The notes under the pieces were generated by a model, which saw nothing but the letters and a program-made list of their open reading frames with translations, did not search any database and was not told the DNA's origin. The position numbers and the translations under genes were made by a program. Below are positions 1-50,647 of a DNA stretch of 50,647 bases, piece after piece. The stretch comes from Novosphingobium sp. 17-62-19 (GTDB lineage: Bacteria > Pseudomonadota > Alphaproteobacteria > Sphingomonadales > Sphingomonadaceae): contig NZ_NCII01000009.1 in NCBI RefSeq assembly GCF_002256775.1, positions 1 through 50,647 on the forward strand, in the 5' to 3' direction. Within the stretch, counting starts at the first letter, position 1, and each line of letters begins with the position of its first letter.

Positions 1-330
1 TTGCGCGATCAGGAAATCATCGAGCGGACCGAGAACCGGGCCGAACGAAAAGGCGTCTGTGACCAGCCATTCGTGGGCGCCCGCCTTGCAGGCATAGCGC
101 ACGGGCTGGCGCGGGCCGTCGAGCTTGCCTTCGAACAACCCGCGCCCGTCCACGCGGGTGAGTTTGCCGAGCTTCTTGCCGGAGAGCGACCATGCGGTGG
201 CTTCTTCTGCGCCGGGCAGGACGGCGCGGGTGAATGCGCCATCCGGGCCTTCGTGGATGCCAAGGACCGAGAATGGATCGGCGTGCGTCCCGTTCAGCAG
301 GGCTTCGATGGCGCTCGCCGGTGGCTTCAT
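1..330 (-). CDS. glgB: 1,4-alpha-glucan branching enzyme, N-terminal part (cut by window edge)
   Basis: Makes alpha-1,6 branches in glycogen in the cytoplasm. Only the first 110 codons are present; the gene runs off the left edge of the window. Reading the minus strand from the ATG at 330 gives the GlgB N-terminal domain, with the motif DPFSVLGIHEG near residue 18 and FSFGPVLGPLDDFL near the end of the visible part, both typical of the family. The start lies 8 bases after the glgP stop, with a G-rich ribosome-binding stretch around 343-350 inside the glgP end, so the two genes are probably translated as a coupled operon. The open frame has no internal stop. The identity is firm; nothing can be said about the catalytic domain. 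Confidence 0.9.
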   Translation of the reverse strand, partial: MKPPASAIEALLNGTHADPFSVLGIHEGPDGAFTRAVLPGAEEATAWSLSGKKLGKLTRVDGRGLFEGKLDGPRQPVRYACKAGAHEWLVTDAFSFGPVLGPLDDFLIAQ

Positions 331-338
331 TTCGGCTT

Positions 339-2750
<2,412 letters not shown>

Positions 2751-3091
2751 GGTACGCAGTTCACCCTGATTGGCCCGGCGCAAAAGCGGGTGCGACCCGC
2801 TTTGCGTCGATGCGCGTTGCACCGGCCCTTCACGCCAGCACGCCCATTGTTATTGCGGCCTTGCGCATAAGCGACCGGCCCTGGGCTGTGCAGCAAACCA
2901 TCATACTCCCCGGCATTGGGTATGACAGGCTGCGCGGTGTGGGCAAGCCGCAATCTGCCGGGCAAGCATGTGCCCTGCAAATCAGGTTCCGTTACGGATT
3001 GAATGCCCCAACCAGCGATCCTCACCCCCCGTTTGTAGGCGCAGGTGGGAGCGATGTGTGCAAGAATACGTCTGCGTTTAGGGCCAAATTT
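2751..3091. other. Intergenic region upstream of glgP
   Basis: About 340 bases between the 3' end of the cytochrome b561 gene and the glgP start, both on the minus strand. Read on the minus strand it carries a small hairpin (GGGCA and TGCCC arms around 2957-2972). Open frames here on either strand lack family resemblance and were not called. It probably contains the glgPB promoter, but no clear -35/-10 pair is visible. Confidence 0.4.
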
Positions 3092-3634
3092 TCAAAACAT
3101 TCGGCGCAAGATATTGTCTTTGATGATGAAATGGTGGTGCAGCGCAGCTACAATATGCAGCACGACCAGCCCGGCCATCAGGAAGCCGAGCACTTCGTGG
3201 CCTTCATGCGATACCTCAGCGAGTGCCGATCCTTTGGCCACGGCCAGCTTTGGCCATTCGAAAAGGCCCCATATGCTGATCGGATATTTGCTGTTGGCCG
3301 ATGACATGATCCAGCCCGTGACGGGAAGCACCAGCATCAGCACATAAAGCGTGGCGTGAGTCCCCTTTGCCGTCAGCCGTTGCAGGCGCCCCATGGTGGT
3401 GGGCCATTCCGGCGTGGTCCATGTAAATCGCCAGCCTATGCGCGCCAGCGAGAGCACAAGAATGACCATACCGGTGCCCTTGTGCAGGGGATAGGGATTC
3501 CAGAAATTCTCGATTGCTTCGCCGCCGATGCCAGAAACAAGGTTGAACACCACCAATGCCGCGATGGTAGCGTGGAGTGCACGAGCGACGGCATTGTAAC
3601 GCACGATGGCTTGTGTGTTTGCTATTGTGGCCAT
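3092..3634 (-). CDS. Cytochrome b561-family membrane protein
   Basis: Small membrane di-heme b-type cytochrome of the bacterial b561 family, expected to move electrons between quinol and periplasmic partners. 180 aa, normal length. Four hydrophobic segments are visible, with the usual histidines: RALHATIAA in the first, YPLHKGTGM before the second, KGTHATLYVLM in the third, and GLVVLHIVAALHHH in the fourth. The start was taken at the ATG at 3634 because a run of seven or more G precedes it; an upstream in-frame ATG at 3730 would add 32 residues not seen in the family. It stands alone, 300 bases from the divergent small gene at 3932. The physiological partner is unknown. Confidence 0.85.
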   Translation of the reverse strand: MATIANTQAIVRYNAVARALHATIAALVVFNLVSGIGGEAIENFWNPYPLHKGTGMVILVLSLARIGWRFTWTTPEWPTTMGRLQRLTAKGTHATLYVLMLVLPVTGWIMSSANSKYPISIWGLFEWPKLAVAKGSALAEVSHEGHEVLGFLMAGLVVLHIVAALHHHFIIKDNILRRMF

Positions 3635-3931
3635 TGCCGCCCCCCCAAATGCCAGCCCGTGACGCCGGGTGCGTAGGTCCAACGCTCCGAGCCACGGCGC
3701 AAAGATTGCATTGGTGAGGCGGGAAGCCAAGGCTGGATTGCGCGAAAAGGCAGGAGAATATGCCGTTTTTTGACTGGCTCACACAAATCGGACGTTTGTC
3801 CAGTAATGCCATGCGGCAAATGACGTATGGGCGATATTGCGGTGCAAAAAATATGGTGTCGCCAGAAACCAACGAGATCGTCCGAGAATCAACGTGGTCG
3901 AAAGGGCGGTCCTGCATCACCGTGAGGGAAT

Positions 3932-4135
3932 ATGACTACTCAGCGTCTCATTCAGGTAGAGCCCGCCGTGGTCCACAAAATGGCCTCGATGCTCAATAGC
4001 CAGAAGCCCGAAGTGATCCAGAACCACTTTGGCATCGGGCTGAACACGTGGGTCAAGCTGCGCGAGGGCAAGGCTATCCGTCATTCGGTGGCGGTGCGCC
4101 TGCTGCAGCGGTTGCAGCGTGATCAGGTGATTTGA
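3932..4135 (+). CDS. Small HTH-like protein of unknown function
   Basis: 67 aa, no signal peptide or membrane segment. The start is well supported by GTGAGGGA a few bases upstream. The C-terminal half (HFGIGLNTWVKLREGKAIRHS, followed by AVRLLQRLQR) resembles a short Cro/XRE-like helix-turn-helix in its spacing of hydrophobic residues, with TWVKLREGK as a possible recognition helix. It lies upstream of the hybrid kinase gene on the same strand, separated by 148 bases holding a terminator-like hairpin, so it is probably a separate transcript. A DNA-binding role is inferred from pattern only. Confidence 0.6.
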   Translation: MTTQRLIQVEPAVVHKMASMLNSQKPEVIQNHFGIGLNTWVKLREGKAIRHSVAVRLLQRLQRDQVI

Positions 4136-4172
4136 CCGGTTACGCTGCAACCGACAAGAGAGTTGTAAGAGT

Positions 4173-4195
4173 CCCCCGGCAATGCCCTCCGGGGG
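4173..4195 (+). terminator. Terminator-like hairpin after the small HTH-like gene
   Basis: CCCCCGG and CCGGGGG arms (7 bp perfect) around a 9-base loop, followed by a weakly T-rich stretch (TTGAGTTTGTGT). It lies 37 bases after the stop of the small gene and 88 bases before the kinase start, so it probably separates the two transcripts. Confidence 0.5.
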
Positions 4196-4283
4196 TTGAG
4201 TTTGTGTCAGTTGCAGTGCACAATCACCCTGCTCCGCCGAAACTATTGGACAGACAACCGGTGCGGGCGCGGGGTCGATTGCA

Positions 4284-5837
4284 ATGCACACGTTCCGTGA
4301 CGGCGGAAGCGGACAACTGAAATCCTTTGTGCGCGCTGTTTCAGAACGTGTGCGGGGGCGCATAGTGGCGCTTGTTGCCGGTGATATGCCGACCGATAAA
4401 ATCGCGACTGGCGGCGCGGAAATGGCGCAGATGGCAAGCGATCTGCAAGCTGCCGAAGCCGCCAACGCCGCCAAGAGCCGGTTCCTTGCCAATGTCAGCC
4501 ACGAAATCCGCTCGCCGCTCAATGCGATCTACGGCTACGCGCAACTGGTGGAGCGTGGTGCGGACGTAGATCCGCAACATGCCGCGCGCGTGATCCGGCG
4601 CAGTGCCGAACATCTGACCAACCTTGTAGAAGGCCTGCTCGATCTCGCCTCGGTGGAGCAGGGCGTGGTGCGGGTGGACAGCGGCGTGGTGCGGGCGGGC
4701 GCGCTGGTGCAGCAGGTGGCGGAAATGTTCACCCCGCTGGCGGCGCAAAAGGGCCTGACGTTCCGTTGTGAACTGCCTGAGCGACTGCCCGAATTTGTGC
4801 GGATGGATGAGCGGCGCGTGCGGCAGGCGCTGATCAATCTGGTATCGAACGCCGTGAAGTTTACCGAAGCGGGCGAAGTGACGCTGACCTTTCGGTGGTT
4901 CAGCGAAATGGCCACGTTTGAAGTGCGTGATACCGGCCCCGGTATCGCCGAGGATCGCCGGATGGCGATTTTTGCACCCTATGTGCGGGCCGGGCTGGCA
5001 GAGCCGCAGGAGGGAGCCGGTATACAGGAGGGAGCAGGGCTGGGTCTTGCCATCACCAGCGCAATCGTGCGGATGTTGGGCGGGGATCTGCAACTGGAGA
5101 GTGAGCCGGGCAAGGGCAGCACATTCCGCATCGTGATCATGGCACCGCAAGTCTCGGGCTTTGTCGATCGTACGGTGGAGCGGGTGCGGCCAACAGGTTA
5201 TGCCGGGGCGCGACGCTCCATTCTGCTGGTGGACGATGATCGCGATCATCTGGCCGTTCTGCGCACAACCCTTGCCGAGGTGGGCTTTGACGTCGCCCTT
5301 GCAAGCGACGGGCCCACCGCGTTGGCACTGGCTGGAGATGCGGCGGCGTCGGGGCGGTTTGACGCTGCGGTGCTGGACGTCAGTATGCCGGGGATGACCG
5401 GGTGGGAGGTTGCCGCGCATTTGCGCGCAACCCATGGACCCGCACTGAAGATACTTATGCTCTCGGCCAATGCCGATGAACGGCACGGGCTGGCGGGGCA
5501 GGCAGCAGACCACGACGCGTTTCTGCTCAAGCCGGTGGAACTGGGCGGATTGCTTGATGCGGTGGGCCGTCACCTTGGGTTGGAATGGGTATATCCACCG
5601 CAACCGGATGCAGTTGGAACCCCGACGCCGGGGCCAGTCGCCATATCTGACGCGGCGCGCGAACATGCTGAGCGATTGAAATCACTTGTAAGGATCGGCC
5701 ACGTGCGCGCATTGGAAGGTGAGATTCGTGCGCTGGAGCAGGCCGATCCTGCCGCCGCGCCGCTTGTAGCCAAATTGTATGCCTGCCTTGATCGGTTTGA
5801 TCTGGCCGCGATGGGGAAGACGCTTGAGGAATTTTGA
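4284..5837 (+). CDS. Soluble hybrid histidine kinase (HisKA-HATPase-REC)
   Basis: 517 aa. No membrane segment or signal peptide, and no recognisable sensor domain in the first 50 residues. Domains in order: short coiled-coil region (about 45-65), HisKA with the phospho-accepting His73 in VSHEIRSPLN, HATPase with the N-box INLVSNAVKF and DTGPGI and GLGLAI boxes, a REC domain (about 310-430) with Asp365 in VLDVSMPG, and a C-terminal helical tail. The start at ATG 4284 has GGGG six to ten bases upstream; an in-frame ATG at 4386 is the alternative. The stop is 2 bases before the response regulator start, so the pair is co-translated. The kinase core closely resembles that of the membrane kinase at 32857. 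The signal it responds to is unknown; without a sensor domain it may act together with another kinase. Confidence 0.9.
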   Translation: MHTFRDGGSGQLKSFVRAVSERVRGRIVALVAGDMPTDKIATGGAEMAQMASDLQAAEAANAAKSRFLANVSHEIRSPLNAIYGYAQLVERGADVDPQHAARVIRRSAEHLTNLVEGLLDLASVEQGVVRVDSGVVRAGALVQQVAEMFTPLAAQKGLTFRCELPERLPEFVRMDERRVRQALINLVSNAVKFTEAGEVTLTFRWFSEMATFEVRDTGPGIAEDRRMAIFAPYVRAGLAEPQEGAGIQEGAGLGLAITSAIVRMLGGDLQLESEPGKGSTFRIVIMAPQVSGFVDRTVERVRPTGYAGARRSILLVDDDRDHLAVLRTTLAEVGFDVALASDGPTALALAGDAAASGRFDAAVLDVSMPGMTGWEVAAHLRATHGPALKILMLSANADERHGLAGQAADHDAFLLKPVELGGLLDAVGRHLGLEWVYPPQPDAVGTPTPGPVAISDAAREHAERLKSLVRIGHVRALEGEIRALEQADPAAAPLVAKLYACLDRFDLAAMGKTLEEF

Positions 5838-5839
5838 CG

Positions 5840-6754
5840 ATGAGTGACGCCCGGCGCGATACGGTCCTCGTCGTCGATGACGAGCCGGATTCGCTGCGCT
5901 TCCTCACCGATACGCTTGAGGGCGCGGGGATCTCCGTGCTGGTGGCGATCTCTGGCGATGCCGCGCTTGATCTGCTGCAGCATATCACGCCCGACTTGAT
6001 CCTGATGGATGCGGTGATGCCTGGCATCGATGGGTTCGAGACGACATCGCGCATCAAGGCCCGCGGTGCGCTCGCGCATGTGCCGGTGGTGTTCATGACC
6101 GGGCTGACCGAGAGCGAACACGTTATCGAAGGGTTCGAGGTGGGCGGGGTGGATTACCTGCGCAAGCCGGTGAATGTCCATGAATTGCTGGCGCGGGTGC
6201 GTGTCCACATCGGCCATGCGCGCGCGATGCAGGCAGGGGCTGCGGGGCTGGACGCCACGGGACGCCTGATGATGGCCACGGATACGCAAGGGAAACTGCT
6301 GTGGTGTACGCCAATGGCTGAACAGGCCATCATGCGCATCTGTCCAGACTGGAACCGCGAGCGTGGGGTGATGCCAGATGCCATGCGCACGCCTGTTTCG
6401 CGGTTGCTGGGCCGCAACGAAATAGGCGCTTCGGCGCGGATCGAGGAGCAGGGAGAGAACGCGCTCGAACTGGTGATTATCGCGCATTACCGTGACAATG
6501 AAGTGCTGATCCGCCTGAACGAGCTAAATCCTCGCGCAGATGTCAGCCGCTTGCAACAGCGTCTTTCGCTCACCGATCGTGAGGCTGAGGTGCTGTTGTG
6601 GATCAGCTACGGCAAATCCAACGGGATGATTTCCGAAGTCTTGGCGATCAGCCCGCGCACTGTGCAGAAGCACCTTGAACGCATCTACGAGAAACTGGGT
6701 GTAGAAACACGCGCCGCAGCGGCGGCCGTGGCGATCAAGGTTCTTGGCAATTGA
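5840..6754 (+). CDS. Response regulator, REC plus LuxR-type DNA-binding domain
   Basis: 304 aa transcription factor, presumed partner of the kinase just upstream. REC domain at residues 7-125 with acidic pair DD(13-14) and phospho-acceptor Asp57 (LILMDAVMPG), and the conserved FMTGL and RKP. A middle region of about 100 residues has no clear match. The C-terminal LuxR/GerE HTH (about 240-304) starts at LTDREAEVLLWISYGKS and contains ISPRTVQKHLERIYEKLGV. The start was put at ATG 5840 with a GAGGA ribosome-binding site; a TTG at 5834 in the same frame overlaps the kinase stop. It is clearly paralogous to the regulator at 36209 over its whole length. Target genes are unknown. Confidence 0.92.
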   Translation: MSDARRDTVLVVDDEPDSLRFLTDTLEGAGISVLVAISGDAALDLLQHITPDLILMDAVMPGIDGFETTSRIKARGALAHVPVVFMTGLTESEHVIEGFEVGGVDYLRKPVNVHELLARVRVHIGHARAMQAGAAGLDATGRLMMATDTQGKLLWCTPMAEQAIMRICPDWNRERGVMPDAMRTPVSRLLGRNEIGASARIEEQGENALELVIIAHYRDNEVLIRLNELNPRADVSRLQQRLSLTDREAEVLLWISYGKSNGMISEVLAISPRTVQKHLERIYEKLGVETRAAAAAVAIKVLGN

Positions 6755-6758
6755 ACTG

Positions 6759-6802
6759 ACAACGCCGGAGCGGCGGGGGAAACCGCCCCGTTCCGGCGTT
6801 GT
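6759..6802. terminator. Strong bidirectional terminator hairpin
   Basis: Long inverted repeat with outer arms ACAACGCCGGA and TTCCGGCGTTGT and an inner GCGG/CCGC stem, between the convergent response regulator (ends 6754) and the UrcA gene (ends 6812 on minus). Suited to stop transcription from both sides, although no long T run follows. Confidence 0.7.
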
Positions 6803-6811
6803 GCAGCAAAC

Positions 6812-7129
6812 TTAACGACGGCGCGCCATGGTGCTGCGGCGGGCGTTCTGGGCCAGCTCCTGCACCAGCGGTTCCGCATTGGCGACGGCGGCGCGGCGGC
6901 ACTGGTAATCCGGCAACGGCGTCACGATCATCCGGTCTGCGGGATCGCAGGCTTCGGCAGCAGCGTCGGCGATGCGGTTGCGCAGTTTGCGCATGTCGTC
7001 GGCGCGGCTGAGGTCAAGGCCATCAGCTGAAACCGAGATGTTGACGGTCTGTGGTGCATTGGTGGCCGATGCGATCTGCGGCGCAGACAGCAAGGCGAGC
7101 GCCGCGGTGGCGGCGAGCAACTTGTTCAT
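6812..7129 (-). CDS. UrcA-family exported protein
   Basis: 105 aa with a clear signal peptide (MNKLLAATAALALLSAP, cleavage near ASA-TNA). The mature part follows the UrcA pattern common in sphingomonads: VSADGLDLSRADDMRKLRNRI, then AAAEACDPAD with the first cysteine and DYQCRRAAVANA with the second, presumably a disulfide. The function of the family is not known. The start was placed at ATG 7129 because AGGAGA lies 6 bases upstream of it; the ATG at 7135 abuts the ribosome-binding site too closely. Single gene, ended by the shared hairpin at 6759-6802. Confidence 0.8.
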   Translation of the reverse strand: MNKLLAATAALALLSAPQIASATNAPQTVNISVSADGLDLSRADDMRKLRNRIADAAAEACDPADRMIVTPLPDYQCRRAAVANAEPLVQELAQNARRSTMARRR

Positions 7130-7600
7130 GGACATTCTCCTGCGAAAGTCATTTTTGTTTCGGTACCGGTTTTCCGGCTGCCGATTTTATGGTTGTGAGG
7201 ATTGGCGGGTGTTCCCGATCTTTCCTAATCCACCCCCAAAATAGGCGCTGCGGAACAGCTTCACAAGCCACTTTATGCAATAAAGGCAAGTAATTCAGAG
7301 AGTTCTACTTGTGCCCTGCAACAAGATAATACAGGTCTGACCATGTGCATCATACGATCCGGAAGGTTCGTATTACTGCGAGTTTTGACACATGTCCAAA
7401 AATTGCCGGAAGTCAGCGAGTTAACAGTGAGGCGGTTTGCGGCGTCCACCGGCTGCGGTGCTTCAAAAGCGGATGCTGCATTGCAACATTTTGGGTGGGG
7501 TATCTGGCAATCCCGCTGCGTTCAGTCATAACGTGGCGCTTGGCCACTGTCAGTTGTTGCGCCAATCTATGCCGAAAGAGCGAAATATGAAGGCGATTGC
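7130..7600. other. Intergenic region, no gene called
   Basis: About 470 bases between the UrcA gene (minus) and the quinone oxidoreductase (plus), so it should hold two divergent promoters. Composition is more AT-rich than the genes around it. Short open frames starting at 7343 and 7345 have no ribosome-binding site or family resemblance. No strong hairpin or repeated motif was recognised. Confidence 0.4.
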
Positions 7601-8593
7601 ATGACGATGATGACCGCGCTGCAAGTGCAGGCCCTCGGTGACAATCTGGGTGGTGTGGCGCTGGTGGAGCAGGTGATCCCGGTGCCGGTTCGTGGCCAAG
7701 TGCTCGTGCGGATCGAAGCTGCGGCGTTGGGCTTTCCCGACCTGTTGATGACGCGCGGCCAGTATCAGGCCAAGCCGCCCTTGCCGTTCGTGCCCGGCAT
7801 GGAAGGGGCTGGGTTCGTGGTCGCCGCGCCGGGGTGCAGTCGCGTGCGCGAAGGGGACCGGGTGATCGTGGGCGGCCTGACTGGCATCGTGGCGCAATAT
7901 GGCGTGTTTCCCGAGGCTTCTGTCCTGCCGCTGCCTGAAAGTTTGGACATGGCCGAAGGAGCCTCGTTGCGGGCGGCCTATCTTACCGCTTGGGTGGCGT
8001 TGGTGTGCCGGGGGCAGGCCAGGCCGGGCGACTGGTTGCTTGTTCACGGCGCGGCAGGGGGCGTCGGCCTTGCTGCCGTTGATCTTGGGGTGACGCTTGG
8101 CCTTAACGTGATCGCCGTGGCCTCCACCGCCGCGAAGCGTGGCGCGATCAGCGGACTCTACGAAACGGCTCAAGTCATCGATGGGAGTGCTGGCTTTCGC
8201 GAGCAGGTTCTGGCGCTTACCGGCGGTTGCGGAGCGGATCTCGTATTTGATCCTGTGGGGGGCGATGTGTTCGACGAATCGACACGCTGCATTGCCTTCG
8301 ACGGGCGTTTGCTGGTGGTTGGCTTTGCTGCTGGCAGGATTCCGCAAATCGGCGCGAATATTCCTTTGATCAAGGGCTTTTCCGTGGTTGGCGTTCGGGC
8401 CGGCGAATACGGTCGTCGCTTCCCTGATCGCGGGGCTGAGAACATCGCGAATGTGCTGCGTCTGGCCAAGGAAGGGCAGATCCGCCCGCATGTTCATGCG
8501 CGTTATCCGATGGCCGATTGGGCGCAAGCCTATCGCGCGATGGAGCAACGTGATGTGATCGGGCGCAGTGTGATCCTTCCGCACGAAGGTTGA
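7601..8593 (+). CDS. NADPH:quinone oxidoreductase, zinc-free MDR family
   Basis: 330 aa medium-chain dehydrogenase/reductase of the quinone oxidoreductase type; reduces quinones or enones with NADPH in the cytoplasm. The GroES-like N-terminal half carries the family GFPDLLMTRGQYQ and PFVPGMEGAG. The nucleotide-binding Rossmann motif HGAAGGVGLAAV is near residue 150. The cysteine and histidine zinc ligands of alcohol dehydrogenases are absent, as expected. The start is ATG 7601 with GAAGG about 8 bases upstream; an ATG three codons in is possible. The gene is alone, with a 380-base gap to the aromatic-acid genes. The natural substrate cannot be told. Confidence 0.88.
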   Translation: MTMMTALQVQALGDNLGGVALVEQVIPVPVRGQVLVRIEAAALGFPDLLMTRGQYQAKPPLPFVPGMEGAGFVVAAPGCSRVREGDRVIVGGLTGIVAQYGVFPEASVLPLPESLDMAEGASLRAAYLTAWVALVCRGQARPGDWLLVHGAAGGVGLAAVDLGVTLGLNVIAVASTAAKRGAISGLYETAQVIDGSAGFREQVLALTGGCGADLVFDPVGGDVFDESTRCIAFDGRLLVVGFAAGRIPQIGANIPLIKGFSVVGVRAGEYGRRFPDRGAENIANVLRLAKEGQIRPHVHARYPMADWAQAYRAMEQRDVIGRSVILPHEG

Positions 8594-8627
8594 ATGGCCA
8601 GCGATCAACACCCAGCAGATTTTGGGC

Positions 8628-8757
8628 AAAAAAAGGGGCCGCACCGTTGCCGGGCGGCCCTTGAAAGTTTGGGAGAGGATGCCTGAAAGGCCATTTTGAA
8701 ATGGGCCTGAGCCATATTTTTCGCAAGTGCGAATTCTGGAGGAAAGGTTGCAGTTTT
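8628..8757 (-). ncRNA. Probable small RNA with two anti-ribosome-binding-site motifs
   Basis: Read on the minus strand, the stretch ends in a textbook Rho-independent terminator: GGGCCGC (8660-8654) and GCGGCCC (8642-8636) arms followed by seven T (8634-8628). No protein gene lies upstream of it on that strand. The 100 bases before it contain two pyrimidine-rich motifs complementary to ribosome-binding sites, CCTTTCCTCC (around 8746-8737) and CCTCTCCC (around 8679-8672). Between them are short hairpins (TTCGCA/TGCGAA; GGCC-ATTT/AAATGGCC with one bulged base). This layout is that of alphaproteobacterial trans-acting small RNAs with C/U-rich loops. The 5' end is a guess from a weak GACTAT -10 box. 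Inference from sequence only. Confidence 0.42.
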
Positions 8758-8922
8758 TGCAATAGTCTCACTCAAAATGCCGGTTTTGTCGGGTCTCAAC
8801 GGAATTTGTCAGCGTTATCAATGGCTACGGCTACCGCCTGAGCTTGTATGAAATCAGAGGTGATCAGTCGATAAATGCTGCACCTGCACATTGTGACAGG
8901 GCTACTCCGATTGAATCCACTG

Positions 8923-8951
8923 TTGCACCGGTCTGACATGATTGCTATAAA
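8923..8951 (+). promoter_or_regulatory. Sigma70-type promoter of vdh
   Basis: TTGCAC at 8923-8928 and TATAAA at 8946-8951 with exactly 17 bases between. Transcription would start near 8958, giving a leader of about 18 bases before the vdh ATG at 8976. This is the best sigma70-like site seen in the window. Confidence 0.65.
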
Positions 8952-8975
8952 GTATAACAGATTGGGAGAGCATTC

Positions 8976-10376
8976 ATGGACTTCGAACGCATCAATCCGC
9001 TGACCGGTGCCGTCGCTTCGACCGCGAAAGCGATGCAGGCATCAGATATTCCTGCAATTACTGCCAAAGCTGCAAGCGCTTACCCTGTATGGGCAGCTAT
9101 GGGGCCAAACGCCCGGCGTGCCGTGCTGATGAAGGCCGCTACCGCACTCGAATCGCGCGCAGACGCCTTCGTGGATGCCATGATGGGCGAAATCGGCGCG
9201 ACCAAGGGCTGGGCGCTGTTCAACCTCGGCCTTGCTGCCAGCATGGTGCGTGAAGCGGCTGCACTGACCACCCAGATTTCGGGCGAAGTGATCCCTTCTG
9301 ACAAGCCCGGCTGTGTTGCCATGGCGCTGCGTGAACCGGTGGGCGTGATGCTGGGCATTGCGCCGTGGAATGCGCCGATCATCCTTGGCGTGCGCGCCAT
9401 CGCCGTGCCGCTCGCGTGTGGTAATGCAGTGATCCTCAAGGCGAGCGAGCAATGCCCGCGCACCCACGCGCTTATCATCGAGGCCTTTGCCGAGGCAGGG
9501 TTCCCTGAAGGCGTCGTCAACGTCGTCACCAACGCTCCGGCCGATGCGGCAGACGTTGTCGGCGCGCTGATCGACGCGCCAGAAGTGAAGCGCATCAACT
9601 TTACCGGCTCCACCGCAGTGGGCCGCATCATCGCGATGCGCGCAGCACAGCACCTCAAGCCGTGCCTGCTTGAACTGGGCGGCAAGGCTCCGCTGATCGT
9701 GCTGGATGATGCAGACCTTGATGAAGCGGTGAAGGCTGCTGCCTTTGGCGCCTTCATGAACCAGGGCCAGATCTGCATGAGCACCGAGCGGATCATCGTG
9801 GTCGAAGCCGTGGCCAATGAATTCGCGGCCAAATTCAAGGCCAAGGTTGCCAGCATGGCTGTGGGCGATCCGCGCGAGGGCACTACGCCGCTGGGCGCGG
9901 TGGTCGATGCCAAGACTGTGGCGCATTGCCAGAGCCTGATCGAAGACGCGCTGGCCAAGGGCGCTGAACTGCTTACCGGCGGCGAAACCACACAGAACGT
10001 GCTGATGCCCGCACATGTCGTCAACGGCGTGACGCAGGACATGAAACTGTTCCGCGATGAAAGCTTCGGCCCGGTGGTCGGCGTGATCAAGGCGCTTGAT
10101 GAGGCCCATGCCATCGAATTGGCCAACGACACCGAGTACGGCCTGTCTGCCGCTGTGTTCACCCGTGATACTGCGCGCGGCCTGCGCGTTGCCCGCCAGA
10201 TCAAGTCCGGCATCTGCCACGTGAACGGCCCGACCGTGCACGACGAAGCGCAGATGCCCTTCGGTGGCGTTGGTGCCTCTGGCTATGGCCGCTTTGGCGG
10301 CAAGGCCGGGATCGACAGCTTCACCGAACTGCGGTGGATCACGATGGAAACGCAGCCGGGGCATTTCCCGATCTGA
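8976..10376 (+). CDS. vdh: Aromatic aldehyde dehydrogenase, vanillin dehydrogenase type
   Basis: 466 aa NAD(P)-dependent aldehyde dehydrogenase, cytoplasmic. Catalytic residues are intact: Glu233 in LELGGKAPL and Cys267 in NQGQICMST; also GFTGST-like NFTGSTAVGR. The sequence style (short N-terminus, APWNAPIILG, HVNGPTVHDEAQMPFGGVG) is that of vanillin, benzaldehyde or salicylaldehyde dehydrogenases. It sits 47 bases upstream of a hydroxycinnamoyl-CoA hydratase-lyase, whose product is vanillin or 4-hydroxybenzaldehyde, which supports the vanillin-type call. The start has GGGAGAG upstream. The exact aldehyde is inferred from the neighbour, not seen in the sequence. Confidence 0.85.
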   Translation: MDFERINPLTGAVASTAKAMQASDIPAITAKAASAYPVWAAMGPNARRAVLMKAATALESRADAFVDAMMGEIGATKGWALFNLGLAASMVREAAALTTQISGEVIPSDKPGCVAMALREPVGVMLGIAPWNAPIILGVRAIAVPLACGNAVILKASEQCPRTHALIIEAFAEAGFPEGVVNVVTNAPADAADVVGALIDAPEVKRINFTGSTAVGRIIAMRAAQHLKPCLLELGGKAPLIVLDDADLDEAVKAAAFGAFMNQGQICMSTERIIVVEAVANEFAAKFKAKVASMAVGDPREGTTPLGAVVDAKTVAHCQSLIEDALAKGAELLTGGETTQNVLMPAHVVNGVTQDMKLFRDESFGPVVGVIKALDEAHAIELANDTEYGLSAAVFTRDTARGLRVARQIKSGICHVNGPTVHDEAQMPFGGVGASGYGRFGGKAGIDSFTELRWITMETQPGHFPI

Positions 10377-10423
10377 TCGAACAAAGCCCAAATCGAATTC
10401 AAGACTATCCCGAAGGACTTAAA

Positions 10424-11275
10424 ATGACCGAACAAAAGATCGAGCGCGCGGAAGAAGATACCGTAGCCTTCACCGTTGAAAACGGCATCGCCTGGGTGAA
10501 GTTCAACCGCCCCGAAAAGCGTAACTGCATGAGCCCGAAGCTGAACCGCCAGATGGGCAAGGTCATTACTGATCTGGAATTCCGCGATGACGTGAAGGTG
10601 CTCGTGCTTTCGGGTGAGGGCGATGCGTGGTCGGCCGGCATGGATCTGAAGGAATACTTCCGCGAAACTGAGGCTGAAGGTCTTGGCGCGATCCGCAAGG
10701 CACAGCGTGAAGCTTACTCCTGGTGGGGCCGCCTGCGCTGGTACGAAAAGCCCACGATCGCCATGATCAACGGCTGGTGCTTTGGTGGTGGCTATGGCCC
10801 GCTGTTCGCCTGCGACATCGCGATTGCTGCGGAAGACGCGCAGTTTGGCCTTTCGGAGATCAACTGGGGCATCCTGCCCGGCGGCGGCGCATCAAAGGTT
10901 GTTGCAGACCTGATGCCTCTGCGTAAGGCTGTCTATCATGCGATGATGGGTGAAAACCTGACTGGCAAACAGGCCGAAGCGCAGGGTCTTGTTACCGAGG
11001 CTGTGCCTGCGGAGCGTTTGAAGGCCCGCGTGCTCGAAATCGCAGAAGCGCTGAGCAAGAAGGATGGCCATGCGCTGCGTGCCACCAAGTGGGCTGTGCG
11101 CCGCATGACCGAAATGACCTATGATAACGCCGAAGACTATCTGATCCGCGCACAGGAAGCGCTGCACAACTTCGGCGGTGTTGAAGCGCGCAAGGAAGCC
11201 ACGCGTCAGTTCCTTGACGAAAAGAGCTTCAAGCCGGGTCTTGGCACGTTCGATACGAGCAAGATCAAGCGCTGA
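10424..11275 (+). CDS. ech: p-Hydroxycinnamoyl-CoA (feruloyl-CoA) hydratase-lyase
   Basis: 283 aa crotonase-fold enzyme that hydrates feruloyl- or coumaroyl-CoA and cleaves it to acetyl-CoA and vanillin or 4-hydroxybenzaldehyde. The family markers are plain: NRPEKRNCMSP, SAGMDLKEYFRE, YEKPTIAMINGWCFGGGYGP, and FGLSEINWGI. Glu145 and Tyr239 fall at the positions of the known active-site Glu143 and Tyr239 of the Pseudomonas enzyme. Start at ATG 10424 with GAAGGA upstream. It is the second gene after vdh; the CoA ligase that would make the substrate is not adjacent. Followed by a short GC-rich gap before the FAD oxidoreductase. Confidence 0.9.
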   Translation: MTEQKIERAEEDTVAFTVENGIAWVKFNRPEKRNCMSPKLNRQMGKVITDLEFRDDVKVLVLSGEGDAWSAGMDLKEYFRETEAEGLGAIRKAQREAYSWWGRLRWYEKPTIAMINGWCFGGGYGPLFACDIAIAAEDAQFGLSEINWGILPGGGASKVVADLMPLRKAVYHAMMGENLTGKQAEAQGLVTEAVPAERLKARVLEIAEALSKKDGHALRATKWAVRRMTEMTYDNAEDYLIRAQEALHNFGGVEARKEATRQFLDEKSFKPGLGTFDTSKIKR

Positions 11276-11406
11276 TCGTTCGGAGCGCTTGAATTTGAAA
11301 TGCCCCGGTCGCCTCTGCGGCCGGGGTTTTTCGTGCGAAAGGCTGTAGCCTTGGACGGGGCGCTGGTTAGGGTAAGCAGTTCCTGCCAGCGCGAAAGAAG
11401 CAAGCC

Positions 11407-13020
11407 TTGTCCAATCGTTACGACGCCCTGATCATCGGAGGCGGCCACAACGGCCTAACCTGCGCATTTTACCTTGCCCGCGCCGGGATGCGGGTGCGTG
11501 TGCTGGAACGGCGGCATGTGGTGGGCGGTGCGGCAGTTACAGAAGAGTTCCACCCCGGATTTCGCAATTCGACTGCCAGCTACACGGTCAGCCTTTTACA
11601 GCCGCAGGTCATCAACGACATGCGGCTGCACGATCACGGCTATCGTGTGGTTGAGCGGAAGCTTTCGAATTTTCTCCCCTTTGCGGACAGTTATGTGAAG
11701 ATCGGTGGCGGCGAAGGCCGTACACAGTCGGCGTTCGCGCGTTTCTCGTCGGCCGATGCCGAGGCTTATCCGCGTTATGATGCAGCATTGGCGCGTTTGG
11801 CGGGTGTGCTGCGTGAACTGGCCTTGCAAACGCCGCCGAATGTGGGTGGCGGGCTTGTCGCATTGCAGGCAGCGGCGCGGCAGGGTTGGCCAATTGCCAA
11901 ACTCGATGCAGCCACGCAGCGCGATCTGCTGGAGATATTCACGCGATCCGCACGGGAGTTTCTGGACGGCTGGTTCACCGATGATCGGGTGAAGTCCGCC
12001 TTTGCGTTTGACGCCGTGGTGGGGAATTTCGCGGGCGTGTCTACGCCGGGCTCCGCCTATGTGCTGCTGCACCACGTCTTTGGCGAAGTGAGCGGCAAAG
12101 CGGGAGCATGGGGGCACGCGATTGGCGGCATGGGCGCGATCACGCAAGCGATGGCCAGCGCTTGCGTTGGCGCGGGTGTAGAGATCAGCCTCGAAACGCC
12201 AGTAGCAAAGGTGCTCGTCGACAAAGGCAAGGCTGCCGGTGTGCGTCTGGGAAGCGGGGAGGAACTTTATGCGCCGATCGTCGCCGCGAATGTCGGTCCG
12301 GCGCTGCTCTATAGGCAGTTGGTGGATGAGAGCGATCTCGATGCCGATTTCCGGAAACGCATGGCAGGGTTCAAGACCGGCTCCGGCACGTTCCGCATGA
12401 ACGTGGCGCTGTCAGAACTACCTGATTTTAGCGTGTTACCGGGGAAAGTTCTGGCAGAGCATCATACAGCGGGCATCGTGATCGCGCCGGGGATGGATTA
12501 CATGGACAGCGCGTTCGACGATGCCAAAGCCTATGGCTGGTCGCGTCAGCCCATCGTTGAAATGCTGATCCCTTCAACTCTGGACGATAGCCTCGCCCCG
12601 CCGGGATGCCACGTGGCCAGCCTGTTCTGCCAGCAGTTCGCGCCTGAATTGCCCGATGGCCGGTCGTGGGATGAATGCCGTGAGGACGTTGCGGATCTGA
12701 TCATCGATACCGTCACTGCCCATGCACCCAATTTCAAGGCCAGCGTTGTTGCGCGGCAAATCCATTCGCCGCTCGATCTTGAGCGCAAGTTCGGGTTGGT
12801 CGGCGGAGACATCTTCCACGGGCGAATGAGCCTTGACCAGTTGTGGTCGGCCCGTCCGGTGCTTGGGCACGGCGATTACCGCGCGCCGATCCGTGGGTTG
12901 TACATGTGCGGATCGGGCACTCATCCCGGCGGCGGGGTGACGGGTGCGCCGGGGCACAATGCAGCGCGCGAGATACTGCGCGACCGGTCGGTGTTGTGGA
13001 AAATCCTGCATCGTGGGTGA
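11407..13020 (+). CDS. FAD-dependent oxidoreductase, phytoene-dehydrogenase-like (PYROXD2 type)
   Basis: 537 aa, starting with the dinucleotide-binding motif IIGGGHNGLTCAFYLARAG and the VLERRHVVGGAAVTEE extension of the phytoene desaturase/PYROXD2 group; ends with the FAD C-terminal motif GLYMCGSGTHPGGGVTGAPG. The start is a TTG at 11407 placed by the Rossmann motif; a GAAAGAAG stretch lies upstream and no ATG is usable. Bacterial members have no settled reaction; an oxidation of an aromatic or lipid-like compound is possible. It follows ech by 131 bases on the same strand and may be part of the same aromatic-acid set, but this is only position. Confidence 0.8.
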   Translation: MSNRYDALIIGGGHNGLTCAFYLARAGMRVRVLERRHVVGGAAVTEEFHPGFRNSTASYTVSLLQPQVINDMRLHDHGYRVVERKLSNFLPFADSYVKIGGGEGRTQSAFARFSSADAEAYPRYDAALARLAGVLRELALQTPPNVGGGLVALQAAARQGWPIAKLDAATQRDLLEIFTRSAREFLDGWFTDDRVKSAFAFDAVVGNFAGVSTPGSAYVLLHHVFGEVSGKAGAWGHAIGGMGAITQAMASACVGAGVEISLETPVAKVLVDKGKAAGVRLGSGEELYAPIVAANVGPALLYRQLVDESDLDADFRKRMAGFKTGSGTFRMNVALSELPDFSVLPGKVLAEHHTAGIVIAPGMDYMDSAFDDAKAYGWSRQPIVEMLIPSTLDDSLAPPGCHVASLFCQQFAPELPDGRSWDECREDVADLIIDTVTAHAPNFKASVVARQIHSPLDLERKFGLVGGDIFHGRMSLDQLWSARPVLGHGDYRAPIRGLYMCGSGTHPGGGVTGAPGHNAAREILRDRSVLWKILHRG

Positions 13021-13047
13021 GGGCGCGTGGCCCCCACCCGGATGCGA

Positions 13048-14163
13048 TCAAGCGATAACGTCGGCCACCGGCGTGTATTCATAGCCCAGTTCGCGGGCGA
13101 CGGCTTCGTAAGTCACCTTGCCTTCATGGACGTTGAGGCCTGCAGCAAGGTGTGCGTCGGCCTTCAGTGCAGCCTTCCAGCCCATGTTTGCGATGCGCAG
13201 AGCGTGGGGCAGGGTGACGTTGTTCAGCGCATATGTGCTGGTGCGCGCCACGGCGCCGGGCATGTTGGCTACGCAATAATGGACAATGCCATCAACCACA
13301 TAAGTCGGCTCTGCATGGGTTGTGGCCTTGCTCGTCTCAAAGCAGCCGCCCTGATCGATGGCAACGTCAACCAGCACTGCGCCGGGCTTCATGGTTGAGA
13401 GCATGTCACGCGTGACCAGCTTGGGAGCTGCGGCTCCGGGGATCAGAACAGCACCGATCACAAGGTCAGCCTCGGCCACCAGCGCAGCCAGCGCGGACTT
13501 GCCCGAAAACAGCGTGCGGGCGCGGCCTTCAAAGTGGTTGTCGAGGCGTTCGAGCACATCGGGATCGCGGTCAAGGATGGTGACGTCCGCGCCGAGGCCG
13601 ACAGCCATCTGCGCAGCATTCACGCCGACCACGCCGCCGCCGATGACCACGACCTTGCCCGGCAGAACGCCCGGAACGCCGCCCAGCAACACGCCACGGC
13701 CGCCATTGGCCTTTTCGAGTGCAGTGGCACCTGCCTGAATGGCCATGCGGCCTGCAACCTGGCTCATTGGCTTGAGCAAAGGCAGGGCATTGCCTGCGCC
13801 TGTCACGGTTTCATAAGCGATCGCGGTGACGCCGGACTTGACGAGATCGGCGGTCTGTTCGGGGTCGGGCGCGAGGTGGAGGTAGGTGTAGAGGATCTGG
13901 CCCTTGCGCAGCATCGCACGCTCCACGGCCTGCGGTTCCTTGACCTTGACGATCATTTCGCAGCCATCGAACAGCGTCTTTGCGTCGGCCTTGATCGAGG
14001 CTCCGGCGGCTTCATAGTCGGCATCAGTGGCGCCGATGCCGTTGCCCGCGCCGGTTTCAACCCAGACTTCGTGGCCGTTGGCAACCAGTTCGCGCGCGCT
14101 TTCTGGCGTGAGGCCGACGCGATATTCGTGGTTCTTGATCTCTTTGACGGTGCCGACGCGCAT
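13048..14163 (-). CDS. ald: Alanine dehydrogenase
   Basis: 371 aa, NAD-dependent interconversion of L-alanine with pyruvate and ammonia, cytoplasmic. Typical from end to end: [20 protein letters not shown] at the N-terminus, YLHLAPD with the catalytic histidine, the NAD-binding [22 protein letters not shown], and [16 protein letters not shown] near the C-terminus. Length is normal. It is divergent from an Lrp-type regulator at 14310, the usual arrangement for ald, with a palindromic Lrp-like site between them. Because that regulator is frameshifted, control of ald may have changed. The enzyme could also handle ammonia released by the amine dehydrogenases nearby, which is speculation. Confidence 0.96.
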
Positions 14164-14271
14164 GACGATTTCCCTCTGAGTTGGGCCTTATGGCCTTCAA
14201 ACGGGAAACTACCGCGAAATATCCGGCATTTCTTGCCTATTTGGCCCATTGTGTAGCGTGTTCGTGGTGAT

Positions 14272-14292
14272 ATTATCTGGAATATAGATAAT
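14272..14292. promoter_or_regulatory. Palindromic Lrp/AsnC-type operator
   Basis: Perfect 7-bp inverted repeat ATTATCT, 7-base spacer, AGATAAT, 17 bases before the ATG of the Lrp-type gene and 109 bases from the ald start. Its AT-richness and symmetry fit an Lrp/AsnC family site for autoregulation or for control of ald. Confidence 0.55.
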
Positions 14293-14309
14293 TTGCGGGA
14301 TAATTTTGC

Positions 14310-14769
14310 ATGGACCGGGCCGACATCGCCCTGCTTGAAGCGCTACAGGCCGACTCAGCGCTTTCAATTGCAGAAGGTCGCTCTATCGTCATCGGCGTGC
14401 CATCGACGGGTCAAGGCGTTGGAGCAGGCCGGCGTGATTGCCGGCTATGGTGCGCGGCTGGAGCCTCGACTGCTGGGGCTGACGGTAGAGGTCTTCGTGG
14501 AAATCACACTGACCGGGCAAAGCCGCGAGGTCATGGACCGGTTCGAACAGGCTGTGGGGGATTTTGATGACATTCTCGAATGCCACCTGATGTCCGGTTC
14601 CGCCGACTACCTTTTGCGCGTGGCGGCCCGCGATCTTGACCAGTATGACAGCATCCACCGCGAATGCCTGGCCCGCTTGCCCGGCGTTTCATCGATGCGA
14701 TCAAGCTTTTCACTGCGCCGGATCAAGCAGATGCGGGGCTATCCGGTACGGACGGCGCGAGGCCTTTGA
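14310..14769 (+). pseudogene. Lrp/AsnC-family regulator, frameshifted in the helix-turn-helix
   Basis: The ATG at 14310 opens MDRADIALLEALQADSALSI, a normal Lrp N-terminus, but this frame then leaves the family. From about 14374 another frame continues with KVALSSSACHRRVKALEQ, the recognition helix, and the full effector-binding domain to the stop at 14769. Comparing with the usual spacing of the HTH, about three residues plus two bases are missing, consistent with an 11-base deletion at about 14373-14377. Neither frame alone encodes a complete regulator; a TTG-started form from 14293 would have a nonsense N-terminus. It is divergent from ald, whose regulator it probably was. A sequencing error cannot be excluded, but a single-base error does not restore the missing residues. 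The 3' end overlaps the convergent TetR gene by 47 bases. Confidence 0.72.
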
Positions 14770-15430
14770 TCTGGTCGGTGGTGATTGTCCTCACCAGCGT
14801 GCAGAATGAATGGACCGCAATGCGTTCGATCTCGGGCATACGAGGTTCAAACGGCTTTTCGTGCCCGGCAAAGACCGTCATGCCCTCCATCGAAGCTGAG
14901 ATGAACAGCGCGATGATTTCGCGTTCTTGCGCGCCAAGATCCGGGCGCATTTCCGCGATGATGTCGTTCAACGGCGCGCGTGCGCGAACATAGAGTTCCT
15001 GTACGCGTTCCAGCACGAAGGGGTCGTGGTTCGCAAGGCTCCACAGTTCCGGGAAAAACCGGGTCGTTTTCTTGGAACGGATATCATCCAGAACCAGCGT
15101 GCAGATACGGCCAAGGCGCTCTTCAGGTGGCACTCCAGGCATGTGAACGATGGCTTCGAATTCGGCTTCGTAGGCGCGGATGACGGCATCTGTGAGTTCG
15201 CGAACGAGGTTTTCCCGGCTGCGGTAATGGTAGGTCAGGTTGCCAAATTTCATGCCGCAGACTGCCGCGACTCGGCGCATGGACATGGCACGATAGCCCT
15301 CTTCGATCAGGATCGAGAGGGCGGTACGCAAGATCAACTCGCGCGTCTCATGCCCCTTCAAATAACCGCCTTCACGCTCAGGCATGATCATGTCGGTAAC
15401 CGTAATGGGTATACTATCTCTTTGAAGCAT
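14723..15430 (-). CDS. TetR-family regulator of amine module 1
   Basis: 235 aa from ATG 15430. N-terminal HTH: ILRTALSILIEEGYRAMSM, then RRVAAVCGMKFGNLTYHYRS, a standard TetR DNA-binding domain with the tyrosine-rich end of the recognition helix. The ligand domain contains TRFFPELWSLANHDPF and ALFISASMEGMTVFAGHEKPF. It is divergent from the amine dehydrogenase heavy chain gene with CTGTCA repeats in between. A second TetR at 41560, next to the second amine dehydrogenase, shares these blocks (FPELWALANHNEF; ALFISASMEGATPFLGYEKP), so the two are paralogues that came with their modules. The start is uncertain: ATGs at 15457, 15391 and 15385 are also in frame; 15430 has AGGGGGAC upstream. Confidence 0.87.
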   Translation of the reverse strand: MLQRDSIPITVTDMIMPEREGGYLKGHETRELILRTALSILIEEGYRAMSMRRVAAVCGMKFGNLTYHYRSRENLVRELTDAVIRAYEAEFEAIVHMPGVPPEERLGRICTLVLDDIRSKKTTRFFPELWSLANHDPFVLERVQELYVRARAPLNDIIAEMRPDLGAQEREIIALFISASMEGMTVFAGHEKPFEPRMPEIERIAVHSFCTLVRTITTDQIKGLAPSVPDSPASA

Positions 15431-15457
15431 AATTAAAAAATGTCCCCCTAGACGCAT

Positions 15458-15532
15458 CTGTCACAGTATCAGAAAACCTGTCATACGAAAAATTTAGGTC
15501 ACTTGACAGATTTGTTGTGTTTTTGAGACTAT
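15458..15532 (+). promoter_or_regulatory. Promoter and candidate TetR operator of amine module 1
   Basis: Direct repeats CTGTCA at 15458-15463 and 15478-15483 (20 bases apart, about two helix turns) and an inverted copy TGACAG at 15504-15509. The last overlaps the -35 box TTGACA at 15503-15508; a -10-like AGACTA follows at 15526-15531 with 17 bases between. This would drive the heavy chain gene, and a repressor bound at the repeats would block it. Confidence 0.5.
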
Positions 15533-15578
15533 CGACATGCAGCCGGAGCACAGACCCGGCCGGTCATGGAGTGCTTGC

Positions 15579-16754
15579 ATGAGGTGGTTTGCGTTTGCTC
15601 TGGCCCTTTCGTCTTCAAGTGCTGCCGTGCTTGCGGCTCCTGCTGTCAAGACACCATTTCCGGTGGCCTTGCCCGACGAAGCCATTCCCGCTGTCGAAAA
15701 GTTGCCCGCACAGTGGCCGGCGGACTGGGTGCTGATCCACGATTTCCATTTCAGTTCTCTCCTCGATGGGCGGGTCATGCTCGTCGATACCGGCTCGGTT
15801 GAACGCCCGGTGCGGGGAATGATCCGCGCGGCGCAGTTCGCCAACATGCTTGTCTCTCCAATGCGGGGTGAAGTCCTCACCGCCGAAACATTCTACTCCC
15901 GGCTCACGCAAGGTGAACGAACGGACGTAGTTAGCATCTGGGATATGGCTACGCTCCTGCCCAAAGGTGAAATTGTGATGCCCGGCGGAAAACGCCAACA
16001 ATCAGTTACTTACCCGCAGGTGTTCCAGTTCACCAATGCTGAAAAATGGGCGTTGGTTGCAAACTTCACGCCTGCGCAGTCTGTCAGCGTGCTTGATCTT
16101 GATGCGCGCAAGGTGATTGCCGAGATTGATCTTCCGGGATGCGCGCAACTCTACCCCACTGGCGCGCGCGGGTTTTCCAGCTTCTGCGCGGATGGATCGC
16201 TGCTGAGCGTAAAACTCGGGCCGGACGGGCAGGCGGTGTCCTCGAAAACAGTCGAGAACATCCACGATATCGACAGCCAGCCCCTGTTCGGCACGCCTGC
16301 ATGGCAGGGACAGACCGCGTGGTTCGTCAGCTATCATGGCCGCATTCAGGGTTTCGATTTCTCTGGCGATGTCGGCAAGGCGCTTCCCGGTGCGTTTGAA
16401 CTCGGCACGGCTGAGGGCGCGGCCCCCGAATGGCGGCCCGGCGGGTGGCAGGTGATTGCCACCGACACAGCGGGCAAGCTCTATGTGCTGATGAGCCCCA
16501 ATGGCCGCGAAGGCAGCCACAAGGACGGCGGCACCGAAGTATGGGTGGCAGACCCTGCAACCAAGACGCGCGTGACCCGGATTGCCTTGCGCGGTGTCGC
16601 CACCGCAATCGGGCTAACCAAGGAAGCCAAACCCCAACTGATCGTCGCCCGCGCCGATGGCGAGATCGATGTCCACGATGCTGCCAGCGGGGCTTTCGTG
16701 CGCTCGCTGGGCAAGGCAGGCGGCGACAATCCCATCCTGATCACGGCGCCTTGA
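15579..16754 (+). CDS. mauB: TTQ amine dehydrogenase heavy (alpha) subunit, module 1
   Basis: 391 aa periplasmic seven-bladed propeller subunit of a methylamine/aromatic-amine dehydrogenase. A signal peptide is clear (MRWFAFALALSSSSAAVLAA). Propeller-type repeats run through the mature part, including FYSRLTQGERTDVVSIWD and KLYVLMSPNGREGSHKDGG, which match the family. Length is the family norm. The start was taken at ATG 15579 with GGA about 8 bases upstream; the in-frame ATG at 15537 lies just downstream of the -10 box. First gene of an operon with MauE, MauD, light chain and cytochrome c; MauE begins 1 base after its stop. The substrate (methylamine, aromatic or other amine) cannot be told from the heavy chain. 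Confidence 0.88.
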   Translation: MRWFAFALALSSSSAAVLAAPAVKTPFPVALPDEAIPAVEKLPAQWPADWVLIHDFHFSSLLDGRVMLVDTGSVERPVRGMIRAAQFANMLVSPMRGEVLTAETFYSRLTQGERTDVVSIWDMATLLPKGEIVMPGGKRQQSVTYPQVFQFTNAEKWALVANFTPAQSVSVLDLDARKVIAEIDLPGCAQLYPTGARGFSSFCADGSLLSVKLGPDGQAVSSKTVENIHDIDSQPLFGTPAWQGQTAWFVSYHGRIQGFDFSGDVGKALPGAFELGTAEGAAPEWRPGGWQVIATDTAGKLYVLMSPNGREGSHKDGGTEVWVADPATKTRVTRIALRGVATAIGLTKEAKPQLIVARADGEIDVHDAASGAFVRSLGKAGGDNPILITAP

Positions 16755-16755
16755 G

Positions 16756-17244
16756 ATGACGGCGCTCACACTCTTCCTGGCGCTGCTGCTGGCGGGGTCT
16801 GCCGCACACAAAGCGCTGTCGCGTGACCGGATGGTCGCGGCGGCAGCCCGGCTGACCGGGCTCTATCGCCAAGGCCAACTGGTGCTGATTGCAGCGGGAT
16901 GCCTTGAACTTGCCGCCGCCACAGCGCTCCTGATCCCCGTGCTGCGCCCCACCGGAGCGTTGATCGCTGCGGGTGTATGGCTGGGCTATGCCTTGGCCTT
17001 GCTGCGTCTACGCGGGCAAACGCTTGATTGCGGGTGCGATCTGGTGGCGCGGGAAAAGCCGGTCGGGCGAGCGCAGATTCTTCGGCCTGCGGCGCTTTCG
17101 CTGCTCGCCTTGATCCTGTCGCTTTTGCCTGCCGATCCGTCCTTCGCGCTCGATGCTCCGTTTGCCGCCGCCGCCATGCTGGCGCTCTACCTTGGCGCTT
17201 CGGAACTCCTTGCCATTCCCCATCCTCGCTGGAGGAATTCGTGA
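16756..17244 (+). CDS. mauE: MauE-family membrane protein, module 1
   Basis: 162 aa, four hydrophobic segments, of the MauE/DoxX-like family needed to make the amine dehydrogenase light chain. The family motif LDCGCD (two cysteines) is present near residue 93, after LAGSAAHKALSRDRM in the first segment. Known MauE works with MauD in transporting, folding or disulfide formation of the light subunit, which has many disulfides. It starts 1 base after the heavy chain stop and its own stop overlaps the mauD start, so translation is coupled. Confidence 0.87.
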   Translation: MTALTLFLALLLAGSAAHKALSRDRMVAAAARLTGLYRQGQLVLIAAGCLELAAATALLIPVLRPTGALIAAGVWLGYALALLRLRGQTLDCGCDLVAREKPVGRAQILRPAALSLLALILSLLPADPSFALDAPFAAAAMLALYLGASELLAIPHPRWRNS

Positions 17245-17831
17245 TGCTGACTTCGCAGATACTGTTGTGGACGGTCGTGATCGTTCAGGGACTGCTCATC
17301 GCAGCGCTCGCCCGTCAGGTCGGCATCCTGCACGAACGTATCGCCCCTGCGGGCGCGCTGACCCTGCACCAGAAGGTGGACGTGGGCGAAGTTGCCAGCC
17401 CGATGACGGTGACCACCCTCGAAGGCGCGCCAATCGAAATCGGCGGCAAGCGTGAAGGCCGCAGCCAGCTTCTTTTTTTCGCCTCTCCTGATTGCCCGAT
17501 GTGCAAATCGCTGCTCCCGGTCCTGCGCTCTGCCGCCAGTGCCGAGGCGGACTGGCTCGACGTTGTGGTGGCAGGCGATGGCTCCAAGGCTGAATACCAA
17601 CAGATGCGCCAGATGCATGGGCTGGAAACTGTGCCGCTTGTTCTGTCCGAAGCGCTGGGCCGGGCTTTCGGCGTCTCCAAGCTTCCCTATGCAGTGCTGC
17701 TCGACGAAGCAGGCCGGGTCGCCTCGCTGGGCCTGATCAACAGCCGCGAACATCTCGAAAGCCTGTTCGAAGCCAAGGAGCGTGGCGTCGCCTCGATCCA
17801 GGATTTCCTCGCTCGCAAGAAGGGAGCCTGA
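17244..17831 (+). CDS. mauD: MauD thioredoxin-like protein, module 1
   Basis: 195 aa, one N-terminal membrane anchor (ILLWTVVIVQGLLIAALARQ) and a periplasmic thioredoxin-fold domain with the redox motif CPMC in SPDCPMCKSLLP. The conserved LPYAVLLDEAG and SREHLESL blocks are those of MauD. It is presumed to act as disulfide isomerase for the light chain. Start at ATG 17244 with GGAGG upstream; the GTG immediately before it is an alternative. Overlaps the MauE stop and ends 3 bases before the light chain gene. Confidence 0.88.
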   Translation: MLTSQILLWTVVIVQGLLIAALARQVGILHERIAPAGALTLHQKVDVGEVASPMTVTTLEGAPIEIGGKREGRSQLLFFASPDCPMCKSLLPVLRSAASAEADWLDVVVAGDGSKAEYQQMRQMHGLETVPLVLSEALGRAFGVSKLPYAVLLDEAGRVASLGLINSREHLESLFEAKERGVASIQDFLARKKGA

Positions 17832-17834
17832 GCC

Positions 17835-18383
17835 ATGAGCGCATTGGATAAATGGACCGAACGCCTGACCCGCCGCGTGGCGCGCGGCACTTCCCGGCGC
17901 AGCACGTTGGCATGGCTCGGCGCTACGATCACCGGAGCGGCGGTCTTCCCTGTCCTCCCCGTTGCTCGCGCAGCCAGCGGATCACCGCATGGCGGGGGAG
18001 GGAGCCATGCTCCGATGACATCCGGCAATCCGCAGGACCCCGGCGATCAGGCAAGTTGCGATTACTGGCGTTATTGCGCAATCGATGGCTTTCTTTGCTC
18101 CTGCTGCGGCGGCTCTGTCAGCACGTGCCCACCCGGCACCGAAATGTCGCCTATCACATGGGTAGGCACCTGCACCAACCCTGCAGACAAGCGCGCTTAT
18201 GTGATCAGCTATAACGATTGCTGCGGCGTTTCCTCGTGCGGCCAGTGCCTGTGCAACCGCAACGAAGGTGACCGCCCGCAAGTGCGCCCGCAATCGAACA
18301 ACGACTACAACTGGTGCCTCGGAACCGAAAGCAGCATCTACAACTGCTCCACTGCCGTGATTATCGGCGTGGCATCGGAGTAG
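17835..18383 (+). CDS. mauA: TTQ amine dehydrogenase light (beta) subunit, module 1
   Basis: 182 aa catalytic subunit. Twin-arginine signal SRRSTLAWLGA near residue 20, as in known light chains, implying Tat export after folding. Trp109 (SPITWVGTC) and Trp160 (NDYNWCLG) are 51 residues apart, exactly the spacing of the two tryptophans crosslinked to form TTQ in Paracoccus methylamine dehydrogenase (57 and 108). Asp84 and Asp128 fall at the positions of its Asp32 and Asp76, needed for cofactor formation and catalysis. Fourteen cysteines lie in the mature part, as expected for a subunit full of disulfides. All key residues are present, so it should be active if the tryptophans are modified. No mauG is nearby. 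Confidence 0.94.
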   Translation: MSALDKWTERLTRRVARGTSRRSTLAWLGATITGAAVFPVLPVARAASGSPHGGGGSHAPMTSGNPQDPGDQASCDYWRYCAIDGFLCSCCGGSVSTCPPGTEMSPITWVGTCTNPADKRAYVISYNDCCGVSSCGQCLCNRNEGDRPQVRPQSNNDYNWCLGTESSIYNCSTAVIIGVASE

Positions 18384-18856
18384 TGAACCGGATGTTGCCT
18401 CTTGCCGCTGCTGCCGCTGCCGTTCTGGCGGCAGGCGTGGCTGCGGGAGCCAACGAAAGCATGATGCGCGGCGTGCCCGATCCGAAGCAGGCTCGCATCG
18501 ACTACATGCTCAAGTGCCAAGGCTGCCACCGCCCCGATGGCGGAGGCGACGACCGCTCAAACCCGCCGATGAAGCACGTGGTCGCGCAGTTCCTCGGCGT
18601 GCCGGGAGGACGCGAGTTCCTTGGCCGCGTGCCCGGCGTCTCGACTGTCGATCTCGATAATGTCCGACTGGCGAACCTCGTCAACTGGACCCTCTACACT
18701 TTTGATGCGGCGCACATGCCGTCTGACTTCCGGCCCTACACCCCGGAAGAGATCGGGCAATTGCGCCGCCACCCCCTGCGGCTGGAACGCGCCGATATGA
18801 GAGCGCGGCTGGTGGCAGGGTTCGCGCAGGAAAGAACAGAAACGCAAACACCCTGA
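18383..18856 (+). CDS. Monoheme c-type cytochrome, module 1
   Basis: 157 aa exported protein with one heme-binding motif CQGCH (Cys45) and a probable distal methionine in AAHMPSDFRPYT. N-terminal signal is hydrophobic and alanine-rich. It follows the light chain directly, the place where the aromatic amine dehydrogenase cluster of Alcaligenes also has a monoheme cytochrome. It may accept electrons from the dehydrogenase; with a single heme it is not MauG. The start is either GTG 18383, touching the light chain stop, or ATG 18392; GGAG lies just upstream. GTG was preferred because it gives a charged N-terminus and because the module 2 counterpart also starts with GTG. Confidence 0.82.
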   Translation: MNRMLPLAAAAAAVLAAGVAAGANESMMRGVPDPKQARIDYMLKCQGCHRPDGGGDDRSNPPMKHVVAQFLGVPGGREFLGRVPGVSTVDLDNVRLANLVNWTLYTFDAAHMPSDFRPYTPEEIGQLRRHPLRLERADMRARLVAGFAQERTETQTP

Positions 18857-18869
18857 TTGGGAGGCAATG

Positions 18870-21077
18870 ATGAGGGAACGTCTTTACCGTGGAATCGCGC
18901 TGGCAGGGGTCGCCGCCGCATCCATCTTCACCGCAGCACCGGCCTTTGCGCAGGATGCACAAGCCGAAAGCGCCTTTGCTGACGGCGAAATCGTCGTCAC
19001 CGCCACCAAGCGCGCAGAAAGTCTGCAATCGGTGCCAATCTCTGTCTCGGCCATCGGCGGCGATACTTTGGCAAAGGCACGCGTGAACAGCGTCGACAGC
19101 CTTGTCACGAAAGTCGCCAACCTCCAGTTGACCTCTATCGTCGGGGACAACACGCCGATCTTCAGCCTTCGCGGCGTGTCGATGTCGGACTACAGCCTCA
19201 ACCAATCCAGCCCGGTGGCGACTTATTACGACGAAGTCTACAAGGGCAACTTCGCTTTCCTAGGCGTTGCGATGTATGATCTGGAGCGTGTGGAAGTGCT
19301 GCGCGGCCCACAAGGCACACTCTATGGCAAGAACACCACCGGCGGTGCGGTCAACATCATTGCGGCCCCGGCCAAGCTGGGCGAAACCAGCGGCTATGCC
19401 AACGCAGGCTACGGCAACTACAACCGCATCGACCTCAACGGCGCCATCAACGTGCCATTGGGTGAGAAGGCGGCGCTGCGCATCGCGGGCACTTATGCCA
19501 AGGCCGATGGCTGGTTCAAGAACGTCATCCCCGGCAAGCCCGACCTTGCTTCGACCGATGAATACGCCATCCGCGCCACGCTGAACGTGGAAGCGAGCGA
19601 AACGGTGCGCTTCGTGCTGCGCGCCTCGACCAGTTTCCAGAACCCCTACAACTACGGCATTTATGCCCAGCCCGAAGCGACCAACCGCCCGGGCCTCGGC
19701 GAACGCGAAATCGCCTCGAACATCGACGAAAAGCGCCGCGCCCGGACCTATTCGGTCGCGCTGACCAGCACGTTCGACGTGTCTGATGCGCTCACCATCA
19801 CCAGCATCACCGCGTGGGACAAGGGCAACCTGTCGTTCTACGAAGACACCGACGGCACTGCAGGCGAACTGCTGGAAATCCCCTATCGTGACCGCGCCAC
19901 CCAGTTCTCGCAGGACCTGCGCCTCACCAGCGACACCGGTGGGCCATTCGATTTCATCCTCGGCGCATTTTACCACCGCGAAAAGGTCTACAATCAGACC
20001 ACGTTCGAGATCGGCAAGGACATCGATTCCGATGGCCTTCCCGGCATCACGGCCAACGATTGCGCGGTGGGGCTTCCGCTGGGCTGCCTGTTCCGCAACC
20101 AGTTCGATCAGGTGAAGAACAGCTACGCGCTCTATTCCGACCTGAAGTACGACCTCACCGAAGCGCTCACCCTCCGCGGCGGTTTGCGCTTTACGCACGA
20201 TACCGGCCGCCAGACGGACTTTTCCTCCGATGCGCTGGGCGTGGATGGCACGCTGATTGCCAACCTTATCCCGATTTCGGCGCTGCGCTATTCGCAGGAT
20301 AACCTTTCAGGCAAAATCGGCCTCGATTACAAGTTGGCCGATGGCAACCTGCTCTACGCCAGCGTCAGCCGTGGCTACCGCGCACCAAGCTTCAACGCGC
20401 AGGCCTTCTTCGATCCATCGGAACTGTCCATCGCACGGCCCGAAGAAGTCACCAGCTACGAAGCTGGCGTCAAGACGCAGTTCATGGATCGCAAGATCAC
20501 GCTGAATGTCTCGGGCTTCTACTATGATTACAAGAACCAGCAGTTCATCAACGTCGACCCGACCAGCGCCGCACAGACCCTTCTCAACATCCCCAAATCG
20601 CGCATCTTCGGCGGTGAGGCTGAACTGACGATCCGCGCCAGCGACGCCTTCACGATTCACTCCGGCCTGGGACTACTCTCCACCAAGATCCAGCGCGGCA
20701 CGGTGAGCGGCAACAACGTATCGGGCAATCGCCTGTCCAATGCGCCAAGCCTCACCTTCAATACCACTGTCGACCTGACGCTGTTCGATGGTGACATGGG
20801 CAAGCTTTCACTCCACCCGGACATCGCCTACCAGTCCAGCCAGTTCTTCGAAGTGCTGAACGTGCCCCGGCTGGAGCAATCGGCCTATGCCATCGTCGGC
20901 GGCCATATCGATTGGGAAAGCGCGGACGGGCGGTTTAACGCGTCGGTCTGGGGCAAGAACCTGACCGACAAGTTCTTCTTCACCTCGCGCGTCGATCTGC
21001 TGGCCGGGTTCGGTTTTGATTACAACCACATCGGCAACCCGCGCATGTATGGCGTAAGTGTCGGCGTGAAATTCTGA
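18870..21077 (+). CDS. TonB-dependent outer membrane receptor of amine module 1
   Basis: 735 aa. Signal peptide, then a TonB box region (EIVVTATKRAESLQSVPISV), plug domain with VEVLRGPQGTLYGKNTTGGAVNI, and a beta-barrel ending in a terminal phenylalanine (VGVKF), as outer membrane proteins do. It follows the cytochrome c gene by 13 bases with GGGAGG in between, so it belongs to the amine dehydrogenase operon. That position suggests it imports the amine substrate or something the enzyme needs, such as a metal complex; the sequence does not say which. ATG 18867 is 3 bases upstream and also possible. Confidence 0.9.
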   Translation: MRERLYRGIALAGVAAASIFTAAPAFAQDAQAESAFADGEIVVTATKRAESLQSVPISVSAIGGDTLAKARVNSVDSLVTKVANLQLTSIVGDNTPIFSLRGVSMSDYSLNQSSPVATYYDEVYKGNFAFLGVAMYDLERVEVLRGPQGTLYGKNTTGGAVNIIAAPAKLGETSGYANAGYGNYNRIDLNGAINVPLGEKAALRIAGTYAKADGWFKNVIPGKPDLASTDEYAIRATLNVEASETVRFVLRASTSFQNPYNYGIYAQPEATNRPGLGEREIASNIDEKRRARTYSVALTSTFDVSDALTITSITAWDKGNLSFYEDTDGTAGELLEIPYRDRATQFSQDLRLTSDTGGPFDFILGAFYHREKVYNQTTFEIGKDIDSDGLPGITANDCAVGLPLGCLFRNQFDQVKNSYALYSDLKYDLTEALTLRGGLRFTHDTGRQTDFSSDALGVDGTLIANLIPISALRYSQDNLSGKIGLDYKLADGNLLYASVSRGYRAPSFNAQAFFDPSELSIARPEEVTSYEAGVKTQFMDRKITLNVSGFYYDYKNQQFINVDPTSAAQTLLNIPKSRIFGGEAELTIRASDAFTIHSGLGLLSTKIQRGTVSGNNVSGNRLSNAPSLTFNTTVDLTLFDGDMGKLSLHPDIAYQSSQFFEVLNVPRLEQSAYAIVGGHIDWESADGRFNASVWGKNLTDKFFFTSRVDLLAGFGFDYNHIGNPRMYGVSVGVKF

Positions 21078-21119
21078 TAACGTGAACCACAAGGCTCCTT
21101 GAAGAGCCGGGAGAGGACA

Positions 21120-22523
21120 ATGACTGACTACAAGCTGCTGATCGGCGGCCAGCTCGTCGATGGTGACATGACGATGGACGTGATCAACCCGGCCACGGGT
21201 GCGCCGTTCTGCACGGTGCCCCGTGCCAGCGCTGCGCAGGCCGATGCCGCCATTGCGGCGGCAAAGGCTGCGGTGCCGGGCTGGGCTGCGGTGCCCTGGG
21301 CAGACCGTCAGGCAAAGCTCGTCGCGCTGGCCGACGCTATCGCCGCCCGCAAGGACGAGATTGCTCGTGCGTTGACCATGGAACAGGGCAAACCGCTGGC
21401 CGAGGCCATGGGCGAACTCGCGTGGACAGATGGCTATTTGCGCCACTATGCCACGCTGGAACTGCCCGAACGGGTAATTCAGGACGACGCGGCCGGGTAT
21501 ATCGCGGTCAAGCATCGGCCGCTCGGTGTGGTTGTCGGCATCATTGCATGGAACTTCCCGCTGCTCGTCGCCTGCTGGAAGATCGGGCCTGCGGTGCTGG
21601 CGGGCAACGCCATTGTGCTGAAGCCGGCGCCAACCACTCCGGTCTGTGCGCTGATCCTGGGCGAGATCTGTCGCGAGGTGTTCCCTGCGGGCGTGGTCAA
21701 TGTCATCACCGATGCCAATGACCTTGGCCCTCATCTGACGGCCCATCCCGATGTCGCCAAGGTCGGCTTCACCGGCTCCACCGCCACCGGCAAGCGTATA
21801 GCCGCCAGCGGTGCAGACACGCTCAAGCGCGTGACGCTCGAACTCGGGGGCAATGATCCGGCCATCGTGCTCGAAGACGTCGACGTGCGCGAAACCGCGC
21901 AGGCCATCTTCGGCAATGCCTTCCTCAACAACGGGCAGGTCTGCCTTGCGATCAAGCGCGCCTATGTCCACGCCGATATCTATGACGCAATGTGTGGCGA
22001 ACTGGCGCGCCTTGCCGAAGCGGCCGTGGTCGATGACGGTCTGCAGCAGGGCACCCAGATCGGCCCGATCCAGAACGCGATGCAGTTCGAAAAGGTGAAG
22101 GGTTTCCTCGATTCCGCCCGTGCCGAAGGCACTGTGGTGGCAGGCGGCGAGGTGATGGAGCGCGCCGGATACTTCATCCGCCCCACCATCGTGCGCGATG
22201 TGACCGATGGTGATCGCATCGTGGATGAGGAGCAGTTCGGCCCGATCCTGCCGCTGATCAAGTTCGACGATGTCGAGGATGTCATCGCCCGTGCCAACGC
22301 CAGCGAATACGGTCTGGGTGGCTCGGTCTGGTCAAGGGATGTGGGCCGGGCCGCAGATATTGCCGCGCGCATTGAAAGCGGGCAAGTCTGGGTGAACCAG
22401 CATATCGCCATCGGCCCGCACATCCCTATGGCCGGTTTCAAGAACAGTGGCCTTGGCGTCGAGCAATCGGTCGAAGGCCTTGCCGAATACACGCAGACGC
22501 AAGTGGTGAATATCAAGCGATGA
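21120..22523 (+). CDS. NAD(P)-dependent aldehyde dehydrogenase, module 1
   Basis: 467 aa cytoplasmic aldehyde dehydrogenase. Catalytic Glu241 (LELGGNDPAIV) and Cys275 (NNGQVCLAIKR) are present, with GFTGSTATGKRIA for NAD(P) binding and NPATGAPF near the start. Start at ATG 21120 preceded by GGGAGAGGA. It lies 42 bases after the TonB receptor and overlaps the acyl-CoA synthetase by ATGA. In this position it should oxidise the aldehyde made by the amine dehydrogenase to an acid. Which aldehyde is unknown. It is not closely alike to the vanillin-type enzyme at 8976. Confidence 0.9.
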   Translation: MTDYKLLIGGQLVDGDMTMDVINPATGAPFCTVPRASAAQADAAIAAAKAAVPGWAAVPWADRQAKLVALADAIAARKDEIARALTMEQGKPLAEAMGELAWTDGYLRHYATLELPERVIQDDAAGYIAVKHRPLGVVVGIIAWNFPLLVACWKIGPAVLAGNAIVLKPAPTTPVCALILGEICREVFPAGVVNVITDANDLGPHLTAHPDVAKVGFTGSTATGKRIAASGADTLKRVTLELGGNDPAIVLEDVDVRETAQAIFGNAFLNNGQVCLAIKRAYVHADIYDAMCGELARLAEAAVVDDGLQQGTQIGPIQNAMQFEKVKGFLDSARAEGTVVAGGEVMERAGYFIRPTIVRDVTDGDRIVDEEQFGPILPLIKFDDVEDVIARANASEYGLGGSVWSRDVGRAADIAARIESGQVWVNQHIAIGPHIPMAGFKNSGLGVEQSVEGLAEYTQTQVVNIKR

Positions 22524-24145
22524 CGCAGCTTTCCTATGCCAAAGGCGCGGTTGACGAACCGCTGCTGGAAAAAACCATCGGACAGGCGCTGCGCGACGCC
22601 GCAGTGCTGTGGGGCGATGACTTGGCTCTCGCCTCGCGTCATCAGGGTATCCGCTGGACCTGGACTGAACTTGATGCCGAAGTGGATCGCGTTGCCAGCG
22701 GCCTGCTGGATCGTGGCGTGGCCAAAGGCGACCGTGTCGGCATCTGGGCACCAAACTGCGCGGAATGGACCGTGCTCCAATTCGCCACCGCACGCATCGG
22801 TGCAGTGCTTGTCACCATCAACCCGGCCTATCGCACCAGCGAAGTCGAATACGCGCTGAACAAGGTCGGCTGCACATTCCTTGTCACTGCCGCCCGCTTC
22901 AAGACGAGCGATTACATCGCAATGCTGCGCGAACTGGGGTCGGAAAAACTGCCGATGCTGCGCAACATCGTGGTGCTTGGCGGTGAAGCGCAGGAAGGCT
23001 TCGAGCCGTGGGAAGACCTGCGCGCACAACCCGATGCCGCACGGCTTGCGGCGGTGGACGCCACACTCGATCCCCACGATCCGATCAACATCCAGTTCAC
23101 CAGCGGCACCACCGGATTCCCGAAGGGCGCGACGCTCACCCATCGCAACATCTTGAACAACGGCCATTTCACCGCCTGCACGGTCAAGTTCACGCACAAG
23201 GACCGCATCTGCATTCCGGTCCCGCTCTACCACTGCTTCGGCATGGTATTGGGCAACCTTGCCGCGCTCGCCAGCGGTGCCGCCATGGTCTATCCGAGCG
23301 AGGCCTATGATCCCAAACTGGCGCTCGAAGCTGTGCAGGCCGAAGGCTGCACTGCGCTATATGGCGTGCCGACGATGTTCATCACCATCCTCGCCCAGCC
23401 CGATCTTGCAGACTACAACGTCAGCACGCTGCGAACCGGCATCATGGCCGGATCGCCGTGCCCGGTTTCCACGATGCAGCAGGTGATGGACCGTCTGAAC
23501 ATGACGCAGGTGACCATCGGCTACGGCATGACCGAAACCAGCCCGCTCACCACCCAGACCGCCACCGACGATCCGATCGAAGAGCGCGTTGGCACAGTCG
23601 GCCGTGTTCATCCCCATGCCGAAGCAAAAGTCGTCGGCCTGAATGGTGAAACGCTGCCCATCGGCGAACAGGGCGAATATTGCTCGCGCGGCTATGCCGT
23701 CATGCTCGGTTACTGGGACGATCCGACCAAGACCGCCGAAGCCATCGACGAAGAGGGCTGGATGCATTCGGGTGACCTCGCCACGATGGACAAGAACGGC
23801 TACATCCGCATCACCGGCCGCATCAAGGACATGATCATCCGCGGCGGCGAGAACATCTACCCGCGCGAGATCGAGGAGTTCCTGCTCACCCACCCGGCGG
23901 TGCAGGATGCGCAGGTCTTCGGTGTGGCCGACGAGAAATACGGTGAGGAAGTCTGCGCATGGCTGATCGCGCGGGCAGGGCAGGGCCTTACCGCAGATGA
24001 TGTGCTGGCCCACTGTAAAGGCCGCATCGCGCACTACAAGGTGCCGCGCCATGTGCGGATCGTCGAGGCTTTCGCGATGACCGTCACTGGCAAGGCTCAG
24101 AAGTTCGAAATGCGCAAGATGATGGAAGCTGAACTCGTGCGTTAA
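22520..24145 (+). CDS. AMP-forming acyl-CoA synthetase, module 1
   Basis: 541 aa ANL-superfamily ligase; activates a carboxylic acid to its CoA ester with ATP. P-loop FTSGTTGFPKGATLTHRN, YGMTETSPL, the hinge GRIKDMIIRGGENIYPREI, and the C-terminal catalytic lysine in VTGKAQKFEMR are all intact. It looks like a medium-chain or general fatty-acyl-CoA synthetase. The start overlaps the aldehyde dehydrogenase stop (ATGA), so the acid made by that enzyme is the obvious substrate. It might also serve the hydratase-lyase at 10424, which lacks its own ligase, but nothing in the sequence supports that beyond proximity. Last gene of the module 1 operon. Confidence 0.9.
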   Translation: MTQLSYAKGAVDEPLLEKTIGQALRDAAVLWGDDLALASRHQGIRWTWTELDAEVDRVASGLLDRGVAKGDRVGIWAPNCAEWTVLQFATARIGAVLVTINPAYRTSEVEYALNKVGCTFLVTAARFKTSDYIAMLRELGSEKLPMLRNIVVLGGEAQEGFEPWEDLRAQPDAARLAAVDATLDPHDPINIQFTSGTTGFPKGATLTHRNILNNGHFTACTVKFTHKDRICIPVPLYHCFGMVLGNLAALASGAAMVYPSEAYDPKLALEAVQAEGCTALYGVPTMFITILAQPDLADYNVSTLRTGIMAGSPCPVSTMQQVMDRLNMTQVTIGYGMTETSPLTTQTATDDPIEERVGTVGRVHPHAEAKVVGLNGETLPIGEQGEYCSRGYAVMLGYWDDPTKTAEAIDEEGWMHSGDLATMDKNGYIRITGRIKDMIIRGGENIYPREIEEFLLTHPAVQDAQVFGVADEKYGEEVCAWLIARAGQGLTADDVLAHCKGRIAHYKVPRHVRIVEAFAMTVTGKAQKFEMRKMMEAELVR

Positions 24146-24233
24146 GGATTTGTGCGTAGTCCCTTGGTAAGCAAATGCTTGCTCAGTGTGGTTAACACGG
24201 GCTCAATTGAATTTGAGTTGGGGGACTAAAACA

Positions 24234-25286
24234 ATGTCGCGCTCCGCATCCATCATGCTCGCCGCCGCGCTTGCCGCCGTTCCCACGCAGGTACTGGCCG
24301 AAGGTGTCGTCTCCTCGCAAGCCGATTGGCGTCTGGCAGAGGCAGGCAGCACTGCGCTGGTTTCCGCTGGAAAGCAGCAGTCGGGCGCCATGCTCGGCGT
24401 GCAGTGCGATCCCAACGACATGCGTGGACGTCGGCTGATCTTCGGTGCCTATCGCAACGAGGACGGCTCCGGCTTGCTGAGGGCGCTGACCACCACGCGA
24501 CCCAAGGTCATCAATATCTCGGTCGAATCCCAGTCCGCTTGGGCAGAATTCGGCGTCGCGCTCGAAGGCAAAGGCCAACTCAGCCAGACCGGCGTGGCGG
24601 ATTATATCGCGGGCTATCTCTCGGCAGAGCAATACGCCCTTATCCGCAACGCCCGCTCGGTCACGATCAAGGTTGGCGAAAAGGTCTTCTGGTTCACCGG
24701 CAATGGCTCGCTTTCCGCCACCAATTCGCTGGTATGCGGCGGTGCTTCGCCGATCCGCGCCAGCCGTATGGCGGTGGAAAGCGCCAGCCGTCCCAAGCCG
24801 CCACAAAAGCAGCTATTGCAATCACGCTGGGTCTTTGCGCCCGGCCTGCTCACGCCCGATCCGGCGCGCGGCAGCTATCAGGCATTCTCCTCGGTTTCCG
24901 GCTTCCCCGGCAACGAACTGGCCAGCTTCAACTTCGAAGTCACCTGCCGCGCCGGGCAACTACACGCCATGTTCCGCAACGGCTCAGTCCACGCCAGCGT
25001 CAAGGACGCCGCTGCGCAGAATGCCACTGCGTTCATGAAATCGGTCAATGGCCCCGCCAACACGGCAGAAGTCTATGCCGATGGCAAAATGCTCGCTCGT
25101 TTCCCGGTCGAACCCGGCAAGGATGGTAAGGGGCACCCGCTCTCGGCCAAGGAATTGCAGGCGATGATGAAGTTCGATCAGATCGTCGTCGCCGGTCAGA
25201 CCACCACGGTGGAGTTCGGCGGCAAGGAAGGCCCCTCCAGCATCCTCGCGCTGGCGCAGGCCTGTGGTGCCTCGAAGCGGAGTTAG
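24234..25286 (+). CDS. Exported protein of unknown function
   Basis: 350 aa from ATG 24234 (TTGGGGGAC upstream), with a signal peptide ending near VLAEG. No recognised family. The mature part seems to have two related halves, around residues 20-180 and 195-345, each with a cysteine-containing stretch (MLGVQCDPNDM and NFEVTCRAGQLH) and a late VTIKVGEKVFWF or VVAGQTTTVEFGG strand, so it may be an internal duplication of a beta-rich domain. The last codon and TAG stop lie at the edge of the inverted-repeat element (25283 onward), so the C-terminus may have been set by its insertion. Confidence 0.7.
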   Translation: MSRSASIMLAAALAAVPTQVLAEGVVSSQADWRLAEAGSTALVSAGKQQSGAMLGVQCDPNDMRGRRLIFGAYRNEDGSGLLRALTTTRPKVINISVESQSAWAEFGVALEGKGQLSQTGVADYIAGYLSAEQYALIRNARSVTIKVGEKVFWFTGNGSLSATNSLVCGGASPIRASRMAVESASRPKPPQKQLLQSRWVFAPGLLTPDPARGSYQAFSSVSGFPGNELASFNFEVTCRAGQLHAMFRNGSVHASVKDAAAQNATAFMKSVNGPANTAEVYADGKMLARFPVEPGKDGKGHPLSAKELQAMMKFDQIVVAGQTTTVEFGGKEGPSSILALAQACGASKRS

Positions 25287-25555
25287 AGCGCTTTCCGACC
25301 AATCTGGCTCACCGTGACGGAGCAGATTTTGGCCGAGTGCAAGGATTGAGGAGGGAGCCATGCCATCGCATAGTGACCGACGAAAGACGCAGCAATCGGC
25401 CAAAAGGGGCCCGCCCCGGAGGGGTTGACGCAGGAAGCCCCTCGGACAGCGTTGCCTTGCTTGGACGGGCAACCAGCCCGCCCTGCGCAAGGCGCCTTGC
25501 CGAGAGGCTTCCTGCGTCAATCACGCTGAGCCAGATTGGTCGGAAAGCGCTCTAA
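25283..25555. mobile_element. MITE-like element with 35-bp terminal inverted repeats
   Basis: Terminal inverted repeats at 25283-25317 and 25521-25555 match at 34 of 35 positions. Each begins TTAGAGCGCTTTCCGACCAA when read inward; a TA flanks GAGCGC on both sides, as expected for a TA target duplication of IS630/mariner type. Two more inverted repeats lie inside: TTTTGGCCGA (25327-25336) with TCGGCCAAAA (25396-25405), and a 21-bp pair at 25425-25445 and 25500-25520 matching at 20 of 21. No transposase is encoded. The two flanking genes converge and both take their TAG stop from the ends of the element. Confidence 0.75.
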
Positions 25556-26166
25556 GTCGCCGGGGCAACCTTGGCAAAGCGCGCCAGATCGCGCGGAGCC
25601 AGTTGCAAAGTGCGGTTGTTCTGCACAGAAACGGTGAGCGCGTAGAACGCGCGCGCATCGCTTTCGGTGAGGCCCATGTCGCGATAGTAACGCTCATAGG
25701 CGGCGCGAGCTGGATCATCGGCCCGTGCCGCACTCGCATCGCGCCCATCTGCCGAAAGCCACGAATGCACTGCAAAGCGCGCATCCGCTGCCGCCTTGCG
25801 TGTTGAACCGGCAAGGAAAATATCCACAGCACCTGATCGGACCGAAGCCCCCGCTGGCGCAACCGTCGTGATACCACGCTGGCGGATCATCCGCCCCAGC
25901 CGCAGATTGGCGATGTCGTCGCTTGTCCCCGCACAATCGATCAGTTCCAGTGAACGGATCGCCGGATAGGCCTCAACCATGGCAAGGAACGCTGCCGGAG
26001 AACCGCCATCAGTAACCCCCACCAGCCGCGCCTTGTCAGCTGAAATCACCACAAAAGGCCCAAAGCGCATCTGCTTGGCAGCAACCGGAGCCTTTGCAGG
26101 CACGGTCACCGGAGCCACCAGCGCAAGGCTGGCAAACGCAAACAGGGTGGCGGCGCGGATCGTCAT
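25552..26166 (-). CDS. Exported ClpP-like protein of unknown function
   Basis: 204 aa with an N-terminal signal peptide (LFAFASLALVAPVTVPA). The middle resembles the COG3904-type periplasmic proteins with a ClpP/crotonase-like fold: LELIDCAGTSDDIANLRLGR, then RQRGITTVAPAGASVRSGAV with a candidate serine nucleophile, and ARFAVHSW with a histidine. This is a pattern match, and activity is not certain. A C-terminal extension DMGLTESDARAFYALT also fits that group. The stop codon lies in the right inverted repeat of the element at 25283-25555. Confidence 0.6.
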   Translation of the reverse strand: MTIRAATLFAFASLALVAPVTVPAKAPVAAKQMRFGPFVVISADKARLVGVTDGGSPAAFLAMVEAYPAIRSLELIDCAGTSDDIANLRLGRMIRQRGITTVAPAGASVRSGAVDIFLAGSTRKAAADARFAVHSWLSADGRDASAARADDPARAAYERYYRDMGLTESDARAFYALTVSVQNNRTLQLAPRDLARFAKVAPAT

Positions 26167-26242
26167 GCCACCATATGGTCACGCCCCGCTTAGCACCAAC
26201 CCAAGAAACGAGGTTAAGTCCGCACTAACACTTAGGCCCGTT

Positions 26243-27625
26243 TCAGATCATTTGTTCGGGCCGGACCAGCCGCTCAAACATGGTCTCATCCACCAAACCC
26301 AGCGCCAAAGCCGCTTCGCGCAGGCTCAGATCATGCTCATGTGCGTGCTTGGCAATCTTTGCCGCATTGTCATACCCGATCTCCGGGGCAAGCGCGGTCA
26401 CGAGCATCAGCGAACGCTCAACCAGTTCCCCGATCCGCCGCCGGTTCGGTTCGATTCCTTCGACACAGCGCGTCGCAAAGCTAAGCATTCCGACCGACAG
26501 CAGATGGATTGACCGAAGCACTGCAGCACCGATCATCGGCTTGAAAACATTGAGTTCCAGATGCCCCTGCATCCCCCCCACGGTCACTGCCTGATGATTG
26601 CCGATCACTTGCGCAGCCACCATCGTCAGCATCTCGGCCTGCGTCGGGTTCACCTTGCCCGGCATGATCGAACTGCCCGGTTCGTTGGCCGGAAGCTCCA
26701 GTTCGCCAAGGCCTGAGCGCGGGCCTGAGCCGAGCAGACGGATGTCGTTGGCGATCTTGGTCAGCGCCACCGCCAGCGTCGAAAGCGTGCCCGAAAGCTG
26801 CACAAGCGGATCGTTGGAGGCGAGGGCTTCAAACTTGTTGGGCGCCGTCACGAAGGGCAAGCCGGTCAGTTCCGCAACTTGCGCCGCTACCTCTTCCGCA
26901 AAGCCTTCGGGCGCGTTCAACCCCGTACCAACGGCGGTTCCCCCCTGCGCAAGTGCGTGTAGGTGCATCTCGGTGCTCTTCAGAAACGCATCTACATTCG
27001 CCAACTGCTGGGCATAGCCGGAGAACTCCTGCCCCAGTGTCAGCGGCGTCGCGTCCTGCAAATGCGTGCGCCCGATCTTCACCAGATCCTTCCAAGCCAG
27101 CGCCGCACCCGCAAGGCTCCCCCGTAACCGCCCCAAGGCTGGGTAAAGGTCCCGGTGCAGGGCAGTCACCGCAGCAACGTGCAGCGCCGTGGGGAAGGTG
27201 TCGTTCGAAGATTGCCCCATGTTCACATGATCGTTGGGATGCACGGGGATCTTGCTGCCACGTTGGCCCGTCAGCATCTCGTTGGCGCGGCCCGCGATGA
27301 CTTCGTTGGCGTTCATGTTGGACTGCGTGCCGCTGCCGGTCTGCCAGATCACCAGCGGAAACTGATCATCCAGCTTGCCTGCCACCACTTCTGCCGCAGC
27401 TGCCTCAATCGCATCGGCAAGGTCGGGCGCTAGGTCATGACGCCGGTTCACCCGCGCTGCCGCCTGTTTCACAACGGCCAATGCACGCACGATACCGATG
27501 GGCATCTGCTCCATCGCGCCGAACGGAAAATTTTCTATGCTCCGCTGTGTCTGCGCACCCCAATAGGCGCCGGCAGGGACATGAACAGCCCCCAGACTAT
27601 CGGTTTCGCTGCGAAATTCAGTCAT
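26243..27625 (-). CDS. fumC: Fumarate hydratase, class II
   Basis: 460 aa, interconverts fumarate and malate in the citric acid cycle; iron-independent class. The signature [16 protein letters not shown] is intact, with [13 protein letters not shown] and [19 protein letters not shown] for substrate binding. Normal length. Its ATG overlaps the stop of the small iron-permease-family gene (ATGA), so it is the third gene of a minus-strand operon with that gene and the DUF3008 gene. Confidence 0.96.
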
Positions 27626-28032
27626 GTGCGGTCCAGTAGATGTTCAACAGTGTCGCTTGTTGTCGCCAGTTTGCCGTTTGGACCTTTGACTTCACGCTCC
27701 AATGCATCGCGCAATTTCTCGATCTCGTCTTCGGTCAGATGCTCGATCCCGACAAAGCCTATCCTTGCCTTGTCCACCGCGCGGATCAGTTCATCAAGTT
27801 TCGCCTGCATCGCTGCCGCATCACGGTTCTGGCTGTTCTGGATCAGGAAGACCATCAGGAATGTCACGATGGTCGTTCCGGTGTTTATCACCAGTTGCCA
27901 AGTGTCGCTCCATTGGAACAAGGGGCCGCTGACACCCCACGTTATGATGATCGCCATGGCTAACACAAAAGTGCCTGCCTGACCTGCCCAAAGCGAGACC
28001 CGGTTGGCGATACGCGTAAAGACTTGGTCCAT
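27622..28032 (-). CDS. Low-affinity iron permease-family small membrane protein
   Basis: 136 aa with two membrane segments ([19 protein letters not shown] and [20 protein letters not shown]) and a charged C-terminal helix region ([18 protein letters not shown], then [16 protein letters not shown]). This is the layout of the bacterial family annotated as low-affinity iron permease (Fet4-like fragment). True iron transport has not been shown for such short proteins. Starts 6 bases after the DUF3008 stop and overlaps the fumC start. Confidence 0.8.
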
Positions 28033-28038
28033 ATAGGC

Positions 28039-28227
28039 TCACTTCTTGGTTACGTGTTCCGGTTTGCCCTTCCGGCTGGTGGAAGCCATATCTTCAAGTT
28101 CCCTTTCCGTCATGGATTTCTCCATGGATCGCGAAGCGCCCTTAAGGTCCTTCTTGGGCGTATCACCGCGCTTGGCGGAAAGAGCAGCGCCAGCAGCCTT
28201 CTGCTGGGCGGCGGATTTGGCGGGCAT
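28039..28227 (-). CDS. DUF3008-family small basic protein
   Basis: 62 aa, very lysine-rich and soluble. MPAKSAAQQKAAGAALSAKR at the start and LEDMASTSRKGKPEHV at the end are the family hallmarks. Function unknown; often annotated as a stress-linked or nucleic-acid-associated small protein. Start at ATG 28227 with GAGGA 8 bases upstream. A much longer frame extends upstream on this strand but is antisense to the sulfotransferase gene and was not used. Confidence 0.85.
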   Translation of the reverse strand: MPAKSAAQQKAAGAALSAKRGDTPKKDLKGASRSMEKSMTERELEDMASTSRKGKPEHVTKK

Positions 28228-28423
28228 CGCTTGGCTCCTCATGTCAGTCCGGTTGGTTAAACGCGGGCAAGGGGGCACTGTTCCGTGCCGACATATTGCA
28301 GATGCGTAAATTGGCGTAGCAATGAAGATTGGCCGCGCCGCTAGGCTGCCGGTTACAGGGGGAACCGATGATGAGGAGTAGCCGCGTGACCGGGCCAGCA
28401 ATCGACAGGAGCCTGCCAGCCTG

Positions 28424-29992
28424 ATGGCGCAAGCGCCCGCGCCATCATTGCGAGATTTGCTCGCGGCCGGCGATCCGGCCCGTGCGCTGGCTGCGGCAGG
28501 AGAAGCGCTCATCCGCAACCCCGCTGATGCCGACGCGGGCTTTGTTGCAGCGGTTGCTCTGGCCGAGGCGGGGCGCGTTGCTGATGCGCTGAAGGCTATC
28601 GGCGCTGTCGTGCGTGCCGTCCCCGGCAATGCGGAATACCTTGCCCAGCAGGCGCGCGTCCTGCTCATGGCCCGGCGTGAGGGTGAGGCGCTGGCAGCGG
28701 CACGCGCAGCGGTGGACGCCGCGCCTTCCGATCCGCTGGTGCTCGATACCATCGGTTGCGTCTTCGCCCGGCTCGGCGCGCATGACGAGGCGCTGCCGCT
28801 GTTCGAACACGCCGTGGCGGCGCAGCCTGATGCGGTGGAATACCGTTTCAACCTTGCCAGCACACTCGGCTTCTTTGGGCGGGTGAGCGACGCTGCAACC
28901 CAGTACGAGGCCATCATCGCGCGCGATCCGGCGCATGGCCGCGCGCACCTTGGCCTTGCCGGTTTGAAGCGCAAGGCCAGCCCCGAAGGCGTCGCCCGGA
29001 TTGAGGCATCGCTGCCGCAGGCTGACGATCCGCTGGAGCAAGTTCGCCTGCACTATGCGGCGGCGGCGGCGCTGGAAGATTTGCGCGAACATGACCGCGC
29101 CTTTGCCCATCTGGCGCAAGGCAACGCCATTCACCGTGCGCGGTTGGGCTACAGGTTTGCCGATGACGAGGCTGTGTTCGACGCTGTACGCCGAGCCTTC
29201 GTCGGCCACTTGCCGCTACAGGCCGACAGCACGATTGAGGACGCGCCGTTGTTCGTGGTCGGCCTGCCACGCACCGGCACCACGCTGGTGGACCGGATCG
29301 TCTCGTCGCACCACGCGATTACCTCTGCCGGTGAACTTCAGGCAATGCCGCTGGCGGTGAAACAACTGGCGCAGACCGGTTCGCGCATGGTGCTGGATCC
29401 TGAAACGATCGGCGCGCTATCAGGTGCATCGGCGCAAGTGCTCGGTGAACTCTACCTTGGCAGGGCACGCCAGAACGCAGGTGCACAAAGCCCATTGTTT
29501 ACCGACAAGTTCCCGCTTAATTTCCTCTACATAGGCTGGATTCTTCAGGCGTTTCCGAATGCCAAGGTGCTGTGCCTGCGGCGTGGTGCGATGGACAGCG
29601 TGTGGTCCAACTACAAGCATCTCTTCGCCATCGGTTCGCCCTACTATCGCTGGTCCTATGACCTTATGGACACGGCGCGCTATGTGCTGCTGTTCCAGCG
29701 GCTGATGGCCTTCTGGCGCCAGCGCTTTCCGGGGCGCATTCACGAAGTCACCTATGAATGGCTGGTGGCCGATCAGGAAGCCAACACGCGCAAGATGCTC
29801 GCCTATTGCGGTCTGGATTGGGACGCAGCCTGCCTCGATTTCCAGAACAACACCGCCGCCGTGGCCACACCCAGCGCGCAGCAAGTGCGCGAGCCGATCA
29901 ACGCCCGCGCCGTGGGCCGCTGGCGCGCCTATGAAGCGCACCTTGGCGAAGTGATGGACTTTTTCACCGCCAACGGCATCCCGCTGGATTGA
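28424..29992 (+). CDS. TPR-repeat sulfotransferase
   Basis: 522 aa. N-terminal half (to about residue 230) is a run of tetratricopeptide repeats, for example DALKAIGAVVRAVPGNAEYL and HDEALPLFEHAVAAQPDAVE. The C-terminal half is a sulfotransferase domain with the PAPS-binding loop FVVGLPRTGTTLVDRI (about 283) and the 3'-phosphate-binding region LCLRRGAMDSVWSNYKH. Acceptor unknown. In sphingomonads such genes commonly sit beside TonB receptors, and here one converges with it at 30109. Cytoplasmic, no signal peptide. Start at ATG 28424, moderate ribosome-binding site. Confidence 0.88.
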   Translation: MAQAPAPSLRDLLAAGDPARALAAAGEALIRNPADADAGFVAAVALAEAGRVADALKAIGAVVRAVPGNAEYLAQQARVLLMARREGEALAAARAAVDAAPSDPLVLDTIGCVFARLGAHDEALPLFEHAVAAQPDAVEYRFNLASTLGFFGRVSDAATQYEAIIARDPAHGRAHLGLAGLKRKASPEGVARIEASLPQADDPLEQVRLHYAAAAALEDLREHDRAFAHLAQGNAIHRARLGYRFADDEAVFDAVRRAFVGHLPLQADSTIEDAPLFVVGLPRTGTTLVDRIVSSHHAITSAGELQAMPLAVKQLAQTGSRMVLDPETIGALSGASAQVLGELYLGRARQNAGAQSPLFTDKFPLNFLYIGWILQAFPNAKVLCLRRGAMDSVWSNYKHLFAIGSPYYRWSYDLMDTARYVLLFQRLMAFWRQRFPGRIHEVTYEWLVADQEANTRKMLAYCGLDWDAACLDFQNNTAAVATPSAQQVREPINARAVGRWRAYEAHLGEVMDFFTANGIPLD

Positions 29993-30003
29993 TCCTGCGA
30001 GGC

Positions 30004-30038
30004 AAAAAAGGGGCCGCTGTTCCAATGGAACAGCGGCC
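30004..30038 (-). terminator. Rho-independent terminator of the TonB receptor gene
   Basis: Perfect 12-bp stem GGCCGCTGTTCC / GGAACAGCGGCC with a 3-base loop; read on the minus strand it is followed by a run of six T (30009-30004). It lies about 70 bases beyond the stop of the receptor gene on that strand, and 19 bases after the sulfotransferase stop on the other strand, so it probably serves both. Confidence 0.8.
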
Positions 30039-30108
30039 TAGTCCTTCGCAGGAACGTGTTCGCAGCAACTCCCCCAGCCTTGCGCGATGCAGGCCGGGGA
30101 TGGAGCCA

Positions 30109-32493
30109 TCAGAACTTCTTGGTCATCTCAACGCCGATCTTGCGCGGGCTGAGCACAGCGTTGGAGTAGTAACGTGAGACCACGCCATCGTTGACGATGC
30201 GGCGCGAACGGTCGTTCGAGACCGAAACAACCGCGAACTTGTCAAAGATGTTGTCGGCATAGACGCGGAATTCGAGCGTCTCGTCGAGCGCATAGGCCAC
30301 CGATGCACGGTGCGTAGTGTAAGCTGGCAGCACTTCACCGGCAGCGCGCGCGCCAACGCGGGTAAAGATGTCGCCCGTGTAGGTGGATGTCCAGCTCAGC
30401 GTCATGGTGTCTTCGCCGACCGTGAATTCGTAGTTCATGCCAATGGAACCCGAAACCTTGGTCGAACCCGGCAGACGGTCCCCCGGCAGCGCATCGAATT
30501 CACCGGTTCGGGTCTTGAGCAGGCCCGGCACTGTTTCTGTCAGATAGGCATCGGTGTAGGACCAGTTGCCCTGCACGCTGAAGCCATCGAAGGGCCGTGC
30601 GTTGAACGAGAATTCCACGCCTTTCGACACCGCCTTGCCGCCGTTCACAGTAATGCCGATGGCCCCGTTCTCGGTCAGACCGTCAAGCTGAATGCCTGAC
30701 CAGTCGATGTGGAACACTGAAAGCGTCGTGCGCAGCTTGCCATCGAACAGGCTGGCGCGGATGCCTATTTCCTTGTTCCTTGTGGTGTCCGGCCCGAACG
30801 AGAGTTCATCGGGCAGGGCGCAGAGGTTCTGACCGGGATTGAGCGGCAATACACAGGGCGCAACGCGGTTTACGCCGCCGATGCGATAGCCCTTGCTGAA
30901 CGTTGCATAGACCATCAGGTCAGGCGTGAACTTGTACGATCCGTTGAACTTCCAGACCGCGCCATCATCGTTGGTATCGCCCGAACGCGTGCGGAAATTG
31001 ATGGCGGGGAACGTCTGGAACAGAGGCAATGCGGTGCCGCCGGTCACTTCGGCCTTGTACTTGAAGTAGCGGCCACCTGCCGTCAGCGTCAGCGCATCGA
31101 TGGGCTGGAAGGTCAATTCTCCGAACACCGCCTGTTCGGTGGTCTTTGTGTCAACGAACGAGGCGTATTCCACTTCGTCTGGCCGGTTGATGCCAGCAAA
31201 GGCCGGATAACCCGGAACGATCTCGCGGTAGTCCGACCGCGTCTTGAGACGGTTGTAGAACCCGCCGAGTACCCAGCTGAACGGGCCACCATGCGTGGAA
31301 ACAAGGCGGATTTCCTGGTTGAACTGCTCATTCTTGCCGGTCGAACGGGTATAGCCTGAAAATGCGGGGAACAGTTCGTAATCATAATCCAGATCGAGCA
31401 GCAGGTCAGTAACGTCGGTCTGGCCTGAGAACTTCTGGCGGGTGAACGCGGTGGCTGAAACCAGTTGCGCAATATCGCCCAGCTCTGCTTCCACTTCGGC
31501 GGCGAACAGGTCCGTCACGCGCTTTGAAGGTTCAAGATAGCGCCACGGGGCTTCGTACTTGCCCGTGCCAAACACACCGCCACCATTGGCCTGCCTGCCG
31601 TTGGTATCGGTCTGCTGGCGCACATAGCTGAGCGTCAGCGCCAGCCCTTCGAACGGATAGAGGCCCAACTGGTTGCGGCTGGTGAAGGTGTGTTCGAAGT
31701 TGGCGTCTTCGTAAGTCGAGAAGTTCTGCGCAATTTCATCTGCCGAACCAATCGAGCCAAAGAATGTGCCGGGACGGTTGGGCTGCGGATCGGAAACGCC
31801 GGGCGTCTTGAGCAGGTAATTGTAGTCGATAAAGCCCGGATCGTTGAAGTAGCCAGTCGCCGAACGGAAAGCGACCTTGCCGGGGATCAGCGGCACGTTG
31901 ATCATCCCATCGACGACAAAGCCGGGATCCTTGGCATGGGCCACGTCATAGACGCGGACGTGGAAGGCACCTTCCCACCGGTCAGGATCGGGACGGTTGG
32001 GGATGTAACGGATTGCGCCGGCAAGCGTGCCAAGGCCATAGAGCGTGCCTTGCGGCCCAAGCTGCACTTCGACCCGGTTCATGTCGATGAACTTGAAATC
32101 CTGATAGAGCGGGATTTCGCCAAGGTAGACGCCAACCGTGTTGTCGGAGTTTGAACCGAAAGCGCTGGTATCATTGGCCGAAAGGCCGCGCATCACGATT
32201 GCGCCTGTTGATCGCGGACCGGTGTCCTGAATGGTAATGCCCGGAGTGAACGCAGCCAGCGAACGAACATCATCAACGCGCTGATCTTTCAGACTTTCCG
32301 CAGTGACTGCCGAAATGTTGATTGGTGCGTTTTGCAGGGAAATTGCCCGGCGCGTTGCAGTCACGATGATCTCGGTGCCCGGCTCATCTGCCGCATCGGC
32401 CTGCGGGGCTTCCTGCGCCAGCGCGGGAAGGGCGGTGATGCTTGCGATGGCGGTGGCAGACAGCAACGCCGCGCGCTTCAGGGAAAATTTCAT
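30109..32493 (-). CDS. TonB-dependent outer membrane receptor
   Basis: 794 aa from ATG 32493. Signal peptide (KRAALLSATAIASITALPALAQ), TonB box region (TEIIVTATRRAISLQNAPINI), plug with VEVQLGPQGTLYGLGTLAGA, and a beta-barrel ending in TKKF. The plug motif has VQLGPQG where most receptors have VLRGPQG, a small departure. The start has GAGGGTTT upstream; the ATG at 32505 lacks a ribosome-binding site. It is divergent from the NCS1-kinase gene with a shared 363-base control region, so the kinase and its regulator may control it. Substrate unknown. Confidence 0.9.
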   Translation of the reverse strand: MKFSLKRAALLSATAIASITALPALAQEAPQADAADEPGTEIIVTATRRAISLQNAPINISAVTAESLKDQRVDDVRSLAAFTPGITIQDTGPRSTGAIVMRGLSANDTSAFGSNSDNTVGVYLGEIPLYQDFKFIDMNRVEVQLGPQGTLYGLGTLAGAIRYIPNRPDPDRWEGAFHVRVYDVAHAKDPGFVVDGMINVPLIPGKVAFRSATGYFNDPGFIDYNYLLKTPGVSDPQPNRPGTFFGSIGSADEIAQNFSTYEDANFEHTFTSRNQLGLYPFEGLALTLSYVRQQTDTNGRQANGGGVFGTGKYEAPWRYLEPSKRVTDLFAAEVEAELGDIAQLVSATAFTRQKFSGQTDVTDLLLDLDYDYELFPAFSGYTRSTGKNEQFNQEIRLVSTHGGPFSWVLGGFYNRLKTRSDYREIVPGYPAFAGINRPDEVEYASFVDTKTTEQAVFGELTFQPIDALTLTAGGRYFKYKAEVTGGTALPLFQTFPAINFRTRSGDTNDDGAVWKFNGSYKFTPDLMVYATFSKGYRIGGVNRVAPCVLPLNPGQNLCALPDELSFGPDTTRNKEIGIRASLFDGKLRTTLSVFHIDWSGIQLDGLTENGAIGITVNGGKAVSKGVEFSFNARPFDGFSVQGNWSYTDAYLTETVPGLLKTRTGEFDALPGDRLPGSTKVSGSIGMNYEFTVGEDTMTLSWTSTYTGDIFTRVGARAAGEVLPAYTTHRASVAYALDETLEFRVYADNIFDKFAVVSVSNDRSRRIVNDGVVSRYYSNAVLSPRKIGVEMTKKF

Positions 32494-32856
32494 TGAAACC
32501 CTCATGTTGTTGTTTCTTGTCTCATGGTTTCAGTCATCCCCGCCTACGGCCCTCTTTTGTTGCTGGAGCCGTTTCGACCCGGCCGGTTTGTTCCGCCAAA
32601 GTGCTCGGATGGGGCTTCTCCCCAAAATCGGCACCGGCGTTTCCATCCAGAGTGTGACCAAGGCTACGCGGTTGCAAAAAGTGGCACATTCGCCATTTGA
32701 CGTAGTTTCGGGCGAAACCGCCCCGGATCGCCCCGTCGGGCATACGTAAATCGGCCCATGCTCAGCAGGCCCGCCGGGCTGCACTATCAGCGCCATGAAC
32801 CATGCCGAGGCCATTGCGAGCGTTTGCCCTTCCTTGCGGCACGGGCAGCGCTGAAC
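32494..32856. other. Divergent control region between a TonB receptor and the NCS1-kinase
   Basis: 363 bases with no convincing gene. It holds a palindrome GTTTCGGGCGAAAC at 32705-32718, a TTGACG just before it, and several short GC hairpins. The palindrome is a possible response-regulator site, but no second copy was found at the other kinase locus. Confidence 0.35.
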
Positions 32857-35800
32857 ATGGCGCGTTCTGCAACTGTCGTTCCTGAACGCCGCAGTTATAA
32901 CCAGTGGGTCGCCAGCCAGACGCATGACGATCCGGCCTTGCGCTTCACGCCTGATGCGGCGCGGAAGTGGTCCTCTGCTGCCGTGCTGCAAACCGCCATC
33001 GGCAGCGCGGCTTTCCTTGCCTGCGAAGCGGTTGGCGCATCGATCACCTTGCTCCACGGCATGACTGTAAGCGTCGCGGCGATTGTCACCGCCTGTCTGC
33101 TGATGTTCGTCACCGGGCTGCCCATCGCGGTCCATGCCGCCCGGCGCGGAGTAGACATCGATCTGCTCACGCGCGGTGCTGGCTTCGGCTATCTAGGATC
33201 GACCATCACCTCGCTGATCTACGCCGCCTTCACCTTTCTGTTGTTTGCCGTAGAGGCGAGCATCATGGCCGTCGCCCTGCGCGCGCTCACGGGGCTGCCC
33301 ACGCAACTCGGCTATCTCGTCAGCGCGCTGGTTGTGATCCCGATTGCGCAATACGGCATGGGCGGAATCTCGCGCTTTCAGGTATGGACCCAGCCGCTGT
33401 GGATTGGGCTGCAACTGCTGCCGGTTGCCTATCTGCTGTGGCAGGGCGGCGATGTGTTGGCGCAGTGGGGGGAATTTACCGGCATCTATGCCGCCCGCCC
33501 GCCGCTGATCGCCTTTGGCCTTGCCCTGTCCTTGCTGCTGTGCCTTCTGCCGCAGATTGGGGAGCAGGTGGAATATCTGCGCTTCCTGCCTGCGCGTGAA
33601 CAGATGGGCGCGCGGCGCTGGTGGACGGTGGTGCTGATCGGCGGGCCGGGGTGGACGCTGATCGGCGGCGTGAAGATGCTGCTCGGCTCGGTGCTGGCGG
33701 CATGGGCGGTATCGTCCGGCGTATCGCCTGCCCTTTCAGAATCGCCCACCGGGATGTTCCGCCACGCATTTGAACCAGTGTTCGGCGGTCCGCGCGCTGC
33801 GCTCTGGGCCACGGCGCTGCTGATCGTCGTCTGCCAGATGAAGGCCAACGTGACCAATGCCTATGCCGGGTCGGTCGCATGGTCGAACTTCTTCTCGCGT
33901 CTGACGCAAAGCCATTCGGGCCGAGTGGTCTGGCTGCTGTTCAACGTCGGCCTCGCCACGATCCTGCTGCTGTTCGGCATCACCAGGTCGATGGAGGCGG
34001 TGCTGCTGTTCTATTCCAGCCTTGCGGCAGGCTGGATCGGCGCGCTGGCGGCGGATCTGATCGTGTCCAAACCGCTTGGCCTCAGCCCGCCGGGGATCGA
34101 GTTCCAGCGCGCCTATCTCTACGATATCAACCCTGTCGGCATCGGCGCGCTGCTGTTGTCCATCACGGCTTCGGGCTTGTGTCAGTTGCACTTGTTCGGA
34201 GAGGCAGCGCAGGCATTCGCGCCAATCATCGGACTTGGCGTTGCCTTTGTCGCGGCCCCTGCGATTGCCGCAATTACGCGGGGCCACTTCTATATCGCCC
34301 GCAAGCGCGATGCGTGGGATATAGCCGACAAGACCTGCGTGATTTGTGAATGCACCTATCAGGCGCCTGACACTGCGCATTGCCCGCTCTATGCCGGGCC
34401 GATCTGTTCGATGTGCTGCTCGCTGGAAACCCGCTGCCACGATATGTGCAAGCAGGGCAGCCGCGCCACGCAGCAGTTCACCAACCTTGCCGAATGGATG
34501 CTGCCGCAACGGCTCGCCCGCTATGTCCACACCGCTACCGGTCATTTTATCGGGGTCATTGGCGTGTTCACGTTGGCCAATGCGCTGGTGATCGGGCTGA
34601 TCGGGCGCGAATATTCTCGCACCCACCCTGCGCTGTCTTCGCACGTTTGGGCCATCCTGCTGGCAGTGTTCATCGTGTTCTTCTTCATGTCCGGGCTTGG
34701 CAGCTGGATCATCGTGCTGGCCCACCAGAGCCGCCGCGCCGCGCAAGAGGAAACGCGTGGCCACCTTGCCGAACTCGAACAGGAAATTGCCGCGCATGAG
34801 GAGACCGACGCCGCCCTGCAAAAGGCGCGCGAAGTGGCTGAAGCTGCGAATGCCGCAAAAAGCCGCTATCTCGTCTCGGTCAGCCACGAAATCCGCTCGC
34901 CGCTCAATTCGATCTACGGCTATGCCCAGTTGCTCGAACGCGGCAGCGATCTGAAGCCTGAAGATGCGGGCAAGGTCATCTGCCGGTCAAGCGAACACCT
35001 CTCGAACCTCGTCGATGGCCTGCTCGATATTGCGCAGGTCGAAGCCGGTGTGCTTCGCCTGTCGCGCGATACGATCCGCCTGCCCGCTTTCGTCGAACAG
35101 ATCGCCAACATGTTCCGCCCGCAAGCCGGGGCCAAGGGCGTCAAATTCGTGCTGGAAGTGCCGCAGCCGTTGCCCGAATTTGTGCGCGGGGACCAGAAAC
35201 GCTTGCGGCAGGTGCTCATCAACCTGCTCTCCAACGCGATCAAGTTCACGCCGTCCGGCTCGGTCACGTTCCGCATTGGCTGGCGCGGAGAGATCGCCAC
35301 TTTTGAAGTGATCGACACCGGCATCGGCATCGCGCCTGAAGATATGGGGCGGATTTTCGGGGCTTTTGAACGCGGCAGCAGCAAATCGGCGGCGGGGCAG
35401 CCGGGCATCGGACTGGGCCTCGCCATCACATCTACGCTTGTTCACGTGATGGGCGGCGAATTGAATGTTGAGAGCAATCCCGGCGAAGGCACCCGCTTTG
35501 GCTTGCGCCTCATGCTTTCGCGCCCGGTTACGCAGCCGGTGCAGAGCCATCGCGCCGATGTGATCACCGGATACGAAGGCGCGCGCCGCCACGTGCTCAT
35601 CGCCGATGATGATGCGGCGCAGGCGGCCGTAATCGAGAACCTTCTGAAGCCATTGGGTTTCCTCGTCACTGGCGCGCGAGACGGCGATACGGCGATTGCG
35701 CTCGCGGCAGCCTCGCGGCCCGATATTGCGCTGCTCGATATTTCCATGCCGGGCAAAACCGGTTGGGAAACCGCTGCCGCTCTGCGGGCCGCACATGGCT

Positions 35801-36219
35801 CTGCGCTGCGCATCGTGATGGTTTCCGCCGATGCGCACCAGTTCCGGCGCGGCGGCGATGGGCATGATCCGCACGATATGTTCCTGACCAAGCCGATCCA
35901 GTTGGACAGCCTGCTCGATGCCGTTTCGTGGCAACTGGATCTGACCTGGACCGTGGCCGACGGTTCGCCTTTGCGTGAAGCCAAGTCAATTTCAGGCATT
36001 GAGCTTCACCTTCCCGCCGCCGCCTTGCCATTTGTGCCGGAAATCGAAGGTCTTGCGCGCATCGGCAATGTCCGGGCGATCCAAAGCCGCCTTTCCGAAC
36101 TTGAGGAAGCCGTCCCTGATGCAGCCCGTTTCGTCGCCCACCTTCGCAATTGTCTCGAATGCTTCGATTTCAAGAGCTTACGAGAAGCCCTCCGCCGAGG
36201 GGTGGTCCATGTCAGCTAA
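32857..36219 (+). CDS. Hybrid histidine kinase with an NCS1-permease sensor half
   Basis: 1120 aa. Residues about 20-480 are a multi-pass membrane domain resembling NCS1 (cytosine-purine) permeases: AIGSAAFLACEAVGASIT, RRGVDIDLLTRGAGFGYLGS, QVWTQPLWIGLQLLP. Residues about 493-531 contain nine cysteines (CVICEC, then C, CSMCC, RCHDMC), perhaps a metal or Fe-S site. Two more membrane segments follow (about 560-625), then a coiled coil, HisKA with His677 in VSHEIRSPLN, HATPase with INLLSNAIKF, and REC with Asp961 in LLDISMPG. The kinase half closely resembles the soluble kinase at 4284. The start was chosen at ATG 32857 by fit to the permease fold; 32758 is the longer option. It overlaps its response regulator gene by 11 bases. 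A transported or bound amine or base may be the signal; this is inference. Confidence 0.88.
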   Translation: MARSATVVPERRSYNQWVASQTHDDPALRFTPDAARKWSSAAVLQTAIGSAAFLACEAVGASITLLHGMTVSVAAIVTACLLMFVTGLPIAVHAARRGVDIDLLTRGAGFGYLGSTITSLIYAAFTFLLFAVEASIMAVALRALTGLPTQLGYLVSALVVIPIAQYGMGGISRFQVWTQPLWIGLQLLPVAYLLWQGGDVLAQWGEFTGIYAARPPLIAFGLALSLLLCLLPQIGEQVEYLRFLPAREQMGARRWWTVVLIGGPGWTLIGGVKMLLGSVLAAWAVSSGVSPALSESPTGMFRHAFEPVFGGPRAALWATALLIVVCQMKANVTNAYAGSVAWSNFFSRLTQSHSGRVVWLLFNVGLATILLLFGITRSMEAVLLFYSSLAAGWIGALAADLIVSKPLGLSPPGIEFQRAYLYDINPVGIGALLLSITASGLCQLHLFGEAAQAFAPIIGLGVAFVAAPAIAAITRGHFYIARKRDAWDIADKTCVICECTYQAPDTAHCPLYAGPICSMCCSLETRCHDMCKQGSRATQQFTNLAEWMLPQRLARYVHTATGHFIGVIGVFTLANALVIGLIGREYSRTHPALSSHVWAILLAVFIVFFFMSGLGSWIIVLAHQSRRAAQEETRGHLAELEQEIAAHEETDAALQKAREVAEAANAAKSRYLVSVSHEIRSPLNSIYGYAQLLERGSDLKPEDAGKVICRSSEHLSNLVDGLLDIAQVEAGVLRLSRDTIRLPAFVEQIANMFRPQAGAKGVKFVLEVPQPLPEFVRGDQKRLRQVLINLLSNAIKFTPSGSVTFRIGWRGEIATFEVIDTGIGIAPEDMGRIFGAFERGSSKSAAGQPGIGLGLAITSTLVHVMGGELNVESNPGEGTRFGLRLMLSRPVTQPVQSHRADVITGYEGARRHVLIADDDAAQAAVIENLLKPLGFLVTGARDGDTAIALAAASRPDIALLDISMPGKTGWETAAALRAAHGSALRIVMVSADAHQFRRGGDGHDPHDMFLTKPIQLDSLLDAVSWQLDLTWTVADGSPLREAKSISGIELHLPAAALPFVPEIEGLARIGNVRAIQSRLSELEEAVPDAARFVAHLRNCLECFDFKSLREALRRGVVHVS

Positions 36220-37117
36220 GGATGTAGTGGCCGGGCGCGACACTGTGCTGGTGGTCGATGACAACCCGGAATCGCTCCATTTCCTGATCGATACGATCGA
36301 GCGTGCGGGCATGACGGTGCTTATCGCCACCAACGGCAACGATGCGCTTGAACTGCTGGAACACGCCGCGCCCGACCTGATTTTGATCGATGCAATCATG
36401 CCCGGCCTTGATGGCTTTGACACGACCCGCGCGATCAAGAAGCAACCGCGCCTCGCTGATATTCCAGTGATTTTCATGACCGGGCTGACCGAAACCGAAC
36501 ATGCCGTCCGCGCGCTTGAGGCTGGCGGGGTGGACTATGTGCGCAAACCCATCGCGATTGAGGAACTGCTGGCGCGGATGCGCGTGCATTTGACAGCGGC
36601 CCGCGTATCGCAGGCCGGTCGCAGCGCGCTGGACGCCACCGGGCGACACCTTTTCGCGGTGACTCCGGGGGGTGATCTGCTGTGGGCGACGCCGCAAGTT
36701 GAGCGGTTGCTGGAAACGCTGGGGAGTGCCGATGCGCTGCCTGCCGAATTCGCCCAGCCGCTCGCGCGCTTGATGATTCCGGGCGAGAATCCGGGCACGT
36801 CGCTGCGCTTCGATGCGGGCGGGCAGACCATCGAACTCGTCCTCGTCGGGCCGACGCGGGGCGAGGAGGTGCTGGTGCGTCTCAATGTCATCCGCGAAGG
36901 TGCTGAGGTGGAATTGCTGCGCGAGCGTTATGGATTGACGCTGCGTGAGGCCGAAGTCCTGCTATGGATCAGCTATGGCAAGCCGAACCGCGTTATCAGC
37001 GAGATTTTGGGTATAAGCCCGCGCACGGTGAACAAGCACCTTGAGCAAGTGTTTGAAAAGCTTGGCGTTGAAACACGCGCGGCAGCGGCAGCCTTTGCCG
37101 TAAGGACGATAACCTGA
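36209..37117 (+). CDS. Response regulator, REC plus LuxR-type DNA-binding domain
   Basis: 302 aa, partner of the NCS1-kinase whose gene it overlaps. REC domain with Asp61 (LILIDAIMPGLDG) and FMTGLTETEHAV; C-terminal HTH with LTLREAEVLLWISYGKP and ISPRTVNKHLEQVFEKLGV. It matches the regulator at 5840 along the entire length, including the middle region, so the two arose by duplication with their kinases. The start at ATG 36209 has GAGGGG upstream. The gene is followed by the convergent molybdenum-cofactor gene with only 28 bases between. Targets are not identifiable, though the divergent TonB receptor and amine module 2 are candidates by position. Confidence 0.92.
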   Translation: MSAKDVVAGRDTVLVVDDNPESLHFLIDTIERAGMTVLIATNGNDALELLEHAAPDLILIDAIMPGLDGFDTTRAIKKQPRLADIPVIFMTGLTETEHAVRALEAGGVDYVRKPIAIEELLARMRVHLTAARVSQAGRSALDATGRHLFAVTPGGDLLWATPQVERLLETLGSADALPAEFAQPLARLMIPGENPGTSLRFDAGGQTIELVLVGPTRGEEVLVRLNVIREGAEVELLRERYGLTLREAEVLLWISYGKPNRVISEILGISPRTVNKHLEQVFEKLGVETRAAAAAFAVRTIT

Positions 37118-37145
37118 AGTGCACCAAAACGCACCTAAAGCGCAC

Positions 37146-37706
37146 CTAACGGCCTTTAATGTGTTCCAGCGCACTCTGCAGGTCTTCCAAAGTGTCGATA
37201 TCGAGCGCAAGTTCCGGCGAGAGTTCGACGGAGGGGGCATCATTCAGGAGAGCGCCGGCGCCCCTGTCTCCAACCAGCGTTTTGAGCGCTTCGAAATGCT
37301 GCTTTCCGAAGATCGCCGGAACCATGTTCCGCCCGTCAACTTGCGTGGCGATCATGCTGCCATCGAACTGCGCGATGAGCCGCGCGAAATGGTCTGTCGG
37401 GACAAGCGGCATGTCGGCGAGGGCGAAAAGCACGGCGTCTTCGTCGGTGAGTGCAGCAACGCCAGTAGCTATCGACTGCGACAGAGGTGCATCGGGTGGA
37501 TCGAGCAAGATGCGCGAAAATCTGGGTAGATCAGGTGTTTGCGTTGAACAAAGTGCGATCTTCCGGTCAAACGGGAGGGCGCTGAGGCTATCGGCTACAT
37601 GGCGGGCGAGGGGCTTTCCCGCCAGCGCGGTTCCGAGCTTGCCGCCGCCAAAGCGGGTCGCTCGTCCGGCAGCGAGCAGGATGGTTGCTATTCGCAGGTC
37701 GCTCAC
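37146..37706 (-). CDS. MobA/MocA-like nucleotidyltransferase for molybdenum cofactor
   Basis: 186 aa. N-terminal nucleotide-binding motif ILLAAGRATRFGGGK and FALADMPLVPTDHFARL are those of MocA-type molybdopterin cytidylyltransferases, which finish the cofactor used by xanthine oxidase-family enzymes. The start is a GTG at 37706 overlapping the XdhC stop (GTGA), so the two are coupled. Last gene of a minus-strand operon iron-sulfur subunit, molybdenum subunit, XdhC, MocA; together they make and load the enzyme at 38691-41368. Confidence 0.85.
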   Translation of the reverse strand: MSDLRIATILLAAGRATRFGGGKLGTALAGKPLARHVADSLSALPFDRKIALCSTQTPDLPRFSRILLDPPDAPLSQSIATGVAALTDEDAVLFALADMPLVPTDHFARLIAQFDGSMIATQVDGRNMVPAIFGKQHFEALKTLVGDRGAGALLNDAPSVELSPELALDIDTLEDLQSALEHIKGR

Positions 37707-38680
37707 CGTAACGCGGCAGCGCTGAGAGGTTCGCCGGTCCAGTATGTCCAATTAGCCAAGCTGTTGTATTCCGATACAATTTCGCCAAGAATTGAGAGTG
37801 CCAGCGTGGCCGGATCGCGCGTTGCCGGAATCAGGCCGATATGGCCGCGCAATTTCCCGATGGTCTGCTCACCCAGCCCCGCAGCGCGCAGCGCCGCAAG
37901 GCGGGCCGCATGAGTCCGGCGGCTGCCGATGGCACCGTGATAGTAGGCGGGCAAATCAAGGGCTTGAGGCAGAAGGAATTCCTCCCAATCGCGGCCATGG
38001 AAAAGGAACACGATGGCGGTCCATGTATCGCCTTCGATCGGGGGCAGGGTAGTGCGCGTTGGAAGATGCAGGCTGTTTATGCCCGATTGCGCCAGCAACT
38101 GCTGCGTTCCGGCATCTGGAGAAAGTGCCGTAACTTCCGTGCCGAAAGCTTTGGCAAGATGGCAAAAACCGGTCAGATCCTCACCCTGGCCGAGTGCGAT
38201 CACGCGCAACGGCGGCTGATAGACGAGTGTAACCTCCCGCCCATCCCAAGCCCGTTGCGCCAGCGGTTCAGCCACCACCGCACTGTCACAATCAAGCCGA
38301 AGGGATGCCGGTTGGCGCTGGTCAAGCATGTCGAGCGCGGCAATGATTGCTTCGGGTTTGGGACGCGGGGTGAACAACAGGTCGATCCCGCCGCCGCAGG
38401 GCAGGCGAATGTCGATATAGGGCGAACCGATGCCGTAGCGGACTACGTGGCCCCAGCCTTCTTCAAGCGTTTCAAGGGCTTCGGTGGCAATGGCGTTTTC
38501 GATGCAGCCGCCGGAAAAGGAGCCGATCTTCCGGCCATCCGCCGCAACCGCCATCTGCGCGCCAAGTGCGCGCGATGATCCGCCTTCGATCCCGACGAGA
38601 GTGACTAGGACGCATTCCACTCCCTCGTCCGCCCGGGTGGCGAGAAAGCGGAGGATATCAAGCGGGGAGGCAGCGACCAT
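37703..38680 (-). CDS. XdhC-family molybdenum cofactor insertion protein
   Basis: 325 aa cytoplasmic chaperone that sulfurates or inserts the molybdenum cofactor into xanthine oxidase-family enzymes. N-terminal part has VTLVGIEGGSSRALGAQMAV and GSFSGGCIE; the C-terminal part has the Rossmann-like domain with YYHGAIGSRRTHAARL and GLIPATRDPATLALSILGEI. Full length. Begins 10 bases after the molybdenum subunit stop and overlaps the MocA start by GTGA. Its partner is clearly the enzyme encoded just upstream. Confidence 0.88.
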   Translation of the reverse strand: MVAASPLDILRFLATRADEGVECVLVTLVGIEGGSSRALGAQMAVAADGRKIGSFSGGCIENAIATEALETLEEGWGHVVRYGIGSPYIDIRLPCGGGIDLLFTPRPKPEAIIAALDMLDQRQPASLRLDCDSAVVAEPLAQRAWDGREVTLVYQPPLRVIALGQGEDLTGFCHLAKAFGTEVTALSPDAGTQQLLAQSGINSLHLPTRTTLPPIEGDTWTAIVFLFHGRDWEEFLLPQALDLPAYYHGAIGSRRTHAARLAALRAAGLGEQTIGKLRGHIGLIPATRDPATLALSILGEIVSEYNSLANWTYWTGEPLSAAALR

Positions 38681-38690
38681 CAGGCGGGCG

Positions 38691-40849
38691 CTATACCACC
38701 TCCAGCGGCAGACGGCGATGCCGTTTTCCGGTCAGAGAGTAGATTGCGTTGGCCAGCGCGGGAATTACCGGGGGCAGGGCAGGCTCGCCAAGTCCCGTGG
38801 GCGGGAAATCGGTCTTCACGAATTCGACGGCAATTTCACGCGGGGCTGCGTCAATCCGCATGAGTGCGAAATCGCCGAAGTTGTCAGCGGTGATGGCGCC
38901 TGCTTCCTGAACGATCTTCTGGCCGACCATGGCTTGGCCCAGCCCTTCTATCACGCAACCGTGGGCCTGATTCATGGCATTGAGCGGATTGATGACATGT
39001 GCGCCGATGTCTCCGGCGACCCAGACCTTGTCCACCTTCAACGCACCATCGGCCATCGAGATATCGACGACTTCCGCGAAATATCCCAAGTGGCTGAAAT
39101 AGAACCCGAAGCCGCGGCCTTTCTCACGCCCCTTCCAGCCCGCGGTCTTGCACACGGCGTCAATCACGCCGCGCGCGCGGCCCGTATGGAACTTGGCCCG
39201 TTCGCCCGGAATTTCGCGCGGTTCGCCCAAAGTGCGGCGCATCAGTTCGGGCAGGTCCAGCCCCGCGGCTTCGGCCACTTCATCGAGGAAGGACTGGAAC
39301 ACGAAGGCCATGGCATTGGAAGACGGTGCGCGCAGCCAGCCAGTGGCGAGGTTGGTGGCCATATAGCTGACGCCAAGATCGACATTGGGCACGACGGGCG
39401 CGGGATATTCGCCGGGGGACATTTGCGCGGCGCGCACAGGCTTTCCATCTGCACCGAACGTGGCGAAGTGATCTTTCAGGGCAACCAGCGCGCCGTCCGC
39501 GCCAAGCCCTGCGGTGAGGCGATGCCAGCCTGCGGGGCGATAGAAATCGTGGCGGAAATCGTCGGTCCGGTCGAACAGAACCTTGACCGGTTTGCCCGGC
39601 ATGGCCTTGGCCACTTGCCCGGCGATCACCATGTAATCATTGAGCAATCTGCGCCCAAAGCCGCCGCCGATGCGGGTGAGGTGAATGGTCAGATCATCAG
39701 GTGTGAGGCCGCAGAACTTGGCGGTTTCGGCGCGACCACCGGCGGGCGCCTGACTGGGCGCCCAAAGCTCCAGCTTGCCATCCTTGAACAGTCCGGTGCA
39801 GTTCTGCGGCTCTAGCGAGGCGTGGGCGAGGAAGGGGTATTCGTAGTCGGCCGTGACGACTTTTGCCGCCTTGGCCAGTGCGGCATCAGGATCACCGGCC
39901 TTGAACACGCTGGTCTGCGGCGTGCCTGCAATGAGCTTTGCAGCATCGATTTCATATTTGGCAGTGGAGAAGCTGGTGACGGCGGTATCGTCCCATTTTA
40001 CGGCCAGCTTTTCACGTGCCTTGCTGGCCTTCCACCAACTGTCAGCAACGATTACCAGCGTGTCCGCCTTGCCTTCAGGCACGAAGCCGCTGTTGACGGC
40101 GACGACGCCCAGCACGCCTGGTATTGCCTTGACCCCGGCATCATCGAACGACGCGACTGTGCCGCCGTGGGCAGGGCATTTCACCACCGCGCCGTGGACC
40201 ATGCCGGGCACGCGGGTGTCGATGCCAAAGAGCGGTTCGCCCTTGACGATCTTTGGCACATCGACGCCGGGTTTGGACGTGCCGATGATCTTGAAGGCGG
40301 CCGGGTCTTTCAGTGTTACCTTGGCGAGATCGGGCGGCGTTTGGGCGGCGGCATCTTTTGCCAGCGATGCAAAAGTGGCAGTCTTGCCCGACGAGGTCTG
40401 GACTACTGTGCCGCTGGCGGTGGAGAGCGTGGCGGGATCTACGCCCCACTTTTTGGCAGCGGCCATGACCAGCATTTCGCGCGCGGCCGCGCCAACCTGC
40501 CGCATGGGAATCCAGTTGCGCGGGGTGGCGCTGCTGCCGCCTGCGACTTGCGGGCCATAGAGCTTTTCGTCTGCATCGGTCTGTTCGATGCGCACCTGTT
40601 CCCATGCAAGGTCCATTTCCTCGGCGATGAGCATGGGCAGCATGACCTTGACGCCCTGACCGATTTCCGGGTTCTTCGCGCCGATGGTCACGGTGTTGTC
40701 GGCATTGATGCGGACGAAGGCGTTGAGCACATCGGCAGGTGCCGTGGCGCTGGCAGCGGCGAGGACAACGGAAGCATCGAGCGTGAGCACCGCGCCGCCT
40801 GCCATCGAGGCGACGAGGAACGAGCGGCGCGAGAGGGCGACTGTTTGGG

Positions 40850-40853
<4 letters not shown>
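38691..40853 (-). CDS. Molybdenum-binding large subunit of a periplasmic aldehyde oxidoreductase (IorB-like)
   Basis: 720 aa xanthine oxidase-family subunit of the two-subunit type (isoquinoline 1-oxidoreductase or aldehyde dehydrogenase). The twin-arginine signal [14 protein letters not shown] shows Tat export. The catalytic glutamate lies in [14 protein letters not shown] near the C-terminus, and the cofactor-binding IGGGFGRR is present. There is no FAD subunit, so electrons would go to a periplasmic or membrane acceptor. It overlaps the iron-sulfur subunit gene by ATGA. It is divergent from amine module 2, so the natural reading is oxidation of the aldehyde made there, but the substrate is inferred. 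Confidence 0.9.
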
Positions 40854-41368
<515 letters not shown>

Positions 41369-41438
41369 CGTATTGATTCCTTGGGATATGCCGCTTCGGT
41401 CGAACAAGCGCGCCGATAGCAGGCCCGCATCGTGCGCG

Positions 41439-41449
41439 GAATCTGGACA
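41439..41449. promoter_or_regulatory. Candidate TetR site GAATCTGGACA, first copy
   Basis: This 11-base word occurs here, between the divergent aldehyde oxidoreductase and TetR genes, and again at 42289-42299 in front of the second amine dehydrogenase heavy chain. A GTCAAG follows each copy (41464-41469; 42303-42308), though at different distances. Finding it twice at control positions suggests an operator for the TetR. Confidence 0.4.
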
Positions 41450-41559
41450 GGCGCGCAGTTTTGGTCAAGCACCTTGTTCTGATCTGGCGCAACGGGCAGC
41501 ACAACTGGCAGATCATTGCCATTGGCGTGGGCGCAAGCTTGGTGTTATGCGCGGGGCTT

Positions 41560-42240
41560 ATGGCCGCTCGCCCCGACCCTGCCGACACGGAATTGCCGTC
41601 TTCACCGCGCCCCGGAACCTATGCGCGTGGAACCGAAACGGTCGATGCGATCATCAAGGCCGCGCTGCGGGTGTTGATCGACGAGGGATCAGGCGCGTTC
41701 ACCATTCGCCGGATTGCCGCCGAATGCGGGATGAAAGTGGGGAATGTCAGCTACCACTTCCCCAAGAAGGAACTGCTGATCCAGACACTGCTGGACGATA
41801 TCATCGGCAGCTATGACAAATTGCTGGAACGCACCGTGCGCCAGCCGGGGCTTGATGCCGAAGAGCGGCTGCGGCTGATCGTGGTGATGTGCCTTGATGA
41901 CATTGCTGGCAAGCGGACCACGCGGCTGTTCCCTGAACTGTGGGCACTGGCCAATCACAACGAGTTTGTGGCGGACCGGGTGCGGGTGTTCTACCAGCGC
42001 GTGCATGATTTTATCTCGGACTATGTGGCGCAGCTGAACCCGGCGTTGAGCCATCAGGAAGTGCGTGATGTGGCCCTGTTCATCAGTGCATCGATGGAGG
42101 GGGCAACGCCGTTCCTGGGTTATGAAAAGCCTTGGGCAGCGCGGATGCCGGCGTTCACCGCGATTGCCGCGCATGGCTTGGTGCATATTGCCAAGACGAT
42201 CACTTCGGCGCAGATTGCAGGTCTGGACGCGCGACAGTAG
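41560..42240 (+). CDS. TetR-family regulator of amine module 2
   Basis: 226 aa from ATG 41560. HTH with AALRVLIDEGSGAFTIRRIA and AECGMKVGNVSYHFPKKELL; ligand domain with TRLFPELWALANHNEF and ALFISASMEGATPFLGYEKP, matching the TetR of module 1 throughout. It lies between the divergent aldehyde oxidoreductase operon and the amine dehydrogenase genes, 116 bases upstream of the heavy chain, so it can control both sides. An in-frame TTG at 41461 would add 33 residues with a hydrophobic stretch, but TetR proteins do not usually have one; the chosen start has only a weak ribosome-binding site. Confidence 0.85.
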   Translation: MAARPDPADTELPSSPRPGTYARGTETVDAIIKAALRVLIDEGSGAFTIRRIAAECGMKVGNVSYHFPKKELLIQTLLDDIIGSYDKLLERTVRQPGLDAEERLRLIVVMCLDDIAGKRTTRLFPELWALANHNEFVADRVRVFYQRVHDFISDYVAQLNPALSHQEVRDVALFISASMEGATPFLGYEKPWAARMPAFTAIAAHGLVHIAKTITSAQIAGLDARQ

Positions 42241-42281
42241 GTCGCTGCCGGGCACTTTTCTTTCGCAACTGCAACAAGGCG

Positions 42282-42308
42282 CTTGACCGAATCTGGACAT
42301 TCGTCAAG
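42282..42308. promoter_or_regulatory. Inverted repeat and second GAATCTGGACA copy before module 2
   Basis: CTTGAC at 42282-42287 and GTCAAG at 42303-42308 form a 6-bp inverted repeat around the second GAATCTGGACA copy (42289-42299). It lies 48 bases before the heavy chain start. A candidate operator for the TetR at 41560. Confidence 0.42.
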
Positions 42309-42356
42309 CCTTGGGCCTGCGAGGTATTTCGTTGCGAGGTTTTCAGGGGGGCCGCG

Positions 42357-43535
42357 ATGAAGCGTATGGGCAGGCTGGCACGAGTTGCTATCGGTGCGGT
42401 GACTATGGGGGCGATGGGCATGGGAGCGTTCGGCGCTCCGGTTGTGGCCGAAAACATCGTACCCGAGGCTGAAGAGGCCACTGTAAACACCATCGATCCG
42501 CCCAAGCTGGGGTGGTTCTATGTGCGGGGCGGATGGGGCTCTGCGGGATCGAGCATCTTCGATGCGGGCACCGGCAAGATGCTGGGCATGGTATCGACCA
42601 GCCGCGATTCCGATCTTGCCATCGATCCTGCGGGCAAGTTCTATTACGTGGCCGAAACGATGTGGACCAAGGTCAACCGTGGAACGCGGATGGACTTCAT
42701 CTCGATCTATGACAGCAAAACGCTGAAGCTGGTGACGGAAATCCCCACGCCGGGGCGGCTGATCGTGGGTGGGTTCACCACAAATTTCGTGCTGAGCGAC
42801 GATGGCAAGACGGCCTACGATTACAACTTCGATCCGGCGTCTTCGGTCAACGTGATCGATATGGCCAAGCGCAAGTTCGTGCGGGCGATCGAACTGCCGG
42901 GCTGTGCGAGCCTGATCCCCAACGAGGGGGTTGGCTTTTCCGCGCTTTGTGCCGATGGCACGCTGGCGACGGTGGCGGTGAAGGGGGCGACGCAGGAGAT
43001 TACGCGGTCTGCCGAGTTCTTCGATGCGGCGGCGGACCCGATCTATTCCAACGTGGTGTTCGACCGCAAAAAGAACATGGCGGTGCTGCTGAGCTATACC
43101 GGGCTGGTGCGCACGGTGGCGATGGGCGCGGCTCCGGTGGTGAGCGCGCCGTTCTCCATCCAGGAAGCGGGCGGGATGCGGGCGGCGGACGTGAAGCCGC
43201 TGGACATCGCGTGGTATCCGGGCGGGATGCAGCCGACTGCACTGCACCGGCCAAGTGGCACACTGTGGGTGCTGATGCACAAGGGTGAATACTGGAGCCA
43301 CAAGGAAGGCGCCGAGGAAATCTGGGGCCTCGATCTGGCGACGAAGAAGCTGGTCAAGCGCATCCCGGTGAGGGGCCATCCGCGCAATATCGAGATTACG
43401 CAGGACGATGCCGCGATGATCATGGTCAACGGAATGGACAACAATGCCATGATCATCGATTCCAAGACAGGCGAAGTGAAGCACGAGATCGAGAACGCGG
43501 GCGGCGGACTGATTACGGTGGTTGAGCCGAAGTGA
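42357..43535 (+). CDS. mauB: TTQ amine dehydrogenase heavy (alpha) subunit, module 2
   Basis: 392 aa exported propeller subunit. Signal peptide (RLARVAIGAVTMGAMGMGAF, cleavage near VVA-EN). The family blocks are clear: MLGMVSTSRDSDLAIDPAGK, TMWTKVNRGTRMDFISIYD, LWVLMHKGEYWSHKEGAEEI. It is distinctly different from the module 1 heavy chain, so the two modules are old paralogues rather than a recent copy. Start at ATG 42357 with AGGGGGG upstream. First gene of the second dehydrogenase operon; the MauE start overlaps its stop (GTGA). Confidence 0.9.
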   Translation: MKRMGRLARVAIGAVTMGAMGMGAFGAPVVAENIVPEAEEATVNTIDPPKLGWFYVRGGWGSAGSSIFDAGTGKMLGMVSTSRDSDLAIDPAGKFYYVAETMWTKVNRGTRMDFISIYDSKTLKLVTEIPTPGRLIVGGFTTNFVLSDDGKTAYDYNFDPASSVNVIDMAKRKFVRAIELPGCASLIPNEGVGFSALCADGTLATVAVKGATQEITRSAEFFDAAADPIYSNVVFDRKKNMAVLLSYTGLVRTVAMGAAPVVSAPFSIQEAGGMRAADVKPLDIAWYPGGMQPTALHRPSGTLWVLMHKGEYWSHKEGAEEIWGLDLATKKLVKRIPVRGHPRNIEITQDDAAMIMVNGMDNNAMIIDSKTGEVKHEIENAGGGLITVVEPK

Positions 43536-44080
43536 GCGGGGCTTTCGACACGGCTTTGGCGATCTGCGGTGGTGTTGCCGCCGTGGGGAACGGGCTGGTG
43601 TTTCTGACCGCTGGCTTTGCCAAGCTGCGCAGCCGCCGGGTGTTTCCGGGTGTGGTGGCAAACTATCGGTTGTTGCCCGAAGCGCTGGTTGGGCCAGTAG
43701 CAGCCGTTCTGCCCTTGGCCGAGGTGCTGATCGGTGCGGCGTTGCTGGGCGGCGTTGCCTTGGCGGCGGTGCCTGCTGCGGCGTTGCTGCTGGCTTTTGC
43801 TGCGGCGATGGCGGTGAATATCGGGCGGGGGCGGGCGCATATCGATTGCGGTTGCGGGCGTTCTGAACTGCGCCAGCCGTTGAGCCGGACGCTCGTGGTG
43901 CGCAATCTCGTGCTGGCGGGACTGCTGGTTCCTGCGATGTTTGCGGTGCCGGTGTTCGGCTCGGTCGAGTGGGGCTTTGCCCTTGCGGGCGGACTGGCGC
44001 TCTATCTTCTGACTTTGCTGGTGAATGCACTGTCCGCGCTGGCGGCAGGGCCGCTGGCCGTTGAAAGGAATTCACGATGA
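43532..44080 (+). CDS. mauE: MauE-family membrane protein, module 2
   Basis: 182 aa, several membrane segments, with the family motif HIDCGCG and LTAGFAKLRSRRVFPGVVANY in the first part. Needed with MauD for making the light chain in known systems. Starts with GTG overlapping the heavy chain stop and ends with TGA overlapping the MauD start, so the three are translationally coupled. Slightly longer than its module 1 counterpart. Confidence 0.87.
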   Translation: MSGAFDTALAICGGVAAVGNGLVFLTAGFAKLRSRRVFPGVVANYRLLPEALVGPVAAVLPLAEVLIGAALLGGVALAAVPAAALLLAFAAAMAVNIGRGRAHIDCGCGRSELRQPLSRTLVVRNLVLAGLLVPAMFAVPVFGSVEWGFALAGGLALYLLTLLVNALSALAAGPLAVERNSR

Positions 44081-44682
44081 TGACCGCGCTGATCGTGGGG
44101 CAGGTGCTTTCGTGGGTGGTGATCATCGCCCTTGTCGTGGCGCTGCTGGCGCTGGCGCGGCAGGTGGGCGTGCTGCACATGCGCGTGGCGCCGGCAGGGG
44201 CTTTGCAGACGAGCGGCGGCCCGGCAGTGGGCGGAAAGGCCCCTGCGGTTCCTGCACAGACGCTGGAGGGCAAGGACGTGATCGTGGGTGGCCCCGCCAA
44301 AGGTGTGCCGCTGCGGTTGCTGATGTTCGTTTCGGCCACGTGTCCGCTGTGCAAGGGGCTGATCCCGGCGGCGCGATCCTTTGCCAAGGATGAGCGCGTG
44401 GAGCTGACCTTTGTGGGTGACGATACGGTTGCGGCGCAGCAGGGGCTGATCGCGGCGCAGGGGCTGGAAGACTATCGCTTCATCAACGGGCCGGAAGTGG
44501 GGCAGGCGTTCGAGGTGGGCAAGCTGCCCTATGCAGTGCTGCTGGATTCCGAAGGGCTGATCCTGTCCAAGGGGCTGGTGAACAGCCGTGAGCATCTGGA
44601 AAGTCTGGTGGTGGCCCACGAATTGGGCATCGCGACGGTGCAGGATTACATTTCGGGGCTGAAGCAGCCGGTTGCGGCGTAA
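44077..44682 (+). CDS. mauD: MauD thioredoxin-like protein, module 2
   Basis: 201 aa, N-terminal membrane anchor (VGQVLSWVVIIALVVALLAL) and periplasmic thioredoxin domain with CPLC in SATCPLCKGLIPAAR. The blocks LPYAVLLDSEGLILSKGLVN and SREHLESL match the module 1 protein. Expected role: disulfide formation in the light chain. Overlaps MauE by ATGA; an ATG 3 bases later is possible. Ends 25 bases before the light chain gene. Confidence 0.88.
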   Translation: MMTALIVGQVLSWVVIIALVVALLALARQVGVLHMRVAPAGALQTSGGPAVGGKAPAVPAQTLEGKDVIVGGPAKGVPLRLLMFVSATCPLCKGLIPAARSFAKDERVELTFVGDDTVAAQQGLIAAQGLEDYRFINGPEVGQAFEVGKLPYAVLLDSEGLILSKGLVNSREHLESLVVAHELGIATVQDYISGLKQPVAA

Positions 44683-44707
44683 GCGGGACGAACGAAGGGG
44701 GCATTTG

Positions 44708-45250
44708 ATGATCAAGTTCAATCCCGATGCAACTGGCGAGAAGCTGCTGCGGCGGTTGGCCGGGGGCACTTCACGCCGGGGGATTCTTTCACGGCTTGGC
44801 GCGGCGCTGGTGGCGGCTCCGGTCTTTCCGCTGCTGCCGGTGAGCCGGGCAGAGGCTGCCAAGCCTGACCGTTCGCCCGAGGCGAAAACCGCGTTTGCGC
44901 GCTCTGCGCAGACCAAGGACGACACCAAGTGCGACTATTGGCGCTATTGCGCGATTGATGGGTCGCTCTGCACGTGCTGCGGTGGCGGGATGCATACTTG
45001 CCCGGCAGGGTCTGAACCATCGCCCGTTTCGTGGGTGGGTTCGTGCATCAACCCGGATGACGGCAAGGCCTATATGATTGCCTACCGCGATTGCTGCGGC
45101 AAGCCGACCTGCGGCCAGTGCGGTTGCGACAACATCGACCGTGAAACGCAGCTATACCTGCCACAACTCAACAACAACATCATCTGGTGCTTCGGGACGA
45201 GCAGTATGGAATACCACTGTTCCACCGCCATGATGATCGGGGCTGCGTGA
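44708..45250 (+). CDS. mauA: TTQ amine dehydrogenase light (beta) subunit, module 2
   Basis: 180 aa. Twin-arginine signal TSRRGILSRLGAAL. Trp109 (SPVSWVGSC) and Trp160 (NNIIWCFG) sit at the same residue numbers as in module 1 and keep the 51-residue spacing needed for TTQ; Asp84 and Asp128 are also conserved. The cysteine pattern (CDYWRYCAIDGSLCTCCGGG onward) is complete. NNIIWCFG is closer to the Paracoccus methylamine dehydrogenase form than the module 1 NDYNWCLG, so substrate or reactivity may differ. Start at ATG 44708 with AAGGGGG upstream. Confidence 0.94.
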   Translation: MIKFNPDATGEKLLRRLAGGTSRRGILSRLGAALVAAPVFPLLPVSRAEAAKPDRSPEAKTAFARSAQTKDDTKCDYWRYCAIDGSLCTCCGGGMHTCPAGSEPSPVSWVGSCINPDDGKAYMIAYRDCCGKPTCGQCGCDNIDRETQLYLPQLNNNIIWCFGTSSMEYHCSTAMMIGAA

Positions 45251-45260
45251 GAGGTTGGCG

Positions 45261-45776
45261 GTGAGGGCACTGGTCCTGGCGGCAGTAGCCCTTGTTCTGG
45301 CACCGCAACTGGCGGCGCGGGACGATCCGCGCAGTGCAACGGTGGCGCGAGGCCTTGCCGCACTGAGTGACCCGGAACTGGCGCGGGGCGATTATGTGGA
45401 GCACTGCGCCGGGTGTCACGGGGTGCAGGGGATCTCTGCCCCGGCAAAACTGCCCGAACTGCGCGGGCGGGTAGGCTACATGATGTGTACCGCCGATACC
45501 CGCGCCTATCTGCTGCGGCTGCCCAACATTGCCAAAAGCCGGATCAGCGACAATCAGCAACTGGCAGACATGCTGAATTTCATGGTCTTTGGTCTGGGTG
45601 GGGACAGCGTGATCCCCGGCACGCAGCCGTTCACCGCACAGGAAGTGGAATACGAACGCCGGTTCGCGCTGACCTCTGCGTCGCTGGTGGCAGAGCGAAA
45701 GCGCCATGTTGAAACGGCCATTCGTAAATGCGGTGCGCCGGAAGCTTTTCGGGACTTCTACCGAACGCGCGGGTGA
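45261..45776 (+). CDS. Monoheme c-type cytochrome, module 2
   Basis: 171 aa, short signal peptide (LVLAAVALVLAPQLAA), one heme motif CAGCHG and methionines in RVGYMMCTAD and LNFMVFGLGGD as possible sixth ligands. A cysteine pair outside the heme site (YMMC and RKCG) may form a disulfide. It takes the same place after the light chain as in module 1 but the two cytochromes differ a great deal. Probable electron acceptor; only one heme, so not MauG. Starts with GTG 45261 with GAGAGG upstream, 10 bases after the light chain stop. Last gene of the operon. Confidence 0.82.
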   Translation: MRALVLAAVALVLAPQLAARDDPRSATVARGLAALSDPELARGDYVEHCAGCHGVQGISAPAKLPELRGRVGYMMCTADTRAYLLRLPNIAKSRISDNQQLADMLNFMVFGLGGDSVIPGTQPFTAQEVEYERRFALTSASLVAERKRHVETAIRKCGAPEAFRDFYRTRG

Positions 45777-45803
45777 GCGTTCGACAAGTTCCGGTTCGGA
45801 AGA

Positions 45804-46019
45804 TTAACCTCTATAAACTTTCGTTGCCGCTTCAGCTAAAACGGACTGGACGTTGCGCTGCTGTTTGCAGGCGATTTTTTGCACGCCACCCGTCATGATT
45901 CGCAGTTCCGAGGCCTTGCCCATGGCCACTTGAAGGCGGCAGCGTCCCTCGGTTTTCGGGCCTTCACCATTTTCGAACCAGTTATATGCATCGTTCTGGC
46001 AAGGCTGCTGCGAGGCCAC
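45804..46019 (-). CDS. Small hypothetical protein, doubtful
   Basis: 71 aa frame with a GTG start and no clear ribosome-binding site. Three cysteines (PCQNDAYNW, GRCRLQVAM, IACKQQRN) and a charged composition look protein-like, but no family was recognised and there is no signal peptide at this start. The true start could be further upstream or the gene may be a remnant. Confidence 0.3.
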   Translation of the reverse strand: MASQQPCQNDAYNWFENGEGPKTEGRCRLQVAMGKASELRIMTGGVQKIACKQQRNVQSVLAEAATKVYRG

Positions 46020-46246
46020 GACGTTGGCCGGTCAAGCTAACTGTCAGTGACGTAAGTAATTATGCGAATGCAGGCCGGGTGGCGTCATGGATGTGCGCCT
46101 TCGTTTGCTCTTAAGCGGTGCATTCTTTGCTTTCGCAATCGCGTCATTCGGCTACGACGCCTGCATGAATACGGGGCGCAAGTGAAGACAGCCTGTTGGG
46201 TTGTCCGGGGCGAGCGTACTGCCAAAGATCAGGATGGGGCGTCGGT

Positions 46247-46450
46247 ATGCAAGCAGCGGCAAGACCACTCGCGGAAGTTTTCGTAGCTTTGTCCGGGGCG
46301 CTGGATGATCTGGACTACCATGGCGAGGCAATGGCCGCACTGCATCTGGCAATGGCCGTAGACTGCCTGCGGGAGTGTCTTGATCCGGCGAATGAAGCGG
46401 ACTCCAGTATGGAACGCCGCCCACATCTTCGGTTGGTAGCTTCATCCTGA
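46247..46450 (+). CDS. Small hypothetical protein
   Basis: 67 aa from ATG 46247 with AGGATGGGG upstream. Predicted mostly helical: PLAEVFVALSGALDDLDYHG and MAALHLAMAVDCLRECLDPA, with a charged tail. No membrane segment. Resembles no family I can name. It lies alone between the module 2 cytochrome and the DUF2292 operon. The region 45777-46246 before it holds only the doubtful gene above. Confidence 0.5.
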   Translation: MQAAARPLAEVFVALSGALDDLDYHGEAMAALHLAMAVDCLRECLDPANEADSSMERRPHLRLVASS

Positions 46451-46588
46451 TCTGACGCGTCCTTGCGGCCCGCTCCATCGGGCATCACCGTTTCTGCACA
46501 CCAAACCGAGGCTTCCGACCCATAGGATTCGGGCCGCTACGGCCTTGAGCGTTTCATCGGTGAAACCGCTCACTTTATCGCAAGACGT

Positions 46589-46619
46589 TTGTCTACTGAA
46601 ATAGTTGAGTTACCATAAT
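46589..46619 (+). promoter_or_regulatory. Weak promoter before the DUF2292 operon
   Basis: TTGTCT at 46589-46594 and TACCAT at 46611-46616 (16 bases between), with CATAAT at 46614-46619 as the alternative -10 box. Transcription would start near 46622, the first base of the folded leader described next. A hairpin (GAGCGTTTCA / TGAAAC-GCTC) lies upstream around 46547-46571. Confidence 0.35.
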
Positions 46620-46620
46620 G

Positions 46621-46712
46621 TGTGGGCAGGTCGAGTGTGCGCATGCACTCGGGCCTGCCTTCTTTGCGAAGGTTCCCACTGATTGGCCGACAAGCTGGCC
46701 TTCGCACCAGCA
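46621..46712 (+). promoter_or_regulatory. Possible structured leader RNA (three-way junction with alternative pairing)
   Basis: The leader can fold into a three-way junction: outer stem GTGGG (46622-46626) with CCCAC (46675-46679); second stem from CAGG (46627) to CCTG (46657) continued by CGAGTG/CACTCG; third stem CCTTC (46658-46662) with GAAGG (46668-46672). Downstream, a hairpin with arms GCTGG and CCAGC (about 46694-46711) has CCTTCGCA in its loop. This is the exact complement of TGCGAAGG (46665-46672), which is the 3' side of the third stem. The two pairings cannot coexist, as in a switch. No known riboswitch was recognised. Confidence 0.38.
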
Positions 46713-46725
46713 TAGTCAAAGTTTA

Positions 46726-46860
46726 ATGTCTACCTATTTGATTGACTATAAGGGTGTGTTGGAAGGCGAATCGCTGTCGTGGGTGGGGGCAACCGATCCT
46801 GCGACGTTTGCGCAGGACGTTCGGCTTGCGAGGATACAGGATGAACAAACTGATGACTGA
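46726..46860 (+). CDS. Very small hypothetical protein before the DUF2292 gene
   Basis: 44 aa (MSTYLIDYKGVLEGESLSWV at the start, then ATDPATFAQDVRLARIQDE). Acidic, no membrane segment. No strong ribosome-binding site, only AAAG a few bases upstream. Its end overlaps the DUF2292 start by 20 bases, so it may be a leader peptide that couples translation. Coding status is supported only by this overlap and sensible composition. Confidence 0.45.
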   Translation: MSTYLIDYKGVLEGESLSWVGATDPATFAQDVRLARIQDEQTDD

Positions 46861-47038
46861 ATCAGCACCTTCCGGGAGGCCACTGCCCGGTGATGGCAAC
46901 GATCATCTCGACGAGAGCCTTGCCAGTGTGCGCGAGGCTTTGACAGGGCTGCGCTATGGCGCAGTGCAACTCACGGTTCACGAGGGCCGGGTCGTCCAAA
47001 TCGACGTAACGGAAAAGCGGCGGCTCAAGCCGAACTGA
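46841..47038 (+). CDS. DUF2292 (OscA/YezD-like) small protein
   Basis: 65 aa. The C-terminal half SVREALTGLRYGAVQLTVHE, then GRVVQIDVTEKRRL, is the DUF2292 pattern. In pseudomonads a member, OscA, is needed to use organic sulfur compounds, and relatives often sit next to sulfur-uptake genes. Start at ATG 46841 with ACAGG upstream; an ATG at 46853 is a second choice. It lies 98 bases before a TonB receptor on the same strand, so that receptor may take up an organosulfur compound. The biochemical role of the protein is unknown. Confidence 0.8.
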   Translation: MNKLMTESAPSGRPLPGDGNDHLDESLASVREALTGLRYGAVQLTVHEGRVVQIDVTEKRRLKPN

Positions 47039-47136
47039 TACGGGCGTCCGACATTTTCACCAGAAACGACAACAAGCAACCGCACCGCTGACCGGACCAC
47101 CGGAAGCATCGCACAAAAAACCATGAGGTCTTTGCG

Positions 47137-49617
47137 ATGAATTTCCGTGTCTTGCTTCTGGCGGGGGCAGCGCCCTTTGCCATTGCTTCGTTCTCCGTTT
47201 CGTCTAGCGCATTCGCTGAAGAGACCGGGCCGGCTTTGGCCGCCACCGCACCAGTTGCCGATGATGAGGCACCGCAGGAATCGTCGGTCGGTACAGGCGC
47301 GAATGACAGCGGCACGATCGTCGTCACCGCGCGCCGTCGTGCCGAGACAGCGCAGGAGGTGCCCCTGGCCATATCCGTGCTGGGCGGTGACCAGATCGAC
47401 AGTACCGGCAGTTTCAACGTGGGCCGCCTGCAGCAATTGACGCCGACGCTGCAATTCTATTCGTCGAACCCGCGCAACACGGCGGTGAACATTCGCGGCC
47501 TGGGCGTGCCGTTCGGGCTGACGAACGACGGGATCGAACAGGGCGTCGGCATCTATATCGATGATGTCTACAATTCGCGCGTGGCTTCGGCGACGTTCGA
47601 CTTTCTGGACGTGAAGCAAATCGAAGTGCTGCGCGGGCCACAGGGCACACTCTACGGCAAGAACACCACGGCAGGTGCGATCAACATCACGACCAACCAG
47701 CCGACCTTCGATTTCGAAGCACGGGCCGAGGCGAGCGTGGGGAACCTGAATTATGTTCAGGCCAAGGCGGCGGTGTCCGGGCCGATTACCGATACGCTGG
47801 CGGCGCGGTTTGCGGTGTCTGCAACCAACCGGCGTGGGACGATCTACAACGTCACTTCGCAGCAGTGGATTCAAAGTCAGGACAACGTGGGTCTGCGTGG
47901 ACAGTTGTTGTTCCAGCCGAGTGAGGCCTTCAGCATCACGCTGGCGGGCGACTACAGCGAGCAGGACGCGGTGTGCTGCGGGTCCGTCTTCGTCCGTACC
48001 GGTTTGACCCAGCGCACGCTCAACCGGCAGTTTGCGGCCTTGGCCGCGGCGCAAGGCTATGTGCCTGCCAGCACCGAGCCTTTCGATCGTGTGACCGATC
48101 TGGATGCCGCATTGCAGGCTGGCAACAAGATCGGCGGTGCGTCGATCAAGGTGAAGTGGGATGTGGGGCCGGGCACGCTGACGTCGGTCACGGCATGGCG
48201 CTTCTGGGACTGGGAGCCAGAGAACGATCGCGACTTTACCGGTCTGCCGATTGTTACGCGATCGCAGAACCCTTCGCAGCAGGACCAGTACACGCAAGAA
48301 CTGCGCTACAACTATAGCGGCGATACGGTGGATTTTGTTGTGGGGGCGTTCGGCTTTTACCAGCGGATCGACACGCAAGGCACGGAATCGCATGGTTCGG
48401 CCTCCACGAAGTGGAACCTTGCGCCGACCAACGCGCTCTACAATTCCAACGTGCTGGACGGGCTGACTGCGCGGAACACGCAGTTCCTGAAGAACACCAG
48501 CCTTGCAGTCTATGGACAGGCGAGCTGGAAGCTGACGCCGGAGCTGACGCTGCAGCTCGGCCTCCGCGTAAACTACGACAAGAAGGACGGCTTCTACCAA
48601 CGCCGGGTTTTTACCGGAGCAGGCACCGAAATTCTCCTCGACGGGACGACCAGTGCGACCAAGACCGCGCAACTGGGGATATTTACGCCGCAGGAAATCG
48701 CGCCGAAATTCAGCGATTGGAATTTCAGCTACGACTTTACCGCCAGCTACAAGGTGGCAGAGGGCGTGCTGGCCTATGCGACCTATGCCAAGTCGTTCAA
48801 GTCAGGCGGGATCAACCAGAACGGCGTGCCCACTGATACGCAGAACAATCCGCTGCTGGGCACAGCAACGGTGAAGCCGGAATCGGTCAATCACTATGAA
48901 GTGGGGATCAAGACCGAGTTTCGCGAGATCGGCGCGATTTTCAACCTTTCGGCCTACCGCACGGACATCAAGGATTATCAGGCCAATGTGAACAACGGCC
49001 AGTTCGGGGTGCTGCGAGGCTATCTGGCCAACGCGGGGGCGGTTCGCTCACAGGGCGTCGAGGCAGACTTCTCGATCCGGCCGAGCGACCGGTTCAACGC
49101 CTATACCAACGCAGCCTACACCGACGCGACCTATCGCACGTTCATCGACGCGCCATGCCCGCCAGAGCTTTCGGGCGGCACCGTGGCGACCGGATCACAT
49201 GTTCCGGGTGCAGCGGGGACGCCGGGTGCGCTCAGCCCTGCCAACTGCGACATATCCGGGCAGCGTCTGCCGGGTGTCTCGAAGTGGTCGTTCTCGTTCG
49301 GGTTCGAAACCAACGCGCCGGTCACCTTCCTGAAGCAGGATGGGCAGATCTATTTCGGCTATGACGGCAGTTACCGGTCGGACTTCTCGTCGAACCCCAG
49401 CGCTTCGACTTACACCAATGTCGGTGGCTACTCGCTGTCGAACTTCCGCGCTGGTTTTCGCACGGACGATGGGTTCGATGTATACGGTTGGGTGCGCAAC
49501 GCATTCGACGAGAACTACTTCGAGCAGTTGTTCGTAGGGCCGGGCAATACCGGGCTGATTGCCGGGCTTCCGGGTGATCCGCGCACGTGGGGGCTTACCC
49601 TGCGCAAGAACTTCTGA
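47137..49617 (+). CDS. TonB-dependent outer membrane receptor next to the DUF2292 gene
   Basis: 826 aa. Signal peptide (LLLAGAAPFAIASFSVSSSA), long acidic linker, TonB box region GTIVVTARRRAETAQEVPLA, plug with IEVLRGPQGTLYGKNTTAGA, then a barrel ending in LRKNF. A loop with several cysteines (AVCCGSVF, DAPCPPEL, ANCDISGQ) is seen. Start at ATG 47137 with GAGG 8 bases upstream. It could serve amine module 2, which ends 1.3 kb upstream, but the adjacent DUF2292 gene makes a sulfur-linked substrate more likely. The gene ends at a hairpin shared with the next gene. Confidence 0.9.
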   Translation: MNFRVLLLAGAAPFAIASFSVSSSAFAEETGPALAATAPVADDEAPQESSVGTGANDSGTIVVTARRRAETAQEVPLAISVLGGDQIDSTGSFNVGRLQQLTPTLQFYSSNPRNTAVNIRGLGVPFGLTNDGIEQGVGIYIDDVYNSRVASATFDFLDVKQIEVLRGPQGTLYGKNTTAGAINITTNQPTFDFEARAEASVGNLNYVQAKAAVSGPITDTLAARFAVSATNRRGTIYNVTSQQWIQSQDNVGLRGQLLFQPSEAFSITLAGDYSEQDAVCCGSVFVRTGLTQRTLNRQFAALAAAQGYVPASTEPFDRVTDLDAALQAGNKIGGASIKVKWDVGPGTLTSVTAWRFWDWEPENDRDFTGLPIVTRSQNPSQQDQYTQELRYNYSGDTVDFVVGAFGFYQRIDTQGTESHGSASTKWNLAPTNALYNSNVLDGLTARNTQFLKNTSLAVYGQASWKLTPELTLQLGLRVNYDKKDGFYQRRVFTGAGTEILLDGTTSATKTAQLGIFTPQEIAPKFSDWNFSYDFTASYKVAEGVLAYATYAKSFKSGGINQNGVPTDTQNNPLLGTATVKPESVNHYEVGIKTEFREIGAIFNLSAYRTDIKDYQANVNNGQFGVLRGYLANAGAVRSQGVEADFSIRPSDRFNAYTNAAYTDATYRTFIDAPCPPELSGGTVATGSHVPGAAGTPGALSPANCDISGQRLPGVSKWSFSFGFETNAPVTFLKQDGQIYFGYDGSYRSDFSSNPSASTYTNVGGYSLSNFRAGFRTDDGFDVYGWVRNAFDENYFEQLFVGPGNTGLIAGLPGDPRTWGLTLRKNF

Positions 49618-49623
49618 CGGCGT

Positions 49624-49651
49624 GAGGCCGGTGGTTTGCGCCACCGGCCTC
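49624..49651. terminator. Terminator hairpin between convergent genes
   Basis: Perfect 11-bp stem GAGGCCGGTGG / CCACCGGCCTC with a 6-base loop TTTGCG, in the 42 bases between the receptor stop (49617) and the AIM24 gene end (49660). No T run on either side, so it may act with Rho or as a bidirectional stem. Confidence 0.65.
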
Positions 49652-49659
49652 GTGGCTGG

Positions 49660-50496
49660 TTAGTTGTTACCCCCGATAAAATCGCCAAGCCCGCCCAGTA
49701 CTGAACCTTCGCCACGGTTCTGGCCACCGCGCGATCCGGCTGCGGCGAGCATCCGCCCGGCGAGGCGCGAGAAGGGCAGGGATTGGATCCAGACCTTTCC
49801 CGGGCCGCGCAGGCGCGCGAAGAACAGGCCTTCGCCGCCGAAGAGCACGGACTTTACGCCGCCAGCGGTGACGAGGTCGAATTCCACCGAGGGTGTATAG
49901 GCGGCAAGGCAGCCGGTATCGACATGGAGTTCCTCGCCGGGGCGCAGCTCTTTCTCAACGATGGTGCCGCCCATTTGCACGAAGACCCAGCCATCGCCTT
50001 CAAGCTTCTGCATGATGAAGCCTTCGCCGCCGAACAGGCCGGTCATTACCTTGCGCTGGAACGCCACGCCGATGGAGACGCCGCGCGCGGCGGCAAGGAA
50101 GCTGTCCTTCTGGCAGATCAGTGTTCCGCCAACGTCCGAAAGCTTCATCGGCAGGATTGCGCCGGGTGTGGGCGAGGCGAAGGCAACGCGGGCCTTGCCA
50201 TGGCCGTTGTGCGTGAAAACGGTGGTGAACAGGCTTTCTCCGGTAACCAGCCGCTTCCCTGCGCCGAGCAGCTTGCCCATGAAGCCGCCTTGCTGATCAG
50301 CCCCGCTGCCATCGCCGAACACGGTGGTCATGCCGATGGCGCCATCCTTCCACACCAGCGCGCCGGCTTCGGCGACGGCGCTTTCGCCTGGATCGAGTTC
50401 GATTTCGAGGAACTGGAGTTCCTGCCCCTTGATCTCGAAATCGATGTCATCGGCAATCGAGGCGCTGCGGTGGTGTGCCCAAGGGCTGCTGGACAT
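49660..50496 (-). CDS. AIM24/TIGR00266-family protein
   Basis: 278 aa soluble protein of the family named after yeast AIM24; beta-rich with repeated short motifs. Family features: EIKGQELQFLEIELDPGES, GGEGFIMQKLEGDGWVFVQ, and LFGGEGLFFARLRGPGKVW, followed by a glycine-rich tail. Function is not established in bacteria. Start at ATG 50496 with GGGAGA upstream; length typical. The 150 bases to the right edge of the window should hold its promoter; no gene was seen there. Confidence 0.88.
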   Translation of the reverse strand: MSSSPWAHHRSASIADDIDFEIKGQELQFLEIELDPGESAVAEAGALVWKDGAIGMTTVFGDGSGADQQGGFMGKLLGAGKRLVTGESLFTTVFTHNGHGKARVAFASPTPGAILPMKLSDVGGTLICQKDSFLAAARGVSIGVAFQRKVMTGLFGGEGFIMQKLEGDGWVFVQMGGTIVEKELRPGEELHVDTGCLAAYTPSVEFDLVTAGGVKSVLFGGEGLFFARLRGPGKVWIQSLPFSRLAGRMLAAAGSRGGQNRGEGSVLGGLGDFIGGNN

Positions 50497-50647
50497 TGTG
50501 GTGGTCTCCCGTTGGATTGACTGATCGAGATGTAGCTATCGGCTGTGACAGGTCGTGTCCCATATGGTGGTGTAGGTTCGCCGGCGTAGCCTTAGCGATC
50601 TCCGGCCAAGCCGGGTTGATCATGCTGCCATAGGGGGCAACGTGATG

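What the first reader, a model, noticed from the sequence alone, without database searches (positions are those of the whole stretch)
15579..45776. Two complete paralogous TTQ amine dehydrogenase modules within 30 kb
Each module has heavy chain, MauE, MauD, light chain and a monoheme cytochrome c in the same order, and each has its own TetR regulator of the same subfamily. In both light chains the TTQ tryptophans are at 109 and 160 and the catalytic aspartates at 84 and 128. The heavy chains and cytochromes differ a great deal, so this is an old duplication with probable division of substrates. Most bacteria known to have this enzyme carry one cluster.
Basis: partly seen in the sequence, partly recalled or inferred. 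Interest (0 to 1): 0.8.

Follow-up and report, generated by a model that had tools for sequence, protein, structure and literature searches.

The report
Two old-diverged TTQ amine dehydrogenase operons
A Novosphingobium-group bacterium carries two different enzymes for breaking down amines that both need a self-made quinone cofactor, and each comes with a small heme protein that may take the place of the usual cofactor-building enzyme, which was not found in this genome.

Summary
Both modules (H-E-D-L-cytochrome, each with a BetI-type TetR) are intact, with W109/W160 and D84/D128 in both light chains. The interpretation needs correcting: the modules are not sister paralogues. On joined H+L+D alignments an exclusive M1+M2 clade is rejected (p-AU 0.0016) and M2 is sister to methylamine dehydrogenase; heavy or light chain alone does not decide. 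Module 1 goes with aldehyde dehydrogenase + acyl-CoA ligase, module 2 with a molybdenum hydroxylase. No MauG-family protein was found in the 95%-complete genome. The main find is the cytochrome: a family (cB) that has lost the loop with the usual heme-ligand methionine. It lies beside 67 of 67 light chains in 53 genomes; genomes without a light chain have no strong match (0 of 36, 0 of 385); at 159 loci it excludes MauG. I propose, unproven, that cB finishes TTQ in place of MauG; the main rival is a dedicated electron acceptor. Two or more clusters are common in this genus (9 of 16 carriers sampled).

The parts
14723..15457 (-). TetR1, BetI-type regulator, divergent from module 1
   Evidence: Pfam TetR_N + PF13977; 47% identical to TetR2; found at 53 of 66 M1-type loci
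15579..16754 (+). H1, TTQ amine dehydrogenase heavy chain
   Evidence: PF06433 152 bits; best PDB match AADH 2hkm, 8.2e-50
16756..17244 (+). E1, MauE-like membrane protein
   Evidence: PF07291 40.6 bits
17244..17831 (+). D1, MauD thioredoxin-like
   Evidence: TIGR02661 175.7 bits, under cut-off 188.6; CPMC motif
17835..18383 (+). L1, TTQ light chain, W109/W160, D84/D128
   Evidence: PF02975 167 bits; residues; best PDB match MADH 3c75 (2.6e-48), then AADH 2agl (1.2e-44)
18380..18856 (+). cB1, monoheme cytochrome c without the Met-ligand loop (start 18380 GTG or 18392 ATG)
   Evidence: 1:1 with light chains
18867..21077 (+). TonB-dependent receptor of module 1
   Evidence: Pfam; 39 of 66 M1-type loci
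21099..22523 (+). NAD-type aldehyde dehydrogenase of module 1
   Evidence: PF00171; 41 of 66 M1-type loci, 0 of 16 M2
22520..24145 (+). AMP-forming acyl-CoA ligase of module 1
   Evidence: PF00501; 40 of 66 M1-type loci, 0 of 16 M2
38691..40853 (-). molybdenum hydroxylase large subunit, twin-arginine-like N-terminus (by eye)
   Evidence: PF02738, PF20256; 7 of 16 M2 loci, 0 of 66 M1
40850..41407 (-). 2Fe-2S small subunit of the molybdenum hydroxylase
   Evidence: PF01799, PF00111; 7 of 16 M2 loci, 0 of 66 M1
37146..38680 (-). MobA-like and XdhC-like maturation proteins
   Evidence: XdhC: NF045664 70 bits, under cut-off 350; MobA-like named from recall; both 9 of 16 M2 loci, 0 of 66 M1
41560..42240 (+). 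TetR2, BetI-type regulator of module 2
   Evidence: 14 of 16 M2 loci
42357..43535 (+). H2, TTQ heavy chain
   Evidence: PF06433 127 bits; PDB matches AADH 1.3e-35 and MADH 9.3e-34 nearly alike
43532..44080 (+). E2, MauE
   Evidence: PF07291 81.7 bits
44077..44682 (+). D2, MauD
   Evidence: TIGR02661 170 bits, under cut-off
44708..45250 (+). L2, TTQ light chain, W109/W160, D84/D128, Ile159 as in MADH
   Evidence: PF02975 176 bits; best PDB match MADH 3c75 (3.3e-51), then AADH (7.9e-40)
45255..45776 (+). cB2, monoheme cytochrome c without the Met-ligand loop
47137..49617 (+). TonB-dependent receptor downstream of module 2
   Evidence: Pfam; only 3 of 16 M2 loci

Best explanation
Two periplasmic TTQ amine dehydrogenases of old, separate lineages. 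SHOWN by sequence: complete H/L pairs with the TTQ and catalytic residues; MauE/MauD, known to serve light-chain folding; no MauG in either module; one cB cytochrome per enzyme, without the loop that carries the distal Met in its relatives. INFERRED: each oxidises primary amines to aldehyde + ammonia. Module 1 feeds an NAD-linked aldehyde dehydrogenase and an acyl-CoA ligase (carbon use of an alkyl or aralkyl amine); module 2 feeds a probably exported molybdenum aldehyde oxidoreductase. PROPOSED: cB, with an open or weakly held sixth heme site, takes peroxide (or O2) and completes the Trp109-Trp160 quinone of its own enzyme, the step done by MauG in methylamine dehydrogenase; Met-ligated cA, where present, or a general cytochrome carries catalytic electrons. 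Two TTQ enzymes: about 0.95; split by aldehyde fate: about 0.6; cB as maturase: about 0.35.
For: Residues and families. No PF03150 in own genome nor in 29 of 44 carriers of the light chain, own genome included (26 of 40 at least 90% complete); PF03150 does recognise 5 of 5 MauG proteins; Paracoccus MauG as query finds nothing in 7 two-copy genomes (no positive control of its own). Of 159 light-chain loci (redundant; about 109 held with 8 kb on both sides), 154 have cB and no MauG within 8 kb or the locus end, 5 have MauG and no cB; 152 of the 154 score 100 bits or more, the other two are cut by the locus end. cB is 1:1 with light chains: 56 of 56 and 11 of 11, starts 398-1025 bp apart. No strong match in 36 non-carriers of the order (best 41.8 bits) or 385 of the phylum sample (best 43.7). 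In joint alignment cA has Met in 31/31; 46 of 46 cB rows lack the 18 columns before it and have G (40) or N (6) in the Met column; the profile match to Thermus c552 skips the same stretch. MADH locus L218 has MauG but no amicyanin, and still no cB (one case). Neighbour sets. Trees.
Against: No experiment. MauG uses two hemes, cB has one. Co-occurrence and dedicated pairing fit an electron acceptor as well; both window modules lack cA, so cB is the only cytochrome encoded in them. Loss of Met does not prove an open site: another residue may bind. The genome is 94.9% complete in 149 contigs, so a MauG could lie in a gap, though 25 other carriers at least 90% complete also lack it. 15 of 44 carriers do have some PF03150 protein, as do 6 of 9 further carriers of the phylum sample. 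Only 5 MauG loci, all alphaproteobacterial plasmids, were seen. A3, the cB profile, was built partly from the genomes searched.
Confidence: 0.4

Rival explanations
1. cB is the dedicated electron acceptor (or third subunit) of each enzyme, with another sixth ligand, and TTQ forms by itself or by an unlinked factor.
For: One cB per enzyme, always adjacent in the 67 cases paired; no cA was found in 17 of 17 M2 loci or in window M1. It takes the operon place that amicyanin has in MADH.
Against: 36 of 41 M1 loci in the tree keep a separate normal Met-type cytochrome cA besides cB; over all, cA is in 64 of 107 thinned loci, so cA, not cB, is the dispensable one. MauG-type locus L218 lacks amicyanin yet has no cB.
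Confidence: 0.38
2. The two modules are sister paralogues from one duplication of a cluster in an ancestor of this lineage.
For: Same gene order, same TetR family, both lacking cA; heavy-alone and light-alone AU tests do not reject it (p 0.167, 0.159).
Against: Joined H+L+D rejects it (p 0.019, 0.0016); M2+MADH has support 99; residue 159; in the rows seen M1 ranges over the order, some Caulobacteraceae and some Gammaproteobacteria, M2 only over the family.
Confidence: 0.08
3. Both are methylamine dehydrogenases used for methylamine.
For: Automatic names in relatives; both light chains have MADH 3c75 as best PDB match; M2 is sister to MADH and its light chain scores near the MADH cut-off (188.9 of 196.85).
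Against: All four chains miss the NCBIfam MADH cut-offs, heavy chains by far (151 and 138 of 454); no mauF, mauJ or amicyanin at the loci and no mauG; Novosphingobium sp. KN65.2 with a mauBEDA operon does not grow on methylamine (PMC8292978, passage; clade of that operon not known).
Confidence: 0.06
4. A MauG-like enzyme lies in a gap of the assembly, or another heme protein elsewhere in the genome makes the TTQ, and cB is incidental.
For: Genome 94.9% complete; 15 of 44 carriers have a PF03150 protein.
Against: 29 of 44 carriers have none; cB pairing is exact.
Confidence: 0.15

Closest known systems
Aromatic amine dehydrogenase (aau) cluster of Alcaligenes faecalis, PDB 2agl and others
   Same: Order B-E-D-A followed by a monoheme cytochrome and no mauF/G/L/M/N (aau cluster recalled, not from a call); TTQ and catalytic residues; best PDB match of H1
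   Different: Neither module falls in the AADH-like clade with 2agl and the P. aeruginosa aau loci; Ser in place of Thr at 172 in both
Methylamine dehydrogenase (mauFBEDACJGMN), loci L148, L155, L218, L221, L222
   Same: M2 is its sister and shares Ile159; same B-E-D-A core
   Different: No mauF, mauJ, mauG, amicyanin; cB instead; below NCBIfam cut-offs
MauG, diheme TTQ-forming enzyme
   Same: Proposed role only: heme protein in the operon of a TTQ enzyme
   Different: cB is a single-heme protein with a cytochrome c fold, pLDDT 91, nearest Thermus c552 (TM about 0.6); no PF03150 match among 80 cB proteins
Thermus thermophilus cytochrome c552 (1c52, 1dt1)
   Same: Fold and sequence segments on both sides of the Met loop
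   Different: The Met loop is deleted in cB (that Met69 is the ligand is recalled)

Membership tests
TTQ amine dehydrogenase family (broad) | light chain with the two TTQ Trp, catalytic Asp and Cys-rich fold, paired with a beta-propeller heavy chain | tested here: met
TTQ amine dehydrogenase family (broad) | actual Trp-Trp crosslink and quinone | not testable with these tools
   needs mass spectrometry
Methylamine dehydrogenase | NCBIfam equivalog cut-offs TIGR02658, TIGR02659 | tested here: not met
   H 151 and 138 of 454; L 173.6 and 188.9 of 196.85
Methylamine dehydrogenase | mauF, mauJ, mauG and amicyanin in the cluster | tested here: not met
   MauF and MauJ only in the 5 MADH loci; amicyanin in 4 of those 5; MauG only in those 5
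Methylamine dehydrogenase | common clade | tested here: inconclusive
   M2 sister to MADH with support 99, not inside it; M1 not
Aromatic amine dehydrogenase | common clade with A. faecalis AADH | tested here: not met
   the 10 AADH-like rows are one clade (98) without M1 or M2
Aromatic amine dehydrogenase | activity on aralkylamines | not testable with these tools
   needs enzyme assay
MauG / CCP family (for cB) | PF03150 domain, two hemes | tested here: not met
   80 cB proteins match, at E up to 0.01, only PF00034 (72) or PF13442 (29); one CxxCH in both window cytochromes
Class I cytochrome c (for cB) | CxxCH and cytochrome c fold | tested here: met
   the PF00034 match of cB1 is under the curated cut-off (18.3 of 21.3)
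Class I cytochrome c (for cB) | distal Met ligand | tested here: not met
   no invariant Met; loop absent in 46 of 46 cB rows aligned with cA

The most novel reading that the evidence does not exclude
TTQ is normally made without MauG: a single-heme cytochrome, cB, derived from an electron-transfer cytochrome by deletion of its Met-ligand loop, is the general TTQ maturase, one per enzyme, and MauG is a later replacement confined to methylamine dehydrogenase, which arose from an M2-like, cB-using ancestor. In the phylum sample all 14 convincing light chains were of the cB type. The root of the tree was not determined, so the direction is a guess.
Probability: 0.3. Interest if true: 0.85.

Novelty: new variant of a known kind. 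Interest (0 to 1): 0.6.

Why it matters
How TTQ is formed in enzymes whose clusters lack mauG has been open since the aau cluster was described (recalled). This work gives a single small candidate gene, found beside 67 of 67 such light chains in the genomes searched, with a structural reason (missing Met loop) to suspect chemistry rather than plain electron transfer, and a genome with two such enzymes in which each cB could be deleted and swapped. In the phylum sample all 14 convincing light chains were of this kind, so the textbook MauG route may be the minority branch.

Tried and rejected
Single-gene trees: neither heavy nor light alone settles M1 versus M2; only joined alignments do. The MADH branch is long; adding three more MADH rows strengthened rather than weakened the result. 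My first count of downstream cytochromes missed several through its distance limits and was redone. The cA count is inflated by cross-matches and is not used. Literature: no paper on cB or MauG-free TTQ formation appeared in the listings (one search listed 40 of 55 papers); these cover open-licence PMC only, the key aau paper was not looked up, and two reviews are not held. PMC3608174: passages and part of Table 1 seen; Saro_1685 'amine dehydrogenase' is a processed periplasmic protein, but which chain or clade it is I could not tell, and no crosslink is reported in what I saw. PMC5023228: passages seen, not used. Substrate-pocket residues of the heavy chain (the AADH/MADH Phe gate) were considered but not assigned, the numbering being only recalled.

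Limits of the counts. In one search, M1-type loci not in a tree (rows) were counted as M1 because they were fetched as relatives of L1; some loci end before the neighbour genes, so those counts are lower bounds. One search covered 36 of the order sample's 352 PF02975-negative genomes; 4 of the 36 (G333, G377, G030, G053) have weak matches of 32.5-41.8 bits, that of G030 covering positions 14-121 of 138. In one search, taken to be the same sample as, 387 genomes are not among the 11 carriers; G649 and G678, whose PF02975 matches are fragments or hold stops (24.5 and 22.0 bits), have no match and were set aside, leaving 385, of which G053, G464, G564 and G724 have weak partial matches of 37.3-43.7 bits. 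One search scored only the ten best candidates per genome.
Full report
WHAT IS THERE. The window is a whole 50,647-base contig (G000:C148) of a 3.8 Mb, 94.9%-complete genome; the best named relative of its L1 is a Novosphingobium MAG at 97% identity. Module 1 is TetR1 (-) / H1-E1-D1-L1-cB1, followed by a TonB receptor, an aldehyde dehydrogenase and an acyl-CoA ligase. Module 2 is TetR2-H2-E2-D2-L2-cB2 (+), next to a molybdenum hydroxylase with XdhC and a MobA-like protein. Within 106 light chains aligned they are invariant or nearly so: W109 106/106, W160 and D128 105/105 with one row truncated, D84 103/106. Another genome, G336, keeps both modules in the same order and orientation 25.6 kb apart, with most of the genes between.

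HOW COMMON. In an even sample of 396 Sphingomonadales genomes 44 have the light chain; ten of the 44 have two or three copies. Within the genus 16 of the genomes sampled carry it and nine of the 16 have two or more. In an even sample of 398 genomes of the phylum 13 have a match; two of these are fragments near or below the cut-off. So multiple clusters are not rare here.

NOT SISTERS. Heavy-chain tree, 82 rows: M1, M2, a third clade seen on plasmid pNL2 of N. aromaticivorans, MADH and AADH-like rows are separate. An exclusive M1+M2 clade is not rejected by the heavy chain (p-AU 0.167) or the light chain (0.159) alone. With H, L and D joined it is rejected: p 0.019 with 61 rows and 2 MADH, p 0.0016 with 66 rows and 5 MADH. 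M2 groups with MADH at SH-aLRT 99. Light-chain residue 159 fits: Ile in M2 (17/17) and MADH (2/2), Asn in M1 (62 of 64 with a residue) and AADH-like rows (8/8). Best single PDB matches do not separate them: both light chains score best against MADH 3c75, L1 by a small margin over AADH, and both heavy chains score best against AADH, H2 barely. Caveats: quick trees without bootstrap, M1 thinned to 20 rows in the joined trees, a long MADH branch, an undetermined root.

DIVISION OF LABOUR. M1-type loci (66 besides the window, partly cut by contig ends) carry TetR 53, TonB receptor 39, aldehyde dehydrogenase 41, ligase 40, molybdenum hydroxylase 0. M2 loci (16 besides the window) carry TetR 14, molybdenum hydroxylase large and small subunits 7 each, XdhC and MobA 9 each, aldehyde dehydrogenase or ligase 0 (at least 60% coverage, at least 40% identity for the large families). 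So the aldehydes probably go different ways. Upstream of module 1 the window also has a p-hydroxycinnamoyl-CoA hydratase/lyase (439.5 bits, cut-off 276) and an aldehyde dehydrogenase, but these are not part of the conserved M1 set (7 and 3 of 66, several of the former weak).

NO MAUG. All five MADH loci have MauG, MauF and MauJ; four of the five have amicyanin. No MauF or MauJ was found in the other loci held. PF03150, which recognises the five MauG proteins, has no match in the window's genome nor in 29 of 44 light-chain carriers of the order, the window's genome included; of 9 carriers from the rest of the phylum sample 3 have none (G644, G452, G580). Paracoccus MauG itself finds nothing in seven two-copy genomes (that call has no positive control of its own).

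THE CYTOCHROME. Two families lie downstream of the light chain. cA (often CAACH or CSACH, about 150 aa) has Met at one column in 31 of 31 rows aligned. cB (mostly CQGCH in M1-type loci, CAGCH or CGGCH in M2; both window cytochromes) lacks the 18 columns before it in 46 of 46 rows and has G (40) or N (6) in the Met column. cA is in 36 of 41 M1 rows of the tree, 0 of 17 M2 and 7 of 24 others. The cB profile matches Thermus c552 in two stretches that skip the same region. In 80 cB proteins C25, G27, C28, H29, P41, N81 and R120 are the invariant columns. The AlphaFold model of cB1 is confident (mean pLDDT 91.4) and has a cytochrome c fold, nearest Thermus c552 at TM about 0.6, though Foldseek E-values are weak, best 0.0057. 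Heme is not modelled, so the sixth ligand is unknown.

ONE cB PER ENZYME. Of 159 light-chain loci (redundant, some loci counted from two collections), 154 have cB and no MauG within 8 kb or the locus end, and 5 have MauG and no cB; 152 of the 154 score 100 bits or more and two are cut by the end of the locus. By whole-genome search 44 of 44 carriers of the order have a strong cB (127.8 bits or more) and 0 of 36 non-carriers (best 41.8; four weak matches). In the phylum sample 11 of 11 carriers do (108 bits or more) and 0 of 385 others (best 43.7; four weak matches). The pairing is exact, 56 of 56 and 11 of 11 light chains, with starts 398-1025 bp apart. Part of these sequences built the profile, so their own matches are by construction; the lack of strong matches elsewhere is not.

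READING. cB accompanies the TTQ enzymes that have no MauG beside them, and it has lost the ligand usual in electron-carrying class I cytochromes. MauG forms TTQ by reacting a five-coordinate heme with peroxide, the second heme storing an oxidising equivalent (passages of PMC6405878; on the prehydroxylated substrate, passages of PMC7876137). I therefore propose cB as the finishing enzyme, at about 0.35. The rival, a dedicated acceptor, is about as likely on present evidence: it explains pairing equally, and in both window modules no cA is left. One case speaks for the first: L218 has MauG but no amicyanin, and no cB.

KNOWN BEFORE. That the aau cluster of Alcaligenes lacks mauG and has a monoheme cytochrome gene is recalled from its published description, not from a call. 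Novosphingobium sp. KN65.2 has a mauBEDA operon but does not grow on methylamine (passage of PMC8292978). A processed periplasmic 'amine dehydrogenase', Saro_1685, was seen in N. aromaticivorans (PMC3608174, part of Table 1). I found no mention of the Met-less cytochrome family in the search listings named under Tried and rejected.

Noticed in passing
32758-37117 and 4284-6754: Two similar pairs of hybrid histidine kinase plus LuxR-type response regulator in one window; the first kinase has about 640 extra N-terminal residues, which look like a multi-helix membrane part by eye, with no Pfam match there.
   Followed up: partly
L104, 9731 and 15606: A proteobacterial MAG contig with two TTQ modules of different clades (one M1-type, one near the pNL2 type) on opposite strands 6 kb apart: a second case of paired, non-sister modules.
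   Followed up: partly
L150 (pNL2 of N. aromaticivorans DSM 12444), 5714-9013: A third TTQ clade in Novosphingobium, beside beta-ketoadipate pathway genes and an amidase; its downstream 'hypothetical protein' is a cB cytochrome.
   Followed up: partly
10424-11275 and 8976-10376: p-Hydroxycinnamoyl-CoA hydratase/lyase (over its NCBIfam cut-off) and an aldehyde dehydrogenase upstream of module 1, suggesting hydroxycinnamate catabolism nearby.
   Followed up: partly
45255-45776: M2-type cB proteins have two extra Cys shared across the M2 rows of alignment A2, perhaps a disulfide.
   Followed up: no
L154 (Sphaerotilus sulfidivorans plasmid), 7929-8474: A light-chain reading frame without a heavy chain nearby but with cytochrome genes next to it, one of them cB-like at 123 bits; perhaps a remnant.
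   Followed up: partly
28424-29992: TPR-sulfotransferase protein between the modules, also present between the modules in G336.
   Followed up: no
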